Position numbers and translations under genes: made by a program. From assembly GCA_017560095.1 (NCBI GenBank), contig JAFYOU010000027.1, positions 176,718 to 240,717 of the forward strand: a stretch of DNA of 64,000 nucleotides, given 5' to 3'. Shown here in pieces: positions 1 through 64,000 of this stretch (positions are counted from its first letter, which is position 1; the number at the start of each line of letters is the position of its first letter). This stretch comes from Candidatus Gastranaerophilales bacterium. GTDB lineage: Bacteria; Cyanobacteriota; Vampirovibrionia; Gastranaerophilales; Gastranaerophilaceae. The notes beneath the pieces were generated by a model. That model ran no database searches. It was not told the DNA's origin and worked only from the letters and a program-made list of their open reading frames with translations.

Positions 1-249
1 AACTTTTTGTTTATAAGTTTCCAGAGTATTTGGTTCAGAAAATGTATTAGTTACTTTTTTAGAAGGGGTTATATCAAGCCTATTAACCATAGCTCTACCC
101 TGAACAGCCATAGCAGCCAAAGCACCTTTTACGTTTTTGCCAGCAGTTTTAGCTTGTTCTATAACTTTAGCACCTACATTTCCTGTTTTTTTAGAAGATA
201 TTTCTTTAACAGTACCTGCTACAACTTGAGTTAGTTTTGATAATTGCAT
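1..249 (-). CDS. Hypothetical protein, 3' end outside window (partial)
   Basis: An open frame of 83 codons runs without a stop from an ATG at 249 to the window edge. A strong ribosome site (AAGGAG, about 7 nt before the ATG) fixes the start. The protein opens MQLSKLTQVVAGTVK and continues with a lysine- and alanine-rich, mildly amphipathic stretch that includes GNVGAKVIEQAKTAGKNVKG. There is no signal peptide or membrane segment in the visible part. I do not recognise a family. An 18-base A run (minus strand) lies about 46 nt upstream of the start. The frame is certain; the function is unknown. Confidence 0.7.
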   Translation of the reverse strand, partial: MQLSKLTQVVAGTVKEISSKKTGNVGAKVIEQAKTAGKNVKGALAAMAVQGRAMVNRLDITPSKKVTNTFSEPNTLETYKQKV

Positions 250-294
250 TCTATATTCTCCTTATAAACTAATTGCATATATTTATCAAAACCG

Positions 295-312
295 TTTTTT
301 TTTTTTTTTTTT
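295..312. repeat. 18-base homopolymer T tract
   Basis: An uninterrupted run of 18 T on the plus strand (A on the minus strand) sits in the 5' region of the leftmost minus-strand gene. A run this long is prone to slipped-strand length changes and could alter promoter spacing or upstream-element strength. It could also partly be an assembly or sequencing length error. Confidence 0.9.
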
Positions 313-379
313 GATATTTTCCCTTTTGTTTGTAACGAAAAATTTACAATTAAATAAAATGCATTATTTTATGTAAGTT

Positions 380-500
380 CTAGTCCTAAACTTGAGATAC
401 GTTTCTGAAGTTGCCTACCAGATGAGAGTCATGGTTGGCAACAATTACTTCTTTGTGACCATAGTGATCTTAGTTAATAAAGTCAAAAGTGCCACATTAT
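380..500 (-). ncRNA. Candidate structured non-coding RNA
   Basis: The gap from 250 to 612 has no credible gene. It contains a strong hairpin at 410-442: GTTGCC and ACCA on one arm pair with TGGT and GGCAAC on the other, with one mismatch and an 11-nt loop. On the minus strand a TATAAT hexamer lies near 500, upstream of this hairpin, which would allow a short transcript. The sequence is GC-richer than its surroundings. I compared it by eye with 6S RNA, SRP RNA and tmRNA and could not make a convincing match. The strand is a guess based on the TATAAT. Confidence 0.25.
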
Positions 501-612
501 AATAGACCCCACCATACTTGATTAATCTACTTGTAAAATTAATTATATTTTTTCATTCTTTACTTTTATGCAATATAAAAACATTTTGAATAATTTAGCA
601 TATTCAATATAA

Positions 613-756
613 TTAAAGAATTTTATCAATATCAGTTTTTGCCAGGGCAGCAATTACATGCGCACAAGAAGTAGCGCTTCCAATAATAAGTAAAGCAACG
701 TAAAACCATAAACTACTTGCAACTAAATTTGTTTCCTTAATATTTAAAATACACAT
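613..756 (-). CDS. Small one-pass membrane protein, 47 aa (putative)
   Basis: The frame starts with ATG at 756 and ends at TAA. It opens MCILNIKETNLVASS, then has one hydrophobic segment of about 20 residues (LWFYVALLIIGSA region) and a short charged tail ending DIDKIL. No clear ribosome site is visible, and the frame lies just downstream of tRNA-Gln and its terminator, so expression is uncertain. The hydrophobic helix followed by a hydrophilic tail is the only argument for coding. No family recognised. Confidence 0.3.
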   Translation of the reverse strand: MCILNIKETNLVASSLWFYVALLIIGSATSCAHVIAALAKTDIDKIL

Positions 757-784
757 TAAAAATTTTACTAAACTTAAAACATTA

Positions 785-810
785 AAAAAGAGTCCATACG
801 GACTCTTTTT
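785..810 (-). terminator. Rho-independent terminator after tRNA-Gln
   Basis: An 11-bp perfect stem (AAAAAGAGTCC / GGACTCTTTTT) with a 4-nt ATAC loop, T-rich on both sides. It lies directly behind the 3' end of tRNA-Gln on the minus strand and could work in both directions. Confidence 0.85.
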
Positions 811-813
811 AAT

Positions 814-888
814 TGGCTGGGGTGAAAGGACTCGAACCTCTGAATGCCTGGACCAAAACCAGGTGCCTTACCACTTGGCGACACCCCA
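814..888 (-). tRNA. tRNA-Gln (UUG), CCA encoded
   Basis: The minus strand folds as a standard cloverleaf. The 7-bp acceptor is TGGGGTG/CACCCCA, discriminator G is followed by an encoded CCA, and the T arm contains GGTTCGAGTCC. The anticodon loop TTTTGGT, closed by CCTGG/CCAGG, gives anticodon UUG, which reads glutamine CAA. A terminator follows immediately. Confidence 0.96.
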
Positions 889-936
889 TCGGGCAATTAC
901 TATAATAATATATAAAGTTTATTTGTCAAGAATTTT

Positions 937-1788
937 TTATAAACTACATGATTTATCTTTTAAGACAGAAACAATAGCGTCAATAAGCTGCTGTACAATA
1001 TCTTCTATATATGCCTGACTAGTCATGCCATTAATAACAACATCTGCAACATCCATTGAAGGACGAATATGACGAAAAGCAGTTTGATTAACATCGTGAA
1101 ATTGCATTTGTGCAGCAAGTCCTGTTTTACCTCTGCTAGTTGCACGTGCAAACCATCTATCTTTAATAACTTCAAACGGAGTATAAACATAAATTTTTAC
1201 ATCGGTAATATTTTCAAGTTTTTCATGAAGAACATACAAACCTTCATTTAAAATTAATTTTGCAGGCTTTTTTAAAACAACATTCTCTTTACTTTCGCAA
1301 GTAACAAAATTATATAATGGAGAATAAATTTCTTCACCATTTTTAAGCTTAATCAAATGTTCGCGCATTAATTCCAAATTAATTGCATCAGGGGTATCAA
1401 AAGAAAACCCTGATTCAAATAATTTTTCATAACTACCAGCTTCTGTTAATTCCCTTGATGCGTCTTTATAATAATCATCGCAACACACAACAGTATATAC
1501 ATCATCAGTATCTGATTTAACACAAGCTTTAGTTGCATTTTTAACTAAAGTAGTTTTCCCGGAAGCGCTTTCACCAGCAATAGACAAAATGAAAGTAGAA
1601 TTTTTATCTTCAATTGCTTTTCTAGCAATATTAAAGATGAATCCCTCATTAATACGAAGTATCAATGGTTGTTTTTGCATTCTATCGCTAGCGATGATTT
1701 TTCTTATGTTTTCAATAATTTGCGACATTTTAGACATTGAAACCAATCTCTGAGCTTGTCTAATTTGATTTTCACTTAAGTTAGTCAT
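937..1788 (-). CDS. Uridine kinase / phosphoribulokinase-family P-loop kinase
   Basis: The 283-residue cytoplasmic protein has a Walker A loop GESASGKTT at residues 72-80, a CDDYYKD acidic motif around 103-109, and FDTPDAINLELM near 130-141, the equivalent of the substrate-side motif of uridine kinases. These place it in the uridine kinase/PRK family, which phosphorylates uridine, cytidine or a related sugar. The N-terminal 65 residues are longer than in standard Udk (about 210 aa) and carry no recognised domain. It lies 26 nt after a small gene read in the same direction. The exact substrate is not certain; pantothenate or another sugar-like substrate is possible. Confidence 0.75.
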   Translation of the reverse strand: MTNLSENQIRQAQRLVSMSKMSQIIENIRKIIASDRMQKQPLILRINEGFIFNIARKAIEDKNSTFILSIAGESASGKTTLVKNATKACVKSDTDDVYTVVCCDDYYKDASRELTEAGSYEKLFESGFSFDTPDAINLELMREHLIKLKNGEEIYSPLYNFVTCESKENVVLKKPAKLILNEGLYVLHEKLENITDVKIYVYTPFEVIKDRWFARATSRGKTGLAAQMQFHDVNQTAFRHIRPSMDVADVVINGMTSQAYIEDIVQQLIDAIVSVLKDKSCSL

Positions 1789-1814
1789 ACTTATAACACA
1801 TTTCCAAATCTATT

Positions 1815-2066
1815 CTATTCTTCAGACAAAAAACTATCTTCATCATCATTTGCTTCGTTCTCCAAAAGTTTATAAGCCATATATGCACCAGTTGCAAGCG
1901 CTTTTGGATCAAGCTGAGACTTTTGAGCTAACTCAATAATAGCTGTGTTTAATTCCGGGTTTTCTTCTTTTATATAATGTATCATTTCCTTTCTCCAAGC
2001 AGGAATGTCGGAAATAATTTCATTAACGGTTTGTTCTACATTTTCTATTGAAATAAGTGGTTGCAT
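1815..2066 (-). CDS. Conserved-looking small acidic protein, 83 aa
   Basis: A short, soluble, helical and acidic protein starting MQPLISIENVEQTVNEIIS and ending in a run of acidic residues (NDDEDSF). I do not recognise a family. The start is well supported in an unusual way: there is no ribosome site, but a near-consensus promoter ends exactly 6 nt before the ATG, which implies a leaderless mRNA. The uridine-kinase-like gene follows 26 nt downstream and is probably cotranscribed. Confidence 0.7.
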   Translation of the reverse strand: MQPLISIENVEQTVNEIISDIPAWRKEMIHYIKEENPELNTAIIELAQKSQLDPKALATGAYMAYKLLENEANDDEDSFLSEE

Positions 2067-2072
2067 ATCTTA

Positions 2073-2101
2073 ATTATATTAAAATCCTAACTTATCGTCA
2101 A
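2073..2101 (-). promoter_or_regulatory. Sigma-70-type promoter giving a leaderless mRNA
   Basis: On the minus strand TTGACG is followed by a 17-bp spacer and TATAAT, then six bases (TAAGAT) and the ATG of the 83-aa gene. With normal spacing the transcript would begin at or within a base or two of the A of the start codon. This is the best-matching promoter of the leaderless set in this window. Confidence 0.75.
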
Positions 2102-2103
2102 TT

Positions 2104-3381
2104 TTATTTAGAAAAATATTTATCAAACAATAACGACATTGAATGATTAGCACACATATACCCCAAATTTCCTTTTGTTGCTAAATCAATTCCATCAAAA
2201 ACGGTTTTATCTAAACTATTTTCAATTTGTTTTTGCCAATCATTATTTTTTCTAGCAAATGAAATTTTATAATTTTGAGAAATTGCCCCTGAAATACCAC
2301 GAGCTAAATCTGCACAATGTGCAGCTATTTTTGCACTCATGATTCCTTCTCTAATATGAGCTGGATGAGAAAATCCAATTCTATCAACACTTGTTGTAGC
2401 TTTTAACATATCTGCTCCTTGATAAGCAGCCAAAGCACCACCAATTGCTGATGAGATATTATCATAACCAACTGCGCAATCACAAGCGATTGCACCAGAA
2501 ACATATAAAGGTGCAAAATCCGAAAGCTCTTTAATATTTTGAACCATCATTGGAATTTTATTTAAAGGTGCTTGTTCAATACCTTCTATCATAACTTGAA
2601 CATCCAACTCACGAGCACGAGTTACCAATTCGCCCAAAACTATTGCTTCAGCAACCTCTAAACCATCTGAAGCATCGGTAGTTGAACCAGATTTAAATGC
2701 ACTTTGTAATAATAAAGTAACATCATAAGGTTTTACTAAATCCAATAACTCATCGAAATATTCATACAAAGGATTTTCTTTACCCGAAGCCTTCATCCAA
2801 CAAGCCAACATTGTTGCAGCATGAGAAGAAATTGTTGAAAGTCTTTCTTGCTTTTGAAACCTTTTTAATAAATTTTGATTCAAAGCACAATGCAAGCATA
2901 TAAAATCAGCTCCATCGCTGCAATGCTTCTCAATAACATTAAATATTTCTTCTTTTGTTAAATTTAAAATATCATTATTTTTATTTAAAGCCTCAACACC
3001 AGCTTGCACAACAGGCATTGTTCCAACAGGAAGTTTTGAAGCAGATAAAATAGCCTGTCTTGTTTCATCAATCAACTTATTTGAAGAAAAATCCATTAAA
3101 ACATGGGCTCCAGCTTGATTGATAACTCGAAGTTTATCTAACTCTGCATCAAGCGAAGTTCTTTTATTGGCAGTATTTATATTGGCATTAATTTTAACTT
3201 TAAGATTTTCGCCAACAGCAACGGGAATTGTATCAATTCGTTTATTGTTTTTCAAAATAACTATTCGTCCATTAGCAATGCCGTTTCTAATTACTTCGGG
3301 CGAAACACATTCTTGTTCGGCACAAAAGCGCATTTCATCTGTTATAATACCGCATTTTGCATCTTGCATTTGTGTTGTCAT
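2104..3381 (-). CDS. ThiC-like protein lacking the iron-sulfur cysteine motif
   Basis: The whole length follows phosphomethylpyrimidine synthase (ThiC), which makes the thiamine pyrimidine from AIR by radical-SAM chemistry. Recognisable blocks include GADFICLHC, the VQVMIEG strand, GYDNISSAIGGALAAYQGAD and the KIAAHCADLARG helix. Key positions differ. The usual C-terminal CxxCxxxxC cluster site is absent (only GYMCANHSM remains), EGPGH reads EGIEQ, and the usual SRGG segment reads SSHA. It therefore probably cannot bind the 4Fe-4S cluster in the normal way. I chose the ATG at 3381 because GGAG lies 8 nt upstream; an ATG at 3396 abuts the aldolase stop. It forms an operon with the class II aldolase. 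No TPP riboswitch is visible upstream. Confidence 0.8.
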   Translation of the reverse strand: MTTQMQDAKCGIITDEMRFCAEQECVSPEVIRNGIANGRIVILKNNKRIDTIPVAVGENLKVKINANINTANKRTSLDAELDKLRVINQAGAHVLMDFSSNKLIDETRQAILSASKLPVGTMPVVQAGVEALNKNNDILNLTKEEIFNVIEKHCSDGADFICLHCALNQNLLKRFQKQERLSTISSHAATMLACWMKASGKENPLYEYFDELLDLVKPYDVTLLLQSAFKSGSTTDASDGLEVAEAIVLGELVTRARELDVQVMIEGIEQAPLNKIPMMVQNIKELSDFAPLYVSGAIACDCAVGYDNISSAIGGALAAYQGADMLKATTSVDRIGFSHPAHIREGIMSAKIAAHCADLARGISGAISQNYKISFARKNNDWQKQIENSLDKTVFDGIDLATKGNLGYMCANHSMSLLFDKYFSK

Positions 3382-3396
3382 TTCTCTTACTCCCAA

Positions 3397-4029
3397 CTAC
3401 TTTCTATATAATTTCTTTATTTCATTAACATCTTTTTTTGAAATTGCACGAGCACCACCTAAAACCTCTGCTCCAAAATAAGCTTCAACATATGCCCTAA
3501 TTAAATCAAGCTTATAATATGCATTCTGCAGACTTGTATCACCTAGGACAATTCCATGGTTTTTTAAAAGCGCAACATTATTTTGCTTAAAACATTCACC
3601 TACACTAGTTGCAAGATCAATGCTTGAAGGACAATGATAAGAAACCAATGGAATTTCATCCCAATAAAGCGCAAAATCAGGTAAAATTGGTTTTTTAATT
3701 GGAACCCCTGCAACGGCAAAAGCTGTAATCATGGGACAATGACAATGAATTATTGCATTAATATCATCTCTATGTGTATAAATTTCACTGTGCATTATTT
3801 TTTCGCTAGAAGGCTTTTTAGTCCCTTCTTTTACATTTCCATCATAATCAATTAAAACAATGTCGTTTTCATCCATATCATTTAAGCAACAACCGCTTGC
3901 ACTAATCATAATTCCATCTTTAGTCTTAATTGAAATATTTCCGCTGGTAGCCGGACTCATTCCACGCTGATATAAACGTTTCGACCAATATAAAATACTT
4001 TTTTTTGCGTCGGTATCCAAAAATTCCAT
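3397..4029 (-). CDS. Class II aldolase/adducin-family protein
   Basis: This 210-residue protein is the usual length for L-fuculose-phosphate aldolase, ribulose-phosphate epimerase and MtnB relatives. The metal and catalytic residues are present: PSSEKIMHSEIY (the Glu), IIHCHCP (two His ligands) and LLKNHGIVLGD (third His). It should be a zinc enzyme acting on a phosphorylated sugar. The start has GGAG at good spacing and an upstream TATAAT. Its stop codon touches the ThiC-like gene, so the two are cotranscribed. The pairing suggests a shared small-molecule pathway that I cannot name. MtnB (methylthioribulose-phosphate dehydratase) is an alternative. Confidence 0.82.
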   Translation of the reverse strand: MEFLDTDAKKSILYWSKRLYQRGMSPATSGNISIKTKDGIMISASGCCLNDMDENDIVLIDYDGNVKEGTKKPSSEKIMHSEIYTHRDDINAIIHCHCPMITAFAVAGVPIKKPILPDFALYWDEIPLVSYHCPSSIDLATSVGECFKQNNVALLKNHGIVLGDTSLQNAYYKLDLIRAYVEAYFGAEVLGGARAISKKDVNEIKKLYRK

Positions 4030-4107
4030 TTCAACTCCAAATTTTAATAATTATATTGTACTAAAAAAATGTTTGTGTTTAAATATTTGTAGCAATATTT
4101 AACAATA

Positions 4108-5016
4108 TTGACTCTCAAAGAAAGTTGGTTTAATACCATTAAAAAAACTATTAAGTTAGCTAAAAACGCAGGTTTTTGCTATGGCGTTAAAAGAGCCGTC
4201 GACACAACTAAAAAAATTAAACAAGACAATCCCTTGAAAACTATTTCCGTTTTAGGAGAATTAATACATAACTCACATGTAACAAATGAGTTAGAAAATC
4301 TTGGCATAAATACTTTATCAACGTTGCCAGAAAAAGGCAATGGAATTTGCATTATAAGAAGCCATGGTGAAAGCGACGATACATTTAATGAAATACAATC
4401 AAAAGGCTTTGAAATTGTAGATTTAACATGTCTTGATGTTAAAAAGGTTCAACAAAAAGCTGTCGAATTAGTTTGCAATGGATATTTTGTAATCATACTT
4501 GGAAAATATGACCATCCAGAAGTAAGTGCAATATACACAAATGCAAAAAATCAATCAAACGATGCAAACAATGTCTTTGTTGCACAAAACCTAGAAGCCT
4601 TAAAAGGTATTGAACCAAGAATAAAAAAAGCAGCAAAAGTAGGTATTGTTCTTCAAACAACACAAACAAAAGAGTTTTTAATAGAAGTAGTAAACTATCT
4701 TTCGCAACTTTGCAAAATTCTCAAAGTGCAAAATACAATTTGCCCTTCAACCACACTTCGACAAGAAGAAGCAAAAAAATTAGGTAAAGAATCTGATTTA
4801 ATGGTCGTTGTTGGTTCAAAAAAAAGTGCAAATACAACACATTTAGCACAAATTTTAGAATCAATAACAGACACAATTCATATTGAACACCAAGACGAAT
4901 TAAAGAATTTCGAAGACAAAATCAAAAAAGCACAACACATTGGCGTAACAGCTGGAGCTTCTACGCCAGATTCCATAATAAATAAAGTTATTAATAAGCT
5001 AGAAAATATAAATTAG
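4108..5016 (+). CDS. ispH: 4-hydroxy-3-methylbut-2-enyl diphosphate reductase
   Basis: IspH catalyses the last step of the MEP isoprenoid pathway using a 4Fe-4S cluster. The three cluster cysteines are visible in AGFCYGV (near residue 23), DLTCLDV (near 110) and TICPSTT (near 210). The RSHGE segment and TAGASTP near the C-terminus are also typical. No ATG precedes the conserved start; the TTG used here gives about 14 extra residues and lacks a clear ribosome site, so the true start is uncertain and could be a non-standard codon nearby. It lies 15 nt before rpsA, an ispH-rpsA pairing known in other bacteria. Confidence 0.93.
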   Translation: MTLKESWFNTIKKTIKLAKNAGFCYGVKRAVDTTKKIKQDNPLKTISVLGELIHNSHVTNELENLGINTLSTLPEKGNGICIIRSHGESDDTFNEIQSKGFEIVDLTCLDVKKVQQKAVELVCNGYFVIILGKYDHPEVSAIYTNAKNQSNDANNVFVAQNLEALKGIEPRIKKAAKVGIVLQTTQTKEFLIEVVNYLSQLCKILKVQNTICPSTTLRQEEAKKLGKESDLMVVVGSKKSANTTHLAQILESITDTIHIEHQDELKNFEDKIKKAQHIGVTAGASTPDSIINKVINKLENIN

Positions 5017-5031
5017 AAAGGGAACATAAAA

Positions 5032-6096
5032 ATGACAGAAACTATGTCAAATCAAGAATTTGAACAATTATTGTTAAATTCTTACACTTACAAAATCAAC
5101 GTTGCTGATGTTGTAAAGGGCGTTGTAGTAAAAAAAGAAAAAGATGGCTATTTAGTAGACATCGGAGCTAAAACAGAAGCTTTTCTTCCAAACCGTGAAA
5201 TTTCTAACTTCCCAGACAAAGATATTGATGAAGTTATTAAACTATGGGATGAAAAAGAATTCTACATCATTAAAGATGAAGAAGATGATGAAGTAGCAAT
5301 TCTTTCTCTTAAAAAAGTTTCTTGTGCTCAAGCTTGGCAAAAACTTGCTGACATTAAAAACAATAACGAAAATGCAATGGCAAGAGTTTTATCATCTGTT
5401 AAAGGTGGTTTAATTGCTGAAATCGAAGGCTTAAGAGGTTTTATTCCATCAAGCCAATTAAGAACAGGTGCTCCTTCTGAAGTACAAGTTGACTCAGAAA
5501 TCGAAGTTAAAATTCTTGAAGCAGATCCAAAAAGAAACAAACTTATCTTATCTCAAAGACAAGTTTACACTCAACAAAGAGAAATGGTTGCTGACGAAAT
5601 CATTTCTAAACTTGCTGTTGATCAAATTGTTACAGGCGAAGTTGTAAGAATTGCTGATTTCGGCGCATTTGTTGACATCGAAGGAATCGATGGCTTGCTT
5701 CCAATTTCTGAAATTTCTTGGGAAAGAATTAAACACCCATCTGATGTTATTCAATTAGGTCAAAAAATTGAAGTTAAAATTATCAAAATTGATGAAGACT
5801 TAAAACGTATTTCTTTATCTTTAAAAAGAATGGGTGCTAACCCTTGGGAAGAAATTGTTGATAAATTTAAAGAAGGTGATGTAATTAAAGGTACCATCAA
5901 CAAAATCACTTCTTTTGGTGCATTTATCAACATTTACCCTGGCGTTGAAGCATTGCTTCCATCATCAGAAATTGCTGATGGTCAAGTAAATATCAACTCT
6001 ATGTTTAACTTGGGTGACGAAGTTGATGTATTAATTAAAAAATTCACCCCTCAAGAACACAGAATTGGTTTATCAATGAAAGATATTACTAAATAG
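5032..6096 (+). CDS. rpsA: 30S ribosomal protein S1
   Basis: The 354-residue protein consists of four S1 RNA-binding repeats, at about residues 22-95, 105-175, 195-262 and 280-350. Each has the G-x-V...GAFV/D core (for example VVRIADFGAFVDIEG and INKITSFGAFINIYP). S1 helps the 30S subunit bind mRNA. Four domains match cyanobacterial and Firmicute-type S1 rather than the six-domain enterobacterial form. AAAGGGAA before the ATG is the ribosome site. It follows ispH closely and ends at a strong terminator. Confidence 0.95.
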   Translation: MTETMSNQEFEQLLLNSYTYKINVADVVKGVVVKKEKDGYLVDIGAKTEAFLPNREISNFPDKDIDEVIKLWDEKEFYIIKDEEDDEVAILSLKKVSCAQAWQKLADIKNNNENAMARVLSSVKGGLIAEIEGLRGFIPSSQLRTGAPSEVQVDSEIEVKILEADPKRNKLILSQRQVYTQQREMVADEIISKLAVDQIVTGEVVRIADFGAFVDIEGIDGLLPISEISWERIKHPSDVIQLGQKIEVKIIKIDEDLKRISLSLKRMGANPWEEIVDKFKEGDVIKGTINKITSFGAFINIYPGVEALLPSSEIADGQVNINSMFNLGDEVDVLIKKFTPQEHRIGLSMKDITK

Positions 6097-6111
6097 TTTT
6101 ATCTAAATATT

Positions 6112-6142
6112 AAAAAAGGCAGACTATGCGCCTGCCTTTTTT
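6112..6142 (+). terminator. Rho-independent terminator after rpsA
   Basis: An 11-bp stem (AAAAAAGGCAG / CTGCCTTTTTT) with a 9-nt loop and a T run, 16 nt after the rpsA stop. Confidence 0.9.
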
Positions 6143-6237
6143 AATGCAAATTTTATTGGATTGTAAAATTCTTATAACATCTTTGATTATATTGAAAATA
6201 ATTGATATATTTTAATATAAATGTGAATTAATAAATC

Positions 6238-8139
6238 ATGGGGTTAACTATGCTTTTTAAACGCAAATATCGCAATGGCTTTTCGCTTGTCGAAATGATG
6301 GTTTCATTTGTAATTATATGTGTAATCGCAACAGCACTTACTCCAATTATAACAAAAAAAATGAAAAGCGCTACAGTTGCAATAGATACTGAAGGCGATT
6401 TTATTACAAACTGCACAGATAAATTTTCAAGTTCATGTGCATTATGCACAACAAATAAATGCGTCATTTGCAACAAAGAATGCCCAAATGATCAAACATT
6501 AGATTATGATTACTGTACATGTAGCTCTTGTGTGACATCTTTTGGAGCAAATTGTCTTGAATGCAGTGAAACAAATTGTACAAGATGTAAAAATGAATAT
6601 TTTACAAATAATGGAACATGTGAAATTTGCCCTGTCGGGTATTACTGCGATGGAATTAACAAAACAATATGTCCAGAAGGTCAATATAATGAAGAAACTG
6701 GTCAAACAACATGCCTAGATTGTCCAATTGGCTATTACTGCACCAATGGCGAAAAAAAAGCATGTGAAGCTGGAACATATTCAACAGGAAAAGCGAGCGA
6801 ATGTATAACGTGTCCAGTAGGACATAAATGCATTGGTGGCAGTGATAAAACGAAATGTACAGGTGCCGAATATCAAAGTGCAACAGGACAATCAGCTTGT
6901 CAGTTATGTGCAGCAGGCAACTATGTTATTGATGCAAGAGTTATATGCGCGTCTTGCACAACAGGTAATAAGTGCACCGGGGATGGAACACAAACTTTAT
7001 GCTCAACAGGAGCCGAATATCAAAATGAATCAGGAAAATCAACATGTAAAACATGCGGTGCAGGCTATTATGTTTCAAGCGATAGAAAATCATGTAACAC
7101 TTGCACTGTAGGCAATAAATGTACTGGCAACGGGTTACAAACGGCTTGCAATAATTCATCGGGTACAGCAGGAAACCAATATCAAGATCAAGAAGGTCAA
7201 TCCACATGCAAAACATGCACTACAGGAATTGTAGGTGCCAACGGTGCAACATGTCATGCATGTACGGATGGCACATATCTTTCAAGCGGCAACTGCGTGA
7301 ATTGCCCTGGAGGATATTATTGCAACAATGGCACTCCAAAACAATGCTGGGCAAACTCATCACCAAATGCAAACAGTGGAGCAACTAACTGTGTTTGTAA
7401 TGCAGGATATTATCTAAGCGAAACAAAAACATGCTCAACTTGCTCATCAAAAACAGAACACTGCGCTACATGTAACGTAACGGATGGAACCTGCTTATCT
7501 TGTGAAGATGGATACACCTTGTCAGATGAAAATGAATGCAAGTTGCCTTGTAAGGATTATGCAACAGTTATTGAAACAAACGGGACAAAACTATGCATGA
7601 CGACATACAATATTGGAGATGCAAGCTCATTAACAATTCCTGCCTCGGTAAACAATGCCAATGTAGATATGGGTGACTATTGTGACCCAACAGAAGAGCT
7701 ATGTTGTTGGAGTGGAACAACGGCAGATGAATGCGATGACGGAAGTGTTGATTACTCAGGATGCGAAAGAACAGTTTGCGACTATAATGCCGCAGAAGAA
7801 ATATGCTCTAGATTAACATATTTAGGAAGAAGTTGGAGATTACCTACTGTGGCCGAAATAAGTAGTCAGCCTACTAACACTATTGGTTCAAGCTTAAATT
7901 TCTGTGACGAATACTCGGGTTATAGTTATCATACTGCACAATGTGCAATGTCATTTAATTGCTCGGGCGCAGACTCAGACGAATGTCACCCAAACTACGT
8001 TTGGGGTCAGGGTTTTTACAGCGCAGGAGTATTATATGCTAATTATTTCCAATACAGCAACGGATCCCTATCACAAGTTCAACACGATATTTCAGGAGAA
8101 GCGCCAGCAGCAAGCGTGCGCTGTGTATCAGATTATTAA
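6238..8139 (+). CDS. Type IV pilin-like protein with cysteine-rich GCC2/GCC3-like repeats and a DUF1566-like end
   Basis: The 633-residue protein opens with a prepilin leader and helix: basic residues, then NGFSLVEMMVSFVIICVIATALTP, where cleavage before F and the E at +5 are typical of type IV (pseudo)pilins. Residues 60-445 form a chain of short cysteine-rich repeats of the kind CPVGYYCDG...C..GTYS, resembling GCC2/GCC3 (ephrin-receptor-like) and furin-type repeats that are common in eukaryotic surface proteins; I count roughly 68 cysteines in all. The last 170 residues contain GRSWRLPTVAEI and end VRCVSDY, as in DUF1566/Lcl-type adhesin domains. It should be a pilus-linked surface protein held by disulfides. 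An internal ATG at 6250, with GGGG 6-7 nt upstream, is an equally good start. It has no close operon partner. Confidence 0.8.
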   Translation: MGLTMLFKRKYRNGFSLVEMMVSFVIICVIATALTPIITKKMKSATVAIDTEGDFITNCTDKFSSSCALCTTNKCVICNKECPNDQTLDYDYCTCSSCVTSFGANCLECSETNCTRCKNEYFTNNGTCEICPVGYYCDGINKTICPEGQYNEETGQTTCLDCPIGYYCTNGEKKACEAGTYSTGKASECITCPVGHKCIGGSDKTKCTGAEYQSATGQSACQLCAAGNYVIDARVICASCTTGNKCTGDGTQTLCSTGAEYQNESGKSTCKTCGAGYYVSSDRKSCNTCTVGNKCTGNGLQTACNNSSGTAGNQYQDQEGQSTCKTCTTGIVGANGATCHACTDGTYLSSGNCVNCPGGYYCNNGTPKQCWANSSPNANSGATNCVCNAGYYLSETKTCSTCSSKTEHCATCNVTDGTCLSCEDGYTLSDENECKLPCKDYATVIETNGTKLCMTTYNIGDASSLTIPASVNNANVDMGDYCDPTEELCCWSGTTADECDDGSVDYSGCERTVCDYNAAEEICSRLTYLGRSWRLPTVAEISSQPTNTIGSSLNFCDEYSGYSYHTAQCAMSFNCSGADSDECHPNYVWGQGFYSAGVLYANYFQYSNGSLSQVQHDISGEAPAASVRCVSDY

Positions 8140-8148
8140 AATTTAATT

Positions 8149-8346
8149 TTAACCTCTTCTTACAACAGTTGAAATTGGTTCACCATAACTATCGAAATGA
8201 CCTGAAGTTTCTTCGATTGTATAGCTAATTGTCTCATCTTTTTCTTTTAAACTTGTTGCAAGAGCTACTGCATCATTAATATTCGAAAATTCACCAACCA
8301 TATCTGAGCTATATTGACCTTGTTTTTTAACAAACACGTTAAACAT
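8149..8346 (-). CDS. Hypothetical small protein, 65 aa
   Basis: An ATG at 8346 with AAAGGAG upstream is preferred over a start 33 nt further out. The product begins MFNVFVKKQGQYSS and has a compact beta/alpha look (VGEFSNINDAVALATSLKEK, then SYTIEETSG), ending VVRRG. There is no signal peptide or membrane helix. It may be a small single-domain protein similar in layout to other short stand-alone open frames of this group, but I cannot assign a family. Confidence 0.7.
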   Translation of the reverse strand: MFNVFVKKQGQYSSDMVGEFSNINDAVALATSLKEKDETISYTIEETSGHFDSYGEPISTVVRRG

Positions 8347-8381
8347 AATTTCTCCTTTTTTAAAGTTATTATAGCGCAAAA

Positions 8382-8410
8382 AAACGCCTCCAAAATGGAG
8401 GCTTTGAAAA
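8382..8410 (-). terminator. Rho-independent terminator, probably for acpS
   Basis: The GCCTCC / GGAGGC stem with a 5-nt loop is followed on the minus strand by a T run. It lies downstream of acpS and upstream of the 65-aa gene, so it separates the two units. A weaker T run on the other side could make it bidirectional. Confidence 0.75.
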
Positions 8411-8549
8411 TTTTTTTGAATTCTCGTGTAAAAAGGTTAGTGTGTGAATAGTTTAAAACTAACTAAGGGGAAGGGTATTTATGTCTTACTTATATATAAA
8501 GTATATAAAAAAATAATAATTACCCAACTCAATATTATTGTTACATTTC

Positions 8550-8906
8550 TTAACATTCAACCACAACAAAAGCAACAGCTTTATCTTTTTCATGAGAAAT
8601 TGAAAGAGAAAAATTATATTCTTTTAATTCATCAATAAGCATATTTACACATACAGAACCATTTTCATTTTTTAAAATTTCAATATTAGAATAACCAATA
8701 GTTTTATTATAAAAATTTGATAACGCTTTTACTACTGCTTCTTTTGCACAATATCTAGCAGCCAAGTGCGGAGCAGGATTTGTATTTTTAAAACAATACT
8801 CCAATTCTTTTAAAGTAAAAACGCGCTTTAAAAAATTTAAATCGTTTTCAAGAGTTTTGTTTTTAAAACGAGAAATATCTTCAATATCTACACCAACTGA
8901 AATCAT
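8550..8906 (-). CDS. acpS: Holo-[acyl-carrier-protein] synthase
   Basis: AcpS transfers 4'-phosphopantetheine from CoA to acyl carrier protein. The 118-residue length matches the family. The N-terminal VGVDIEDISRF holds the magnesium-binding Asp, RYCAKEAVVKAL is the second signature, and LSISHEKDKAVAFV is the typical C-terminal strand. I set the start at the ATG directly before ISVGVDIE; the longer open frame adds 19 residues that do not belong to the family. The ribosome site is weak. Confidence 0.93.
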   Translation of the reverse strand: MISVGVDIEDISRFKNKTLENDLNFLKRVFTLKELEYCFKNTNPAPHLAARYCAKEAVVKALSNFYNKTIGYSNIEILKNENGSVCVNMLIDELKEYNFSLSISHEKDKAVAFVVVEC

Positions 8907-8950
8907 AAGAAAATAATAACATAAAAAATTTTTAGAGGTTTTATACATGT

Positions 8951-10144
8951 ATGAATATTTCATTTCTTAAATGTCATAATTTTACTGGACATGCTGCAGG
9001 ACGCATTAAAGCTTTATATATGCAAAATACAGGTAATTCTTCTCAGCTTAATTTGTATAATCAAGTTCGTCAAATAGGAATTAAAGAAGGATTTGATGTT
9101 ATTATGCATGCGAAAGATGGGCTAAAAAACGAAAATTTATACGAAACCGATCTTAGTTACAATCCTTGGGGTGTTTGGTCACAAGATAATAAATTTTTTC
9201 TTTCAAGGAATGGAAAAACGACTATTTTTTATCCCCAAGCTTCATACGACTGGATGAAGGATGAGGTACAAAGTATAGCGCAACAGCTTGATTACCCTTT
9301 GCAAGAAACTCAAACTTATATTGATGGTGGTGCGGTATTTTTTGGCAAAAAAAATAACGGTGAAAAATATGCACTTATAAGTGACTGGAATATTGATTAT
9401 TGTGCCGCTTATCAGTATATAAAATCTAAGAATTTACAAGATATCGACAATAAACTTTTGGATAATTTTTACAGAAGTAAATCTGTTTGTTTTGTTAAAG
9501 ACATAGCGCTTCGCTGGGATGAATTTGAATCTAATATTGAATTATACAGATATAAAGCATTGGAAGTAATTTCTTCTGAATATGATATTGAACTTTGCAA
9601 TATAATCCCTCTTCCTGATTGTGAGTATCATTTAGATTTAATTATGCGCCCATTAGATTATCCTTATGTCCTTGTAAATGATGATGAAAAAGTTGATGAA
9701 CTTATTGAAAAATGTAGGGTAAAATTTTCAGATGATTTTGTTTTAAAAACTATGCTTGAAGAATTGGTAGCAAAAATTCAAAGAAATAGGAAAAAATTTT
9801 GTTCTTCTGATGAGTTATGCAAAAAACTACAACAAGAAGGTTTTATCCCAATTAAAATTGCCGGAACGTTCGGAAGGAGTTCTATTAATTTTATGAATGC
9901 CATTGTTCATCAAGCTGATGATGGTTTGGTATATATTACAAATTCTGCTTATGTTGATAATCCTTTGTACCAATTTATACAGAATGACTTTGAAGAAAAT
10001 TTGCACAGGCTATGCCCTCAAATAAAAAGAATACATTATGTTTCAGGAAATAAGGCTGAAAAGGATTTAAACGACATAATGATTTATCTTAAGGGATATA
10101 ATGGTGGAATACACTGTCTTTGTTCTGAAGAAATGATGGAATAA
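8951..10144 (+). CDS. Guanidino-modifying enzyme superfamily protein (agmatine/peptidyl-arginine deiminase-like)
   Basis: The 397-residue protein shows the pentein-fold deiminase signatures in order: IDGGAVFF near residues 123-130, YHLDLIMRP near 225 (His and Asp of the active site) and GGIHCLC near 383-389 with the nucleophilic Cys. Family members deiminate agmatine or peptidyl arginine. The sequence is divergent, so the substrate is open. The N-terminus MNISFLKCHNFTGHAAG lacks a Sec signal but carries an SF/FTG element like the tagged enzymes further on. An AGAGG ribosome site fits an overlapping out-of-frame 7-codon ATG frame (8947) better than this ATG, which might hint at translational control. 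It is divergent from acpS. Confidence 0.68.
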   Translation: MNISFLKCHNFTGHAAGRIKALYMQNTGNSSQLNLYNQVRQIGIKEGFDVIMHAKDGLKNENLYETDLSYNPWGVWSQDNKFFLSRNGKTTIFYPQASYDWMKDEVQSIAQQLDYPLQETQTYIDGGAVFFGKKNNGEKYALISDWNIDYCAAYQYIKSKNLQDIDNKLLDNFYRSKSVCFVKDIALRWDEFESNIELYRYKALEVISSEYDIELCNIIPLPDCEYHLDLIMRPLDYPYVLVNDDEKVDELIEKCRVKFSDDFVLKTMLEELVAKIQRNRKKFCSSDELCKKLQQEGFIPIKIAGTFGRSSINFMNAIVHQADDGLVYITNSAYVDNPLYQFIQNDFEENLHRLCPQIKRIHYVSGNKAEKDLNDIMIYLKGYNGGIHCLCSEEMME

Positions 10145-10151
10145 AAACATT

Positions 10152-10180
10152 AAAAAGCAAAGCTTGTCGCTTCGCTTTTT
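10152..10180 (+). terminator. Rho-independent terminator after the deiminase-like gene
   Basis: AAAAAGCAAAGC pairs with GCTTCGCTTTTT (one G-U) across a 5-nt loop and runs into T, 8 nt after the stop codon. A related hairpin lies 150 nt further on, in front of rpsR's 3' end. Confidence 0.85.
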
Positions 10181-10299
10181 AGTTCTTCACTTTGGCTTCA
10201 CATTCTTGCTCCTGTGGGTATCTCGCTTAAAATTTGCTATCGCTCACGCTGTCGCAAATCCGCTCGATTATCCTACGTCGCCTATCAATAGTTACGCAT
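10181..10299. repeat. GC-richer intergenic element related to the dapA-asd spacer repeat
   Basis: There is no open frame here. The stretch shares the blocks TTGCTCCTGT (10206-10215) and TCCTACGTCGCC (10271-10282) with the spacer at 22052-22091, where the second block reads TCTTACGTCGCC. It also has a TTCACT(T/C)TGGC(T/A)TCACATT block at about 10185-10205 that recurs at about 10325-10346, each time directly after a terminator hairpin. It looks like one copy of a dispersed, structured intergenic repeat family. Confidence 0.55.
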
Positions 10300-10330
10300 A
10301 AAAAAACGAAGCTCATCACTTCGTTTTTTT
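10300..10330 (-). terminator. Rho-independent terminator after rpsR
   Basis: AAAAAAACGAAG pairs with CTTCGTTTTTTT across a 7-nt loop. It lies 24 nt beyond the rpsR stop on the minus strand and ends the rpsF-ssb-rpsR operon. Confidence 0.88.
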
Positions 10331-10353
10331 AATGCTTCACTCTGGCATCACAT

Positions 10354-10587
10354 TTAGTTTTCAAACACATATGCCATTAAGCCAGATTCTCTAGCTTTTT
10401 TAACAGCGTTTGAAAGCATTCTTTGATGTTTAGCGCAAGTGCCTGTAATTCTTCTTGGAAGAATTTTACCTGCTTCTGATAAAAATCTTTTTAATTTTGC
10501 TGTATCTTTATAATCTAAGCATTCGATTTTATCATTACAAAAAGCGCAATTTTTTTTCTTTTTTACGTCTTTTAAATCTTTAGCCAT
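10354..10587 (-). CDS. rpsR: 30S ribosomal protein S18
   Basis: The 77-residue protein has the S18 core: [15 protein letters not shown], then [27 protein letters not shown], where the PRR.TG.....HQR pattern is diagnostic. It sits in the 30S platform next to S6. The cysteine pairs (CxxC near the N-terminus and a later Cys) suggest a zinc-binding form. It is the last gene of the rpsF-ssb-rpsR operon, the usual bacterial order. Confidence 0.96.
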
Positions 10588-10639
10588 TTTTAAATTTTGT
10601 CCTTTTCTAGTTTATTTTTATTCGACCGAGATTCAATGT

Positions 10640-11041
10640 TTAAAATGGAATCTCATCTTCATCAATTAAATCTTGAGCGATTTCTTCTTGATTAAACGAA
10701 ACAATACTTTCGCTTTGTGTTATTGCTGGGGTTGCACCAACTGAGCCACCACCAATATTTTCAACAGTGCTTGCTTGAATTTCGAACACTTTTTTATCTT
10801 TACCGTTTGGTAATTTATAGCTATTTACTTGCAATTTGCCTTCAACTGCAACATTGTCGCCAATATTTACAGTAGCACTTATAGTTTCAGCTAATTGACC
10901 AAACGCAACCACTCTAATAAGACCTTCGTTTGCAGGGTCAAAATTAACAGTAAAACCAGCAATAGCCATATCATTTTGAGTGAATCTTTTTTCAGGAGCT
11001 TTAACAACTGCGCCTGTAATAAAAGCTTTTGCAAGTGTCAT
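10640..11041 (-). CDS. ssb: Single-stranded DNA-binding protein
   Basis: A 133-residue OB-fold SSB. The N-terminal half holds FITGAVVKAPEKRFTQNDMA and AVEGKLQVNSYKLPNGKDKK, and the tail ends in the acidic, hydrophobic tip DEDEIPF that recruits replication and repair partners. The OB fold is rather divergent. Its ATG directly follows the rpsF stop codon, and it lies between rpsF and rpsR in the classical operon. Confidence 0.94.
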   Translation of the reverse strand: MTLAKAFITGAVVKAPEKRFTQNDMAIAGFTVNFDPANEGLIRVVAFGQLAETISATVNIGDNVAVEGKLQVNSYKLPNGKDKKVFEIQASTVENIGGGSVGATPAITQSESIVSFNQEEIAQDLIDEDEIPF

Positions 11042-11332
11042 TTATGCACATTCCTTAATTGTAAACATAACTCTGATAACAGAATCGTTTAATTTTAATT
11101 GTCTTTTTAAATCAACGATCTTATCAGCAGGCACATTAACAACTTGATTAACCATGAATCCATCAGTAAAACCAGCTACTTCAAAAGCTAATTTTTTTCT
11201 ACCCATTTTTTCGCATTCCAAAACTGCACCGCCTAAAGTTTTAACAATTTCTTCAACTTTAGCAACAACTTTGTCAGCTTCTTCGTTGTCCAAATTAGGT
11301 TTAATTATTGTAAATAAATCGTATTTTTTCAT
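11042..11332 (-). CDS. rpsF: 30S ribosomal protein S6
   Basis: The 96-residue protein has the S6 fold markers YDLFTIIKPNLDNEEADK, the GRKKLAFEV strand and the C-terminal DSVIRVMFTI. It pairs with S18 in the 30S platform. AAAGGAG before the ATG gives a strong start. It is the first gene of the rpsF-ssb-rpsR operon. Confidence 0.96.
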   Translation of the reverse strand: MKKYDLFTIIKPNLDNEEADKVVAKVEEIVKTLGGAVLECEKMGRKKLAFEVAGFTDGFMVNQVVNVPADKIVDLKRQLKLNDSVIRVMFTIKECA

Positions 11333-11415
11333 TTTTTCTCCTTTGGTGATAATTATATATGCTAAAAGTTAACATAAACATAATTTTTAAACAAGAAAAA
11401 ATTAAGTTATGCTAA

Positions 11416-12633
11416 TTATTTGTTATACTCAAGAAATATTTCTCTAATAAATTCAAAACCTTTTTTTAAGCTTTCGACTTCCATTGATTCATTTGGAGAA
11501 TGCATTGAGTCTATGTTCGCCACACCAACTAAAACTGGTTTGAACTTGATATCAAATTTATTTGTTTTATTGGCATATATATGAGTTTCTGCTCCCGCGT
11601 GGAAAGATTGAACTTTTACATTCAAATCAATTTTTTTTCCAACAATTTTTGCAATATTAGACATTTCTTGATTTAGTGATTTTTCAAAAGGCAATAAATG
11701 CGTTTTAATTGTTATTTTTGCATTTGCATATTCGCCGTATTTTTTATTGAATTTGTTAATTTCTTTTTGAAATTTAGAAATTAATTTTTCTTCGTACTTT
11801 TTAACACTACTTCTTAGTGAATATTGTGCATAAGCGGAAGTATTTATAATATTATTTGCACATTTTGAAATTAATGTTTTAGAATACGGTTTTTCCACAT
11901 TTTCCATTTCTAAAATTCTTTCGATTCCAATATCTGTTGCTCCAGCAACAATTGAACCAAGATTACAAGAAGTAATTGTAAATCCATTTTCAACTTTGAA
12001 TACGCCATTTGGAAGTCTTGAAACTAAATCTGCAATTAATTTTGCAGCATTATAGCGTTTTTTATCTTGAATATCATTTCCACTATGTCCGCCAAGCTTT
12101 GCATTAACTTCTAAATCAATTATAGTGTATCCTGCTCCTGCTATTTCAAAATTTCCCAATGAATCAGAATCCAAAACCAATACATTTTCTGATTCCAATT
12201 CTTCAAATTTGACATTTTTTATACCCGTCATTGTTGTTTCTTCATCACGTGTTAAAACAATTTCAAGACCTCCATGTTTAACATCTGGATTTTTAGCCAA
12301 GTAAATTGCAAGATTAAGCGCAACTGCAACTCCAGCCTTATCATCTGCACCAAGAGTGCGAGTACCATCTGTTTTAATTATTTTTTTATCATTAGAATAG
12401 CAAATATTGACTGGACTTAAATTTCCGACAACATCCATATGAGCCGATAAAAGCAAAGGTTTCTTGCCTTCACAATTTGCTGGAATTTTTATAATAACAT
12501 TTTTATAATCATCAAAATAAGCATTAATACCGTTATTATACGTATATTCCATTATTTTTTTTGCAACATTTTCTTCATACAATGAAGGAGAAGGAATTTT
12601 TGCCAATTCTTCAAAAATACTAATTGTATCCAT
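11416..12633 (-). CDS. M20-family metallopeptidase (peptidase T-like)
   Basis: The 405-residue, cytosolic-looking protein has the M20 two-zinc signatures LLSAHMDVV (near residue 68), GADDKAGVAVAL (near 105) and RDEETTMTG with the catalytic Glu pair (near 149), then a lid domain from about 190 to 300. These enzymes release amino acids from di- and tripeptides. The TLGADDKAG block resembles peptidase T, but the later E-E region is atypical, so the exact peptide class is not fixed. AGAGG precedes the ATG. It lies 10 nt after trpS in the same direction. Confidence 0.82.
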   Translation of the reverse strand: MDTISIFEELAKIPSPSLYEENVAKKIMEYTYNNGINAYFDDYKNVIIKIPANCEGKKPLLLSAHMDVVGNLSPVNICYSNDKKIIKTDGTRTLGADDKAGVAVALNLAIYLAKNPDVKHGGLEIVLTRDEETTMTGIKNVKFEELESENVLVLDSDSLGNFEIAGAGYTIIDLEVNAKLGGHSGNDIQDKKRYNAAKLIADLVSRLPNGVFKVENGFTITSCNLGSIVAGATDIGIERILEMENVEKPYSKTLISKCANNIINTSAYAQYSLRSSVKKYEEKLISKFQKEINKFNKKYGEYANAKITIKTHLLPFEKSLNQEMSNIAKIVGKKIDLNVKVQSFHAGAETHIYANKTNKFDIKFKPVLVGVANIDSMHSPNESMEVESLKKGFEFIREIFLEYNK

Positions 12634-12643
12634 TATTTACCTC

Positions 12644-13654
12644 TTATTTATACATTTTAATTACTTCAACAGCGCCATCAAGCACTTCTTGAGCTTTTAC
12701 CTGAGCTTTTTTAGAGCCTTCATGAAGTATATCATTTACTTTATCTAAATCATTTTCAAGTTCAAGTCGTTTTTCTCTTAAAGAAGCTAGGTTTTCATTA
12801 ATTTTAGCAGCTAATTTTCTTTTACATTCAGCACAACCCATAGTTGCATTTTTACATCCATCACAAACGCAAGCTAAATCTTCTTCAGTGCCAAAGATTT
12901 TCCAATACTCATAAATCACTTCGCAATTATCGGGGTTTCCTTTATCATCTTTTCTTATTCTACTTCTATCAGTTATGCCTGACATTATTTTCTTTTGAGT
13001 AATTTCGACAGTATCTGCCAATTTAATATCATTATTAAATGATTTACCCATTTTATTTCCATCAAGACCTTTTAATAAAGGAACTTGGGTTAATTTTGGT
13101 TGAGGCTCAATAAAATAATTTGTTTTATAAATATTATTAAATCTTCTTGCAATATCACGAGATAATTCAACGTGCGCTACTTGATCAATTCCAACAGGAA
13201 CCAAATGAGCATTAAATGTTAAAATATCTGCTGTCATAAGTACAGGATATCCAAATAAACCATATGAAAGATTAGACATATTTTCATTTTTATCTTTCAT
13301 AATTTTTGCCAAATCTTTCAAAGTTGGGTCACGTTCAACCCAATTTTGAGGAGTAATCATAGACAAATAAATATGTAAACTTGCAGTTTGAGGAACTAAT
13401 GATTGAAGATAAATTGTTGAAACCTCTGGGTCAACTCCAGAACAAAGCCAATCCAATAAAACATCTTGCACATTTTGCTTCATTAATTCTGTATCATTAT
13501 ATTTTGTGGTCAATGCATGCCAATCTGCAATTGAAAAATAACAATCGTAATCATTTTGAAGATTAACCCAATTCTTTAAAACTCCCAAATAATGACCCAA
13601 ATGGAGTTTTCCCGTTGGGCGCATACCAGACATTATACGCTTTTTATTTTCCAT
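12644..13654 (-). CDS. trpS: Tryptophanyl-tRNA synthetase
   Basis: A class I synthetase of the usual length (336 aa). The HIGH motif reads HLGH near residues 18-21, preceded by MSGMRPTGKL, and KMSKS reads KMGKS near 195-201. GIDQVAHVELSRDIA is the tryptophan-pocket signature. A four-cysteine patch (CVCDGCKNATMGCAEC, near 260) could hold zinc or an iron-sulfur cluster, as seen in some anaerobes. Its start overlaps the end of the TPR gene by 11 nt. Confidence 0.96.
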   Translation of the reverse strand: MENKKRIMSGMRPTGKLHLGHYLGVLKNWVNLQNDYDCYFSIADWHALTTKYNDTELMKQNVQDVLLDWLCSGVDPEVSTIYLQSLVPQTASLHIYLSMITPQNWVERDPTLKDLAKIMKDKNENMSNLSYGLFGYPVLMTADILTFNAHLVPVGIDQVAHVELSRDIARRFNNIYKTNYFIEPQPKLTQVPLLKGLDGNKMGKSFNNDIKLADTVEITQKKIMSGITDRSRIRKDDKGNPDNCEVIYEYWKIFGTEEDLACVCDGCKNATMGCAECKRKLAAKINENLASLREKRLELENDLDKVNDILHEGSKKAQVKAQEVLDGAVEVIKMYK

Positions 13655-15431
13655 TATTTATCTCCTCTAATAAATCAAGAGCTTCTTTATAATCATCAAA
13701 AATCATTAAAGCTTGTCTTAGATGTTCATTTGCCTCTTGTTTTTTATCGCAATTGTATTCACATTTTGCTAAATTTGTTAATAATATGTGATTTTTAGGA
13801 TAATTTAATACTAATTTATGAAAAATACCCATTGCATCATGGTAATTTTCTTCTACCAAATAGCATATTCCAAGCATATTCATAGTTTCATCATCTTGAA
13901 CCTGTTCAATAATATCAAGCAAAAATTGTTTAGCGATATCATACTTTTTAACTTGGAAATAATATTTAGCGCTATGGCTTTTGGCCAAGAAATTATCAGG
14001 CGCAATTTCTAAAGCTTTTTGTAAAGCAATTTGTGCTTTGTCATTATCATGCTCAAGCATATATGTGTAACCTAAAAATGCCAATATATCAGGATCACTT
14101 GAATCAAGCTCACTTGCTTTTAATAAAGCTTTTTTACCATCAGATATATTGCTCAACATCAAATAAGCAACGCCCAATGAATAATAAAATTCGGCAATAT
14201 CATCTTCAAGTTCAATTGCTTCAAGCATTTCATCAACAGCCCAATCATAGCAATTCATTTTTAAGTATAAAACACCTAAGTCTTTATGAGCATAAGGATT
14301 GTTTGGTTCTAGAATAATACATTTTTTAAACATTTCTTTTGCATTATCAAAATCGCCAATTTGAACATAACTATATGCTAAATTATAATAAATTTCGACA
14401 TCAATTTTTCCACGATTTAAAAGCAATTTTAATGTCTCAATAGCTTCTTCGCAGAAGCCCAATTTTCTTAGCAATGAACCTTTTTTCTTAATTAAATCAA
14501 TATTTTTTTGATCAACCGACAAAAGATTATTAACATTATTCAAAGCCTCATTATACTGAGACGTAGCCTCCAAACACTCAATATAAGAATAGCGATACTC
14601 TGGGTTATTTGGATATAACATGACAAGATTTTGATAAATCACAGACGCCATCATATATTCGCCACTCTTTAAAGCACAATTGGCTAATGAAGACATCATT
14701 GTTACAGATGGCTCAATTTGATATGAAATTTGAAAATATTTAAGAGCCTCGTTATAATTTTCGCAGGACTGATATAAAACACCTAAATTATATGCAGTAA
14801 GCGCATTGTTGTTATCAAGCTCAAACGCTTGAGACAAGACTTTTTGCGCCTTTTGATACTCGTTAATTCCCATATAACATGAACTTAAACTATTCATTAT
14901 AGGCAAATGCTCAGGATTGAGCTCAAGTGCCAATTCCAAATATTTAATTGCTTGAATATTATCTTTTTTAAGCATATAACATGTTGCAAAAATATAATAA
15001 AAAGTATAATCAGCTTCTATTGCTGTATCTTTCAATGCTTTAGATAAGAGCTCAATAGCCTCGTCAATTTGACCAAATTCAACTTTTATCATTGCAAGAC
15101 TTTTATAAACATCAATAAAATCAGGACGAAGCTCAATTACTCGTTCAAGGTTGCTGATGGCATCCTCTTTTTCGCCAATTTTAGATAAGCAATTCGCCAG
15201 ATAAAAATAGCTAGTAGCATCGTTTTCATCTATCAAAACTGCTTTTTTAAACAATGATATGGCTTCAATCGGATTATCTAAATTTACCTCACACAAAGCT
15301 AAATTTTTAATTGCATCTACGTTATCTGGTTCTTCAGATAAAACCTCTTTTAATTCTTTTTGCGCCAAAGTATATTCATCATTATTGATTAAATCAAGCG
15401 CTTTATCAATTTTTTCTTGTAAACTTTCCAT
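13644..15431 (-). CDS. Tetratricopeptide-repeat protein
   Basis: About 595 residues made almost entirely of 34-residue TPR units (for example NPEHLPIMNSLSSCYMGINE and NNPYAHKDLGVLYLKMNCYD), roughly 15-16 repeats from start to end. There is no signal peptide, so it is probably a cytoplasmic scaffold. I set the start at the ATG at 15431 rather than the TTG 18 nt upstream, because a TATAAT ends exactly 6 nt before that ATG and no ribosome site exists for either. It overlaps the start of trpS, so the run TPR-trpS-peptidase is probably one operon. Confidence 0.88.
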   Translation of the reverse strand: MESLQEKIDKALDLINNDEYTLAQKELKEVLSEEPDNVDAIKNLALCEVNLDNPIEAISLFKKAVLIDENDATSYFYLANCLSKIGEKEDAISNLERVIELRPDFIDVYKSLAMIKVEFGQIDEAIELLSKALKDTAIEADYTFYYIFATCYMLKKDNIQAIKYLELALELNPEHLPIMNSLSSCYMGINEYQKAQKVLSQAFELDNNNALTAYNLGVLYQSCENYNEALKYFQISYQIEPSVTMMSSLANCALKSGEYMMASVIYQNLVMLYPNNPEYRYSYIECLEATSQYNEALNNVNNLLSVDQKNIDLIKKKGSLLRKLGFCEEAIETLKLLLNRGKIDVEIYYNLAYSYVQIGDFDNAKEMFKKCIILEPNNPYAHKDLGVLYLKMNCYDWAVDEMLEAIELEDDIAEFYYSLGVAYLMLSNISDGKKALLKASELDSSDPDILAFLGYTYMLEHDNDKAQIALQKALEIAPDNFLAKSHSAKYYFQVKKYDIAKQFLLDIIEQVQDDETMNMLGICYLVEENYHDAMGIFHKLVLNYPKNHILLTNLAKCEYNCDKKQEANEHLRQALMIFDDYKEALDLLEEINNGK

Positions 15432-15437
15432 ATAAAA

Positions 15438-15443
15438 ATTATA
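15438..15443 (-). promoter_or_regulatory. -10 element of a probable leaderless TPR mRNA
   Basis: A perfect TATAAT ends 6 nt before the ATG at 15431 on the minus strand. No good -35 hexamer is visible at 16-18 bp. Confidence 0.45.
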
Positions 15444-15459
15444 TGCCAAAAAGAATATT

Positions 15460-16284
15460 TTAACAGCTTTTCCTATACACTAATGGACAAACTTTTTTAA
15501 AACCATACGACTCTAGCAAATTTCGCAAATAATATTCATCAAAACTTCCAATAACAAGTAAAGAAGTATTATCAAGTTTTTGTGCCAATTGTTCAAAAGT
15601 TTTTTTAATATCTTGCACAGATAAGTATGGCCAAAAATTTCTACACAAAACAAGAGAATTTGAAGATTCAATGGATTTTAACCCATCTTGAATGCTTGCG
15701 CATTCAAACTCAATCTTTTCTTTTAAAATTGATTTTGCCTTAAATTTTGAATCCAAAGAACAGGAATCATCTTCAATATCATAAAACTTACCAATTTCTT
15801 CACTTGGCATATAGTGCTTTAAAACACAAATATCTTCATAATTACATGGAATTGAACCACTGCTAGCAACTTTAATCATCTCTGCATCAACATCAGAAGC
15901 TTTAATAGGAAAATATTTTTCAGCTTTAGCTAGACCAAGATTATTTATTAAACATAAAGCTAACGAGTATGCTTCAGAGCCATCCGAGCAAGCAAAATCA
16001 TAAACATTTACTTTAGAAGCAAATTTAAAATTATCTTCAATTGTACTACAAAAACCACCCCAAGATTCCTGAGTACCATACTTAGGAATATGTGCATTAT
16101 CTAAATCGCAGCGAAAAAACATTGTTGTATTTCTATATACAATTTTTGCTTGAGGGAATCTAGATAACAAAACAAGATTTTCCAACGTATCACCAGATAT
16201 TATTGTACCATCAGGCACTATAAAAACATTCCTATTTGTTGTTTTAAAGCTTGGATTATATGTTTTAATTAAATTGATTCGCAT
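15460..16284 (-). CDS. CheR-like SAM-dependent methyltransferase
   Basis: The 274-residue protein contains the CheR C-terminal methyltransferase pattern: VYDFACSDGSEAYSLALCL (SAM loop, near 93-111), IKASDVDAEMIKVA and LVLCRNFWPYLS (the CheR LCRN motif). The N-terminal CheR helical domain is missing; instead there are about 90 residues starting MRINLIKTYNPSFKTTNRN. That opening resembles the SF-type tails of other enzymes here, though it lacks the glycine. The substrate is unknown. With no chemotaxis genes nearby, receptor methylation is not supported. Confidence 0.72.
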   Translation of the reverse strand: MRINLIKTYNPSFKTTNRNVFIVPDGTIISGDTLENLVLLSRFPQAKIVYRNTTMFFRCDLDNAHIPKYGTQESWGGFCSTIEDNFKFASKVNVYDFACSDGSEAYSLALCLINNLGLAKAEKYFPIKASDVDAEMIKVASSGSIPCNYEDICVLKHYMPSEEIGKFYDIEDDSCSLDSKFKAKSILKEKIEFECASIQDGLKSIESSNSLVLCRNFWPYLSVQDIKKTFEQLAQKLDNTSLLVIGSFDEYYLRNLLESYGFKKVCPLVYRKSC

Positions 16285-16361
16285 ATTTAGTTATTCTCAT
16301 TTATAATTACAAAAACACTAAATATTATATTTTGTCTAAAATAATCAAATTTAATCAACAA

Positions 16362-16398
16362 TAAACAATGCCTAATTTTATTTTGAGCATTGTTTATC
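16362..16398 (-). terminator. AT-rich hairpin, probable terminator
   Basis: An 11-bp perfect stem (ATAAACAATGC / GCATTGTTTAT) with a 15-nt loop, located just after the stop codon of the 118-aa gene. The following T tract is poor, so termination is plausible but weaker than at other sites. Confidence 0.5.
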
Positions 16399-16414
16399 AT
16401 TAAAATAAAATTTA

Positions 16415-16771
16415 TTAATTAAGTTTTACAATTGGTGAAGACATATTAACTTGAGCTTCGCCAATAGCAGAAAGAGCGCAAGCTGCTGTTCGAAAATTTT
16501 CATACTCTCTCTTATAAGGCATTAAAGGCCTTGAACTTATACCCTCGCAATAATAATGAAAAGGCAGAACAAAATCATAAGCGGCCTCATATTTCTTTGG
16601 GTCATCCAAATACGCATGTAACGCTTTTTGACCATTAGAATAATCTTGAATAACATCATCTACAAGCTTAGGTTCATAATTTTTTGGATCAATTCTTTGA
16701 AATGTATCATGAATCAGTTTTGATATCTCAGGCGACGTAATTTTTAAAGCTTCACCTGCTGCATTAACCAC
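16415..16771 (-). CDS. Hypothetical protein, 118 aa, uncertain start
   Basis: A soluble, helical frame that contains SPEISKLIHDTFQRIDPKNY and ends SSPIVKLN. No family recognised. The only standard start is a GTG without a ribosome site. The frame stays open 17 codons further upstream (reading into IEKIPIAKVVNAAGEA) to a stop. No ATG exists there, so the gene may begin at a non-standard codon or be a 5'-truncated remnant. Related proteins of this group often start with a short hydrophobic tail like this one. Confidence 0.5.
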   Translation of the reverse strand: MVNAAGEALKITSPEISKLIHDTFQRIDPKNYEPKLVDDVIQDYSNGQKALHAYLDDPKKYEAAYDFVLPFHYYCEGISSRPLMPYKREYENFRTAACALSAIGEAQVNMSSPIVKLN

Positions 16772-16859
16772 CTTAGCTATTGGAATTTTTTCTATAAAAA
16801 TTTTCTTTATTATATCGTCAACTTAATGAAATTTTATAATTTAAAATAATTTCAAAAGA

Positions 16860-16887
16860 AAACACCCGCTCTTTTGAGCGGGTGTTT
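16860..16887 (-). terminator. Rho-independent terminator after ppdK
   Basis: A 12-bp perfect stem (AAACACCCGCTC / GAGCGGGTGTTT) with a TTTT loop, 12 nt beyond the ppdK stop, followed by T-rich sequence on the minus strand. Confidence 0.92.
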
Positions 16888-16898
16888 ATCAATCAAGT

Positions 16899-19541
16899 TT
16901 ATTTGTTTTCTAAAACTGCTTGAGCTGCAGCTAATTTTGCTTGAGGAATTCTAAATGGAGAACAAGATACGTAATTCAAGCCAATTTTATGACAGAATTT
17001 AACTGAATCAGGATCACCACCATGTTCACCGCAAACACCACCAACTAAAGCAGGGTTTACTTTTTTACCTTTTTCCATAGACATTTCAAGCAATGCACCA
17101 ACACCTTTTGTATCTAGTGTTTCAAAAGGATTTGTTGCAAGAATTTTTTGCTCAACATATCTATTTAAGAATTTGCCTTCAGCATCATCTCTTGAATAAC
17201 CAAATGTCATTTGAGTTAAATCATTTGTACCGAATGAGAAGAATTCGGCGTGTTCAGCTATTTCATCAGCAGTAATAGCGGCACGAGGAATTTCAATCAT
17301 TGTACCAAATTTATACTCAACTTCTACACCTTTTTCAGCCATGACATCTTTAGCTACTCTAGTTAAGATTTCTTTAGCAACTTTTAATTCATTAACATGA
17401 CCAATTAAAGGAATCATAACCCAAGGTTGAACTTTATAACCTTCTTTTTTAAGGTCACAACAAGCTTCAAAAATTGCTCTAACTTGCATTTCGTTGATTT
17501 CAGGATATGTTAAACCTAAACGACAACCACGAAGACCCATCATTGGATTAGATTCAGAAAGACCTTCAACAATATGTAGCATTTCTTCTTTTTCTTTAGC
17601 ATCTTTACCTAATGCTTTTAGGGTTGCAACTTCAGCAATTAAGTCTTCTTTTGAAGGTAAGAATTCGTGAAGTGGTGGGTCTAATAAACGAACTGTTAAA
17701 GGTTTATCACCTAATTCTTTAAACATTGCATAAAAATCTTCATATTGCATTGGAAGAAGTTTAGCTAAAGCTTCTTTTCTAGCTTCTGCGGTTCCTGCAA
17801 TAATCATTTTTTGAACCCAAGGTAATCTAGCTGGATCCATAAACATATGTTCTGTACGACATAAGCCAACACCTTCTGCACCAAATTTTAATGAATTAAT
17901 AATATCTTTTGGAGTATCAGCGTTAGCTTCAACTTTCATTGTTCTAATTTCATCAACCCAAGAGAAGAATTTATTCCAGTTGTCGTCAATTTTAGCTTCA
18001 ACCATTTCAACAGCACCAGCCATAACAAGACCTTTTCCACCATCTAGAGAGATAATGTCATCTTTTTTATAAACTGTGCCATCTGCAGCAGTTAAAGTTT
18101 CATTAGCTAAATCAATTTTAATATCTTCACAACCAGATACGCATGGTTTACCCATACCTTTTGCAACAACTGCTGCGTGAGATGTAGCGCCACCTCTTAA
18201 AGTTAACACACCCTGAGCAACTGCCATACCGTGGATATCATCTGGGCAAGTTTCAACACGAACTAAGATAACTTTTTCGCCCGCTTCACCACGAGTTGCA
18301 GCTTCATCTGTATCAAATACGATTTTACCAACAGCAGCTCCAGGAGAAGCGTTTACACCTGATGAAATTTTCTTAGCTTCCATTAATGCTTTATCATCAA
18401 AACAAGGAAGTAGTATTTGATTTACTGTGTATGGATCAACATTTTGAATTGCTCTTTCTTTTGTGATAATACCTTCCTCACACATATCAACAGCAATTTT
18501 AACTGCAGCTGCAGCTGTTCTTTTGCCGTTTCTTGTTTGAAGAATATATAATTTACCTCTTTCAATTGTAAATTCCATATCTTGAACGTCTTTATAACCT
18601 AGTTCGAGTTTTTTAGCAATATCAACATATTGTTTGTATAATTCTGGCATTTCGGTTTCTAATGCTGCAATTGGTTTTGGAGTTCTAATACCAGCAACAA
18701 CATCTTCACCCTGAGCGTTTGTTAAATATTCACCATAGAATTTATTTTCACCAGTTGCGGGGTTTCTTGTAAATGAAACGCCAGTAGCACAATCATCGCC
18801 CATATTACCAAATACCATTGATTGAACGTTTACCGCTGTACCAAAGTTATGGTCGATTTTGTTCATGTTTCTGTATGCAACTGCACGAGGAATATTCCAA
18901 GATCTAAATACCGCTTCAATAGCTTCTTGAAGTTGAACATATGGATCTTGCGGAAATTCTTTACCAGTTACTTCTTTAATAACTTGTTTATAAACAGGAA
19001 TTAAAGATTTCAAACCTTCGGCAGAAATTTCTGTATCTTCTTTAACACCTTCACGTTCTTTAACTTTCTCTAATTCAGATTCAAAATATTTTTGTCTATC
19101 CATTTCCCAAGCAACTGAACCAAACATTGTTAAGAAACGTCTATATGAGTCATAGCAGAAACGAGGATTGTTTGTTAATTTAATCATTGCTTCAACTGTT
19201 TCATCATTTAAACCTAAGTTCAAGATTGTTTCCATCATACCAGGCATAGAAACTCTAGCACCTGATCTAACAGATACAAGTAATGGATTAACTGCATCGC
19301 CAAATTTCTGACCTTTTTGTTCTTCAACAACTTTTAGTGCAGCTTTAACTTCATCCATTAAGCCTTCTGGCATTTTATTGCCATTATTAATATAGTCCAT
19401 GCAAGTTTCTGTAGTGATTGTCAATCCTGGAGGAACTGGAAGACCTAAATTAGTCATTTCAGCAAGGTTTGCACCTTTACCACCAAGGAGATTTCTCATG
19501 TCTGCATTGCCTTCTTTGAAAAGCCATACGCGTTTTTGCAT
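16899..19541 (-). CDS. ppdK: Pyruvate, phosphate dikinase
   Basis: An 880-residue PPDK, which interconverts pyruvate, ATP and phosphate with PEP, AMP and PPi. The N-terminal nucleotide domain starts FKEGNADMRNLLGGKGANLAEM, the phosphohistidine is in LTLRGGATSHAAVVAKG (near 450), and the PEP/pyruvate barrel ends with GLNYVSCSPFRIPQAKLAAA. Full length with all three domains. A GGAGG ribosome site precedes the ATG. PPDK is typical of anaerobes with PPi-linked glycolysis or gluconeogenesis. It is a single-gene unit with its own terminator. Confidence 0.97.
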   Translation of the reverse strand: MQKRVWLFKEGNADMRNLLGGKGANLAEMTNLGLPVPPGLTITTETCMDYINNGNKMPEGLMDEVKAALKVVEEQKGQKFGDAVNPLLVSVRSGARVSMPGMMETILNLGLNDETVEAMIKLTNNPRFCYDSYRRFLTMFGSVAWEMDRQKYFESELEKVKEREGVKEDTEISAEGLKSLIPVYKQVIKEVTGKEFPQDPYVQLQEAIEAVFRSWNIPRAVAYRNMNKIDHNFGTAVNVQSMVFGNMGDDCATGVSFTRNPATGENKFYGEYLTNAQGEDVVAGIRTPKPIAALETEMPELYKQYVDIAKKLELGYKDVQDMEFTIERGKLYILQTRNGKRTAAAAVKIAVDMCEEGIITKERAIQNVDPYTVNQILLPCFDDKALMEAKKISSGVNASPGAAVGKIVFDTDEAATRGEAGEKVILVRVETCPDDIHGMAVAQGVLTLRGGATSHAAVVAKGMGKPCVSGCEDIKIDLANETLTAADGTVYKKDDIISLDGGKGLVMAGAVEMVEAKIDDNWNKFFSWVDEIRTMKVEANADTPKDIINSLKFGAEGVGLCRTEHMFMDPARLPWVQKMIIAGTAEARKEALAKLLPMQYEDFYAMFKELGDKPLTVRLLDPPLHEFLPSKEDLIAEVATLKALGKDAKEKEEMLHIVEGLSESNPMMGLRGCRLGLTYPEINEMQVRAIFEACCDLKKEGYKVQPWVMIPLIGHVNELKVAKEILTRVAKDVMAEKGVEVEYKFGTMIEIPRAAITADEIAEHAEFFSFGTNDLTQMTFGYSRDDAEGKFLNRYVEQKILATNPFETLDTKGVGALLEMSMEKGKKVNPALVGGVCGEHGGDPDSVKFCHKIGLNYVSCSPFRIPQAKLAAAQAVLENK

Positions 19542-19642
19542 TAAATACCTCCGATTTTCTATATACTTTTACTTATAACTTTTTAGTTTAAGTTTGAAAA
19601 AATCTTAACAAAAACATAACCTATTTACAAATTTAATTTAAT

Positions 19643-21076
19643 TTATTTAACAATTAGAGAGCATTTTTTATCAAATTTTGAAATATCATATTCAAAAACA
19701 AAACCTGAATATTCATTGACACAATATTTATGATTGTTTGATGAATACCACATAACATCTAAATTATTTTTCATAAATTCAGTATCATTTTTAAATTTAT
19801 AAAAAACAACATCACACTCATTATTATGAGAAAAACGAGTTATTCTTTTATCGTGTCCCGATTTTTGCCAATTAAAATATGAAATATAAGGTATTTGCTC
19901 AATCACAATCAAAGTCATTATTGCTATTGAAACCCAAACTTTTTTAAAACTTTTTAAATAAAATGCCAAAACTAAAGCATAAATCGGAATTAATGCAAAT
20001 ACATATCTACCTAAAGCCCTTATAGCTCCCATTGGAAAAAAATTATCATATAAAAAAGAATAAATATGCTTATTGCAAAAAGATAAAATTAAACTCAAAA
20101 CAAAAAAAGCAATTGGGGTTCTAAACTTATTTTTAAAAATGGCAACTATAATCAAAATAGTTGTAATTAAACCGACACCTAATAGTGCTTCAGGAAAATA
20201 AAAATAGGAATAATCAATTACAAGTGAATCAAAAAAACTTTGAGAAAATAATAAATGAAATACGCTTGAAGGCTCAGCTTTTGCAAATTTTGACCCTACT
20301 AAAAGATAGTGATAACAAAGTGGAATTAAAGAAAAAATTCCTGCTAACAATGTGATTGAATTAAATTTATCAAAATTTTTAAACCAACCAATTAGTTTTT
20401 CCCTAGTATTTTTGTTTAACAAACAAGCAACCAAAAAAATTGGCAAACAAAAGGACATATACCAGCCAAAATAAAAAGCAGTATAAAGCTGAAGAATAAA
20501 AAACGCGACTCCGCCTATAAATAATAATCTATTTTTTAACTTAGAATTCTCATTAAGTATTAACGAAAAACACAGCACAGATAAAATTGAATAAAATTGC
20601 CAAAATAATTGCAAATGAATTGTTTGCGCATGTCGTACAAGACAAAAAGTAAAAAAATATGCAGCAAAGGAAGAATATAAACAATTCAATTTAAACCTTT
20701 TAGCTAAAAAATAAAAAGAAACAAAATTTAATATCAAAACTACAACGTAAAACAATTGAAAAGCGGTTTGAGGATTCTTAATAAAAAATCTAATAGGAGA
20801 ATAAATAATCATTGCTCCAAGCATAATATCTGAATATGCAAGGGTATTTTTATGAGGGTAAAAAACAGGCAAATCCCAAAAGTTTTTATGAATTTCAACA
20901 TTATTAAGCCAAAGATAACCATGCTCTAGAACATAATTTATAAACCTTGCATCAGAATAATCACCAGGCATTTTATCTAAATTTAAAAACATTGGATAAC
21001 AAAAAATACTTATTCCAATCATTAAAAAAACAATTGGAATAAGCATTTCAAAAAAAATATTTTTATTTTTATTCAT
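19643..21076 (-). CDS. Polytopic membrane protein, GT-C glycosyltransferase-like
   Basis: The 477-residue protein has about 11-12 hydrophobic helices and a hydrophilic C-terminal 70 residues. The first outside loop carries GDYSDARFINY, an acidic pair placed as in GT-C sugar transferases that use lipid-linked donors, and a large loop with HKNFWDLPVFYPHKNTLAYSD follows, as in that fold. No closer family can be named. It overlaps the end of dapA by 8 nt, so it is at the tail of the dapB-asd-dapA unit; the coupling looks transcriptional rather than functional. Confidence 0.6.
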   Translation of the reverse strand: MNKNKNIFFEMLIPIVFLMIGISIFCYPMFLNLDKMPGDYSDARFINYVLEHGYLWLNNVEIHKNFWDLPVFYPHKNTLAYSDIMLGAMIIYSPIRFFIKNPQTAFQLFYVVVLILNFVSFYFLAKRFKLNCLYSSFAAYFFTFCLVRHAQTIHLQLFWQFYSILSVLCFSLILNENSKLKNRLLFIGGVAFFILQLYTAFYFGWYMSFCLPIFLVACLLNKNTREKLIGWFKNFDKFNSITLLAGIFSLIPLCYHYLLVGSKFAKAEPSSVFHLLFSQSFFDSLVIDYSYFYFPEALLGVGLITTILIIVAIFKNKFRTPIAFFVLSLILSFCNKHIYSFLYDNFFPMGAIRALGRYVFALIPIYALVLAFYLKSFKKVWVSIAIMTLIVIEQIPYISYFNWQKSGHDKRITRFSHNNECDVVFYKFKNDTEFMKNNLDVMWYSSNNHKYCVNEYSGFVFEYDISKFDKKCSLIVK

Positions 21077-21971
21077 TAATATTTTCTTTTACTCGACATA
21101 AACACTCAAGTAACTCAAGTCTATCTTTTTCATCTAACTCAACTAAAGGACGACGAACATAGTTCCTTACCACATCTAATTTAGATAGTAATGCTTTAAT
21201 TGGAGTTGGATTTGGAGCCATAAATATCTTTTTAAATAATGGATATAGAGCCTTATGCATATTTGACGCTGCGGTTATTTGACCTGATTTAAAATTAGCA
21301 ATCATTGATTTAATTTCAGAACCAACTACATGAGATGCAACAGAAACAACCCCATGAGCACCAATTGACATCATCGGCAAAGTCAAACTATCATCCCCAG
21401 AATAAATTGCAAAATCATCAGGGCACAACATTTTTATTTCAGAAATTAGATCCAAGTTTCCATTTGATTGTTTAACAGCAACAATATTTGAATATTCTTT
21501 TGCTAAAAAAGCTATTGTTGATGGTTGCATATCAATTCCAGTCCTTCCTGGAATATTATATAAAACAACAGGAATATCAACACTTTTCGCAATTGCTCCA
21601 AAATGCTCAATTAAACCTTGTTGAGAGGGTTTATTATAATAAGGAACAACCGATAAAATTGCATCCGCGCCAAGTTCTTGTGCTTTCTTGGAAGAACGTA
21701 TTGCTGTATCAGTTGAATTAGAACCAGCACCCATTATCACCTTGCAATCTCCATTTACTGTTGCTTTTACGCAATGAAGAATTTCATATTCTTCTTCATG
21801 GGTTAAGGTTGGAGATTCGCCAGTAGTGCCTGCAACTACAATTGCATCGGTTTTTTGTTCAATTAAATGTCTTGAGATTTTTTCAACTGATTCATAATCA
21901 ATTGCTCTTTGTTCATCCATAGGTGTTACCATTGCGGTAATAACTTCACCTGCATCATATCTTAATGTCAT
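21069..21971 (-). CDS. dapA: 4-hydroxy-tetrahydrodipicolinate synthase
   Basis: DapA condenses pyruvate with aspartate semialdehyde in lysine and meso-diaminopimelate synthesis. The 300-residue TIM barrel has VAGTTGESPTL (near 45), VVPYYNKPSQQG with the catalytic Tyr (near 135) and the Schiff-base lysine in VAVKQSNGN (near 165). An AAGGAG site precedes the ATG. It follows asd after a repeat-filled spacer of about 180 nt. Confidence 0.96.
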   Translation of the reverse strand: MTLRYDAGEVITAMVTPMDEQRAIDYESVEKISRHLIEQKTDAIVVAGTTGESPTLTHEEEYEILHCVKATVNGDCKVIMGAGSNSTDTAIRSSKKAQELGADAILSVVPYYNKPSQQGLIEHFGAIAKSVDIPVVLYNIPGRTGIDMQPSTIAFLAKEYSNIVAVKQSNGNLDLISEIKMLCPDDFAIYSGDDSLTLPMMSIGAHGVVSVASHVVGSEIKSMIANFKSGQITAASNMHKALYPLFKKIFMAPNPTPIKALLSKLDVVRNYVRRPLVELDEKDRLELLECLCRVKENINE

Positions 21972-22000
21972 ATAAAATTCTCCTTAAATTATCTTTTCTT

Positions 22001-22053
22001 AGTGCTATCGTCAACCCTCAACGGGTCGCCGATTTGCACCGGCTTACGCTTTT
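22001..22053. repeat. 53-bp direct repeat, copy 1
   Basis: A 53-bp unit beginning AGTGCTATCGTCAACCCTCA is repeated without change 96 bp further on. It is GC-richer than the surroundings and contains a GCCG...CGGC pairing. It lies between asd and dapA. The sequence between the two copies holds GTTTCTTTTAGAAAC, a small hairpin, plus the blocks TTGCTCCTGT and TCTTACGTCGCC that it shares with 10206-10282. Confidence 0.9.
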
Positions 22054-22096
22054 GCTCCTGTTGAGTTTCTTTTAGAAACTCTTACGTCGCCTTCGT

Positions 22097-22149
22097 AGTG
22101 CTATCGTCAACCCTCAACGGGTCGCCGATTTGCACCGGCTTACGCTTTT
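22097..22149. repeat. 53-bp direct repeat, copy 2 (overlaps the asd stop)
   Basis: This copy is identical to the one at 22001-22053. Its last bases form part of the asd stop codon, so the repeat begins exactly at the end of the gene. This position suits a transcribed 3' element that processes or shields the asd-dapA mRNA. Confidence 0.9.
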
Positions 22150-23170
22150 AATAAAGTTCCATTGAAATAACTTTTTCAGCTATTCTCACAGTATTTAGCG
22201 CTGCGCCAATTCTTAAATTATCTGCTACGCAGAAAAATTCCAAACCATTATCAAACGCAATTGAATTTCTTATTCTTCCAACATAAACTGGATTTTTTCC
22301 TGCAGCATCTTTTGGAGTTGGATATACAAAATTGTCGATATCGTCAATAACTTCAACACCTTCAGTAACTTTTAATAATTCACGCGCTTCAGAAGCATTG
22401 ATTGGATTTTCAAATTCAACTGAAACTGATTCAGAATGCCCAATATAAACAGGAACTCTAACTGCAGTACAAGAAATTTTTATGTCATCTGAAAAATGAA
22501 GAATCTTTCTTGTTTCGTTTGTAACTTTCATCTCTTCTTTTGTGTAACCATTTTCACAGAAAGAATCTATTTGCGGAATTACATTAAAAGCTATTTCATA
22601 TTTAAAAGCAGATGGCTCGTATGGCATACCAACAAGATTTGTTTTAGTACAATCAGTTAATTCATTGATTGCCTTTAAGCCTGCACCAGAAACAGCTTGA
22701 TAAGTTGAAACAACCATTCTTTTAACTTTGTATTTACTATCTAAAGCCTTTAAAGGAAGCATTAATTGAGAAGTTGAACAATTAGGGTTTGCAATAATTC
22801 CTTTATGCAATCTTAAATCTTCATCATTAACACCTGCAATAACTAATGGAACATCTTTATCCATTCTAAATGCTGATGAATTATCAATAAATACACAACC
22901 CTTTGAAGCTGCAATTGGAGCAAATTTTTTACTTGTTTCACCGCCCGCTGAAGCCAAACAAATATTTATATCTTCAAAAACATCGGGTGTTGCTTCAATT
23001 ACAGTATGTTTTTCACCTTTAAACTCAATAGTTGAACCTGCCGAGCGAGCAGAAGCCAAAAATTTAATTGATTTGTATTGCACATTATTTTCTTGTAAGA
23101 TATTTAAAATTTCGCGGCCAACTACACCTGTTGCGCCCAAAACTGCAATATTTGGTAATTCTTTAGTCAT
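22148..23170 (-). CDS. asd: Aspartate-semialdehyde dehydrogenase
   Basis: Asd reduces aspartyl phosphate to the semialdehyde, the branch point for lysine, threonine and methionine. The 340-residue protein has the NADP loop VLGATGVVGREIL near the start, the catalytic cysteine in NPNCSTSQ (near 130) and the substrate His region IGHSESVSVEF (near 245). Its ATG overlaps the dapB stop by one base, so dapB and asd are translationally linked. Confidence 0.96.
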   Translation of the reverse strand: MTKELPNIAVLGATGVVGREILNILQENNVQYKSIKFLASARSAGSTIEFKGEKHTVIEATPDVFEDINICLASAGGETSKKFAPIAASKGCVFIDNSSAFRMDKDVPLVIAGVNDEDLRLHKGIIANPNCSTSQLMLPLKALDSKYKVKRMVVSTYQAVSGAGLKAINELTDCTKTNLVGMPYEPSAFKYEIAFNVIPQIDSFCENGYTKEEMKVTNETRKILHFSDDIKISCTAVRVPVYIGHSESVSVEFENPINASEARELLKVTEGVEVIDDIDNFVYPTPKDAAGKNPVYVGRIRNSIAFDNGLEFFCVADNLRIGAALNTVRIAEKVISMELY

Positions 23171-23955
23171 TATATTATATTCTCCAATCCATAAATAAAT
23201 TTGTTGTTACTAAATATATGTTTAACTGCTAATGCCACGCCAGACATATAGCATTCGCGATTAATTGTATCATGATGAATTTTTAAAACTTGCCCATCTG
23301 CTCCCAAGATTACTTGTTGTGAAGCAACAAAACCTGGCATTCTAACGGCGTGAATTTGAATATTTCCTTTTCCGTTTTCGTTGTAATTTCCACCGCGAGC
23401 ACCTTGAATAGTTTCAACTTCTTCGCAATTTCCAAGTTTGAAATTGTCATTATTTTTTATCATCATTTGCGCTGTTTTAATTGATGTGCCTGATGGTGCA
23501 TCTTTCTTTTGATTATGATGATATTCAATAATTTCAGCATTATTAAAATACTTTGAAGCACGTGCAGCAAACTCCATCATCAAAATTGCACCTATTGAGA
23601 AATTTGGAGCAATAATCACACCAACACCAGCTTCATTCGATAATTTTTCAATGTTTGCAACTTGATCTTTCGTTAAACCAGTTGTTCCTATAACAGATTT
23701 AATCCCAAATTTTATATAAGTCTTGATATTTTCATAAATCACGCTTGGTTGCGTAAAATCAACAACCACGTCAGGCTTTCGCTTGACTAAAGATTCTTCT
23801 AAATTTTCTTCAATAACTACTGTTTCTGTTAGTTTTTTGCCTGCGCCAAATTTGTCTACGGCGCATACCAATTCAAAATCTTTGTCGTTAATGGCTAGAT
23901 TTACAACTTGTGAACCCATTTTGCCATTTGCACCAACTACGCCTAATTTAATCAA
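23170..23955 (-). CDS. dapB: 4-hydroxy-tetrahydrodipicolinate reductase
   Basis: DapB reduces the DapA product in the lysine/DAP pathway. The 261-residue protein starts with the dinucleotide loop VVGANGKMGSQV, has IGTTGLTKDQ (near 95) and the diagnostic EYHHNQKKDAPSGTS (near 145) with the catalytic His and Lys. GGAGG precedes the ATG. It is the first gene of the dapB-asd-dapA run. Confidence 0.96.
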   Translation of the reverse strand: MIKLGVVGANGKMGSQVVNLAINDKDFELVCAVDKFGAGKKLTETVVIEENLEESLVKRKPDVVVDFTQPSVIYENIKTYIKFGIKSVIGTTGLTKDQVANIEKLSNEAGVGVIIAPNFSIGAILMMEFAARASKYFNNAEIIEYHHNQKKDAPSGTSIKTAQMMIKNNDNFKLGNCEEVETIQGARGGNYNENGKGNIQIHAVRMPGFVASQQVILGADGQVLKIHHDTINRECYMSGVALAVKHIFSNNKFIYGLENII

Positions 23956-24118
23956 AATACCTCCTTTACTATGTCAGAAAAGTATATCACAGATTGAAAA
24001 AAAAATTCAATAATTTTGCTATCAAAAAATATTTTCATACCACTTGTATTATTAGATTTTGGTTGTAAAATCTAATTCAAGTGTTGTTAGTTTAATAGTT
24101 TGTTGAAAGGATAAAGAG

Positions 24119-26140
24119 ATGATTCAAGGTATTCGCATTACCAAATTACATGCTCAAAAATTAAGCATGTCAAAACACGTTGCTCCTATAAATGTAGCGC
24201 ACAACACAATTACTAATTTTGAAAGAAACTCAATTGCTGCAAGTGATGCAATTAAAACCCACAATTTTAATCTTGCCAGAACAATAAGTTTTGGTGCTTC
24301 ATTGGGTAAAGCCATTGAAAACCATACAAAACCAATGATAACATGCGGAAATGAAGGCGTTGGTGAAGTTATTGATATTACAGGTCTATTATTCGATACA
24401 CAAAATGATAGAATGAATCCCGGAGACAGCGCAAAATCAAACACTATGATAGGTTCAAGATATGTAAGAAATAGTGCGACTGCAATTGGTGCAACTATAT
24501 TCCCTGGAACACAAAACACTAAATTTACAATGGTTGTTCGTGGTGATGATGCCAAAGAATATAATCAACGCTCAGAGCACCCAGTGCAAAAAATAGCAAT
24601 TACTACAACGCCCATAAATAAAAAAGGACAAGGAACAAAAGAACAAGTTCGTGTTCTTAATACAAAAGGCAATAAAGGCGATAATTTTGTTGTAACCATA
24701 CAAGATGATAACAGAAACATCTTAATGACAAATGCAGGAAGTATAACAAAAAAAGAACAAGCGGAAGGTTTACTAAGCGCAGAAGCCGAACAGGCTAAAA
24801 ATATTTTTAAACCATTCAATGTTACTATGGATCCAATTCAACCAAATGTACCAATGCCTTCAATAGGCAAAGGTACCGAAATTGTAATCGGTATGGAAAA
24901 TGGAAGATTTGTAAACGAAATTAAAGCTTCAATTCGCGAATTTGTTGAAAAAATTGAAAATGAAGAAATAATTCTTCCGCAATTCATAGCAGCAGAAAAT
25001 GCAAGTGATATCCAACTTGTTATGCTTGCAGGCGGGTTTGGATCACGTGCAGAATATGCAAATGCAATTTCTGAAAAAATCGTTGACGGTACACAAAATG
25101 GTGCAATTTCGACAAAAGGCGTATTTAGAACAGCTACTGGTTTAACACCAATGGAAACAACATTTGTAACTTTACACAAAGCTGGACTACTTGACTGTTC
25201 AAAAGGTAAAATTGGCATAGGTAAAAACATTCATTTTTATTTAAATCAAGGTCAAAACAGAGGCAATGGCGAATTTAGTGCTGATCTATATCAAACAATG
25301 GCTCGCCCTGGAAGAAAAGCGGCCTTAATTTTACCAAACGACTCAATGTCAAGAATGACTAACGCTGTAATCGAAGCAAATAGATTAATTAACAGTGGAG
25401 ATGCCGCTATTGCAATGATAGCCAAAAAAGTTAAAGCTCAAGATTGCATTAAAACATTCGGCATTATCAAATATGATCCACAAACAAAACAAATTCTAGG
25501 CTTTGCAGAAAAGCCTTCAGAAGAAGATTTATATGGCAAATATGCTGATTACATCGATGAAGATGGTATGTGTGTAACAAATACATTCCAATTTGCTGTA
25601 TCAGATCAAGCATTTCAAGTATTAGATAAACTTGAAGACTTATTTATTCCAAAAATTGACCCAAAAACAGGAAAAACAAAAGAAACAAGGGATTGGTCAA
25701 GCCAATATGTGCCAATTATCAAAACTCTTACTGAGGAAACTAACACAGAAGTGATTAGACAACAACTTGCAATATCCCTTAATAATAAGCCAGAAGCAAT
25801 TTCCGATGAAATAATTGCCGAATGCAAAACATTATTAGGTAATCAAAAATTATATACAATTCCAACATCAGAACCTTGGGCAGATTGCGGAACATTAAAT
25901 GCGTTGTATGACACAACAATGAAAATCGTTAGTGGCGATTTTCCTCTGGAGGGCTTTGAAAGAGCACGAGCTTTTTCTTGCGTTAATACTCAAACTGGTT
26001 TAATTGCCTCTAGTCCCGAACAAAAAGAAGAAATTGAAAGTAAATATCAAATCAAAGGGCAAGTAATAGCTGCAAGACTAGCCCCAAAAATCACCGATAC
26101 AAAAGTTGCTGACATCCCTGTGGTTGTCCATAGAGATTAA
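24119..26140 (+). CDS. NTP-transferase-domain protein with SFG-tagged N-terminal extension
   Basis: A 673-residue protein. The sugar-1-phosphate nucleotidyltransferase fold begins near residue 300 with LVMLAGGFGSRAEYANA, followed by GLTPMETT, the LPNDSMSRM segment (counterpart of the LxGD motif) and IIKYDPQTKQILGFAEKP, as in ADP-glucose or mannose-1-phosphate enzymes. The first 60 residues are rich in N, H, T and K and end RTISFGAS, the SFxG box shared by several proteins here. Residues 70-300 are an extra region I do not recognise. AAAGG lies just ahead of the ATG, and a terminator follows. The sugar substrate is unknown. Confidence 0.72.
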   Translation: MIQGIRITKLHAQKLSMSKHVAPINVAHNTITNFERNSIAASDAIKTHNFNLARTISFGASLGKAIENHTKPMITCGNEGVGEVIDITGLLFDTQNDRMNPGDSAKSNTMIGSRYVRNSATAIGATIFPGTQNTKFTMVVRGDDAKEYNQRSEHPVQKIAITTTPINKKGQGTKEQVRVLNTKGNKGDNFVVTIQDDNRNILMTNAGSITKKEQAEGLLSAEAEQAKNIFKPFNVTMDPIQPNVPMPSIGKGTEIVIGMENGRFVNEIKASIREFVEKIENEEIILPQFIAAENASDIQLVMLAGGFGSRAEYANAISEKIVDGTQNGAISTKGVFRTATGLTPMETTFVTLHKAGLLDCSKGKIGIGKNIHFYLNQGQNRGNGEFSADLYQTMARPGRKAALILPNDSMSRMTNAVIEANRLINSGDAAIAMIAKKVKAQDCIKTFGIIKYDPQTKQILGFAEKPSEEDLYGKYADYIDEDGMCVTNTFQFAVSDQAFQVLDKLEDLFIPKIDPKTGKTKETRDWSSQYVPIIKTLTEETNTEVIRQQLAISLNNKPEAISDEIIAECKTLLGNQKLYTIPTSEPWADCGTLNALYDTTMKIVSGDFPLEGFERARAFSCVNTQTGLIASSPEQKEEIESKYQIKGQVIAARLAPKITDTKVADIPVVVHRD

Positions 26141-26150
26141 TCAATAAAAC

Positions 26151-26181
26151 AAAAGACCCTTCCTTGCGAAGGGTCTTTTTT
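26151..26181 (+). terminator. Rho-independent terminator after the NTP-transferase gene
   Basis: A 12-bp stem (AAAAGACCCTTC / GAAGGGTCTTTT) with a 5-nt loop and a T run. It lies between converging genes and may serve both. Confidence 0.92.
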
Positions 26182-26194
26182 ATGTTTAATAGTT

Positions 26195-26968
26195 TTAAAT
26201 AAACAGCATTTCTCTTTGATTTCTAATAATTTCTTTGTTGAAAGAATTTCTATAAGAAATAGTTCCAACCATTTCTGAAATTGCTGATTTTATGGCAACT
26301 TCGGTTTCTAATTTACATACAAACGAATCAACATTTACAGCATTTGCTCCATTTTCAAATGCAAATTTTAAAGCAGCTTTGTTAATTGCACTTGTAGCCA
26401 TAATCGGCAAAACAGTATGTTTTTGTAGTTCAGATAAGCCTTTAATAGAAAATTCTGCACTTTCAACAATAACATTATGATTAGAAGGAGATTTTTTATA
26501 GCCTTCGCAGACCAACAAATCTACACCAATAATTTCTAACTTTTTAATTAAATCACATTGTTCTTCAAATGTTAAAGAGGCAGGAATCGTAACACAAGTA
26601 TAGACATTGTATTCATTTATAATACCTAATGTTTCAAGAATAACATCATAAATTTCAACAGCACTGTACCTTTTTCCGGCTTTATAAACATCAAAATAAG
26701 GGCCAATTTGAATTGCATCAACTCCAAGTTTAACTGCATTCAAAATTTCAAAAGGATGAATTGAAGAAGCAAAAAGTGGAAGTTTTGTATTTTTTCTTGC
26801 TATATTATAAGCTTCTTTATTAATTGGAATTTCAACCGCACTAGCTTTTGAAGCTTGTGCTGAACGACAAATTTGCGCAACTTTATTTAAATCGTAATTA
26901 CCTGAAGCAGCAGAAATTTTAATTGCTCTTTTTTCCCTCAAGTGTTTTTTGAAAATTTCAATTCCCAT
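26195..26968 (-). CDS. ycf23: Ycf23 / DUF561 TIM-barrel protein
   Basis: The 257-residue protein matches the layout of the Ycf23 family: FKKHLREKRAIKISAASGNYDL at the start, IQIGPYFDVYKAGKRYSAVEIYDV in the middle, VCEGYKKSPS and a phosphate-type end GANAVNVDSFV. Function is not established; the fold suggests a phosphate-binding barrel enzyme. The family is known mainly from cyanobacteria and algal plastids, which makes it a useful lineage clue. AAAAGGAAC precedes the ATG. It ends facing the NTP-transferase gene across a shared terminator. Confidence 0.82.
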   Translation of the reverse strand: MGIEIFKKHLREKRAIKISAASGNYDLNKVAQICRSAQASKASAVEIPINKEAYNIARKNTKLPLFASSIHPFEILNAVKLGVDAIQIGPYFDVYKAGKRYSAVEIYDVILETLGIINEYNVYTCVTIPASLTFEEQCDLIKKLEIIGVDLLVCEGYKKSPSNHNVIVESAEFSIKGLSELQKHTVLPIMATSAINKAALKFAFENGANAVNVDSFVCKLETEVAIKSAISEMVGTISYRNSFNKEIIRNQREMLFI

Positions 26969-27079
26969 TAATTTGTTCCTTTTTTACACTCTAGTTGAAT
27001 TTTAACATACCTAAATATTATGTGCAATGAAACTAAATTTTTCACATGGTAACATCTTATTCACAATCAAAGGTATGTT

Positions 27080-27781
27080 ATGTATAAATATATAAAAACA
27101 AATTTTGCATTTTTATTGCTACTTTTATTATTTTTATTGACTTTAAACATGAAAAGTATTGCATTTGATTACAATTCAATAGAAGAAAAAAATATAATTG
27201 AAATATACGAAAAAACATTACCATCAATTGTATCAATAGAAGCAGAAATTGACAGAGGTACATCTGGTGGAACAGGATGTGTAATATCAAAAAATGGAAT
27301 CATTTTAACCAGCTCTCACGTAATAGAAAACGCAAGAAACATTGAAGTTATTACGCATAGCGGAAAAACATACACTGCAATAATTTTAGCAATTTTAAAA
27401 AATAAAAATGATTTAGCATTAATTAAAATTAATACAAATGAAAACTTGCCATTGGCAAAATTTGGAAACTCTGACAATATAAAAGTAGGTCAAAGAGTAC
27501 TAACAATTGGATGCCCTTTTGGATTTAAAGATACACTGACAACCGGAATAGTCTCAAGAATCGATTATGAAAGAAATAAAATTCAAACAGATGCAGCAAT
27601 AAATCCTGGGTGTTCTGGCGGGCCATTATTAAATTTAAAGGGAGAAATAATAGGAATTAATCAGTCAATATACAATCCTGATAATAATCGCTCAAATATA
27701 GGAATAGGCTTTGCGCTTCCTATCAATTATGCTCTTGATTTTATCCAAAAAGCAAATAAAAAATTATCAACACTAAAATGA
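27080..27781 (+). CDS. Secreted trypsin-like serine protease (HtrA-type core, no PDZ)
   Basis: The 233-residue protein starts with an uncleaved-anchor-like or signal helix (FAFLLLLLLFLLTL). The catalytic triad is His in LTSSHVIEN (near 75), Asp in KNDLALIKI (near 112) and Ser in NPGCSGGPL (near 177), with Cys in place of the usual Asn two residues before the Ser. There is no PDZ domain, unlike DegP. It should act at the membrane or outside it. An AAAGG site sits before the ATG. The last 9 nt overlap mnmA tail to tail. Confidence 0.85.
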   Translation: MYKYIKTNFAFLLLLLLFLLTLNMKSIAFDYNSIEEKNIIEIYEKTLPSIVSIEAEIDRGTSGGTGCVISKNGIILTSSHVIENARNIEVITHSGKTYTAIILAILKNKNDLALIKINTNENLPLAKFGNSDNIKVGQRVLTIGCPFGFKDTLTTGIVSRIDYERNKIQTDAAINPGCSGGPLLNLKGEIIGINQSIYNPDNNRSNIGIGFALPINYALDFIQKANKKLSTLK

Positions 27782-28834
27782 AGAAATTATTGTACCGCCA
27801 CCCAAAACGACATCTTCTTGATATAAAACAACTGCTTGAGATGGTGCAATTGAACTAATTTTATCCAAAAATTCAATTTTAACCTCGTTCATATCTGGAT
27901 AAACAACAACATCAACAGGAAGCGAGGCAGAGCGAATTTTTGCTTGAGCCTTAAACGCTTTTGTTGGATTATTCAATGCAACCCAATTAAAATCACGCGC
28001 AATAAGTCCTTTGCAATAAGTATCATTTTTAACACCAATAATAACAGAATTATCCGTTTGATTAATTTCTAAAACATATAATGGCTCACTATAAGCAATC
28101 TTTAAGCCCTTTCTTTGTCCTATTGTATAATTCCAAATCCCATCGTGATACCCTAAAACATTTCCGTACTTATCTTTCAATTCACCCTTTATTGGTGCAA
28201 CATCAAACAATTCAGAATAATCACCCTTATAAAAATCTTGACTATCTTGTTTTTGCGCAACAGGTATATTGTTTATAATTGCATATTGTCTTACTTCTTC
28301 TTTTTGCATTGAACCAAGCGGAAACAAAATATTGCTCAATTCTTTCTGGGACAATTTGTATAAAAAATAAGTTTGATCTTTTTTAGGATTAATGCCTTTT
28401 TTTAACTCCCAACGACCCGTATTGGAATTAAATTCATTTCTTGCATAATGCCCTGTAGCAAATTTATCAAATTGAATACCTAATTTTTGAATAGCCTTAG
28501 GAAAAGCACCAAATTTAATTAACTTGTTGCACATCACGCAAGGGTTCGGGGTTAATCCTGACAAATATTGATTTTTAAATTCACTAAATACAACATTATC
28601 AAACTCGGATGCCAAATCAACAGTTACAAATTCACAACCAACATGATTACAATTTGCTAGCGCATCATTTTCTTCCTTAACCTTGTCAGTACCATAACAG
28701 GAATTAGCAATAGACTTTATATCTCCGCTATAAATTTTCATCATGGCGCCAACAACGCTGTGCCCTTGAGATTTTAATATATGTAAAGCAACCGCTGAAT
28801 CAACGCCGCCCGATACGCCAACTAAAATTTTCAT
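27773..28834 (-). CDS. mnmA: tRNA 2-thiouridylase MnmA
   Basis: MnmA thiolates U34 of tRNA-Lys, -Glu and -Gln (a tRNA-Gln UUG is present in this window). The PP-loop is ILVGVSGGVDSAVALHIL at the start. The catalytic cysteines sit in PNPCVMCNKLIKFG (near 105) and near DSQDFY/CxxC-type context, and QKQDSQDFYKG with TIGQRKGL are diagnostic. I chose the ATG at 28834; the longer reading begins with TTG two codons upstream and has no better ribosome site. Confidence 0.94.
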   Translation of the reverse strand: MKILVGVSGGVDSAVALHILKSQGHSVVGAMMKIYSGDIKSIANSCYGTDKVKEENDALANCNHVGCEFVTVDLASEFDNVVFSEFKNQYLSGLTPNPCVMCNKLIKFGAFPKAIQKLGIQFDKFATGHYARNEFNSNTGRWELKKGINPKKDQTYFLYKLSQKELSNILFPLGSMQKEEVRQYAIINNIPVAQKQDSQDFYKGDYSELFDVAPIKGELKDKYGNVLGYHDGIWNYTIGQRKGLKIAYSEPLYVLEINQTDNSVIIGVKNDTYCKGLIARDFNWVALNNPTKAFKAQAKIRSASLPVDVVVYPDMNEVKIEFLDKISSIAPSQAVVLYQEDVVLGGGTIISSF

Positions 28835-28875
28835 AAACAAATGATAGCATAAATTAACAAATCAAAACAAACCCC

Positions 28876-28903
28876 TTGATTTTTTTTGTTGAGCAGATAT
28901 TAT
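28876..28903 (+). promoter_or_regulatory. Promoter of rpmB
   Basis: TTGATT, 16-bp spacer, TATTAT. The transcript would carry a short leader with AAAGGA before the rpmB ATG. Confidence 0.5.
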
Positions 28904-28936
28904 TAAAATAACAAATACTTATGAAAGGATGTAGAA

Positions 28937-29128
28937 ATGTCAGTATATTGCGAAATCTGTGGAAAAGGTTCACTAAAAGCAGCTAAGATTTCGTTCTCTC
29001 ATAAACAACATGTACACAGACAATTGCCAAACTTGCAATCAGTAAAAGTTAGATTAGCAAACGGCACAGTTAAAAGAATGTCTGTTTGCACATCTTGTAT
29101 CAGAGCAGGGAAATTTACTAAAGCGTAA
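28937..29128 (+). CDS. rpmB: 50S ribosomal protein L28
   Basis: The 63-residue protein shows the four-cysteine zinc form of L28 (CEICGKG at the start, VCTSCIRAGK at the end) with the conserved HRQLPNLQSVKV strand. AAAGGA lies 8 nt before the ATG. It is a single-gene unit between its own promoter and terminator. Confidence 0.96.
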   Translation: MSVYCEICGKGSLKAAKISFSHKQHVHRQLPNLQSVKVRLANGTVKRMSVCTSCIRAGKFTKA

Positions 29129-29154
29129 GTGAAGCTTTTAATAAAACAAAATTA

Positions 29155-29202
29155 AAGACGGTTGAGATTATTAATTTGCATAAATTTAATCTGACCGTCT
29201 TA
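29155..29202 (+). terminator. Long hairpin terminator after rpmB
   Basis: AAGACGGT plus GAGATTA pair with TAATCT and ACCGTCTT (one bulge), with an AT-rich loop and a short T-rich end. It separates rpmB from the glycosyltransferase gene. Confidence 0.75.
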
Positions 29203-29221
29203 AATTTTACGGAGTATAAAT

Positions 29222-30406
29222 TTGAAAATAGGCATTTATTTAGGGGACATCAAAAAACCAAATTCAGTAGGAGATTTAACATTTGAACTTTCATTTGTTG
29301 AAGAACTGCTAAAACAAGATACGGCTCACGAGTTTGTCTTTTATTATTTTGGACAAAAACAAGACTTCAAAGAACAAGAAAATGCACGTTTTGTCAATTT
29401 AAAATACTACAAAAAACCCCAATTAGGGCTTAATCCGATTTCGATAAAATTCTATAAAACCCCTTATCGTTCGCTAAATCATCGCTTAAAAAAAGATAAC
29501 ATCAATGCGGTATTCTTTTTAACTCCATATCTTCACGAGCATATAGAAATACCGTATTTTGCAGCAATTAGAGATGTTGCACACAGAATCTTGCCACACT
29601 TTCCAGAATTTAGTACAAATTCCGTTTTTGAACGAATGGATAAAAAATTAAATTTATTTTTAACAGGTGCGACAAGAATTCTAACTTGCAATCATGTGGT
29701 AAAAAATGACATCATAGCTCTTTACGATGTCATAGACGAAAACACCGAAGTCATAAATCTTCCTTATCCGAATTGGATTGAAAAAACAAAAGAAGATAAA
29801 AACTTTTTAAAATGGAATGATTTATCCAAAAACAATTACATATATTACCCAGCCCAGTTTTGGAGCCACAAAAATCATATACGCCTAATTTTAGCAGCGC
29901 AAATAATGAAAGAGCAAAATATTAATCTAAAAGTTGTTTTCTCTGGACTTGATAGAGGGAATAAAAAATACTTAATTAATCAAGTTGAAAAACTAGATTT
30001 ACAAGAAAAAGTTATTTTTTTAGATTATGTTAATCAAAAACAAATGGCTTCATTATATAAAAATGCATACGCATTAGTGTATCCAAGCTTGGCTGGCCCA
30101 GACACCATTTCAGCCTTAGAAGCGTTATATTTTAATTGTCCAGTTTTGATTTCAAATCACTTAGGATATACTCAACAACTAAAAAAAGCAGCTTTATATT
30201 TTAACCCCTTGGATGAAATGGACATAGTAGCTAAAATACAAAATTTAAATGATTTAGCAATAAAAGATGATTTAATAAACAAGGGCCAAGCAATAATAAA
30301 AGAAAACACAATGCAAAAATATATAGATAAGTTTTTAAATATAATGGATAGTTTTTACTTAACAAGACAATGTTGGTCATTAGAAGAAAGTTATTTAAAT
30401 AAATGA
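29222..30406 (+). CDS. GT-B glycosyltransferase (group 1 / GT4-like)
   Basis: The 394-residue protein has the two-domain GT-B layout. The N-terminal half begins MKIGIYLGDIKKPNSVGDLT, and the C-terminal half has YYPAQFWSHKNHIRLILAAQ, the FLDYVNQKQMASLYKNAYALVYPS stretch and GPDTISALEALYFNCPVL, the GPD..EA motif of GT4 enzymes. It should transfer a sugar to a cell-surface glycan. It starts at TTG with GGAG at good spacing upstream. The next gene overlaps by 4 nt, which implies coupling. Confidence 0.86.
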   Translation: MKIGIYLGDIKKPNSVGDLTFELSFVEELLKQDTAHEFVFYYFGQKQDFKEQENARFVNLKYYKKPQLGLNPISIKFYKTPYRSLNHRLKKDNINAVFFLTPYLHEHIEIPYFAAIRDVAHRILPHFPEFSTNSVFERMDKKLNLFLTGATRILTCNHVVKNDIIALYDVIDENTEVINLPYPNWIEKTKEDKNFLKWNDLSKNNYIYYPAQFWSHKNHIRLILAAQIMKEQNINLKVVFSGLDRGNKKYLINQVEKLDLQEKVIFLDYVNQKQMASLYKNAYALVYPSLAGPDTISALEALYFNCPVLISNHLGYTQQLKKAALYFNPLDEMDIVAKIQNLNDLAIKDDLINKGQAIIKENTMQKYIDKFLNIMDSFYLTRQCWSLEESYLNK

Positions 30407-31644
30407 ATATAATCGGCTTATTTTTTTTAATCGGGATAGTGTTAGTATTAGTTATTTTGCTTTCAATATTAATAATTAATTATGAAAAAAGAAACAAGAT
30501 TAAATCAATAAAAACATTACAAGATATATTGGATGAAGCTTGTTTTTATCCAACGGAAATACATTTTGTTAATAAAAAATTATCAATTGCACTTAACAAA
30601 AGTAAAACAAAAATTGCGATAATTAAAAATTTTAATCCTAACAACCCAAGATATTATGTATACCAAGAAATAGCACTGTCTTTTATCGAAAAAATTGAAA
30701 AAAATATTTCAGGAAAAATTTATTACTTAAAAAAAGGTGAAATAAATAGTTTAAACATATACCCATTAAACAAAGAAATAGTTGACTTTTTGCACAATAT
30801 TTTTGAATTATCACTAATAAAAAGAATTGAAAACAAATTTCCCGAATGCAAGTTTACAAGCTATAGTTCAAGCGATTGGGAATGCAATTATTTTTGGGCT
30901 TATTCAAAATATAATTCTACGTTTGCATATTTAAAATTAAACCCAAAAAATCAATACGGGAAAATAAATCTTAGAAAAGAACATTTTACAATAGATACAA
31001 AATTTAATTATTTTGAAGCGCCAATTTTTGGAATTGCACAGCAATTGTTCACATATAACAACTATTTTTTAAAGAATATTTACGAAGACTTATTAAAATT
31101 AATAAAAGAAAAATATAGCCAAATAGCTCATAATTCAATTTATTTTGATAATTATAGCAACACTACATATCTGACAAACGGTACAAATTCACTTCAATCT
31201 ATAATAATAGATAAAATAGATAAAGTAGATTATAGAGATAATAGAATCTTGTTTAAACTATATAATGAGCATCGCACAATCAATTACATAGCAAATCAAG
31301 AACAAATTTCGGAATTTGAAAATTTTGTTATAGATCACAACCTTAAAAAAATCGCCCAAGGATTTAACAACAAAACTGACAAACTAATCAATACAACCCC
31401 TTACACAAAATTAATAATTGATTTTAGCAGAGACAGAGTAATTTATTGCGCCAATTTAAACAGATTTTCAAGTTTCAATTATATAACAATACCTTTTATA
31501 GAAATAGAAAAAATTAATATTGAAAAATCAGGTATAAAATATTTTTTAAGAATTAACACCAAAAACAAAGAAATTGTCGATATCACTTGTGACAAAAAAG
31601 AAGTTGCGCAATACATAGAAGTGCAACTATCCAAAATTATATAA
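30403..31644 (+). CDS. Hypothetical membrane-anchored protein, 413 aa
   Basis: One N-terminal transmembrane helix (IIGLFFLIGIVLVLVILLSILII) is followed by about 385 hydrophilic residues rich in K, N, I and Y and low in alanine. I recognise no domain. Two segments in the last third (residues 280-340 and 360-413) look like short beta repeats (YTKLIIDFSRDRV, IEKINIEKSGIKYFLRI). The base composition is more AT-rich than that of its neighbours. The ATGA overlap with the glycosyltransferase suggests joint translation and a possible link to glycan assembly. Confidence 0.7.
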   Translation: MNIIGLFFLIGIVLVLVILLSILIINYEKRNKIKSIKTLQDILDEACFYPTEIHFVNKKLSIALNKSKTKIAIIKNFNPNNPRYYVYQEIALSFIEKIEKNISGKIYYLKKGEINSLNIYPLNKEIVDFLHNIFELSLIKRIENKFPECKFTSYSSSDWECNYFWAYSKYNSTFAYLKLNPKNQYGKINLRKEHFTIDTKFNYFEAPIFGIAQQLFTYNNYFLKNIYEDLLKLIKEKYSQIAHNSIYFDNYSNTTYLTNGTNSLQSIIIDKIDKVDYRDNRILFKLYNEHRTINYIANQEQISEFENFVIDHNLKKIAQGFNNKTDKLINTTPYTKLIIDFSRDRVIYCANLNRFSSFNYITIPFIEIEKINIEKSGIKYFLRINTKNKEIVDITCDKKEVAQYIEVQLSKII

Positions 31645-31664
31645 TCTAATAAATAAATTCATAA

Positions 31665-32375
31665 TTAATTAGCTTTTGTTGAAAATTTACCAAGCCATTC
31701 TTGCACACGAGGACTATTGACAATTCTTCCATCGTATCGAAGGGCTATCCAAAAAGGGTCTTCTCCATAATCAAAACCGTCTATATCTATACAATGAAAT
31801 TCATATTGTAAAGAATTACCAAATTCATCCACGCAATATTCTGAAAATGGCACACCATGTGTTTCGGAATTAAAATTTTGCGGAGCATAATAATATAGAA
31901 CATTATTTATATCTTTCACATAAGAAATATTAGACTTATTTGGAGGGTTACAAAAAGCCTCGGCATGGTGTGTCTCCCCGGGATTCCAAGTAACTGAGCC
32001 ACCTGGACAATCTACTCGTTGCCCTTCAAAAGTAGGCAAGGCTGAAACAAGAGCTGAGCCATTTTTTTTGCAACTTTTTTCTTTTAAATGAATAAAATTG
32101 CTAAAAGATTCACAAAAATAAGCACTATCAATTTCATGAGTATAATCAATCAATTCTCCGTTTGATTTTACCCTCATATCACCATTCAAATAATATTTAT
32201 CAGAATTAATAAGTTCTTGAAGAGCAGTTATATAAGTATCATATGCTCTTTTGAATTTAACAAGATTTTTATCAGGTGTACTATTAAAAGCAACAGGAAG
32301 TAAAATTGTAGCTAATACGCCAATCAAAACAAGAACTATTGTAACCTCAACAAGAGTAAATGCTGTTTTTTTCAT
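31665..32375 (-). CDS. Type IV pilin / pseudopilin-like protein
   Basis: Prepilin leader MKKTAFTLVEVTIVLVLIGVLATILLPVAF: cleavage between A and F, with E at +5 and a long hydrophobic helix. The remaining 200 residues are an exported head with six or more cysteines (CESF, CPGGSV, FCNPP, YCVDEF, FHCIDIDG) and a WIALRYDGRI end, as in pseudopilin heads of this group. GGATAAG before the ATG may be the ribosome site. It stands alone, not in a pil cluster. Confidence 0.82.
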   Translation of the reverse strand: MKKTAFTLVEVTIVLVLIGVLATILLPVAFNSTPDKNLVKFKRAYDTYITALQELINSDKYYLNGDMRVKSNGELIDYTHEIDSAYFCESFSNFIHLKEKSCKKNGSALVSALPTFEGQRVDCPGGSVTWNPGETHHAEAFCNPPNKSNISYVKDINNVLYYYAPQNFNSETHGVPFSEYCVDEFGNSLQYEFHCIDIDGFDYGEDPFWIALRYDGRIVNSPRVQEWLGKFSTKAN

Positions 32376-32448
32376 TCCAACTTATCCCATAAAACCATCT
32401 AAAATCAGTTTATAATATAAACGCAAACTCTTCAAGACAAGGCAATAA

Positions 32449-32919
32449 TTATAGTTTAAAACTAGTTTTAATTTCATTTAAAAGCGCTTCGCACCCTTCG
32501 CATATATCTTCATAAGTTTTATCAAAATTTCCACTATACCAAGGATCTTCAATGTTTCTTGGATTCATTGTAAAATCTAAAAGTCTTTTTATTTTATTAT
32601 CAGTATCATCACCAATAATTCTTTTAATATCGATAATATTTTCACTATCCATCGCAATAATAAGATCATAATAATGATAATCATATGCACACATTTGTCT
32701 TGAATAATGTTCATTAAACGAAATTCCATTACGCCTCAAAACTTCTTTAGTTCCTCGATGAATTCCAGCACCACAAGATTCATTATAACCTTCAGTTCCG
32801 GCTGAATCTATTTCAAATTTGCTTTCAAGGCAATTTTCTTTTACCAAATTTTCAAAAATAATCTGTGCCATAGGAGAGCGACAAATATTACCTAAACATA
32901 CAAACAAAACTTTAATCAT
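32449..32919 (-). CDS. Low-molecular-weight protein-tyrosine phosphatase
   Basis: The 156-residue protein has the P-loop VCLGNICRSPMAQ (catalytic Cys and Arg, C-x5-R-S) right after the start and the general-acid Asp in EDPWYSGNF (near 120). LMW-PTPs often control exopolysaccharide kinases. A TATAAT ends 7 nt before the ATG, so the mRNA is probably nearly leaderless. A 29-bp exact piece of this gene (32736-32764) recurs at 34951-34979. Confidence 0.92.
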   Translation of the reverse strand: MIKVLFVCLGNICRSPMAQIIFENLVKENCLESKFEIDSAGTEGYNESCGAGIHRGTKEVLRRNGISFNEHYSRQMCAYDYHYYDLIIAMDSENIIDIKRIIGDDTDNKIKRLLDFTMNPRNIEDPWYSGNFDKTYEDICEGCEALLNEIKTSFKL

Positions 32920-32954
32920 AATACCAATTATAACACTCTAAACAAAAAAAGAAC

Positions 32955-33104
32955 CACTTTTTGATGTTCTTATTATTAACGCTTTCAAATGGCAAAATAA
33001 AAGTCAATAAAATTAAAACGACAATTATAGGAATAAATAAAAACCTTAGACTAAAATGTGATTAGGCAAATAATAATCAATATGGCATCAGCAACAAATA
33101 ACAA
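32955..33104. repeat. Imperfect 150-bp direct repeat, copy A
   Basis: This stretch, upstream of the phosphatase gene, matches 34981-35131 at more than 90 percent of positions by eye, including long shared blocks such as GGAATAAATAAAAACCTTAG. It has no open frame beyond a 9-codon ATG frame. Together with the 29-bp phosphatase fragment it shows a duplicated segment (32736-33104) whose second copy has lost about 190 bp. Confidence 0.88.
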
Positions 33105-33155
33105 ACCGTAAATACACCCTTTATAGAGTAGATTTTAAACAGTCGAGGCGCAAAA

Positions 33156-33459
33156 ATACACATGAATCACCTGATTCATGGGTATTATTAACTGTTAGTA
33201 GTGATTCAATGGATTGTCCTACTAGCCCAATAAAGATTGTGGGGTTATTTTAGTTGATAAAAACATCACAGACTTTAAAAATGTTGGTATTTATGCGATA
33301 GCATTAGATGATGCCTTGCATGTAAAAAGATTGCAAATATTGCCGGGAAAAAAATTAAAAGTTAAAAGTGATAATTTAAATTATAATCCATTTAAAGTTT
33401 CACTAGAAACAGATAACTTCCATATCGTTAGTAAAGTTGTTTGGGCGGATGACTATTAG
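33156..33459 (+). pseudogene. Relic of an S24/LexA-like repressor (C-terminal peptidase part)
   Basis: Two overlapping frames read together as the end of a phage-type CI/LexA repressor. The first gives SPDSWVLLTVSSDSMDCPTS with the catalytic Ser in DSM. After a shift near 33230-33240 the second gives CGVILVDKNI, GIYAIALDDALHVKRLQ with the catalytic Lys, PGKKLKVKSDN and the VVWADDY end. No start codon or DNA-binding domain remains. The domain was recognised by eye from this order of motifs. It is a broken phage or mobile-element gene. Confidence 0.72.
33161..33180. repeat. 20-bp palindrome inside the repressor relic
   Basis: CATGAATCA-CC-TGATTCATG: two 9-bp arms around CC. It may be chance in the decayed coding sequence, or an old operator or inverted repeat. 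Confidence 0.6.
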
Positions 33460-33486
33460 AATGTATTAAATAATTGGGGTGGCAGA

Positions 33487-33600
33487 ATGAGTGAATTTTT
33501 TAATCGAACAAAATGTTTATTCCTTTTGTTATTTTGGCTTGCCCAAGCAATTCTAATGTATATATTTAGAATTAAAAAACAACCAATTGGTAAAATATAG
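33487..33600 (+). CDS. Small membrane peptide, 37 aa (putative)
   Basis: An ATG with GGGGTGG about 5 nt upstream leads a short frame: MSEFFNRTKC, one hydrophobic helix (LFLLLFWLAQAILMYIF) and a basic tail RIKKQPIGKI. This is a typical small one-pass membrane protein. It follows the repressor relic by 27 nt and could belong to the same decayed mobile unit. There is no known family. Confidence 0.45.
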   Translation: MSEFFNRTKCLFLLLFWLAQAILMYIFRIKKQPIGKI

Positions 33601-33694
33601 CAATAATACGTAAACTTTTGTTAACAAAGTATGTAATTTAGTCATTTTTTAATATTCATCTTCTTTATCAAAATACAGATAAAGGAGAATAGGT

Positions 33695-34777
33695 ATGTTG
33701 AATATTAGCCCAATTAATTTTACAAAAATCACTAATAATTTTGCAAGAGCAAATCAACCAATCAATCAAGGCTTAACACGAGACGTTTTTGTAAAAAGTA
33801 CAAACAATGTTAGTTTTAAAGGAAATGAAATAAAAGCAGATAAAAGTGATTTCCAAAAATGGGCTGAAGAAACAGATTTTGTACAAACTCAATTATTAGA
33901 TATTATTACTAACAAAGAAAATGAAATTGGTTCTGGTTTTATACATACTGCATTTTCAATTCCTGGTAACGACGATTACATTTTAAGAATTAGTACAAGA
34001 TCTTTAGAATGGACTTTATGTGAAGAAAATATTGGAATTGCTGAATTAAATGTCGTTGATGGCAATGATGACATTAATGTTGGTCAAGAAGTTGCCACTA
34101 TTACAATTCCAGATAAAGATGCAAGACCAGAAGAATATTCTTGGAAAAATACTAAAATTGAAGTTTTAAGAAGACAACACGGAGAATCAATTGGCGTACA
34201 ACCACCTGAAACTTTAGTAGAAGGAGAATGGAGCACTCATACAAAACCGGGTGTTGAACCATATGAAGCACCGTCTAGAAAAGAAAAATATGCAAGAACC
34301 ATTCGTAAAGTTGCAGAATTACCTGTAGAATCATATGAAAAATTAATTGAAACTTTCAAAAAAGCTTCAGAAACTGGTTACGATTTTGACTACTTAAATT
34401 CAAATAACTTATTAGTTGATACAGAAGAAGGTGCTATTAATCTAATTGATATGGAAAAAGGTCATGATCCAGTAAAACCAAACTACTTAAACTTATTATA
34501 TGCACTTACAAATGTAGCATACTATGGAACTTATACTGCAGATTGGTGTAAAGACCCTATTCCTGAAGACAAACGAGAAGGTGCAAAACAAGACACAGTA
34601 ACTATAATTAATAAATTTATGAGTGCTATGAAGAATAAAGGCGAAAAATTAAACAGAAATGATGTTTCTTTCCAAGCACAAATATACTTATTAAATAGTT
34701 TACCAATGACGTATGCTTGTGGTGGTGATAGTGGATTTTGGCAAAAAGCTAATGAAATGGGTATTTTAGAACAATAA
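33695..34777 (+). CDS. Kinase-fold-like protein with SFKG-tagged N-terminus
   Basis: A 360-residue protein with AAAGGAG before the ATG. Residues 1-45 are a low-complexity N/T/Q-rich tail ending NVSFKGNE (SFKG at 40-43). Further on, YILRIS near 95-100 looks like the ATP-lysine strand (with Arg) and SNNLLVDTEEGAINLIDMEKG near 235-250 looks like the catalytic-loop N and metal-binding D of aminoglycoside-phosphotransferase-like kinases. The protein from 49305 has the same arrangement. The catalytic Asp usually before the N is not obvious. Its role is unknown, perhaps a phosphotransferase effector. It lies between the two repeat copies. Confidence 0.6.
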   Translation: MLNISPINFTKITNNFARANQPINQGLTRDVFVKSTNNVSFKGNEIKADKSDFQKWAEETDFVQTQLLDIITNKENEIGSGFIHTAFSIPGNDDYILRISTRSLEWTLCEENIGIAELNVVDGNDDINVGQEVATITIPDKDARPEEYSWKNTKIEVLRRQHGESIGVQPPETLVEGEWSTHTKPGVEPYEAPSRKEKYARTIRKVAELPVESYEKLIETFKKASETGYDFDYLNSNNLLVDTEEGAINLIDMEKGHDPVKPNYLNLLYALTNVAYYGTYTADWCKDPIPEDKREGAKQDTVTIINKFMSAMKNKGEKLNRNDVSFQAQIYLLNSLPMTYACGGDSGFWQKANEMGILEQ

Positions 34778-34778
34778 C

Positions 34779-34805
34779 AAAAAGGCTAGAATTTCTAGCT
34801 TTTTT
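34779..34805 (+). terminator. Rho-independent terminator after the SFKG protein
   Basis: GCTAG / CTAGC stem, extended by A/T pairs, with a 5-nt loop and TTTTTT. It begins directly after the stop codon. Confidence 0.8.
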
Positions 34806-34950
34806 GTTTTATACATTATCACTACTATGCTCGGGCAAAGAAGCAGAATATTCTGCAAAAATTCTTGAAATGTCTGAACCTTTAACAACAATCTCAAGAA
34901 TCAATTAAGCATTAATTATAATTTTATCGGTGTATTCTAATTCATCAGTA

Positions 34951-35131
34951 TCAAAACTTCTTTAGTTCCTCGATGAATTACAACTTTTTGAGGTTCTTAT
35001 TATTAACGCTTTTAAATGGGAAAATAAAAGACAATAAATTTAAAACAACAGTTATAGGAATAAATAAAAACCTTAGACTAAAATGTGATTAGGCAAATAA
35101 TAATTAATATGGCATCAGCAACAAATAACAA
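34951..35131. repeat. Imperfect direct repeat, copy B, with phosphatase fragment
   Basis: The first 29 bp are identical to an internal piece of the tyrosine phosphatase gene (32736-32764). The rest matches 32955-33104. The interval 34806-34950 before it holds no gene I can support, only a short frame reading SGKEAEYSAKILEMSEP without a start. The duplicate ends just before the AlkD-like gene's promoter. Confidence 0.88.
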
Positions 35132-35159
35132 AAATTTAATTGATTTACTGAATTTTTAG

Positions 35160-35165
35160 TATAAT
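35160..35165 (+). promoter_or_regulatory. -10 element of a probable leaderless mRNA (AlkD-like)
   Basis: A perfect TATAAT ends 6 nt before the ATG at 35172. There is no ribosome site. A TTGATT lies only 14 bp upstream, so the -35 is poor. Confidence 0.45.
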
Positions 35166-35171
35166 CAGATC

Positions 35172-35831
35172 ATGGAATTAACTAAAATCAAAAAAGAATT
35201 AAACGAAATCAAACGAACAAAATTTGGAATATCTATTCCTGAATTAAGAAAATTTGCAAAAACTATCGCAAAAGATAACTATAAAGAATTTATAGAAAAA
35301 AATGATTATTCAACATATGAACTTAAACTTTTACACGCATTTCTTATTGGTTATATAAAAGACGATATAAATACATTACTCAAGTATTTTGAAAATTTTA
35401 TTCCATATGTTGATGATTGGGCAATTAATGACTCTTTATGTCAAAATTTTAAAATAGCAAGAAAATATCAAGAAATTGTATGGGATTTTTTAATGCAGTA
35501 TAAAAATTCTAAAAAAGAATTTGAAAGCAGAATTGTCTCGGTTATTTTATTATCACATTATCTTAATGATGAATATATAGATAAAGTTTTTAAAGTTTTA
35601 GACTCCCTAAACACAGATAATTATTATTCACAAATGGGTGTAGCTTGGGCATTTGCAACAATTATGGGGAAATACCCACAAAAATGTTTAAATTATATAA
35701 AATCATCAAAATGCAAACTTGATAAAATAACCTACAACAAAACTCTTCAAAAAATTCGAGAATCGCTCAAAATATCCAATGAAACAAAAATGTTAATAAA
35801 GACTTATATTAAAAAACAAAATAAACAATAA
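35172..35831 (+). CDS. AlkD-like DNA alkylation repair protein
   Basis: The 219-residue, all-helical protein has the AlkD/DUF HEAT-like repeat pattern: FGISIPELRKFAKTIAKDNY at the start, YVDDWAINDSLCQNF (the conserved W-D region) near 90, and GVAWAFATIMGKYPQ near 160. Members excise alkylated bases (N3-methyladenine type). The length matches small stand-alone members. It directly follows a duplicated segment, so it may be recently acquired. Confidence 0.85.
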   Translation: MELTKIKKELNEIKRTKFGISIPELRKFAKTIAKDNYKEFIEKNDYSTYELKLLHAFLIGYIKDDINTLLKYFENFIPYVDDWAINDSLCQNFKIARKYQEIVWDFLMQYKNSKKEFESRIVSVILLSHYLNDEYIDKVFKVLDSLNTDNYYSQMGVAWAFATIMGKYPQKCLNYIKSSKCKLDKITYNKTLQKIRESLKISNETKMLIKTYIKKQNKQ

Positions 35832-35993
35832 TAAATAAAATAAATTTCAAACGCAAATATAAAACAAACACACTTTCAGCAGAGAGTATTGCCTAGTATA
35901 AATTTCTTTAAAATTATCTTGTCGTTCCGACATGCAAAATATATGAGCAATTTTTTTTGATAAAAATACTTTAAATCAATATGGAGACTTAAA

Positions 35994-36827
35994 GTGAAAG
36001 CTCAAAATATTAACACTACAAATAAAAATAGAAATAAAATAGGCGCTATTGCATCAATTGGCACAGGTGCTTATCTCGGAAAAAGGGCAATTACATCAGG
36101 TTTAAGAAGAGCCTTAGGCGTAAGAATCGAAACCCATACTACAAACACTGCAAATGCAAAAAATATTATCAAATCGGGTAAAATTTTAAATCCAAAATAC
36201 GGCGGTACTGGCGCTGCGCGATTAGTTGGCGCATTTCAAGAAAATTCTCAAAAATTTGTTCATATTACCGGTTTTCATAAAGATTGGAAAAAAACTCTTG
36301 CTGATTCACCCATTAATTTCAAAGATATATTAGAAGCATCTGGCCAAGAAAAGTTGTATTCTAAAATTAAAAAATGCGAAAACACTCCAATTGAAAGCAT
36401 TCTTAAAACCATTTATCGAAAGATACAAAATATAATATATAAATGCGCAAATATTATGGATATAAAAAGCCAAGAAACAATTATCGAAGATATCAAAAGA
36501 AACTTTACCGATAAAAAAAGTACATTATTTACATTGTCCAAATTTATAACAGGAAAAGGTTCAAAAACTTTTTATATTGGTGGCACAGATAAGTTTTTTT
36601 CTGACAATTTCATTCCAGATACAAATGATTTTGCTCTAAAATCAGACAAGCCGGTTAAAGTTGCATCTACTAAAATTGGCGCCATATTTGATTGTTTAAA
36701 AAGAGATGGTCTGTCTGGAATCAAACAAAATAAAAGTCGCGCCATTGCTGGAGTTGCAATTTTTGCCACATTTGGATATGCATCATACAAACTTATTAAA
36801 AATGGCATAGAAAAATTAAAAAAATAA
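35994..36827 (+). CDS. Hypothetical protein with two terminal helices; possible ADP-ribosyltransferase-like core
   Basis: It starts at GTG with GGAG 8 nt upstream. Of 277 residues, 18-42 form a glycine/alanine-rich hydrophobic segment and 255-272 a second one, so both ends may contact the membrane. Between them ETHTTNTANAKNIIKSGKIL and YGGTGAARL resemble the H-T...I..SG opening of ADP-ribosyltransferase/phosphotransferase folds, and KTFYIGGTDKFFSDNFIP could be a later strand. This match is weak and by eye only. No neighbour helps. It may instead be an unrelated effector-like protein. Confidence 0.45.
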   Translation: MKAQNINTTNKNRNKIGAIASIGTGAYLGKRAITSGLRRALGVRIETHTTNTANAKNIIKSGKILNPKYGGTGAARLVGAFQENSQKFVHITGFHKDWKKTLADSPINFKDILEASGQEKLYSKIKKCENTPIESILKTIYRKIQNIIYKCANIMDIKSQETIIEDIKRNFTDKKSTLFTLSKFITGKGSKTFYIGGTDKFFSDNFIPDTNDFALKSDKPVKVASTKIGAIFDCLKRDGLSGIKQNKSRAIAGVAIFATFGYASYKLIKNGIEKLKK

Positions 36828-37015
36828 ACTTGTAAACTTTAGATATCAAACAAATAATCATTAATGTGCATATTGACACTTGTCAAATGAAATAAATTAT
36901 TAATAAACATAGTAATGCATATCATAACAAATAAGAATACCTATATTGAACCATGAAATTGTTTTTAATTTAAAAAGATTCAATAAAGATACCCGTGTAA
37001 GCGCTTTTAGGCATA

Positions 37016-37050
37016 ATAAAAGAGAGTCTCAGCAAGAAACTCTCTTTTAT
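37016..37050 (-). terminator. Rho-independent terminator after tRNA-Pro
   Basis: A 12-bp perfect stem (ATAAAAGAGAGT / ACTCTCTTTTAT) with an 11-nt loop, touching the encoded CCA end of tRNA-Pro on the minus strand. Confidence 0.88.
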
Positions 37051-37126
37051 GGTCGGGATGACAGGATTCGAACCTGCGACCCCCTCGTCCCAAGCGAGGT
37101 GCGCTACCAAGCTGCGCTACATCCCG
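37050..37126 (-). tRNA. tRNA-Pro (UGG), CCA encoded
   Basis: Acceptor CGGGATG/CATCCCG, discriminator A, encoded CCA, T arm GGTTCGAATCC and anticodon loop CTTGGGA closed by CCTCG/CGAGG, giving anticodon UGG. The long apparent protein frames over this site are artefacts of tRNA sequence. Confidence 0.96.
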
Positions 37127-37167
37127 AAATATAATTCAATTGTCATTAAATTCTTAGTTTCAATACC

Positions 37168-37220
37168 CGCGGGATTTGCGCACCTCCTTGCTGCCGAGGA
37201 GTCCTTGCTACATCCCGAAA
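37168..37220 (-). other. tRNA-like scrap with tRNA-Pro 5' sequence
   Basis: The 14-bp block GCTACATCCCGAAA from the 5' end of tRNA-Pro (37115-37128) recurs at 37207-37220. On the minus strand CGGGAT pairs with ATCCCG about 40 nt on, enclosing a CTCCT/AGGAG hairpin. The result is a mini-helix with no anticodon arm. It looks like a decayed tRNA duplicate or recombination scar rather than a working gene. Confidence 0.5.
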
Positions 37221-37280
37221 GGAATCATACGAAATATCGCAAATTCAAATTTACCAACAACAAAACATAAAGTCAATAGA

Positions 37281-37308
37281 TTGACTTAAAAAATTTTAAA
37301 TTCATAAT
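37281..37308 (+). promoter_or_regulatory. Promoter of a probable leaderless GT9 mRNA
   Basis: TTGACT, 16-bp spacer, CATAAT, then exactly 6 nt to the ATG at 37315. No ribosome site lies in between. Confidence 0.68.
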
Positions 37309-37314
37309 TATCAT

Positions 37315-38325
37315 ATGAAAAGTTATAAAAATATTTTATTTATAAATTACGGTGGAATTGGCGATGAAATACTATTTTTGCCAACAATTAAATCGGTTAA
37401 AGAACAATACCCTAATTCAAAAATTACACTAGCGCTTGAACCTCGCTCTAAAGGCATTAAAGACTTAACAAATCTAATCGACGAATTGATTTATGTTGAT
37501 ATCAAAGCTTCTGGTGTTAAAAAATATCTAAATATTATTAAATTTATAACAACCACATGGTTCAAAAGATTTGATTGCGTTATTTCAAGCGGTAAAAACC
37601 CACTTGTGGCTATTATTCTTTTTTTAACAGGCATTAAAGAAAAAATAGGCTACAACTCAAAAACTGGTTTTCTTTTAACTAAAAAAGTGCAATTAAACGA
37701 GAATCAATATGCCGGACAAATGTATCATGATTTAGCAAAACCAATAATTAAAAATGAATATCAAGACCCAACAATTGATATTATGGGAGAATTTTCTTTG
37801 GCGCCTGAATTAAAGAAAAATGAATATATTTGTATTCATCCAGGCGTATCTAAAATGTCAATTTCAAAAAATATATTTAAATGTCCAAATATTGATTTTT
37901 GGAAAAACTTGATTATTGGCCTATTAGCTAAAGGCAAACAGGTAGTTCTTTTGGGAACCAAAGATGATAAAGATTTAATAGAAGAAATTTTAAAAATCAA
38001 TGAAATTTCAAGTAATTCAAATTTTATAAACTTTTATAATAAAACAAAAAACATAATGGAAATGGCTTTTATTATGAAAAATTCAGGCCACGTAGTTTGC
38101 GTTGATAGCGCACCATTACATGTTGCAGTTTGTGTCAATGCAGATATTTTTGCAATTTTTGGCCCAACAAATGAAATTAAATTAGTGCCACAAAATCAAA
38201 AAATAAAAGTAATTAAAAATAACTGCAATTGCAGACCTTGTTTATGGCACAAAAGAACTTATAATTGCAAAAATTCTGATTGCTTAAATATTGACTACAA
38301 TCAAATTTTAGATAAAATTAATTGA
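37315..38325 (+). CDS. GT9-family glycosyltransferase (heptosyltransferase-like)
   Basis: The 336-residue protein follows the GT9 pattern: ILFINYGGIGDEILFLPTIK at the start (the G-x-GD loop), a CIHPGVSK strand near 180 and the C-terminal VCVDSAPLHVAVC...AIFGPTNE, the D-S-x-x-x-H and FGPT signatures. GT9 enzymes add heptose or other sugars to lipopolysaccharide cores. It is transcribed from a close promoter without a leader. A four-Cys patch (CNCRPC, then KNSDC) near the end is common in this family. Confidence 0.88.
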   Translation: MKSYKNILFINYGGIGDEILFLPTIKSVKEQYPNSKITLALEPRSKGIKDLTNLIDELIYVDIKASGVKKYLNIIKFITTTWFKRFDCVISSGKNPLVAIILFLTGIKEKIGYNSKTGFLLTKKVQLNENQYAGQMYHDLAKPIIKNEYQDPTIDIMGEFSLAPELKKNEYICIHPGVSKMSISKNIFKCPNIDFWKNLIIGLLAKGKQVVLLGTKDDKDLIEEILKINEISSNSNFINFYNKTKNIMEMAFIMKNSGHVVCVDSAPLHVAVCVNADIFAIFGPTNEIKLVPQNQKIKVIKNNCNCRPCLWHKRTYNCKNSDCLNIDYNQILDKIN

Positions 38326-38391
38326 TTTTAATACCATATTATTGTAAGATTATCTTGTAATATTGTCAAAAGACCAATTAAGAGGTATTAA

Positions 38392-39699
38392 ATGAAAAAG
38401 TTTCAAAAGTTTTTAGTGGCAACATTTGCAATTTTACTATTAAACGTTGCAAATGCGCTTGAAATCGTAGACGTTAGAAGCGATTACTGGGCTGGTCAAG
38501 AAATAGTTAGAGCGATACAAAATGGATATATATATGTTATCGATGGCAATAAATTCAAACCTGAAGATAATATGTCTAGAAGCGAATTTGTTACAGCATT
38601 ATTAAAAGTAATCCAACGCCAAAATGAAGAAATCATACAAAGAACAAGCTTTAAAGATATAGACAATTTAACTCCAAATAAAAAAAATATCACTCTATCT
38701 GAGCAAATCAGAATGGCATTCGGATACCCAGATAAAACATTTAAACCCAATTTGGCAATCAATCATAATGAAACAATGAGTATGATTGCTAATATTACAA
38801 ATGCACAATATGTTGCAGGTGATATTACAAGATTTAGCGATTATAAAGAAATTCCTCTTTGGGCACGTCGCGCTTGGATTAAAAACGTTGCAAACGGTTT
38901 ATATGTAAATCACCCAGATTTACTAAGCTTCACACCAAACAAAGATTTAACAAGAGCAGAAGCAGCTGTTTTGTTTGATAAAATTGCAAACAACTTAGAT
39001 AAAGTCAAAGACCAATATAAAGACTTGTATAATTCCGCAATAAGCGATGAAGACGAAGAAGATAATGGTCTTGATTTCGACAAATCAGTTTTCATTGCTG
39101 AAAACACTTTAGATATGGTTTCTTTTGCACCAAACAACAAAGTTCAAGTTTATGACAACAAAAAAATTATTGAAGCCGGAAATATATTAATTGGTACTGC
39201 TTTAGATGTTGTTGAAACAAGAAAAGATTTAGTTGGTCATGAATACAGATTCACTGCTCCAAATGATGTTTATACCACCCAAGGAACTTTCTTATATCCA
39301 AAAGGAACTGAATTCTATGCACGTGTAGATAAAATTGGATATAGTGATTGGAGATCAAAACCAGAAACTTCAACGGTAGTATTCCACAAATATTCATTAC
39401 CTTCGGGTGAAACATACGATATGGCAGGCGTTCCATTTACTAAAGATGACAAAGTTATTTATGTAAGTGATATTAAAAATGCTAAAAAAGCTAAAAAATT
39501 ATCAAATTATAAAATGTCTCAAAAAGAGTATTTGATTGCAGTAGCACATCAGAAAAAACCTTTAATGGAATTTAATATTAAATCAGGAAAAACAATTTAT
39601 ATTCTTCTAACAGGAGATATGGTAATTCCTCAAAATAGCGAATATCTTCAATTAAGAACAAAGAAAAGTCTACTTGAAGAAAAAGATAACGATATGTAA
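38392..39699 (+). CDS. SLH-domain secreted protein
   Basis: The 435-residue protein has a Sec signal (FLVATFAILLLNVANALE) and an N-terminal array of S-layer homology repeats: DVRSDYWAGQEIVRAIQNGYI, the MSRSEFVTALLKV and LTRAEAAVLFDKI sites, and FGYPDKTFKPN. The remaining 240 residues look beta-rich (FTAPNDVYTTQGTFLYPKGTE). SLH repeats bind pyruvylated wall polymer, so it anchors to the cell surface. In cyanobacteria such proteins include porins, but no porin barrel is clear here. GAGG precedes the ATG, and a terminator follows. Confidence 0.85.
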   Translation: MKKFQKFLVATFAILLLNVANALEIVDVRSDYWAGQEIVRAIQNGYIYVIDGNKFKPEDNMSRSEFVTALLKVIQRQNEEIIQRTSFKDIDNLTPNKKNITLSEQIRMAFGYPDKTFKPNLAINHNETMSMIANITNAQYVAGDITRFSDYKEIPLWARRAWIKNVANGLYVNHPDLLSFTPNKDLTRAEAAVLFDKIANNLDKVKDQYKDLYNSAISDEDEEDNGLDFDKSVFIAENTLDMVSFAPNNKVQVYDNKKIIEAGNILIGTALDVVETRKDLVGHEYRFTAPNDVYTTQGTFLYPKGTEFYARVDKIGYSDWRSKPETSTVVFHKYSLPSGETYDMAGVPFTKDDKVIYVSDIKNAKKAKKLSNYKMSQKEYLIAVAHQKKPLMEFNIKSGKTIYILLTGDMVIPQNSEYLQLRTKKSLLEEKDNDM

Positions 39700-39702
39700 T
39701 TT

Positions 39703-39731
39703 AAAAACCCTCTCGATTGAGAGGGTTTTTT
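39703..39731 (+). terminator. Rho-independent terminator after the SLH gene
   Basis: AAAAACCCTCTC / GAGAGGGTTTTT stem with a 4-nt loop and a T run, directly behind the stop codon. Confidence 0.93.
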
Positions 39732-39765
39732 AGAGGTCAATTGTTAATTAGGATTAGTTGTTAAA

Positions 39766-40401
39766 TTAAAAAATATCTTTTAAGAATGTTTGCAAAGCTC
39801 CTACGCCTGCACCGATTACTCCACCTACAACAGGTCCAAAAGGAATAAAAGAACAAGCTCCAATTGCCGCACCCACAGCAGCCCCAGATGCTATTGCTCC
39901 GCCATATTCTTTTGCTTTATCTTTAAATGACGCATTTTCATTATCTAATGCAGCATAGGCTTCGGCCCTTGTTGTATCTTCAACAAACAAACCGATTATT
40001 GGAATACCTTGTAACATACCCGAAACAATAGGTTTTGCTGTTTTAGAATCGATAGCATCGGTAATATCACAACCTGTTGCATTAATAAATGCATTTGACA
40101 TTATTGTCTGTACCTGATAATTGTCAATAGTTTTATTTCCATAACTATTTGATGCTTTAATTTCATCAAAAAGTTCCTGATATTTCGATAAGGCTTTTTC
40201 AATTTCGCCATTTTTGATATTTTTACCAACTTTTGTCATTGCGAAATTATATCCAGCACCAGTATTTCGAGACATTGAATTAATATTTGCAGATGTTACT
40301 ACTTTGTTATAACCTGAACCCGAATAAGAACTCCCAGATCCAAGCGAAGTATATCCGTCACCAAAATAAGTACCAGTTGGAACACATAATCCATAACTCA
40401 T
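39766..40401 (-). CDS. Hypothetical glycine-zipper protein, 211 aa
   Basis: There is no signal peptide. Residues 10-32 are G/S/Y-rich (YTSLGSGSSYSGSG), 60-150 are helical, and 165-205 form a glycine-zipper hydrophobic hairpin (GAIASGAAVGAAIGACSF, then FGPVVGGVIGAGVGAL) that could insert in a membrane. The layout recalls pore-forming or contact-dependent effector proteins, but no family is identified and no immunity-like partner is adjacent. The ATG has no good ribosome site. Confidence 0.6.
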   Translation of the reverse strand: MSYGLCVPTGTYFGDGYTSLGSGSSYSGSGYNKVVTSANINSMSRNTGAGYNFAMTKVGKNIKNGEIEKALSKYQELFDEIKASNSYGNKTIDNYQVQTIMSNAFINATGCDITDAIDSKTAKPIVSGMLQGIPIIGLFVEDTTRAEAYAALDNENASFKDKAKEYGGAIASGAAVGAAIGACSFIPFGPVVGGVIGAGVGALQTFLKDIF

Positions 40402-40516
40402 AATTAAACCCCACTAACTATTAAATTTAAACTAACCTACATTTTAATAAAGTATTTTTAGATAAATTAATTGCGCAATTAACTTTGTTTTGTTAATATT
40501 TCTTAACAATTATATA

Positions 40517-40545
40517 TTGCATACAATTACAAAGTATTTTAAAAT
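40517..40545 (+). promoter_or_regulatory. Promoter of a probable leaderless SGNH mRNA
   Basis: TTGCAT, 17-bp spacer, TAAAAT, then exactly 6 nt to the ATG at 40552. No ribosome site is present. Confidence 0.65.
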
Positions 40546-40551
40546 TGTCAT

Positions 40552-41127
40552 ATGAATGAGATTTTGTGCTTCGGAGATTCCAACACATACGGTTTTAACC
40601 CAAAAGATTTTAATAGACATAACGAAAAAGAACGCTGGAGCGGAATTTTAAAACAAAACTTTAATGTAATAGAATGCGGATGTAATAATCGCACGATTTT
40701 TAATAATTCTAATAACTTAAATTCAATTTTAACTTTGCCAAAATATTTAAATAATGGCATAACGCACATAATCTTACAAATCGGAATAAATGATTTACAA
40801 ACTCAATACAATACAGACTTAAAAGAACTGGAAAGCAAATTAACGCAGCTTATAAAATCGATTGACAAAGAAATAAAAATTATTTTGTTATGCCCAAGTC
40901 TGATAGATAAATGTATCTTAAATAGCAATTTTGCACAATTATTTAACAGTGAATCTATTGAAAAATCAAAAAAATTACCAGAAATTTACAAAAATATATC
41001 TAAGCAAAACGATTGCACATTAGTTAATTTAAACAATATTGCAACTGTTTCAAAAATCGATGGCTTACACTACGACATAGAAAATCATAAGCTAATAGCA
41101 GATTATCTATCAAATATTCTAAATTAA
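40552..41127 (+). CDS. SGNH/GDSL-family hydrolase
   Basis: The 191-residue cytoplasmic-looking protein has all four SGNH blocks: CFGDSNTYG (nucleophile Ser, near 9), GCNNR (near 43), IGINDLQ (Asn block, near 82) and DGLHYD with the catalytic Asp and His (near 170). Such enzymes cleave acyl esters or acetyl groups from glycans. The substrate is unknown. It is transcribed from a leaderless-type promoter. Its last 9 nt overlap the PilB-like gene tail to tail. Confidence 0.88.
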   Translation: MNEILCFGDSNTYGFNPKDFNRHNEKERWSGILKQNFNVIECGCNNRTIFNNSNNLNSILTLPKYLNNGITHIILQIGINDLQTQYNTDLKELESKLTQLIKSIDKEIKIILLCPSLIDKCILNSNFAQLFNSESIEKSKKLPEIYKNISKQNDCTLVNLNNIATVSKIDGLHYDIENHKLIADYLSNILN

Positions 41128-42516
41128 ATATTTATCTAATTCAGCTTTGTTAAACACTTCTATACTATCTTTACCATGAATAAATATCAAACAACTGATA
41201 ACGGATTTAAACATATTAAATTCACTAAATTCAAATTTTCTTCTTAAATCATCCATATTTTCAGCTAAAAATTCAGTGATTAAGGTTTTGTTTTTCAAAG
41301 TTAAAGATGTAAAGAAGTCAAGCCCTTCTTTTGTAGTTATACCTTCAAAATAAATAATATCAGGAGACTGAAATTCGATAAATCTCATTGCTTTATCTAG
41401 ATTAAATCCTATATTTTCATTCAACTCGCACTGCGCAACACCTTTTAATCTATATTTTGCAATTGATTCCAAGGTCATAACGTTTTTAGACTCCGAAATT
41501 AAATTGGATAAAATAGAATAAATCAAATGCGTTTTACCAGACAAAGAAGCACCGCAAATCAAAACAAGACCGGGTATATTTAGCGAATTCCTTATTAACT
41601 CAATTCTATCCTGAGCAATGCTTAACTTTTCAATTTCCATCGGTGGATGATAAATTTTAATTAGAATTCTTTCACCAGAAATCGTTGGAAATGCACTAAC
41701 ACTAGCAGTCAATTCAGCTTCATCAACATTAAAATTTAATTTGCCTAATTGAGGAATTTCAAAAACATTAGGATCAAGATTTGACATCAATTTTAAAGAT
41801 TGAACAAAAGGATTTGTCAAAAGACTTGGAATTATGCCAGTTTGAATATTTTTTTCAGCTTTTTTAAAATTAACACTTAATCCTTCATAAGTATTTTCAA
41901 AATATAATTCATGCACATTTTCACTAATAGCTTGCTTTAAAATCGCCCTAAATAGCGTTTGTATGTGCTCAGCAGATAAATCATCATTATGAAGTTCTTC
42001 TTGCCAGGCGTAATTATTAGAATCGCCAAGTTTTATATCTTCAACCTTGGATTTAACATCATAGTATTCATTAATTTTTTTAAGTATGCTTTTTTCAGAT
42101 GCAATTACCGGATCAATATTCTTTTTAGTAATTTGCATAATTTTGTCAATTGAAAATAAATCCATCGGATCAGCCATTGCAACTGTTAAAGTATCTTCAA
42201 TAACGAATAATGGTAATATTTTAAATCGAATAGCATCTTGATAAGAAATAAATTCTAAACATTTTTTATCAATGGAATAATTTTCTAAATCAACGCTTGG
42301 AGTATGAAGCTTTTCTTCCAAAAAACGCATCAAAACAGCTTCATCTATCATTTGGGTATTAATTAGTATCTGTCCAATATTAGTATTTTGAGCTAAAGCA
42401 AGTTCAGTTGCATGTTCTATATCATCATATGTTACGATACCATCACGCACCAAGTCATATTTTAATTTGTCAATTGTTTTATTGTCTAAAGAGCTATTTC
42501 CGTTTAATAAATCCAT
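41119..42516 (-). CDS. Degenerate PilB/GspE-like ATPase (MshEN domain plus decayed motor)
   Basis: The 465-residue protein has an N-terminal MshEN-type c-di-GMP-binding region (residues 30-155, FLEEKLHTPSVDLENYSID and VAMADPMDLFSI) and a type II/IV secretion ATPase domain. The motor is altered. Walker A is GASLSGKTH (322-330), the ESI at 350-352 replaces the EDP Asp box, Walker B reads DIIYFEGI (386-393), and the His box STLHTN has become ITEFLAEN. The C-terminal zinc cysteines of PilB are absent. It probably binds c-di-GMP or nucleotide without driving a pilus. It sits in one operon with a response regulator and sensor kinase. Confidence 0.72.
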   Translation of the reverse strand: MDLLNGNSSLDNKTIDKLKYDLVRDGIVTYDDIEHATELALAQNTNIGQILINTQMIDEAVLMRFLEEKLHTPSVDLENYSIDKKCLEFISYQDAIRFKILPLFVIEDTLTVAMADPMDLFSIDKIMQITKKNIDPVIASEKSILKKINEYYDVKSKVEDIKLGDSNNYAWQEELHNDDLSAEHIQTLFRAILKQAISENVHELYFENTYEGLSVNFKKAEKNIQTGIIPSLLTNPFVQSLKLMSNLDPNVFEIPQLGKLNFNVDEAELTASVSAFPTISGERILIKIYHPPMEIEKLSIAQDRIELIRNSLNIPGLVLICGASLSGKTHLIYSILSNLISESKNVMTLESIAKYRLKGVAQCELNENIGFNLDKAMRFIEFQSPDIIYFEGITTKEGLDFFTSLTLKNKTLITEFLAENMDDLRRKFEFSEFNMFKSVISCLIFIHGKDSIEVFNKAELDKYLI

Positions 42517-42529
42517 TTTATACCTAACA

Positions 42530-42892
42530 CTATGCTAAATGTTTATTAATTTTCTCTAAAACTTCTGAAAATTCAAATGGCTTTGTAATATATTCATCAG
42601 CCCCAGTTTCTTCACCAATTATTTTATCTTCATCTTGACTTCTTGCGGTAACCATCATAATTGGAATGTTTTTATACTTATTATCAAATTTTAATAATCT
42701 ACAAATTTTATACCCGTTAATTTTTGGCATCATAACATCTAAAATAACCATATCTGGATTTACAGTTTTTGCAAGATTCAACCCTTCTTCGCCATCGTAC
42801 GCGCAAATACAATCAAACCCTTTTGCTTTTAACATAAATGAAAGGGTTTCAACAATATCTCTTTCATCATCAACTATTAAAATCTTTTTCAT
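42530..42892 (-). CDS. Stand-alone response regulator (REC only)
   Basis: About 120 residues: ILIVDDERDIVETL at the start, phosphoacceptor Asp in MVILDVMMPKI, Thr/Ser in MMVTARSQD, and Lys in YITKPFEFSE. No output domain, so it signals by protein contact. I chose the second ATG (42892) because GGAG lies 8 nt before it; the first ATG overlaps the kinase stop. The following gene is the PilB-like protein, a likely partner. Confidence 0.92.
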   Translation of the reverse strand: MKKILIVDDERDIVETLSFMLKAKGFDCICAYDGEEGLNLAKTVNPDMVILDVMMPKINGYKICRLLKFDNKYKNIPIMMVTARSQDEDKIIGEETGADEYITKPFEFSEVLEKINKHLA

Positions 42893-42894
42893 TT

Positions 42895-44934
42895 TCATTC
42901 TCCGGCCAAACTTTTGATTATTTTTATTGCATCATAACCATCTTTAGTGCTATGCATTTTAAACAACATTATATCATGATCATTTTCTCTTATTTTTTCG
43001 CAATATTCATTTAATGTGCATACCAACGCTTCAAATGAATCATACGAAACTTTTGGAATACAAGCGCAATATTCAGTTTTTTCCCCATGACATAAACTAA
43101 CTTCTTTTGAAAATTGAGATAAATTCAAAAGTTTATTCTCTTTCAGCTGATCAATTAAATTAATTTTTGAATTATATTTAATTTTCAAAATGCCAACATC
43201 ATCATTATTTATTAATGCATGAGACAAATCCATAGCAAACATTTTAATATCGTCAAGCAAGGGTAAATAAACATTAAATGTAGATCCACAAGATTCTTGC
43301 GATATAACTTCAATTGCACCTAAATGAGAATCAATAAGTTGCTTGGTAATTGTTAAACCCAAGCCGACACCGCCATTATTTCTCTTTAAGGATGATTCGA
43401 TTTGAGAAAATTTATCGAAGATTTTTGGAATATCCTCTTCTTTAATACCGATTCCATTATCAACAACACTCACTTTTACATATTTCATGTTTGGAATAAT
43501 AATAGGATTTATTAATTTATCTTGCTGAATTTCATTAGCCTTGATAACAGATGCAATAACATTAATTTCACCATTTTGCTGAGTAAATTTAAGCGCATTT
43601 GAAACCAAATTTGAAAAAATCTGTTCTATTCTTCTAATGTCAGCATAAATTTGTGGCAATTCTTCATTTATTAAAAGATTTATACTTATATTTTTTTCAG
43701 TTGCAACTTGCAAAAAAGTCTTTTGCAAAAGCTCCAAAGAAGAAGTAATATTGCAAATTTTATAATTAAAATCCAATTTACCAGTCTGTATTCTAGACAA
43801 ATCAAGCAAATCTTCAATAATTCCAGACAATCTCTGTATATTTCTTTTAGCCATTGAAATGAAATTTTTAGCTTCAGCAGAAATTTCACCTGCTTGTTCT
43901 GATAAAACAATTTCTAGGGAATTATTAATAGGAGTAAGAGGGGTTCTAAGTTCATGAGAAACAATAGAAACAAACTCAGACTTTAGTTTTTCCAATTTTT
44001 CAAGCTTTTTATTTGTAGTTGAAATTTCTTCATACAACTTCGCACTTCTTAAAGGCAATGCAACTTGATGGGTAATTGCTTGAAAGCATGTAACATCTTC
44101 ATTTTGAAATGGAACTTGCCTAAACAATTCAACTACACCAAAAAACTCATTTCCAATTTTTATTGGAGCGAATAAGGAATCATAACTTATGGTTTCAATT
44201 CCAAACATTTTATTAGAGCGAGCTTGCTTTGTTTTTTGAATAATTTCAATTGAATCAGTATCAAACGAAGTAAAAGCTGAATCTTTTTCTAATTCATTTC
44301 TATAATTCAATATTGAGCGAATTTTAAGTGCATCAATCAAGTTTTCGCTTGCTTCATGCATTGTATTCAGATTAAATACAGGTTTGCCCTCTGAATTCAA
44401 AATTAACACACAAGAAATGTCAAAACTCAACGTTTTTTCCATAGCTTCAATCATAATGTCATACAATTTTGAAGTATTTAGCGTTCCTGTAAATTGAGAG
44501 CTAGTATTATATAAAACATTTAATTGATATAAACTTCTAGATAATTCTTTGTTATTTTCATAAAGCCTATCTAATGATTTTTTAATCTTTGTATGAGACT
44601 GAATAGTTGAAAACAAAATTTGTTCATTTACCGGATATTCAATAAACCCATCTGCTAAATTAGCAAACTCGCATTGCTCGTTTTTATTTAAAAACAAAAT
44701 AATTTGCGTATTTTCATTTCTTTGATTTGATTTAATTTGACGCACAAGTAATTCGCTATTTTTATAGCCACTTTCAATTAAAATAATATCTGGACAAAAA
44801 TGATGAATTTGTGTTAACACATCTTCAATTTCACCAAAAGACTCCATTAATTTTATATCATTTTGTGATAGCAAATAAGAATTAACCAGATTTTTGGCAC
44901 CTAAATCATTAAATAACAAATAAACTCTACTCAT
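42895..44934 (-). CDS. Hybrid-layout sensor histidine kinase with pseudo-receiver and GAF
   Basis: 679 residues without a membrane helix. The N-terminal receiver-like domain (1-115) has PDIILIESG, where the phosphoacceptor Asp is Glu 54. Next come a coiled coil (115-140), a GAF domain (about 140-300), the HisKA helix with FVSIVSHELRTPL (His 327) and an HATPase with NLVSNALKFT, VVDNGIGIKE and GGVGLGLTIT boxes. A C-terminal region of about 120 residues (from 560) is unassigned. The ATPase is intact, so the kinase should be active. A leaderless-type promoter precedes it. Confidence 0.88.
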   Translation of the reverse strand: MSRVYLLFNDLGAKNLVNSYLLSQNDIKLMESFGEIEDVLTQIHHFCPDIILIESGYKNSELLVRQIKSNQRNENTQIILFLNKNEQCEFANLADGFIEYPVNEQILFSTIQSHTKIKKSLDRLYENNKELSRSLYQLNVLYNTSSQFTGTLNTSKLYDIMIEAMEKTLSFDISCVLILNSEGKPVFNLNTMHEASENLIDALKIRSILNYRNELEKDSAFTSFDTDSIEIIQKTKQARSNKMFGIETISYDSLFAPIKIGNEFFGVVELFRQVPFQNEDVTCFQAITHQVALPLRSAKLYEEISTTNKKLEKLEKLKSEFVSIVSHELRTPLTPINNSLEIVLSEQAGEISAEAKNFISMAKRNIQRLSGIIEDLLDLSRIQTGKLDFNYKICNITSSLELLQKTFLQVATEKNISINLLINEELPQIYADIRRIEQIFSNLVSNALKFTQQNGEINVIASVIKANEIQQDKLINPIIIPNMKYVKVSVVDNGIGIKEEDIPKIFDKFSQIESSLKRNNGGVGLGLTITKQLIDSHLGAIEVISQESCGSTFNVYLPLLDDIKMFAMDLSHALINNDDVGILKIKYNSKINLIDQLKENKLLNLSQFSKEVSLCHGEKTEYCACIPKVSYDSFEALVCTLNEYCEKIRENDHDIMLFKMHSTKDGYDAIKIIKSLAGE

Positions 44935-44940
44935 ACTAAA

Positions 44941-44968
44941 ATTTTACCAAAGCAATTCTTGAATGCAA
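44941..44968 (-). promoter_or_regulatory. Promoter of a probable leaderless kinase mRNA
   Basis: On the minus strand TTGCAT, 16-bp spacer, TAAAAT, then exactly 6 nt to the ATG of the kinase gene. No ribosome site is visible. Confidence 0.65.
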
Positions 44969-45009
44969 TTTTTAAAAAAAATGTAATATTTGTTAATAAA
45001 TTAAATACT

Positions 45010-46347
45010 TTAAAATGAAGAATTTATGTACTTTTTAAACAGGCTAATATTATTGATTTTTGAGGCAATTAATAAATCAGCTCTTGTTTCTTTTAATTTC
45101 AACATTTCAAAAATAGGGTCTAAATAAAATATTTCACGTGTTGACAACTTATCCTTTGCGCAATTTACAATTTTTTGAACAACATCCCATGAATTCAAAT
45201 TACAAGTCAAGGAATAATCAAGACCTTGAGTAATGGTAGACATAGCGTAATTATCTATTTCATAAACTTTTAAGAATTTAAATTCAGATAAAAGTTTCAA
45301 AATATCGCACCGACATAAACCCTTATAAAGTGCACATAATGCCAAAGCAATTTTTGGATCAGAACTATCATGATTTCTAATTTCAATATATTTTTTTAAC
45401 CTAACATCAGGAAAACATAAACTTTGATGCAAAATATAATCTTCAAAAGTGGCAAAATAACCCATATAACCTTTTTTCATAAATTCCCTAAAAGTTATTT
45501 CGCCTCTAATTTCAATTATTTCGTTATTACGCTCTATATATATCATAGGAACATCAAGAATGCAGGATATATAATTTTTAAACACATTCTTTTTAGCAAA
45601 AGTTTTATTAAAAATATTTTTGTAAAACAAATTGCATCGATTTCTTCCACAAAAACGCCAAACATTATTTCTAATCGATTTTTTATCACTTAATTTTCCA
45701 TTTTCAAAAGGGCTATTTGATAATAAAGCCGATACAAAAGGCATAATTAAATTAAAAAATTTAAGTTTATAATAAGCGTCTATGTTATCAGAATAATCAA
45801 CATTAATCTGAATGCCGGCGCTTTGACGCATCATCCTGGGAATGAATTCACCATATTGACACATAGGTAAAAAATCATTCATAATCTTATATCTTCTTTT
45901 GTTCAATAATTCAATATCATCAACGCAAGATTTTGGACTGATTCCATAACCAAGAAAGATAACATCATATAAAGCAGCAATTTTATCAATTTTATTTATA
46001 ATTTTAAATAATTCAATTTCAATTTCAATTATATCTTTTTTGGGCGCAAGACTTATTTCTAATTGACAACCGGGCTCTAATGAAATAGAAGAGCCATTGT
46101 CAGAGATTGCCCCAATAACAGTTTCATTATCTAAAATCAATTCCCAACGATTTATAGCAGAAAATTCTTTTATAATTTTTTCTAGTTTTTCATAATTTGC
46201 ATTCTCAAAAGTGTTTTTATCTAAGCTTAATCTTTCATATTCAAGCCCAATTAAACCTTGTACATTCCCAATATAAAAATCATTTATTTGTCTAAAAGTT
46301 AATTTATTATGATTTTTTGTTTGTTTTTTATCAACCAAATTTAACAT
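45010..46347 (-). CDS. gshA: Glutamate-cysteine ligase (plant/cyanobacterial type)
   Basis: GshA makes gamma-glutamylcysteine, the first step to glutathione. The order of motifs fits the GCS2-type enzyme: GLIGLEYERLSLD near the start, ISLEPGCQLEISLAP (near 75), GYGISP, MMRQSAGIQINVDYS (near 170) and VPMIYIERN. The 445-residue length agrees. I set the start at the ATG at 46347; the longer frame begins with TTG. A TAAGAT lies 6 nt before that ATG. No gshB is visible in this window. Divergent from rsmA. Confidence 0.78.
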   Translation of the reverse strand: MLNLVDKKQTKNHNKLTFRQINDFYIGNVQGLIGLEYERLSLDKNTFENANYEKLEKIIKEFSAINRWELILDNETVIGAISDNGSSISLEPGCQLEISLAPKKDIIEIEIELFKIINKIDKIAALYDVIFLGYGISPKSCVDDIELLNKRRYKIMNDFLPMCQYGEFIPRMMRQSAGIQINVDYSDNIDAYYKLKFFNLIMPFVSALLSNSPFENGKLSDKKSIRNNVWRFCGRNRCNLFYKNIFNKTFAKKNVFKNYISCILDVPMIYIERNNEIIEIRGEITFREFMKKGYMGYFATFEDYILHQSLCFPDVRLKKYIEIRNHDSSDPKIALALCALYKGLCRCDILKLLSEFKFLKVYEIDNYAMSTITQGLDYSLTCNLNSWDVVQKIVNCAKDKLSTREIFYLDPIFEMLKLKETRADLLIASKINNISLFKKYINSSF

Positions 46348-46353
46348 ATTCAA

Positions 46354-46410
46354 ATCTTAGCATAAATAATAATTTCACAAGTTAGCTATAAGTATAATTT
46401 ATGATAAGAT
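46354..46410. promoter_or_regulatory. Divergent promoter region of gshA and rsmA
   Basis: TAAGAT hexamers end exactly 6 nt before both start codons: at 46354-46359 on the minus strand for gshA and at 46405-46410 on the plus strand for rsmA. A perfect TATAAT also lies at about 46393. The -35 boxes are weak (TTGTGA at a 15-bp spacing for gshA). Confidence 0.4.
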
Positions 46411-46416
46411 TAATAT

Positions 46417-47256
46417 ATGAGTTTAAATTACATTTTAAGAGCTAAAAAATTTAAAGCGAAAAAATCTTTAGGGCAAAATTTTTTAATAGATGAAAAAATT
46501 ATTGATTTTATATCAAGCAACGCAAAAAAAGATGATGAAATTTTGGAAATCGGGCCAGGCCTTGGTTTTGTAACAGAACAACTTATCGAAAATTCATCCA
46601 AAGTAGTTGCTCTTGAAATAGATAGAGATGCAATAAATATTTTAAATAAAAATCTTGGTGATAAAGAAAATTTTCACCTAATTGAACAAGATATTTTAAA
46701 AACAAATATAAATGACTTACCATTTACAAAAGACAAGATTAAAGTAATCGCAAATATTCCATACTACATCACAAGTCCAATTTTAGTTCATCTATTGGGT
46801 GAAATTGATGAACTTTCACACAAAAATCGTTCAAGAATATCTGAAATTATTCTAATGGTACAATTGGAGGTTGCAAATAGAATTGTGGCAAATGAAAACA
46901 GCCAAAACAAAGAATATGGTCAACTTTCAATTTTATCTCAAATGTATTGCGACGTTGAAATAATTAAAAAAGTCCCCAAAAATTGCTTTTCACCAGCCCC
47001 AAAAGTAGATAGTGCATTAGTTAAATTTACAATAAACGAAAAACCAAAAGTTGAAATAACTCGTCTTTTAAAAAGAACTGTCAAAGCTATATTTATGGCA
47101 AGAAGAAAAAATGTTAAAAATTCATTACTTAATGCAGGCTTTATAGAAGTTGAAAAAGCATTAGAAAACACTGGAATAGATAAAATGACACGTGGCGAAA
47201 AGCTTTCTTTAGAAAAAATCCAGCAACTTTCTGTAGCTCTAGAGGAATTTAATTAA
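46417..47256 (+). CDS. rsmA: 16S rRNA (A1518/A1519-N6) dimethyltransferase
   Basis: KsgA/RsmA methylates the last hairpin of 16S rRNA. The 279-residue protein begins with KKSLGQNFLID (the conserved K-S-G-Q-N-F-L), has the SAM loop EIGPGLGFVTEQL (near 48) and the catalytic NIPYYITSPI (near 113). The length is normal. Its stop overlaps the ispE start by one base. Confidence 0.96.
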   Translation: MSLNYILRAKKFKAKKSLGQNFLIDEKIIDFISSNAKKDDEILEIGPGLGFVTEQLIENSSKVVALEIDRDAINILNKNLGDKENFHLIEQDILKTNINDLPFTKDKIKVIANIPYYITSPILVHLLGEIDELSHKNRSRISEIILMVQLEVANRIVANENSQNKEYGQLSILSQMYCDVEIIKKVPKNCFSPAPKVDSALVKFTINEKPKVEITRLLKRTVKAIFMARRKNVKNSLLNAGFIEVEKALENTGIDKMTRGEKLSLEKIQQLSVALEEFN

Positions 47257-48026
47257 TGCAAATAAAAATTAAATGCCCAGCAAAAATTAATCTTGATTTA
47301 AAAGTTTTTCCCATTAATGCTGATGGTTTTCATCCAATCAAAAGCATAATGCAAACTATAAGTTTATTTGATTATCTAAATATTTCAATCTCGGATGGAA
47401 ATGAAATCAAACTAAATGGCAATAGTGAAGAAATTCCTTATGACGAAAAAAATATTTGCCACAAAGCTGCAAAATTATACTTACAAACAATAAAACAAAA
47501 CAAAGAAGTTAAAATATATATTGAAAAAAATATTCCTGTTTGCGCCGGCCTTGCAGGTGGATCAACAGACGCAGCAGGAGTACTGTTTGGTTTAAATGAA
47601 ATTTTCAACAAGCCATTAGATAAAGAAGAGCTCCACAATCTTGCAAGTCAACTTGGTTCAGACTTAAACTTTTGCCTTGAAGGTGGAAGAAAACTTTGCG
47701 AAGGCAGAGGTGAAATCCTGACCTCGCAAAAGTTTATTGAATTTCCAATAACATTGGTCAAACCAAAAAAACTTCAAATTTCTGCCCGAGAAGCTTATAT
47801 TGCATATGATAATTTAAAAAAACAATCTAATATGCCAAATGATTTGGAATTTGCACTAATTGATAAATACGAAGAACTTAAATATTTACACTCACTAGGC
47901 CTACAAATGTCTGGCTCCGGGCCAACTTATTTCATCAAAAAAGAGGAACTTGGCTACAAATTAGATAACAATTATTTAATAATTGAAAATCTAAAAACTA
48001 TAGATTATGGGGTTGTCAAAATTTAA
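47256..48026 (+). CDS. ispE: 4-diphosphocytidyl-2-C-methyl-D-erythritol kinase
   Basis: IspE phosphorylates CDP-ME in the MEP isoprenoid pathway, upstream of the ispH enzyme in this window. The 256-residue GHMP kinase has CPAKINLDLKV at the start, the ATP loop PVCAGLAGGSTDAAG (near 93) and LQMSGSGPTYF near the end. Translation is coupled to rsmA by a one-base overlap. The last bases overlap the 3' end of the metallopeptidase gene. Confidence 0.95.
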   Translation: MQIKIKCPAKINLDLKVFPINADGFHPIKSIMQTISLFDYLNISISDGNEIKLNGNSEEIPYDEKNICHKAAKLYLQTIKQNKEVKIYIEKNIPVCAGLAGGSTDAAGVLFGLNEIFNKPLDKEELHNLASQLGSDLNFCLEGGRKLCEGRGEILTSQKFIEFPITLVKPKKLQISAREAYIAYDNLKKQSNMPNDLEFALIDKYEELKYLHSLGLQMSGSGPTYFIKKEELGYKLDNNYLIIENLKTIDYGVVKI

Positions 48027-49150
48027 ACGTTATTTTGCAATTTAACTTTTGGCCCATGCAAACTTTTATATAATTTTTTTGAATTTTCAGGCAATTCCAA
48101 TCCTTGCAATTGTAGAGCGAAAGCTTCAGCAATAAACTCTGGCACCCCATAACATGCATATGGCGAAACTGCAAATGCAGCTTGCATTGTTTCATAGTTT
48201 TCGAGCCATTTTCTCATAGTGGGATTGTAAGCTTGTGGATTCCTAAAATCAGTAATTATAAAATGATAATTATACAGATAACTTTGCAAATGCCCAAGCT
48301 CATGAAATAAAGTTTTGTATCTTGTAAAATTAAAATCAAAATCGATTTTACTGTTTTTATGAGCAGTTAAAAAACCAAAAAGATTTGCAAAATTTGATTT
48401 TTTATTTTCTTCACGTAAAATTTCAACTTCAAAAGCATCAATATCATCTTTTTTAAAATCACCATAACAACCAGCTCTTAGCATTTTAACAATTAAATCT
48501 TTAGGATATTTATTTAAATTTGAAGTTTTTGAATAAAATTTTCTTAAATCCGTATATAGTTCAATTCTTTGCGAATAATTCAACCCATCTAAATCACCAC
48601 CAGCCCTAGAAAATACGTCATTAAAATATTCAACAACAGTGAAATTATCAAAATATGGACTAAGCTTACAAGATGTATCAATAACTCCATCTTGCATTAA
48701 AGTTGAAACCATTTTTTTTATTTCACCAATTAATCCTTGCGGGGAATATATTTGACTATTCACGGTTAAAACCGAACTTGGATTTTTTGTTGTTCGCATT
48801 AAACTTATACCAATATCATCAAAACATATATGATCAGGGGTTTTTAAGCGAGTTTTCGAAGTATTTATAGCCTCACAAAGGCCTTGGTTTATAAAATTCA
48901 AAACACATAAGGATTCTTCACTAAAACCATGATAACTTTTAACCCCAAAATGTTTTCTTCCAAAGTCATAAGCCTCTTCAAGCGAATTAGCATCCTTAAA
49001 TTCAATAGGAATTTTTTTACCAAATGATAAATAATAATTTTTAGGATAAGAAGCTTTTTAAGACTGAACAACATCAAAACTGGAGTGAAATTTTTCGGTC
49101 TTAAAATTGTATTCTTGTTTACAAAATTTCATTATAGGTAAAATTTTCAT
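48023..49150 (-). pseudogene. Zinc metallopeptidase gene interrupted by one in-frame TAA
   Basis: Read from an ATG at 49150, the frame stays open for 375 residues except for one TAA at 49058-49060 (codon 31). Beyond it, a further 52 codons have good coding sense (YPKNYYLSFGKKIPIEF, AYDFGRKHFGVKSYHG) before the first standard start, a TTG at 48901. The body has FHELGH, a zincin HExxH site (codons 283-287), and an EFIAEAFAL helix that may give the third ligand. The LSFG at 41-44 matches the N-terminal box of its neighbours. So this is a single nonsense mutation, stop readthrough, or sequence error in a tagged peptidase. Confidence 0.72.
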
Positions 49151-49304
49151 GATACATATAAAAAACAAGAAGAGATTAAAACTTGCATGTTTAAAATTTA
49201 AAAATAATGATTGTAAACTTTTGTGAATAAAACATTTAAAAAAAGCATAATAAAAAATTCAGATGCTTTATACGACCAGCAAAAATCAAAAAAAGGAATT
49301 AAAA

Positions 49305-50630
49305 ATGTTAAACTTGCAAAATATAAACCAAATCAGAAGTTTGTCGCCAGCATTAAAATTAATACAACCAAAAACAGCTACAAATACAATTAAACTAAAA
49401 CCACAATTAACTGCTGACGTATTTCAACTCTCGTTTGGCTCAAATATTTCAACAGAAAAAGCGTCCAGTGATGAATTATATTCACTTGATCAGTTAACAA
49501 CAAAAATAATCGAACTAAGAACTGCTGAAAGTAGTGAAGAGTTAGAAAATTTGACTGATGAATTTTTACATCAAGCATCTGAAAACAAAACAAATATTGC
49601 AGACTTCTTAAGCGAAAAAGGACTTGATTGTGAAACGGCTTTAAAATTTTTATATGGTTTATGCAAAGAAGAAGAAACCGGTAAAGTTTTAGTTGCTGGT
49701 TTAACAAAAAATCCAAAAGAATCTCAAGAAATTTACAACAAATTAGTTTCTGCTATAGCTTCAAATGAAAAAGATGAACAATTATTTAATTCTTGGTTTC
49801 AAGATGAAATAGCAGGATATAAAGTTGCTTTTAAAAATTATTATAGAGCAATGCTTCGAGATAAAAACACCGGATTGGAAGATATTGTCAAATTTTCACC
49901 AAATGTAGCTCCTTGGGTGCTTGTCGAAAAAGCTGGCAGAACCGATTTTACTATTGGAAATTTGCCAGGCTCAGATGATCCTGCGGCAGGCAAATTTTCA
50001 TACGAACTTACATGGCCAAATGACTATAGAAAATTTGTTTATGACATTGCAAATCTAGGAGAAAATGAAGAAAAACGTTTTGGCTACAATAATGAAAATA
50101 GCGTAAAATTAATTAGCCCTGGTGAGTCAGCAAAAAGAGTTTATCGAATAACAACAAAAAACCAAGGTGACTATATTCTAAAAGCCGATCCGATTTACCC
50201 AAGAAGTACAGATTGGTATAGCAATAGGATACGTGAAAACTTAGATTTGAGAGCCGATATGCCATACACAAATGCAATGATTGATTTTTATTTAAAATTT
50301 AACGGTCTTGAAGATAGTGTTGCGGATGTACAATTTTATGATCATTTAACGGGTTCTATTTTATACAAGGCTACTGATGGCGAAGCTTGCATAGATGAAT
50401 TTGACCCAGAAATTTTTGAGAATGTTTATATTTTTAGAATGCATCCTACAGCTAAAAAATATCAAGAGGTTGGAATATATTTAAATGATATGAACCCTCA
50501 AAACTTCTTGAAGGACAAAAATGGCAACATAGTCTTAATTGATACAGGCCATGCTAATTATAAAGATCCGCTAAAACCACTTACCATAGGTATGGTAGTA
50601 TTAAGTAATTTATGCGGAAGGACATTATAG
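49305..50630 (+). CDS. Kinase-fold-like protein with LSFG-tagged N-terminus
   Basis: I set the start at 49305, where AAAGGAA lies at good spacing; an upstream frame extension has no site. 441 residues: an unstructured tail of about 45 residues (N/T/K/Q-rich) ending VFQLSFGS (42-45), a helical region, then a kinase-like core. GDYILKADP (near 290) resembles the ATP-lysine strand and NPQNFLKDKNGNIVLIDTG (near 398-416) resembles the N and D of the catalytic and metal sites. It shares this arrangement with the SFKG protein from 33695. Function unknown. It precedes the PHP gene by 10 nt. Confidence 0.62.
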   Translation: MLNLQNINQIRSLSPALKLIQPKTATNTIKLKPQLTADVFQLSFGSNISTEKASSDELYSLDQLTTKIIELRTAESSEELENLTDEFLHQASENKTNIADFLSEKGLDCETALKFLYGLCKEEETGKVLVAGLTKNPKESQEIYNKLVSAIASNEKDEQLFNSWFQDEIAGYKVAFKNYYRAMLRDKNTGLEDIVKFSPNVAPWVLVEKAGRTDFTIGNLPGSDDPAAGKFSYELTWPNDYRKFVYDIANLGENEEKRFGYNNENSVKLISPGESAKRVYRITTKNQGDYILKADPIYPRSTDWYSNRIRENLDLRADMPYTNAMIDFYLKFNGLEDSVADVQFYDHLTGSILYKATDGEACIDEFDPEIFENVYIFRMHPTAKKYQEVGIYLNDMNPQNFLKDKNGNIVLIDTGHANYKDPLKPLTIGMVVLSNLCGRTL

Positions 50631-50640
50631 GTTTTTTATC

Positions 50641-51966
50641 ATGAACATAAGGCCAATTGGTACTGTATCAACAATAAAACAAAATAATATAAAAAAAAAT
50701 AAAACGGGTATAAACTTTTCTGGACGCTTAACATCCTTAGTAAACCCATTATTGAATACAACAAATACAAGAATTATGAATTATAATCCATTTATAAATG
50801 GCATTATGCCCATAGAAAAAAGAGATAAGCTTTTCCCAAAAGACGAAAAATACAGAAGAGAATTGGCAAATTCCCTAGGGATTACAGATCAAAAAAAATT
50901 GGCTTCTATAGTTGGTCATCAAGAATTAAAAGAAATTTTAAAAAATTCAAAACCATCCAATTTTAATCCTATGCTAGACGAAAACGGATATCCTACCAAT
51001 CCAGATTTTTGTATAAATTTACATATGCATACGAAATACTCAGATGGATGTTTTGAGATAAAAGATTTGCTTGAACAGGCGCAACAATATGCAGAGAAAA
51101 CTTCAAGACCAATTTTAATTTCAATTTCAGACCACGACACTCTTGAAGGTACTAAAGAAGCAATAAAATTAATAGCAGGCAATCCTGAAAAATACGATAA
51201 AATCTTATTTGTCCCATCAATAGAATTAAATGCAAAATATCAAAATCCATCAATCACAAGAGCTGAAGTGGGGCATAATTATGCATTTCAACTTGAGCTT
51301 TTGGGATATTCAATAAATCCTTTTAATCCAAAATTAAATGCTTTTATTGAAGAATTAAAAGACTCGAACAGCGAAATAGTAACCCAAATTCTTGATGTTT
51401 TCCAAGAAGAATATCCCGAGCTTAAAATAAGCATTGAGGAAGCAAAATCAATTAAAAAATCTGATAACGGAAACAGGACACATATGTTTTATCTAGGAAG
51501 CTCAGGAATAATTGATGATATAAAATCCTATTTGCACTCTAAAGCAGATTCAATTACTGACAAAACCAAAAAAGATGAAATACGAGCTTTTATTAACGAA
51601 TATTTTGAAAAATATCGCCAAGAATATGGCAGCAGAAACGTAATGCCTAAAACTCCCAACATAAAAGAAGCTATAAAAATATTAAAAAGCGATGGTTTTG
51701 GCTTCGTTGGAATTGCACATCCTGCAAAAATAGATTTAAATGGCGCAAAAGAAATTGGAAATTCTTCGCTCAAAAAAATTATTAGCGATTTTTATATTTG
51801 GGGTGGCAATGCAATTGAATACAACTATCAATATCCGGGAGCAGAAAACAACAAAGGATATACGGATTGGATTAATTCAATTAATGAATTTTGCGACACA
51901 AAATACCCCTGCATAATTAAAGCTGGCGGAATTGACAATCACGGAACAAGTATATTTAAACGTTAA
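50641..51966 (+). CDS. PHP-domain phosphoesterase with NFSG-tagged N-terminus
   Basis: The 441-residue protein has a tail of about 28 residues ending GINFSG, then a linker, then a PHP fold: NLHMHTKYSDG (metal His pair at 128-130), ISDHDTLEG (163-170), PSIELN (near 190) and later GIAHPAK with GGIDNHG at the end. PHP enzymes are trinuclear-metal phosphatases or exonucleases; a small-molecule phosphatase is most likely. No ribosome site is seen, so it is probably translated by coupling with the kinase-fold gene upstream. Confidence 0.8.
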   Translation: MNIRPIGTVSTIKQNNIKKNKTGINFSGRLTSLVNPLLNTTNTRIMNYNPFINGIMPIEKRDKLFPKDEKYRRELANSLGITDQKKLASIVGHQELKEILKNSKPSNFNPMLDENGYPTNPDFCINLHMHTKYSDGCFEIKDLLEQAQQYAEKTSRPILISISDHDTLEGTKEAIKLIAGNPEKYDKILFVPSIELNAKYQNPSITRAEVGHNYAFQLELLGYSINPFNPKLNAFIEELKDSNSEIVTQILDVFQEEYPELKISIEEAKSIKKSDNGNRTHMFYLGSSGIIDDIKSYLHSKADSITDKTKKDEIRAFINEYFEKYRQEYGSRNVMPKTPNIKEAIKILKSDGFGFVGIAHPAKIDLNGAKEIGNSSLKKIISDFYIWGGNAIEYNYQYPGAENNKGYTDWINSINEFCDTKYPCIIKAGGIDNHGTSIFKR

Positions 51967-51975
51967 ACAGTTTAA

Positions 51976-54381
51976 CTATCTGATTCTTGCAAAAATTGCA
52001 GTCGTAGATCCAGATAAATTAATAGCTGTTAATGTGGATCCATCACTATATATCTCATTTTTGCCATTAATATTACCCGAGCCACCATATTTTTTATCAT
52101 CAGTATTAAGTTTTTCAATCCAAACACCTTGGGGGAACTGAATATAGTATTTTGCTGCACCTTGTCTTGGATATTTTAAATCTGCAAAATTTGTAACGGA
52201 AAATACCTCGTTTTTCCTTTGAGGATCATAAGCATGTGTAGCGAAAACATTATCAGGATTTTTTATGGTACTGTCTATCAATAAATAACCCCTTGCAAGC
52301 GCTGGGTTTTCAACATTTAGCTGATTTAAATCTTTGGTAAGTCTTTTAAACTTATTCATCAAATCTTTAGCTGATGTAGCGTAAGAAATGGATCCCATTT
52401 TTGATTCATTATATGCAGCTAAACCAGTATCGTATCCTTTTTCAACATGCATAGAATGTTCATTTCTAACAGACTCAAACTGCCTAAAAAACCTAAATGG
52501 TGTTAAATCAGCCTTTTCATCACCCTGGAAAACCATCTTTGGACCAGGAATTGAATAAGTTCTAGCTAACGCCATTTTATTTTTATCAAAACTTTTCATA
52601 AATGTTTCTTTTACTGCATCATAAGTGACACCAGATGAGGATTTTATACCCAAAGGCATTAGTATATCATAAATAAAGCTTTCTTCAAGTTCTGCTCTTC
52701 TTTTTGAATTTGTTATATTGGCAGTATTATATCTATCTAACTTTCCTGTTTGATACATGATTGCCAAATGCTCTGCCACAAATTGCGCTTTTTGCATAAC
52801 TAAAGATCTTTTTGCGTCATGCATAGATTTTTTGGCTATCGAGGCAAATTCATGAACTCTTCTATGATCATTTTCATCCAATATTATATTCTCGTTTAAA
52901 TGTAACATAGGCACCATTAATTTAGCAATTAATCTAGTACCTTCCCTATTTCCAATTTCATCATGGCTCATTACGTATTTGACGGCATTTTGAGAACAAT
53001 AACATGCTTTTTCAAACCTATCTAAATTAATTACACCATACAGCCCTTCCTCTAGACAATGATGATAATTAAAATCCCATTCACTGTCATACCCAAGTCT
53101 ACCTAATGAAGTTTTTCCGCGACATATATCCTCAATTGCCTCACAATGAACTTCTTGAGAAGCAGATTCACCATACTCAAATGGTAAAAGGCTGTTTACA
53201 ACACGTTTATCATGCACTTCACCAGGATTATCCCAATAATTACCAAAATCATCAACACTTATTTTTTCTCTTGAATCTTCTGCAATTAAAAACGCATCAG
53301 GAAAATGATAATTTACCTCTGCAGCAATTTGTTTCATTGTGTAATCTGATTGCATATACTTAGTCATATCTAAACGCAGTCCGTCACAATGATAATTTGC
53401 AAGCCAATTAAGTGCCGAATTAACGATGTAATCTCTTACATATCTAGAATTCTTGCCTTCAAAATTAAACGATTCACCGAAATCATTTTGCCCTTGAATA
53501 TATGGGCCAGTTTTTTTCAAAGAAGCTCCATCAGGCCCAAGGTGATTGGGGACCATATCCATAATAACATTCAATCCAATACTATGAGCATAATCAATTA
53601 ATTCTTTCAATTGATCCGGACCACCCCTATGCTCTGCAGGTGCAAATTTATCAACACCATCATACCCCCAATTAAAAGAATAAGTATTTTCTACAGGCAT
53701 AATTTCTATCGCATTAAAACCAATTCGCTTAATTGATTGCAAAACACTTTTAGTTGACTCATAAGTACCATCTTTTGTCAAAGTAGCAATATTTAATTCA
53801 TATATTCTTGCATTACTAACCGGAGTTAATTGATTTTTTCGATTTGCTACTCTAGAGATTCTATGTTTATCTTCATTGAACCAAAAACTATCTCTCCATC
53901 TATATCTAGAATGATCATAAACAACGGACTCACCAAGCAATTTCATTTGTCTAAATGAATAAGGATCTTTGACGGTATCAACATTACCATCACCTTTATA
54001 TATTGTATAAGAATATTTGTCGCCATGTTTTACCTCTCCGGCAGGAATAGGTTCTTTTGTTGCAAAAACACCCTCACCCATATTCGTTAATTCATAAGTT
54101 TTTTTTGATGTTTCATCTTTAGAATCTACTACCGTCACAATAACTTTTTTTGAATCAGGGTAGGTTAGAATTTTAAAAATTGTTTCTTTGGTTTTGGGAT
54201 TAATAACTGCACCCCAACTAGTATGCTCCGACCACTTTCTTGTAAATGAAATAGGCATTTGATAAACATTTGGTAACGCATCCATTTGTTTATAACTTTT
54301 TGCTATGTCCCTATTAGATAATTTTTCTTTGGTTTTATCTAAGCCTTTATTAGAAACCGGAATAATACTATCAATTTTCAT
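51976..54381 (-). CDS. GH13 alpha-amylase-family enzyme with CBM48 and ISF-tagged N-terminus
   Basis: 801 residues. The N-terminal tail of about 46 residues ends MPISFTRK. Next is an early-set/CBM48 domain (about 55-140), then a GH13 barrel: region I DMVPNH (275-280), region II GLRLDM with nucleophile Asp 338, the acid Glu in IAEDS (near 368), and region IV MSHDEIGN (near 480). A C-terminal beta domain ends near residue 800. This suits a branching enzyme or maltooligosyltrehalose hydrolase type, acting on alpha-glucans. No Sec signal. It converges with the PHP gene. Confidence 0.83.
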   Translation of the reverse strand: MKIDSIIPVSNKGLDKTKEKLSNRDIAKSYKQMDALPNVYQMPISFTRKWSEHTSWGAVINPKTKETIFKILTYPDSKKVIVTVVDSKDETSKKTYELTNMGEGVFATKEPIPAGEVKHGDKYSYTIYKGDGNVDTVKDPYSFRQMKLLGESVVYDHSRYRWRDSFWFNEDKHRISRVANRKNQLTPVSNARIYELNIATLTKDGTYESTKSVLQSIKRIGFNAIEIMPVENTYSFNWGYDGVDKFAPAEHRGGPDQLKELIDYAHSIGLNVIMDMVPNHLGPDGASLKKTGPYIQGQNDFGESFNFEGKNSRYVRDYIVNSALNWLANYHCDGLRLDMTKYMQSDYTMKQIAAEVNYHFPDAFLIAEDSREKISVDDFGNYWDNPGEVHDKRVVNSLLPFEYGESASQEVHCEAIEDICRGKTSLGRLGYDSEWDFNYHHCLEEGLYGVINLDRFEKACYCSQNAVKYVMSHDEIGNREGTRLIAKLMVPMLHLNENIILDENDHRRVHEFASIAKKSMHDAKRSLVMQKAQFVAEHLAIMYQTGKLDRYNTANITNSKRRAELEESFIYDILMPLGIKSSSGVTYDAVKETFMKSFDKNKMALARTYSIPGPKMVFQGDEKADLTPFRFFRQFESVRNEHSMHVEKGYDTGLAAYNESKMGSISYATSAKDLMNKFKRLTKDLNQLNVENPALARGYLLIDSTIKNPDNVFATHAYDPQRKNEVFSVTNFADLKYPRQGAAKYYIQFPQGVWIEKLNTDDKKYGGSGNINGKNEIYSDGSTLTAINLSGSTTAIFARIR

Positions 54382-54570
54382 CTAAATCTGCTCAATACAC
54401 ACTACACAAGTCTAAAAAACGTAATGTATCACCACATGATCAACACCTGAACCAATAGTAACAAAAAACAAAGAAAATAACAAGAATACGACAAAATCAA
54501 ATAACAATAAGTGCTTTTTAATAAAAAATATGCTACAATACATTCAATATAAATAGAGGAAGTTAGACAA

Positions 54571-57500
54571 ATGTTACAATCTGTACCATCAGCAATCAAA
54601 AATGCATTTCGTGGTAGCTTTATGAAAAAAATCTGTAATTATTTACATGATTGCGTTAGAGAAGAAGTTAAATCATCTACATTTAGAAATTTAAAAGCCG
54701 ATAAAGAAAATAAATGGACTTTTTTAGATGGATCTGAACAAGTTTTTTCAAATTTTGACACACCCTTACTTCTAGATGGCACTAACAGCTACCTAACAGA
54801 ACTAATGATTCAATCAGAAATGAATCAAAAAGACAAATATTTAATATATGGTTTTTTATTTTTAGTTGGCAAAAATGGCAAATCGAGAAAAAATAATGAA
54901 TTTTTAACCCCTCTTTTATATGCACCAGCAAAACTAGAACGAATTGGCTTAAACCTTCAATTAACCATTCAAGAAGATGTTTTATCATTAAATACAGGTG
55001 CAATTGCTCAATTAATCCAAAGGGAAGATGAACAAGAAACAGATGCAATGTTAGCTGGACTTTTAAATGTAGTTCCAAAATTACCTTTAACACAAGAGGG
55101 AATTGATATATTTTTAACAACCTTAAAATCTCTTGCACCAAATGTTGAAATTATGCTTAATATTGGTGCAACTGCCGACATTAAGCAAGATGAAAATGAT
55201 TTTTATAACAGAAATGCAACCATCGAAGATATAGAAAACGGCAATTTTGATTTTGATTCAATTGAAACAATTCAAACTCAAGCTACACCAAAAGTAGATT
55301 CACTGGTTGTTGAGCAAACTCAAGCAGTAATCTTAACCACTCGACCTACAGTTACTGCTGGCGTATTACATGAACTTATGCAGATAGCAGAAAAACCATC
55401 TGGAGTTCATAGAGAAACTGTTTTAAATGTAATTAATCAAGAATTTCTAGAATCAACCGGCCAAGCAGAAGTAAAAATTGAAAACAAAGAGCTATTTAAT
55501 TTTTTCCCTGTAACTCCTTTGAGTCTTTCAGATTCTCAAGAAGATGTTATAAGAAATATTGAAGAACATGACTTTTTGGCCGTTTATGGCCCACCTGGAA
55601 CAGGAAAAAGCCAAACTATAGTGAACGTTGCAGCGCATTTAATTGCAACAGGAAAAACAGTTTTAGTAGCTAGCCGTATGGATAAAGCAGTTGATGTTGT
55701 AGCTGAAAGACTAAATCAACTTAACGCACCATATTTAGCCCTTAGAGCAGGTAGAAATAATTACCAAAGGCAATTAAGTGCAGAATTGCAAGAATTATTA
55801 TCCAATAAAATTGAGCTAAATTCTGGCTATGACGACAATATGGTTGCCGATGTCACTGACATGAAAGAGCTTTTAAAAGATATTAAAAGACTAGAAGATA
55901 CTGCGCTATCAATTTTATCATTAGAAAAAAAATATACAGAAATTTTTGATGAATATGAACAAATTAAAGATACAGTCACTAATTTAACTTTAATTGCAGA
56001 TAAAATTAAATTTATTCAATTAGAAGAAGTTAAAAAAATATTCTCAGTTATTGAAGATATTGAAAACAAATACAAGAAAAATATTCTAGATAAAATAAAA
56101 CTTTACTTTGATTACAGAAAAATCAAAAAAATTTTAAATATACACAAGGTTTTAAATGATGAAATCTTAAAAAAATTGCCTTACGAGCTTAATGTTGCCA
56201 TGGAGCGCGCAAAGCTTGCCCAAGTTGAAGATGAAATTTTTTCAAAAGGCAATTTACATCAAATTCTAAGACGAATTAAAACCCTTAAATCAAAACAAAA
56301 AAAATTAGCTGTTGATATATTAAAAAACAAACGTCGTACAGCTTTAAAAAACATTCTTTGCGACGCAATAAAAAGAAGAAGATTAACGGTTCATGCTAAA
56401 TCATTAACATCAAGAAAAACAAATCTTCAAAATAAAATCCTAGAAAAAGAAGATTTCAAACCATTATTAGCAGCTTTTCCTTGCTGGTGCACAACAACAT
56501 ATGCTATTTCAAATAGCTTACCTTTAAAACCTGCTATGTTTGATGTTGTTATTATTGATGAAGCTTCACAATGTGATATTGCTTCATGTATACCTGTTTT
56601 GTTCAGAGCAAAAAAAGCAATAATCGTTGGCGATGATAAACAATTACCACACTTGTCATTTTTAGAAAAAGCAAAAGAGCAAAGTTTCTTATCTCAATAT
56701 AATATTGATGAAAGATACCAATTAACTTGGAGGTTTAGAGATAACTCCATGTTTGACCTCGCAAATTACTATTCAACTACACCAGTTTTATTGGATGAAC
56801 ACTTCCGTTCTCCTGCTCCAATCATTGATTTTTCAAGTAAAGAATTTTATGGCGGAAAAATCAAAATAATGAGTCCCAATATTAATACAGGCGAAATTGT
56901 TGAACTAAAAATTGTACGAGATGGAAAAGTTGACCATGATGCGACAAGAAATGTGCCTGAATGCGAAGAAATTGTTAAAACAATTCAAGAATTAATTATA
57001 AATGATAGAGATAATAATGAAGGCGAACCAATTTCAATTGGCGTAATTTCTCCATTTAGAGCTCAAGTCGATTTAATTAAAAAAGCAATGTTAAAAGTTT
57101 TTGATGGCGAAACCATTGAAAAACATAAGCTTGATGTTGGTACAGCTCATACTTTTCAAGGAGACGAAAGAGATGTTATGCTTTTATCTTGGACATTTGC
57201 ACCAAATTCACATACTCAAAGTTTGATTTTTGCTCAAAAACCAAACTTGTTTAATGTTGCAATAACTCGCGCTAGGCATAAATTAATCAATTTTATTTCA
57301 AGAGATATCAACGAACTTCCAGAAGGATTATTAAGAAATTATCTTGAATATGTAAGAAAAATAAATTCAAATAAAACTAAAAATACATTTAAAAATGAAT
57401 TTGAACGTGAAGTGTTTGACGCAATTATTGAAGAATTTCCAACTCTTAATTCTGAAAATAAAATTCTAGCAGGAGTCGAAATGGGTTCAGTTTCAGCAGA

Positions 57501-57690
57501 CATTATGATTGATAAAACAATTGTTGAAATTGATGGCGTTGAAGATGAAATAAAATGCCGATTTAATGATATGAAAAAACAAGCAATAATGGAACGTTGT
57601 GGGTTTAATATTATGCGAATTACAAAACGTGAATGGCAATTATCTCAAAATGCTTGTTTAGATAGAATAAGACAAACAATAAATTTATAA
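54571..57690 (+). CDS. Superfamily 1 helicase with DUF4011-like start and PD-(D/E)XK nuclease end
   Basis: 1039 residues. The first 330 resemble the non-catalytic start of DUF4011 helicases. The UPF1/Dna2-like motor follows: Walker A GPPGTGKSQT (near 340), Walker B IIDEASQCD (near 662), VGDDKQLPHLSF, GTAHTFQGDERDV and NVAITRARHKL. A DUF559/Vsr-like nuclease closes the protein, with ADIMIDKTIVEIDG (D..E.D core, near 975-990) and ITKREW. Single-gene helicase-nucleases of this build are often antiphage or DNA-repair proteins; neither role is shown here. GAGGAAG precedes the ATG. Confidence 0.85.
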   Translation: MLQSVPSAIKNAFRGSFMKKICNYLHDCVREEVKSSTFRNLKADKENKWTFLDGSEQVFSNFDTPLLLDGTNSYLTELMIQSEMNQKDKYLIYGFLFLVGKNGKSRKNNEFLTPLLYAPAKLERIGLNLQLTIQEDVLSLNTGAIAQLIQREDEQETDAMLAGLLNVVPKLPLTQEGIDIFLTTLKSLAPNVEIMLNIGATADIKQDENDFYNRNATIEDIENGNFDFDSIETIQTQATPKVDSLVVEQTQAVILTTRPTVTAGVLHELMQIAEKPSGVHRETVLNVINQEFLESTGQAEVKIENKELFNFFPVTPLSLSDSQEDVIRNIEEHDFLAVYGPPGTGKSQTIVNVAAHLIATGKTVLVASRMDKAVDVVAERLNQLNAPYLALRAGRNNYQRQLSAELQELLSNKIELNSGYDDNMVADVTDMKELLKDIKRLEDTALSILSLEKKYTEIFDEYEQIKDTVTNLTLIADKIKFIQLEEVKKIFSVIEDIENKYKKNILDKIKLYFDYRKIKKILNIHKVLNDEILKKLPYELNVAMERAKLAQVEDEIFSKGNLHQILRRIKTLKSKQKKLAVDILKNKRRTALKNILCDAIKRRRLTVHAKSLTSRKTNLQNKILEKEDFKPLLAAFPCWCTTTYAISNSLPLKPAMFDVVIIDEASQCDIASCIPVLFRAKKAIIVGDDKQLPHLSFLEKAKEQSFLSQYNIDERYQLTWRFRDNSMFDLANYYSTTPVLLDEHFRSPAPIIDFSSKEFYGGKIKIMSPNINTGEIVELKIVRDGKVDHDATRNVPECEEIVKTIQELIINDRDNNEGEPISIGVISPFRAQVDLIKKAMLKVFDGETIEKHKLDVGTAHTFQGDERDVMLLSWTFAPNSHTQSLIFAQKPNLFNVAITRARHKLINFISRDINELPEGLLRNYLEYVRKINSNKTKNTFKNEFEREVFDAIIEEFPTLNSENKILAGVEMGSVSADIMIDKTIVEIDGVEDEIKCRFNDMKKQAIMERCGFNIMRITKREWQLSQNACLDRIRQTINL

Positions 57691-57693
57691 TTC

Positions 57694-57726
57694 AATATCG
57701 GGTTAAAGCCCGATATTTTTTTGCTA
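57694..57726 (+). terminator. Rho-independent terminator after the helicase gene
   Basis: AATATCGGG / CCCGATATT stem with a 6-nt loop and a T run. A near-copy (ATATCAGGC / GCCTGATAT) follows at 57867. Confidence 0.88.
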
Positions 57727-57736
57727 CAATATTTTT

Positions 57737-57847
57737 ATGCAAAATCAAAACTTAAATTCTCATAATCTAGCTTTAGAATTTGATAAAATTTTATCAAATT
57801 TATCTAACTATGCAAATTCAACATTAGGTGAATCCCTATTTAAATAA
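57737..57847 (+). pseudogene. Decapitated copy of the mutS2 start (36 codons)
   Basis: The frame reads MQNQNLNSHNLALEFDKIL and then SNLSNYANSTLGESLFK before a stop. It matches the first 31 residues of the real MutS2 at 59281 almost residue for residue. Even the promoter layout is conserved: TACAAT ends 6 nt before the ATG. After the match the sequence diverges abruptly. It marks the old junction of helicase and mutS2, into which about 1.5 kb carrying one gene was placed. Confidence 0.85.
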
Positions 57848-57866
57848 CACGACAAATGATTAATTT

Positions 57867-57892
57867 ATATCAGGCAAAAGCCTGATATTTAT
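57867..57892 (+). terminator. Rho-independent terminator after the mutS2 fragment
   Basis: ATATCAGGC / GCCTGATAT stem with an AAAA loop followed by T-rich sequence. It is a likely relative of the terminator at 57694. Confidence 0.78.
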
Positions 57893-58078
57893 TTATGTAA
57901 AGATTTATTAAATTTTTCTCATCTTACCTAAAGTTCAAAAAACAAATTACGATAATTACTTTATACATTTGCAATATTGCATAAATTACAAGTACAACAA
58001 AATTAAATCTAGAAAAATCAATTTGTTGCGAAAGCAAATGCATAAAATAGTGTGTATCGAAACAGAAAGGATGAACAA

Positions 58079-59227
58079 ATGATTCCAGGAATGAGACCAA
58101 ACCAAGTAGCAATAAATGACGCTGGTAGTGGGTACAGCTCTCCATCTCTTGCTCCCCAAGCACCAGAAGAAAACAATACCTCAATATTTCCTGATAATGC
58201 AGTGGGAGAAATTGGCAACCCAGAAGTAATCCTTGACGACGAAACTATTACTCGAGCTATAAGTGAACTAGAACCCACAATGCCTCCCACAGTAGATTGG
58301 GATACAACAAACGAAGAAATTGACAACGTAGAACTAGCCCCTTCTGTCTACAAAATCTCCTCAAAAATCTCAAGACTTTCTGACGGAACAAACGAAGAAA
58401 TATACAACATTCTCCAAAAAGAAGCTAAAGAAGACGACTTGGGGCTTTTTGATGAATATGGGCTGATGACATCAAATTTTAATGAAATTATAGATGCGTA
58501 TCAATCTGGCACTGATAGTATAATTCTGGAACAATATAAAAATGGAGACATAACTGTTAAATATGATTCAGATAATGATGGAGTATATGATAGAACTGCA
58601 AGATACAGCACTGACGGAAAATACAGAGAACTGTTTGATGTAGCAGGCGATGGAACTAATGATGTAATCTTAAGTTTTGGCTTAGATGGCGAAATAGAAG
58701 AATATGCAAGAGACACAACAAATGATGGTGATTATGATTACATAGAATACAGCACAGAAGATGGCTCTAACCATAAAGTTGTTTATGACGAAAAAACAGG
58801 CAATATAAAATATAACGATATAACCTATCATGATGGCTCAAGATTTTTTGAATGGGATGAAAATCCAACTCAAGATGGTCTTGAAGGAAGCGTTTATATC
58901 GATCCAAGTGGCAAGATGTTTATGTTTAACAAAGAATTACCAGATGCTCCGCCAGCTGAGGCACCAGAAGACAACGAAAAATTACCAGATGCTCCGTCAG
59001 TTGAGGTACCAGAAGACAACGAAGTATTACCAGAAGCTTGCCCCGAACCACCAGATGCAAAACAAAAAGACCACGACATATTACCAGATGCTCCGCCAGT
59101 CGAGGTACCAGAAGACAACGAAGTATTACCAGAAGCTCCGATATCAGATGAAACGCAAAATTCAAACCAGACACCCCATACATTAAGACCAAATATTAGA
59201 TTTAGAGAAAACTATACAATAGAATAA
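58079..59227 (+). CDS. Hypothetical protein with Ca-binding-like motifs and proline/acidic tail repeats
   Basis: 382 residues, no signal peptide. I set the start at 58079, where AAAGGA lies 8 nt upstream. Residues 150-235 hold repeats of the type YDSDNDGVYDRT, VAGDGTNDVIL and DTTNDGDYDY, each like a D-x-N-D-G-x-x-D calcium loop. Residues about 285-360 are a proline/acid repeat (LPDAPP...VPEDNE) in five imperfect copies, probably an extended linker. No family known. The gene lies between the mutS2 fragment and mutS2, so it looks like a late arrival. Confidence 0.72.
   Translation: MIPGMRPNQVAINDAGSGYSSPSLAPQAPEENNTSIFPDNAVGEIGNPEVILDDETITRAISELEPTMPPTVDWDTTNEEIDNVELAPSVYKISSKISRLSDGTNEEIYNILQKEAKEDDLGLFDEYGLMTSNFNEIIDAYQSGTDSIILEQYKNGDITVKYDSDNDGVYDRTARYSTDGKYRELFDVAGDGTNDVILSFGLDGEIEEYARDTTNDGDYDYIEYSTEDGSNHKVVYDEKTGNIKYNDITYHDGSRFFEWDENPTQDGLEGSVYIDPSGKMFMFNKELPDAPPAEAPEDNEKLPDAPSVEVPEDNEVLPEACPEPPDAKQKDHDILPDAPPVEVPEDNEVLPEAPISDETQNSNQTPHTLRPNIRFRENYTIE
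58939..59150. repeat. Coding tandem repeat, units of about 42-48 bp
   Basis: Imperfect units encode LPDAPP-x-E-VPEDNE; the DNA shares blocks such as TTACCAGATGCTCCG and GAAGACAACGAAG. Five copies with different length or wording suggest slippage-driven growth. Confidence 0.85.
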
Positions 59228-59229
59228 AA

Positions 59230-59265
59230 CAAAAAACACGCTTTATAAATTAAAGCGTGTTTTTG
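59230..59265 (+). terminator. Rho-independent terminator before mutS2
   Basis: AAAAACACGCTTTA / TAAAGCGTGTTTTT stem with a short loop. It ends the proline-repeat gene only 4 bp before the mutS2 -10 element. Confidence 0.9.
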
Positions 59266-59268
59266 TAA

Positions 59269-59274
59269 TATAAT
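59269..59274 (+). promoter_or_regulatory. -10 element of a probable leaderless mutS2 mRNA
   Basis: A perfect TATAAT ends 6 nt before the ATG at 59281. No ribosome site. The -35 would fall inside the preceding terminator and is poor. Confidence 0.45.
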
Positions 59275-59280
59275 CATTTT

Positions 59281-61638
59281 ATGAAAAATGAAAATATAAA
59301 CCCGCATCACCTAGCTTTAGAATTTGACAAAATTTTATCAAATTTGTCTAACTATGCAAATTCTAGCTTGGGGCAAGATGCGTGTAAAAATTTGCAAATT
59401 TTTAATAAAAAAACTCAAATTGAATATGAACTTGCTCTTGTTGACGAAGCTAAAAAGATAATTGATGATAACGGAAGTTCAGCCCCAATTGATAATTTAA
59501 CCTCATTAAATGAAATTTATAAGCAAAATTATTTTAGTGCAGAAGAAATAATTGAACTAGCTAAAAATTTAAGATGTACTCGCATTGTTAAAAATTATAT
59601 TTCCAAAAACGAGCAAGCTATCAATTTAAACGAAATAATTAAAAATTTTTATATAGATAAAACCTTTGAAGATGAAGTTTTTGGTATTTTTGATTCAGAA
59701 CTAAATATCAAAGATAGTGCATCTGATACTTTAAAATCACTTAGAAATTCATATAAAGATAATAAAGATAATTTAAAAATTGCAATTAATCAATTACTTC
59801 AAAACCATTCTTTTGTAGATAATTTACAAGATACAGTTGTCACAATTAGAGATAATCGACCCGTTTTTCAAGTTAAAGCAAGTTGCAAAAACAAAATTCA
59901 AGGAATAGTTCATGATATATCATCAACTAATTTAACTTATTTTATCGAACCCAGCTCGCTAGTTCCTTTGTCAAATAAATTAAGGCAAATTGAAATTGAA
60001 ATTCAAGCTGAAATTGATAGGATTTTAATGACTTTATCAAATCAATTTAAATCCATCCAAAAAGAATTAGTACACAATGAATCAATTTTGGTTAAATTAG
60101 ATGTAATTTTTGCAAAAGCAAAATATTCAATTCATTTGCATGGAGTTAGCGCCGAACTAACTGAAGATAAAATAATTGATATTCAAGCGATGCGCCACCC
60201 ATTGCTTATTGAAGTTAAAAAAGAAGAAGTTGTAGCAAATGATTTTGTTTTAGGCAAAGACTATAATTGCCTTTTAATAACTGGTTCTAATACCGGCGGT
60301 AAAACAGTTGCTCTAAAAACTGCAGGCTTAATGGTTTTAATGACAAAAGCCGGAATGCACATCCCTTGTTTAGGAGCAAAAATTTACCCATACAAAAACA
60401 TATTTTGTGACATTTCATCAGAACAAAGCTTAGAGCAGGGTTTTTCAACATTTAGTGCTCATATAAAAAATATTTCAAACATAATAGATGAAATTAATGA
60501 AAAAGATTTAATTTTATTTGACGAATTAGGCTCTGGAACCGATCCAACAGAAGGCTCATCCCTTTCTCGTGCAATTCTAGAATTTCTTAAAGAAAAAAAT
60601 GTTCAAGGAATAATTACTACTCATTTAGGCGAATTAAAAACTTTAAAATACGAAGATAATTATTTTGAAAATGCAACGGTTTTATTTGATTTAACCACCT
60701 TGAAACCCAAATACAATTTAATAGTCGGAATGTCTGGAACATCAAACGCTATAGATATATCATCTCAACTTGGTTTAAATCCAGATATTATTAAACGGGC
60801 ACGAGAAATATTGATTGATGGCAATAACGAAAATTCTAAAATGTTTTTAGAAATTGAGAAAACAAACCAAAGCTTGATTAAAAAAGAGCAAGAAGCTAGT
60901 GTTCATTTAGAAAGCGCAAAATCAACAAAAATAGAGCTTGATGAAAAATTAAAAGAAGTAAAACAAAACAAAAAGAAATCATTAGAAAGTTTCAAAAAGA
61001 AATTTCAAAATCAACTAGACTCTGCCCGAGATGAAATTAAAGAAATAGTTGATGAAATAAGAAAAGAAAAATCTTTAAAAGTTGCAATGCGCTCATATAA
61101 CCGCTTAAATAAACTTGAAACCGCTATTAGGGAAGAATTTAGTGCAAATGACGATAAATTAGCAGAAAAATTTATTGAATTAAAACCCGATGAATTAAAA
61201 ATTGGACAAAATGTATTAGTTAAAAAACTTGAACAAGTCGTTATTTTAGATTCCCTGCCCGACAAAAAAGGTAATGTAGAAATTAGAATTGGAAATATTA
61301 AATCCAAAATACATATTTCAAAATTAGCTAAAACCGATAAAAAAGTTGCACCTCATTTAAAAAAAGTTCAAGTAAGTTTTGATAATACGGATAATCTTTT
61401 ATCTCGTTTGGATTTAAGAGGAATGAGAGCATTAGAAGCAATTGAATATTTAGATGAAAAACTTGATAAAGCAAGTTTAAGAGGCCTAAATCAAATAACA
61501 GTTATCCATGGCTATGGAACAGGAGCACTAAAATCAGCCGTGAATGATTATTTAAAAACTTCTCCTTATGTAGCAAAATTTTATTATGGAGATGAAACCC
61601 AAGGCAGAGATGGCGTTGTTATAATTGATTTACTATGA
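59281..61638 (+). CDS. mutS2: Endonuclease MutS2
   Basis: 785 residues, full length. An N-terminal core and clamp region lead to the ATPase: LLITGSNTGGKTVALKTAG (Walker A, 335-342), FDISSEQSLEQGFSTFSAH and LILFDELGSGTDPTEG (Walker B). A coiled coil (about 520-615) follows, and a Smr domain closes it (from about 709: LDLRGMRALEAIEYL, VIHGYGTGAL). MutS2 resolves recombination intermediates and rescues collided ribosomes. Its first 31 residues are duplicated upstream at 57737. Confidence 0.96.
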   Translation: MKNENINPHHLALEFDKILSNLSNYANSSLGQDACKNLQIFNKKTQIEYELALVDEAKKIIDDNGSSAPIDNLTSLNEIYKQNYFSAEEIIELAKNLRCTRIVKNYISKNEQAINLNEIIKNFYIDKTFEDEVFGIFDSELNIKDSASDTLKSLRNSYKDNKDNLKIAINQLLQNHSFVDNLQDTVVTIRDNRPVFQVKASCKNKIQGIVHDISSTNLTYFIEPSSLVPLSNKLRQIEIEIQAEIDRILMTLSNQFKSIQKELVHNESILVKLDVIFAKAKYSIHLHGVSAELTEDKIIDIQAMRHPLLIEVKKEEVVANDFVLGKDYNCLLITGSNTGGKTVALKTAGLMVLMTKAGMHIPCLGAKIYPYKNIFCDISSEQSLEQGFSTFSAHIKNISNIIDEINEKDLILFDELGSGTDPTEGSSLSRAILEFLKEKNVQGIITTHLGELKTLKYEDNYFENATVLFDLTTLKPKYNLIVGMSGTSNAIDISSQLGLNPDIIKRAREILIDGNNENSKMFLEIEKTNQSLIKKEQEASVHLESAKSTKIELDEKLKEVKQNKKKSLESFKKKFQNQLDSARDEIKEIVDEIRKEKSLKVAMRSYNRLNKLETAIREEFSANDDKLAEKFIELKPDELKIGQNVLVKKLEQVVILDSLPDKKGNVEIRIGNIKSKIHISKLAKTDKKVAPHLKKVQVSFDNTDNLLSRLDLRGMRALEAIEYLDEKLDKASLRGLNQITVIHGYGTGALKSAVNDYLKTSPYVAKFYYGDETQGRDGVVIIDLL

Positions 61639-61748
61639 CAAAACTCCAGTATCAATTTACACATACAATTAAACAAAAATTCTAAGTGATATGTATCATT
61701 TTCAAATAACAAAAGCATGTTGTATAATTCAATAAAAAGGAGTTTATC

Positions 61749-62168
61749 ATGTGGCAAATAATTTTAGGCATTGGAATCATCTTTCTTTTGTTGGAAATTT
61801 TCATACCATCAATGTTTTTTATTAATTTTGCGCTTGCATCTGTAGTTTGTGCAATAATTTCATTATTTTACAAAAACATATTTGGTTTAATTGCAATTTT
61901 TTCAATCTTATCATTAGCCTTTATTTTTATTTTAAGGCCAATTTTTCAAAAAAAATCACCAAATGATCAAAAAACCGGCATAGAAGAAAAATATGTTGGT
62001 AAAACCGCTCGAGTTATTGAAAGTGTAACTTGTAATTCAGGCATAATAACAATATATGACGAACGCTGGCAAGCAAGAAATGTTGAAGATTCAACAATTG
62101 AAATCAATTGTAATGTTGAAATTGTTGGATACGAAGGTCTTATCATGAAAGTCAAAAAAATAGATTAG
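61749..62168 (+). CDS. NfeD-family membrane protein
   Basis: 139 residues: three hydrophobic helices (IILGIGIIFLLLEIF, INFALASVVCAIISLF, GLIAIFSILSLAFIFIL), then an OB-fold tail beginning KYVGKTARVIESV and ending EGLIMKVKK. NfeD proteins partner with stomatin-like proteins in membrane microdomains. AAAAGGAG precedes the ATG. The partner SPFH gene lies 15 nt downstream. Confidence 0.92.
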   Translation: MWQIILGIGIIFLLLEIFIPSMFFINFALASVVCAIISLFYKNIFGLIAIFSILSLAFIFILRPIFQKKSPNDQKTGIEEKYVGKTARVIESVTCNSGIITIYDERWQARNVEDSTIEINCNVEIVGYEGLIMKVKKID

Positions 62169-62183
62169 CATAAAGGAGTTAAA

Positions 62184-63152
62184 ATGATTTTCTTTTTAAT
62201 TTTATTATTAGTTTTAGTAATTGTCTTTGTAGCAAAAGGTGTAATCATTGTTCAACAAGCAGAAGTTGTAATTGTTGAACGCTTAGGTAAATACCACAAA
62301 ATGCTTCAAGCTGGTTTAAATTTTATCATTCCAATTATCGATACACCTCGTGGAGTTGCTTGGAAAATTTCACAAAAAGGAATTGATGGAAGAACATATT
62401 CATACATTAAAGAAAAATCAAGAATCGACTTAAGAGAAGCAGTTTACGATTTCCCTCGTCAATCAGTAATTACAAAAGATAACGCAACAATCAGTATTAA
62501 CGCTTTATTGTATTTCCAAATTGTAGATCCAAAATCAGCAGTTTATGAAGTTCAAAATCTACCAGAAGCTATTGAAAAATTAACTCAAACAACCTTAAGA
62601 AACCTTGTAGGTCAACTTGATTTAGATGAAACTTTGGTCTCAAGAGATAAAATCAACGTTGAACTACGTTCTATCTTAGATGAAGCAACAAACAAATGGG
62701 GCGTTAAAGTTAATCGTGTAGAATTACAAGATATTATTCCTCCAGTTGATATTCAAACTTCAATGGAAAAACAAATGAAAGCTGAACGCGACAGACGTGC
62801 TGCAATTCTAGAAGCTGAAGGTATGAAACGTTCTGCAATCCTTAAGGCGGAAGGTGAGAAAGAAGCTGCTATCAACAAAGCAGAAGGTTTAAAGCAAGCT
62901 GAAATTTTAAAGGCAGAAGGTCTTGCTCAAGCTCGTTTGGTTGAAGCAAATGCCGAAAAAGAAGCAATTACAAGAATTACAGAAGCATTTAACAGCCAAG
63001 GTCAGCCTGACAAATACTTAATTGCTATGAAATATTTAGATTCTCTTGAATCAATCGCAAAAGGCCAAGATAATAAAGTTGTTTATATACCTTACGAAGC
63101 AACTGGAATCTTATCATCAATTGATGGTATTAAACAAATGCTAAATAAATAA
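62184..63152 (+). CDS. SPFH/stomatin-family membrane protein (QmcA-like)
   Basis: 322 residues. An N-terminal membrane segment (IFFLILLLVLVIVFVAKG) precedes the SPFH core (VIVERLGKYHKMLQAGLNFIIP, then NALLYFQIVDPKSAVYEV). A coiled coil with EAEGMKRSAILKAEGEK-type repeats runs from about 205 to 255. It should form ring oligomers that organise the membrane and guard proteases. AAAGGAG before the ATG. Operon with NfeD. Confidence 0.93.
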   Translation: MIFFLILLLVLVIVFVAKGVIIVQQAEVVIVERLGKYHKMLQAGLNFIIPIIDTPRGVAWKISQKGIDGRTYSYIKEKSRIDLREAVYDFPRQSVITKDNATISINALLYFQIVDPKSAVYEVQNLPEAIEKLTQTTLRNLVGQLDLDETLVSRDKINVELRSILDEATNKWGVKVNRVELQDIIPPVDIQTSMEKQMKAERDRRAAILEAEGMKRSAILKAEGEKEAAINKAEGLKQAEILKAEGLAQARLVEANAEKEAITRITEAFNSQGQPDKYLIAMKYLDSLESIAKGQDNKVVYIPYEATGILSSIDGIKQMLNK

Positions 63153-63164
63153 AATCATTACAAT

Positions 63165-63198
63165 AAAAAAGCTCTACATTTATTTGTAGAGCTTTTTT
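63165..63198 (+). terminator. Rho-independent terminator after the nfeD-SPFH operon
   Basis: A 14-bp perfect stem (AAAAAAGCTCTACA / TGTAGAGCTTTTTT) with a 6-nt loop. It lies between converging genes and could serve both. Confidence 0.93.
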
Positions 63199-63204
63199 AT
63201 TACT

Positions 63205-64000
63205 TTATCTATAGCGCCATGTAGTATTTAATCCAAAAGAAGAAATCGTGATTTGTTGAGCTGCCCAAGTACTACGTTCAAGAGAAGACCCAGTGGTTTT
63301 TGAATTATTATCATTTGGGACATTTGGATCAACATTTCCTGGTTTTTCATCTTCTATACCATCATCTTCGGGATCGATATCAGGAACTTCTTCTTCTGAA
63401 ACTGGTAAATTATTATTAACATGAGCCATAAAGAAGTCTTTTAAATGTTTAGAAATGAGAAGATCTCCTTTTTTGCCTTCTAGAAAATATGTATTATTTT
63501 CCAAATGTCTCAATAAGGCTTTTGCATTATCACTAAAGTTCATTAATCTATAATCGATGTGTTTACTTTCATCTACTTCTAGCAAACCAGAATTTAAAAT
63601 TTCAGCAAATGTTTCTTTTATTGTTTGAATATCTCCAAATTTATCACCATGGTTATTATCAAGAAGCCATTTTGCAATTTCTTCATCAGAAATATCTTCT
63701 GGTTTAACTGTTAAACCTTCAGAAGAAGATACCAATTGCGCTTCAGAAGCAACTAGTTCATTCAACATAACCAAAAAATCATCTACTGAACCAAATTTAT
63801 CACCATGTCCTTGATTGTTAAGCCAATTCTCAACTTCTTGACGGGTAATTTCTCCATTACCACCATCAATTTTTGCAATAAAATTAGCCAAATGTTCACT
63901 AGAAAGTTCATCTCCAACTTTACCACCAAGCCATTGAACATTTTTAGCAAGATGATCGTATAATGCATTTTTTGCATCACTTAATTGAATATTGCTTTTA
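63205..64000 (-). CDS. Hypothetical protein with GHGDKFG repeats, 5' end outside window (partial)
   Basis: The frame is open to the window edge, well beyond the first TTG (63891), with good coding sense there (ALYDHLAKNVQWLGGKVGD), so the gene starts outside the window. It has related units, VENWLNNQGHGDKFGSVDDF and AKWLLDNNHGDKFGDIQTI, and IDGGNGEITRQE that resembles an EF-hand loop one residue short. A D/E/P/N-rich linker (EEEVPDIDPEDDG) precedes the end QITISSFGLNTTWRYR. No family recognised. Repeated helix-turn units suggest a binding scaffold. Confidence 0.72.
   Translation of the reverse strand, partial: KSNIQLSDAKNALYDHLAKNVQWLGGKVGDELSSEHLANFIAKIDGGNGEITRQEVENWLNNQGHGDKFGSVDDFLVMLNELVASEAQLVSSSEGLTVKPEDISDEEIAKWLLDNNHGDKFGDIQTIKETFAEILNSGLLEVDESKHIDYRLMNFSDNAKALLRHLENNTYFLEGKKGDLLISKHLKDFFMAHVNNNLPVSEEEVPDIDPEDDGIEDEKPGNVDPNVPNDNNSKTTGSSLERSTWAAQQITISSFGLNTTWRYR

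Follow-up and report, generated by a model that had tools for sequence, protein, structure and literature searches.

A candidate trafficking tag with two ends at the N-termini of unrelated Gastranaerophilales proteins

Unrelated proteins of the Gastranaerophilales were found to carry an N-terminal tag with two ends, an M-x-[I/V]-x-x-[I/V] start (commonly M-x-I-x-x-I) and a box (hydrophobic-[S/N]-F-x-G, loosely F-x-small), the box being one part of the tag only; some proteins add a second motif, D-x-F-x-[K/R]-[S/T]. On a tentative reading of the whole tag, the two ends are joined by a disordered tail rich in N, Q, and P and poor in D and E, and the folded domain follows the box. Computation established that the box is biased towards N-termini in the pooled order, that start and box co-occur, and that F (in one family, D-x-F) is conserved within diverging tails; it also established tail disorder in the kinase-like family. 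We tentatively infer that this order-specific tag may serve trafficking. The sequence-only reading had proposed a box for trafficking, anchoring, or processing; a shared N-terminal tag is supported, because the box is enriched at N-termini and the start, the box F, and D-x-F are conserved, whereas processing found no support.

The tag in the window

The window was a 64,000-nucleotide stretch of a Gastranaerophilales genome (G000), for which eight boxes had been reported from the letters (24119..54381). Seven of the eight were located where they had been placed, although ISFT (54381) was found to span residues 44-47 rather than 44-46. The remaining one, LSFG at residues 41-44 of a metallopeptidase-like gene (ATG 49150, minus strand), is not in a single open frame as it stands, because an in-frame TAA at codon 31 precedes it. 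The features are listed below.

8978..8989, plus strand: box NFTG, residues 10-13, a short tag (protein 8951; no Pfam or NCBIfam match)
16243..16254, minus strand: weak box PSFK, residues 11-14, of the CheR-type methyltransferase (16284)
24119..26140, plus strand: tagged divergent nucleotidyltransferase (PF00483; glgC model TIGR02091 at 30 bits vs a cut-off of 425)
24119..24283, plus strand: tail of this GlgC-like nucleotidyltransferase, residues 1-55 (conservation score in the text)
24284..24295, plus strand: box ISFG, residues 56-59 (F58 in 16/16 sequences, own included)
33695..34777, plus strand: kinase-like protein (disordered tail up to residue 47, fold from about residue 51)
33782..33799, plus strand: second motif DVFVKS, residues 30-35 (D30 and F32 invariant in 32 sequences, own included)
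33812..33823, plus strand: box SFKG, residues 40-43, of the kinase-like protein
49019..49030, minus strand: LSFG of the metallopeptidase-like gene, behind the in-frame TAA at 49058-49060
49305..50630, plus strand: protein with a kinase-catalytic-loop-like stretch (weak; hhalign probability 9%)
49428..49439, plus strand: box LSFG, residues 42-45 from the 49305 start (56-59 from the 49263 start), directly after DVF
50713..50724, plus strand: box NFSG, residues 25-28, of a PHP-type protein (RNase RNM model at 50 bits vs a cut-off of 375)
51976..54381, minus strand: tagged divergent GH13, TreZ/GlgB-like (under every NCBIfam cut-off shown)
54241..54252, minus strand: box ISFT, residues 44-47 (F46 in 17/17 sequences of the genus, own included)

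Among the protein names proposed earlier, Pfam backed the NTP_transferase (24119), the alpha-amylase (51976-54381), and CheR (15460-16284), whereas the 'deiminase' at 8951 drew no match. Pfam at 1e-3 returned no matches for 33695, 49305, 8951, and 48026-48901, and the 50641 protein had a single sub-cut-off Pfam match (LIP). For the 33695 protein, profile matches exclusively to kinases and aminoglycoside kinases (best E = 0.004), together with conserved D and N positions, weakly suggest a kinase-like identity. An assignment of 33695 and 49305 to one family was rejected (41 alignable columns, probability 9%). The kinase-like gene had no match in 50,697 phage records, and its descent from phage was likewise rejected.

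Position bias and conservation of the tag

The box was counted as [hydrophobic][SN]F.G in sampled stretches of genomes, not whole proteomes, with the window excluded. It was rarer inside proteins than at their N-termini: the pooled order had 46/104370 N-terminal vs 53/357891 interior occurrences (ratio 3.0, p=1.4e-7), and with one random protein per family over 100 draws the ratio was 2.9 (median p=1.7e-5, worst 3e-4). Excesses were found in group f7 (22/35571 vs 22/118627, p=9e-5), f4 (4/4473 vs 2/15804, p=0.024), f2 (2/4544 vs 0/16607, p=0.046), and genome G008 (4/8875 vs 3/31500, p=0.046). The excess was not significant in G001+G028 (p=0.23), G034+G030+G035 (p=0.62), f6 (p=0.085), or the own genome outside the window (5/25063 vs 13/87998, ratio 1.4, p=0.37), and f3 contained no box, either N-terminal or interior. 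No excess was detected in four outgroup families of the class (4/26199 N-terminal vs 23/97287 interior). Permutation of the motif gave eight controls in the order, with [SN]F.D at a ratio of 1.6 (p=0.025) and the other seven at 0.8-1.2. The position of the box is thus beyond chance for the order, and for the own genome alone this holds weakly. A position-weight matrix of the box also gave a strong N-terminal excess, which was discounted because its training set was the same N-termini.

Rule-based tag callers were noisy and served the adjacency analysis only. They called 12/402 proteins in the own genome vs 3.1 in shuffles, 14/501 in f7 vs 2.9, and 0/141 in f6, and loose rules also matched 11/369 outgroup proteins. 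Tagged genes were neighbours in seven adjacent pairs vs 2.0 expected (p=0.0025), two of which look like false calls. The p-value of the own genome and these outgroup matches are what a chance origin from AT-rich, low-complexity sequence has in its favour; against the pooled and deduplicated p-values, the nearly flat controls, and the invariant F and D-x-F columns, it is close to refuted.

The two ends of the tag were associated, the box occurring in 16/124 proteins with the start vs 28/1346 without it (odds ratio 7.0), while interior boxes did not track the start (2/124 vs 48/1346). The outgroup leaned the same way (1/13 vs 2/356, p=0.10). On whether the tails are conserved along with the enzyme, the outcome was divided, as most of the tail diverges (score 0.10-0.14 vs about 0.5 in the domain) and both its ends are kept. 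The score was 0.14 over residues 2-50 of the nucleotidyltransferase tail (16 sequences) and 0.10 for the GH13 tail, in which the M-K-I start is conserved; 2/18 and 1/18 loci, respectively, were cut off and dropped. The box F was the sole invariant tag residue in both families (16/16 and 17/17). The wording of the box proposed earlier thus holds for its F, whereas the S/N before it and the exact residue after it vary: S57, G59, and A60 of the window nucleotidyltransferase differ from the commonest residues of the family, and K, R, A, P, L, and H also occur before the F.

The kinase-like family showed the tag most fully in its 38 usable loci (of 39, one without a frame). D30 and F32 were invariant across the alignment, which combined 31/38 loci with the window protein after exclusion of seven near-duplicates. 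The strict D-x-F motif (box B) was present in 35/38 loci (shuffles: mean 0.15, max 2) and the strict F-x-G box (box A) in 28/38 (mean 2.4, max 7), with the order of the two boxes varying among proteins. In the AlphaFold model, the tail had pLDDT <50 and the next ten residues 91, the invariant D-x-F lying inside the disordered tail. The tails were enriched in N (2.1x), P (1.8x), Q (1.6x), S (1.3x), and T (1.2x) and depleted in E (0.24x) and D (0.15x); by composition they contained no Sec or lipoprotein h-region (L 0.77x, V 0.64x, A 0.55x, C 0.35x). These tails are hence N-terminal, disordered, polar, acid-poor, and free of a Sec signal, and other families were judged by reading their sequences. 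The flagellar export gate recognises an FxxxPhi motif (F-x-x-x-hydrophobic); read by eye, a hydrophobic residue at +4 from either F was not a regular feature of the kinase-like tails.

Candidate export apparatus and cargo

A type III export apparatus occurs alongside the tag, with FHIPEP in 58/59 genomes and FliP in 58/59. Complete flagella gene sets have been reported in 3/9 Gastranaerophilales genomes and a subset in the rest, according to the available text of PMC4040986. In 54/59 genomes there was a full FlhA of lower score (about 665-735 bits), including all seven order genomes without a flagellin match (G010, G029, G030, G031, G034, G035, and G048), whose only FliP was likewise the lower-scoring form; in G034, the gene set and order of this second apparatus were read, most names by eye. 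Moreover, a full-length soluble FlhA_C paralogue was found in 52/52 f1 genomes and 0/42 other matching genomes among the matches listed; this paralogue and the tag may, however, both be order-level traits that go back to one event. FlhA(b) scored nearly equally against flagellar FlhA and injectisome SctV (426 and 395 bits). A secretin ring of its own, an injectisome trait, was not evident among 36 f1 genomes, of which 31 had one secretin match, G032 two, and G006, G014, G018, and G027 none. G142 (f1, 99% complete) had no full-length FlhA, with three partial matches only. The apparatus has a wider range than the tag: f9, f12, and f14 carry FlhA yet show no tag excess. Tagged genes were not enriched near the second apparatus (3/230 vs 30/1085, p=0.95; loose rule, 8/230 vs 50/1085, p=0.82), and the box excess was not significant in f1 genomes without flagellar FlhA (1/9727 vs 3/35601), where tags were picked by eye. 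Contractile injection was rejected as a route, sheath proteins being present in 8/59 genomes only, the own genome not among these.

A Pfam family could be named for 10/30 scanned tagged proteins, among them PARP-like, ankyrin, HNH, and starch-synthase families, and GH77 was seen among tagged proteins by eye. Several tagged glucan enzymes were divergent copies. The own genome combines an untagged canonical GlgA with a tagged second GT5; a second GH13 stretch of this genome (L289) had no closed frame. The tagged GT5 was the sole GT5 match in G041 and G046, where canonical GlgA was not found, and may therefore be the housekeeping enzyme there. Among the second GT5 proteins (4/11 loci dropped for want of a frame, vs 1/30 for the canonical GT5), 4/7 showed the box by a broad rule and 3/7 a looser F only, and a hydrophobic stretch followed the tag-like start in 4/7 (L282, L283, L285, and L287; by eye). 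Export would leave the glucan enzymes dependent on extracellular sugar nucleotides, a point against it.

Candidate roles of the tag

Short N-terminal motifs common to many unrelated secreted effectors are known from RXLR/PEXEL and Salmonella WEK-type proteins; their sequence differs from that of the present tag, and the kinase-like tails lack a Sec signal. Encapsulin and microcompartment cargo peptides also place unrelated enzymes together; unlike this tag, they are amphipathic helices or C-terminal peptides. Type III signals of effectors are N-terminal and not cleaved. They prefer S, T, P, and N in exposed coil, with no common motif found as far as the available text of PMC3617162 goes. The tag resembles such signals in being a disordered extreme N-terminus of this preference on unrelated folds, and differs in that its start and box recur and that secretion of the tagged proteins is putative. 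The Xanthomonas TrM is likewise a short motif common to unrelated type III effectors, mostly within the first 65 residues and not in residues 1-28, but is proline/arginine rich, in contrast to F-x-G and D-x-F (PMC6638074, available portion); by eye, no TrM core (Pro then basic residues) was present in the motifs of the kinase-like tails. In chlamydiae, glycogen synthase leaves the bacterium and is found in the host cell, and type III secretion of glycogen-pathway enzymes has been proposed, according to the accessible parts of PMC7935935 and PMC3722199; the tagged glucan enzymes here differ in being divergent copies, and the own genome also has its untagged canonical GlgA. Among the papers listed on Gastranaerophilales and Melainabacteria in a largely open-access library, no title or abstract beginning described such a tag.

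Under the trafficking reading, the tag would be recognised by a dedicated receptor. The likeliest route, holding about half of the weight of this reading, would be export via a second, flagellar-type type III apparatus, which persists in genomes without flagellin and for which the soluble FlhA_C paralogue may be the substrate adaptor. On this route, kinase-like, PARP-like, ankyrin, HNH, and methyltransferase proteins and the divergent glucan enzymes would be delivered as effectors, by analogy with the chlamydial glycogen enzymes. This exporter is plausible on the basis of co-distribution, and several of the above results speak against it. It is unlikely, on present evidence, that a filament-less flagellar export machine has been turned into an effector-delivery system in which M-x-I, F-x-G, and D-x-F are the label, the FlhA_C copy receives it, and glycogen-type enzymes enter a eukaryotic partner; a few percent of the examined proteins would then be cargo, and the partner might be a gut protist or a host cell.

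The strongest rival, doubtful as it is, holds that F-x-G and D-x-F are short linear motifs that recruit proteins to a scaffold inside the cell (membrane, glucan granule, or cell pole). The tagged glucan-type enzymes suit a cytosolic site with sugar nucleotides, and the hydrophobic stretch in second GT5 proteins, the sole GT5 of G041 and G046, and the lack of enrichment near export genes agree with it; however, PARP-like, HNH, ankyrin, and kinase-like proteins have no one obvious internal site in common, and acid-poor, disordered, extreme N-terminal tails are what a translocation signal requires. Less probable than internal docking is a lineage habit of N-terminal extension without trafficking, where F-x-G caps or regulates the adjoining domain or has a role in folding or turnover. 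The box does adjoin the domain in the GH13 and nucleotidyltransferase families, with F alone fixed, but a similar box stands ahead of many unrelated families, and the kinase-like family combines variable box order with a disordered tail. Improbable again, and more so, is export by another machine such as a type IV system or an ABC exporter, which the mismatch between the ranges of tag and FlhA would fit; the related Vampirovibrio reportedly has a type IV system. The restricted occurrence of the contractile sheath weighs against such a machine, as does the report that gut types are without a type I system, as far as the available text of PMC3787301 goes.

If the tag is a sorting signal, it would provide a sequence handle on a protein set of a common, little-cultured gut lineage, making its cargo listable by sequence. 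A sorting signal would also suggest why non-motile Gastranaerophilales retain some flagella genes and would provide a rare recurrent motif within a possible type III signal. Were the tag to serve internal docking instead, it would still single out a set of divergent enzymes destined for one shared location.

A two-ended N-terminal tag

The sequence-only reading had described a box, hydrophobic-(S/N)-F-x-(G), at the N-termini of unrelated enzymes, and seven of its eight positions were located in the window as described. The box of the metallopeptidase-like gene (HELGH; window 48023-49150, minus strand) proved not to be part of one frame, as an in-frame TAA lies between the likely ATG and the box, and this gene is either interrupted or started elsewhere. 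Sampled stretches outside the window, a non-random set drawn for three genomes (G008, G034, and G046) largely from contigs bearing the kinase-like gene and for one further set around flhA genes, yielded 1470 proteins of the order, in which the box was 3.0 times as dense in the N-terminal zone (residues 5-75) as further in, and 369 proteins from four other families, in which the ratio was only 0.6. Permuted motifs were flat in the order, with the sole exception of [SN]F.D at 1.6, and a family-deduplicated count (925 families, one protein each) gave 2.9-fold at N-termini (median p 1.7e-5). The proposed N-terminal bias thus stands for the pooled order and not for the window's own genome alone (2.07 Mb, 58 contigs), where, with the window left out, the excess was 1.4-fold and not significant; four further groups were likewise not significant when taken singly. 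Box enrichment is therefore a claim at the order level, and it is hardly in doubt that the tag is real.

The tag is two-ended, comprising a start and a box. With a start motif whose permitted position-2 residues were selected once examples had been seen, the box occurred in 16 of 124 order proteins beginning M-x-[IVL]-x-x-[IVL] versus 28 of 1346 others (odds ratio 7.0, p=1.4e-7), whereas interior boxes showed no association with this start (2/124 vs 48/1346). Outgroup co-occurrence was 1/13 versus 2/356 (p=0.10), the counts being very small. For two of the following window genes, the conservation score of a position was the fraction of sequences bearing the window's residue if commonest there, and 0 otherwise.

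24119..26140, plus strand, nucleotidyltransferase
33695..34777, plus strand, kinase-like protein
51976..54381, minus strand, GH13

Among 17 GH13 sequences of the same genus, the start was kept (M in 15, K in 14, I in 12), and the tail (2-40), box (44-47), and domain scored 0.10, 0.50, and 0.50, respectively; the corresponding values for 16 nucleotidyltransferases were 0.14 (2-50), 0.30 (56-60), and 0.52. As F was present in 17/17 GH13 and 16/16 nucleotidyltransferase boxes while S57, G59, and A60 of the latter scored 0, F is the fixed point rather than the SFxG box in full as originally drawn. Distant GH13 homologues carried an S/N-F-G box close to the domain in families f3, f4, f5, and f7, VTFG in f6, and a short variant in genome G028; no box was seen near the domain in f2 (loci L158, L159) or genome G032 (L160).

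The kinase-like family and other candidate cargo

The relative search returned 39 kinase-like loci, by record title mostly Candidatus Gastranaerophilales, the remainder being Adamsella, Avigastranaerophilus, and Galligastranaerophilus, with a few titled only 'Cyanobacteria bacterium' or 'bacterium'; on these titles we assign the order to Gastranaerophilales. A second motif, D-x-F-x-[K/R]-[S/T], lay sometimes N-terminal and sometimes C-terminal to the box, and its D30 and F32 did not vary across 32 sequences. Its broad form was found at 38/38 loci and its strict form at 35/38 (shuffles: mean 0.15, max 2), compared with 35/38 and 28/38 for the box (shuffles: mean 2.4, max 7). On sampled proteins, the window counted in, D[TVSIMC]F.[KR][ST], with letters picked after inspection of this family, gave 11/107849 N-terminal versus 5/377156 interior matches; three of the 11 were kinase-like homologues, and the motif is thus found on other proteins too. 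In the AlphaFold model, pLDDT stays below 50 at residues 1-47 except 5 and 9 and averages 91 over residues 51-60, which places both motifs in a tail predicted to be disordered.

Pfam searches of 30 candidate cargo proteins, selected by N-terminus from sampled stretches, found no convincing family for 20. The remaining 10 comprised CheR, Glyco_transf_5 (GT5; two), ankyrin, Amidohydro_2, RNase III, two neighbouring PARP (below cut-off), HNH (at cut-off), and calpain C2 (below cut-off). The full tag was not present in all: by eye, the calpain-like protein (L009:4722) had the start and no box, and boxes were looser in the amidohydrolase (SFKQ), RNase III (LFGA), and ankyrin (SFGM) proteins. At L090:11207-12966, two adjoining PARP-like proteins with boxes have a tagged GT5 and a gene of the kinase-like type beside them.

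Judged by model scores, the nucleotidyltransferase, GH13, and GT5 are divergent, with 30 bits against glgC (cut-off 425), 223 against TreZ (539), and 163 and 156 for tagged GT5 against GlgA (328), for which the untagged GlgA of the window's own genome scored 450. Canonical (at least 180 bits) and divergent (at least 60 bits in an open frame of at least 750 aa) GlgA matches stood side by side in 20 of 59 genomes; G041 and G046 had no GT5 match other than the tagged one. By eye, canonical GlgA had no tag-like tail at 29 loci; among second-GT5 proteins, 4/7 had a box by the broad rule. At L282, L283, L285, and L287 the second GT5 has a tag-like start and then a hydrophobic glycine-rich stretch, which may be a membrane anchor.

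Two other window proteins were noted by eye. Behind a pilin-type N-terminus, the protein at 6238-8139, like L014:10109-11635 (start only), carries numerous CxxC repeats rich in cysteine, which we take to resemble protist surface-protein repeats, and that at 58052-59227 ends in proline-rich LPDAP/VPEDNEVLPEA repeats.

Flagellar-type export genes and the possible role of the tag

FHIPEP matches were present in 58 of 59 relatives, with full FlhA in high-scoring (>850 bits; 45 genomes) and lower-scoring (about 665-735 bits; 54 genomes) forms. None of the eight genomes without a flagellin match had the high-scoring form, G058 among them lacking any FlhA, and the seven of the order had FliP only as the lower-scoring form. 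High-scoring FlhA was absent or fragmentary despite flagellin matches in G006, G009, G027, G028, G042, and G051, and the lower-scoring form was absent among the matches listed in G032, G039, G049, G053, and G058. In G034, lower-scoring FlhA is grouped with FliE/F/G/H-like genes, while a FliMN_C protein and FliQ/R-like genes accompany FliP (names mostly by eye). Among the genomes listed, no FlhA was found in 17 of f8 and two of f13. An excerpt of PMC3787301 names flhA twice for ACD20, and one of PMC4040986 gives complete flagella gene sets in only 3/9 genomes.

L123, L292, L134: flagellar-type export genes in G034, a genome without a flagellin match
L116:13538-15019, L134:10724-12202, L122:7192-8703: FlhA_C paralogue

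This paralogue, a third protein, joins a soluble FlhA C-terminal domain to its own N-terminal part of about 130 residues. In a comparison covering f1 within the order and families outside it, the paralogue was full length in 52/52 genomes of f1, and the matches listed for the other 42 matching genomes start at residue 126 or later; f2 to f7 had partial FHIPEP matches of the same kind. In G034 the paralogue is adjoined by a GH77 (L134:8721-10682) whose start resembles the tag, as judged only by eye.

We infer a join between tag and apparatus, by which tagged proteins would be exported by the flagellar-type T3SS. Counting against it, tagged genes were not enriched near the export apparatus, f9, f12, and f14 have the apparatus and no tag excess, and G142 (f1), in which the FlhA_C paralogue is present, has partial FlhA matches and no full-length one, through either an assembly gap or a real loss. 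Export by the flagellar-type T3SS is accordingly a tentative reading, somewhat less probable than its contrary, and its fuller form, with the FlhA_C paralogue as receptor and a eukaryotic partner as destination, seems unlikely. The tag itself probably serves trafficking of some kind.
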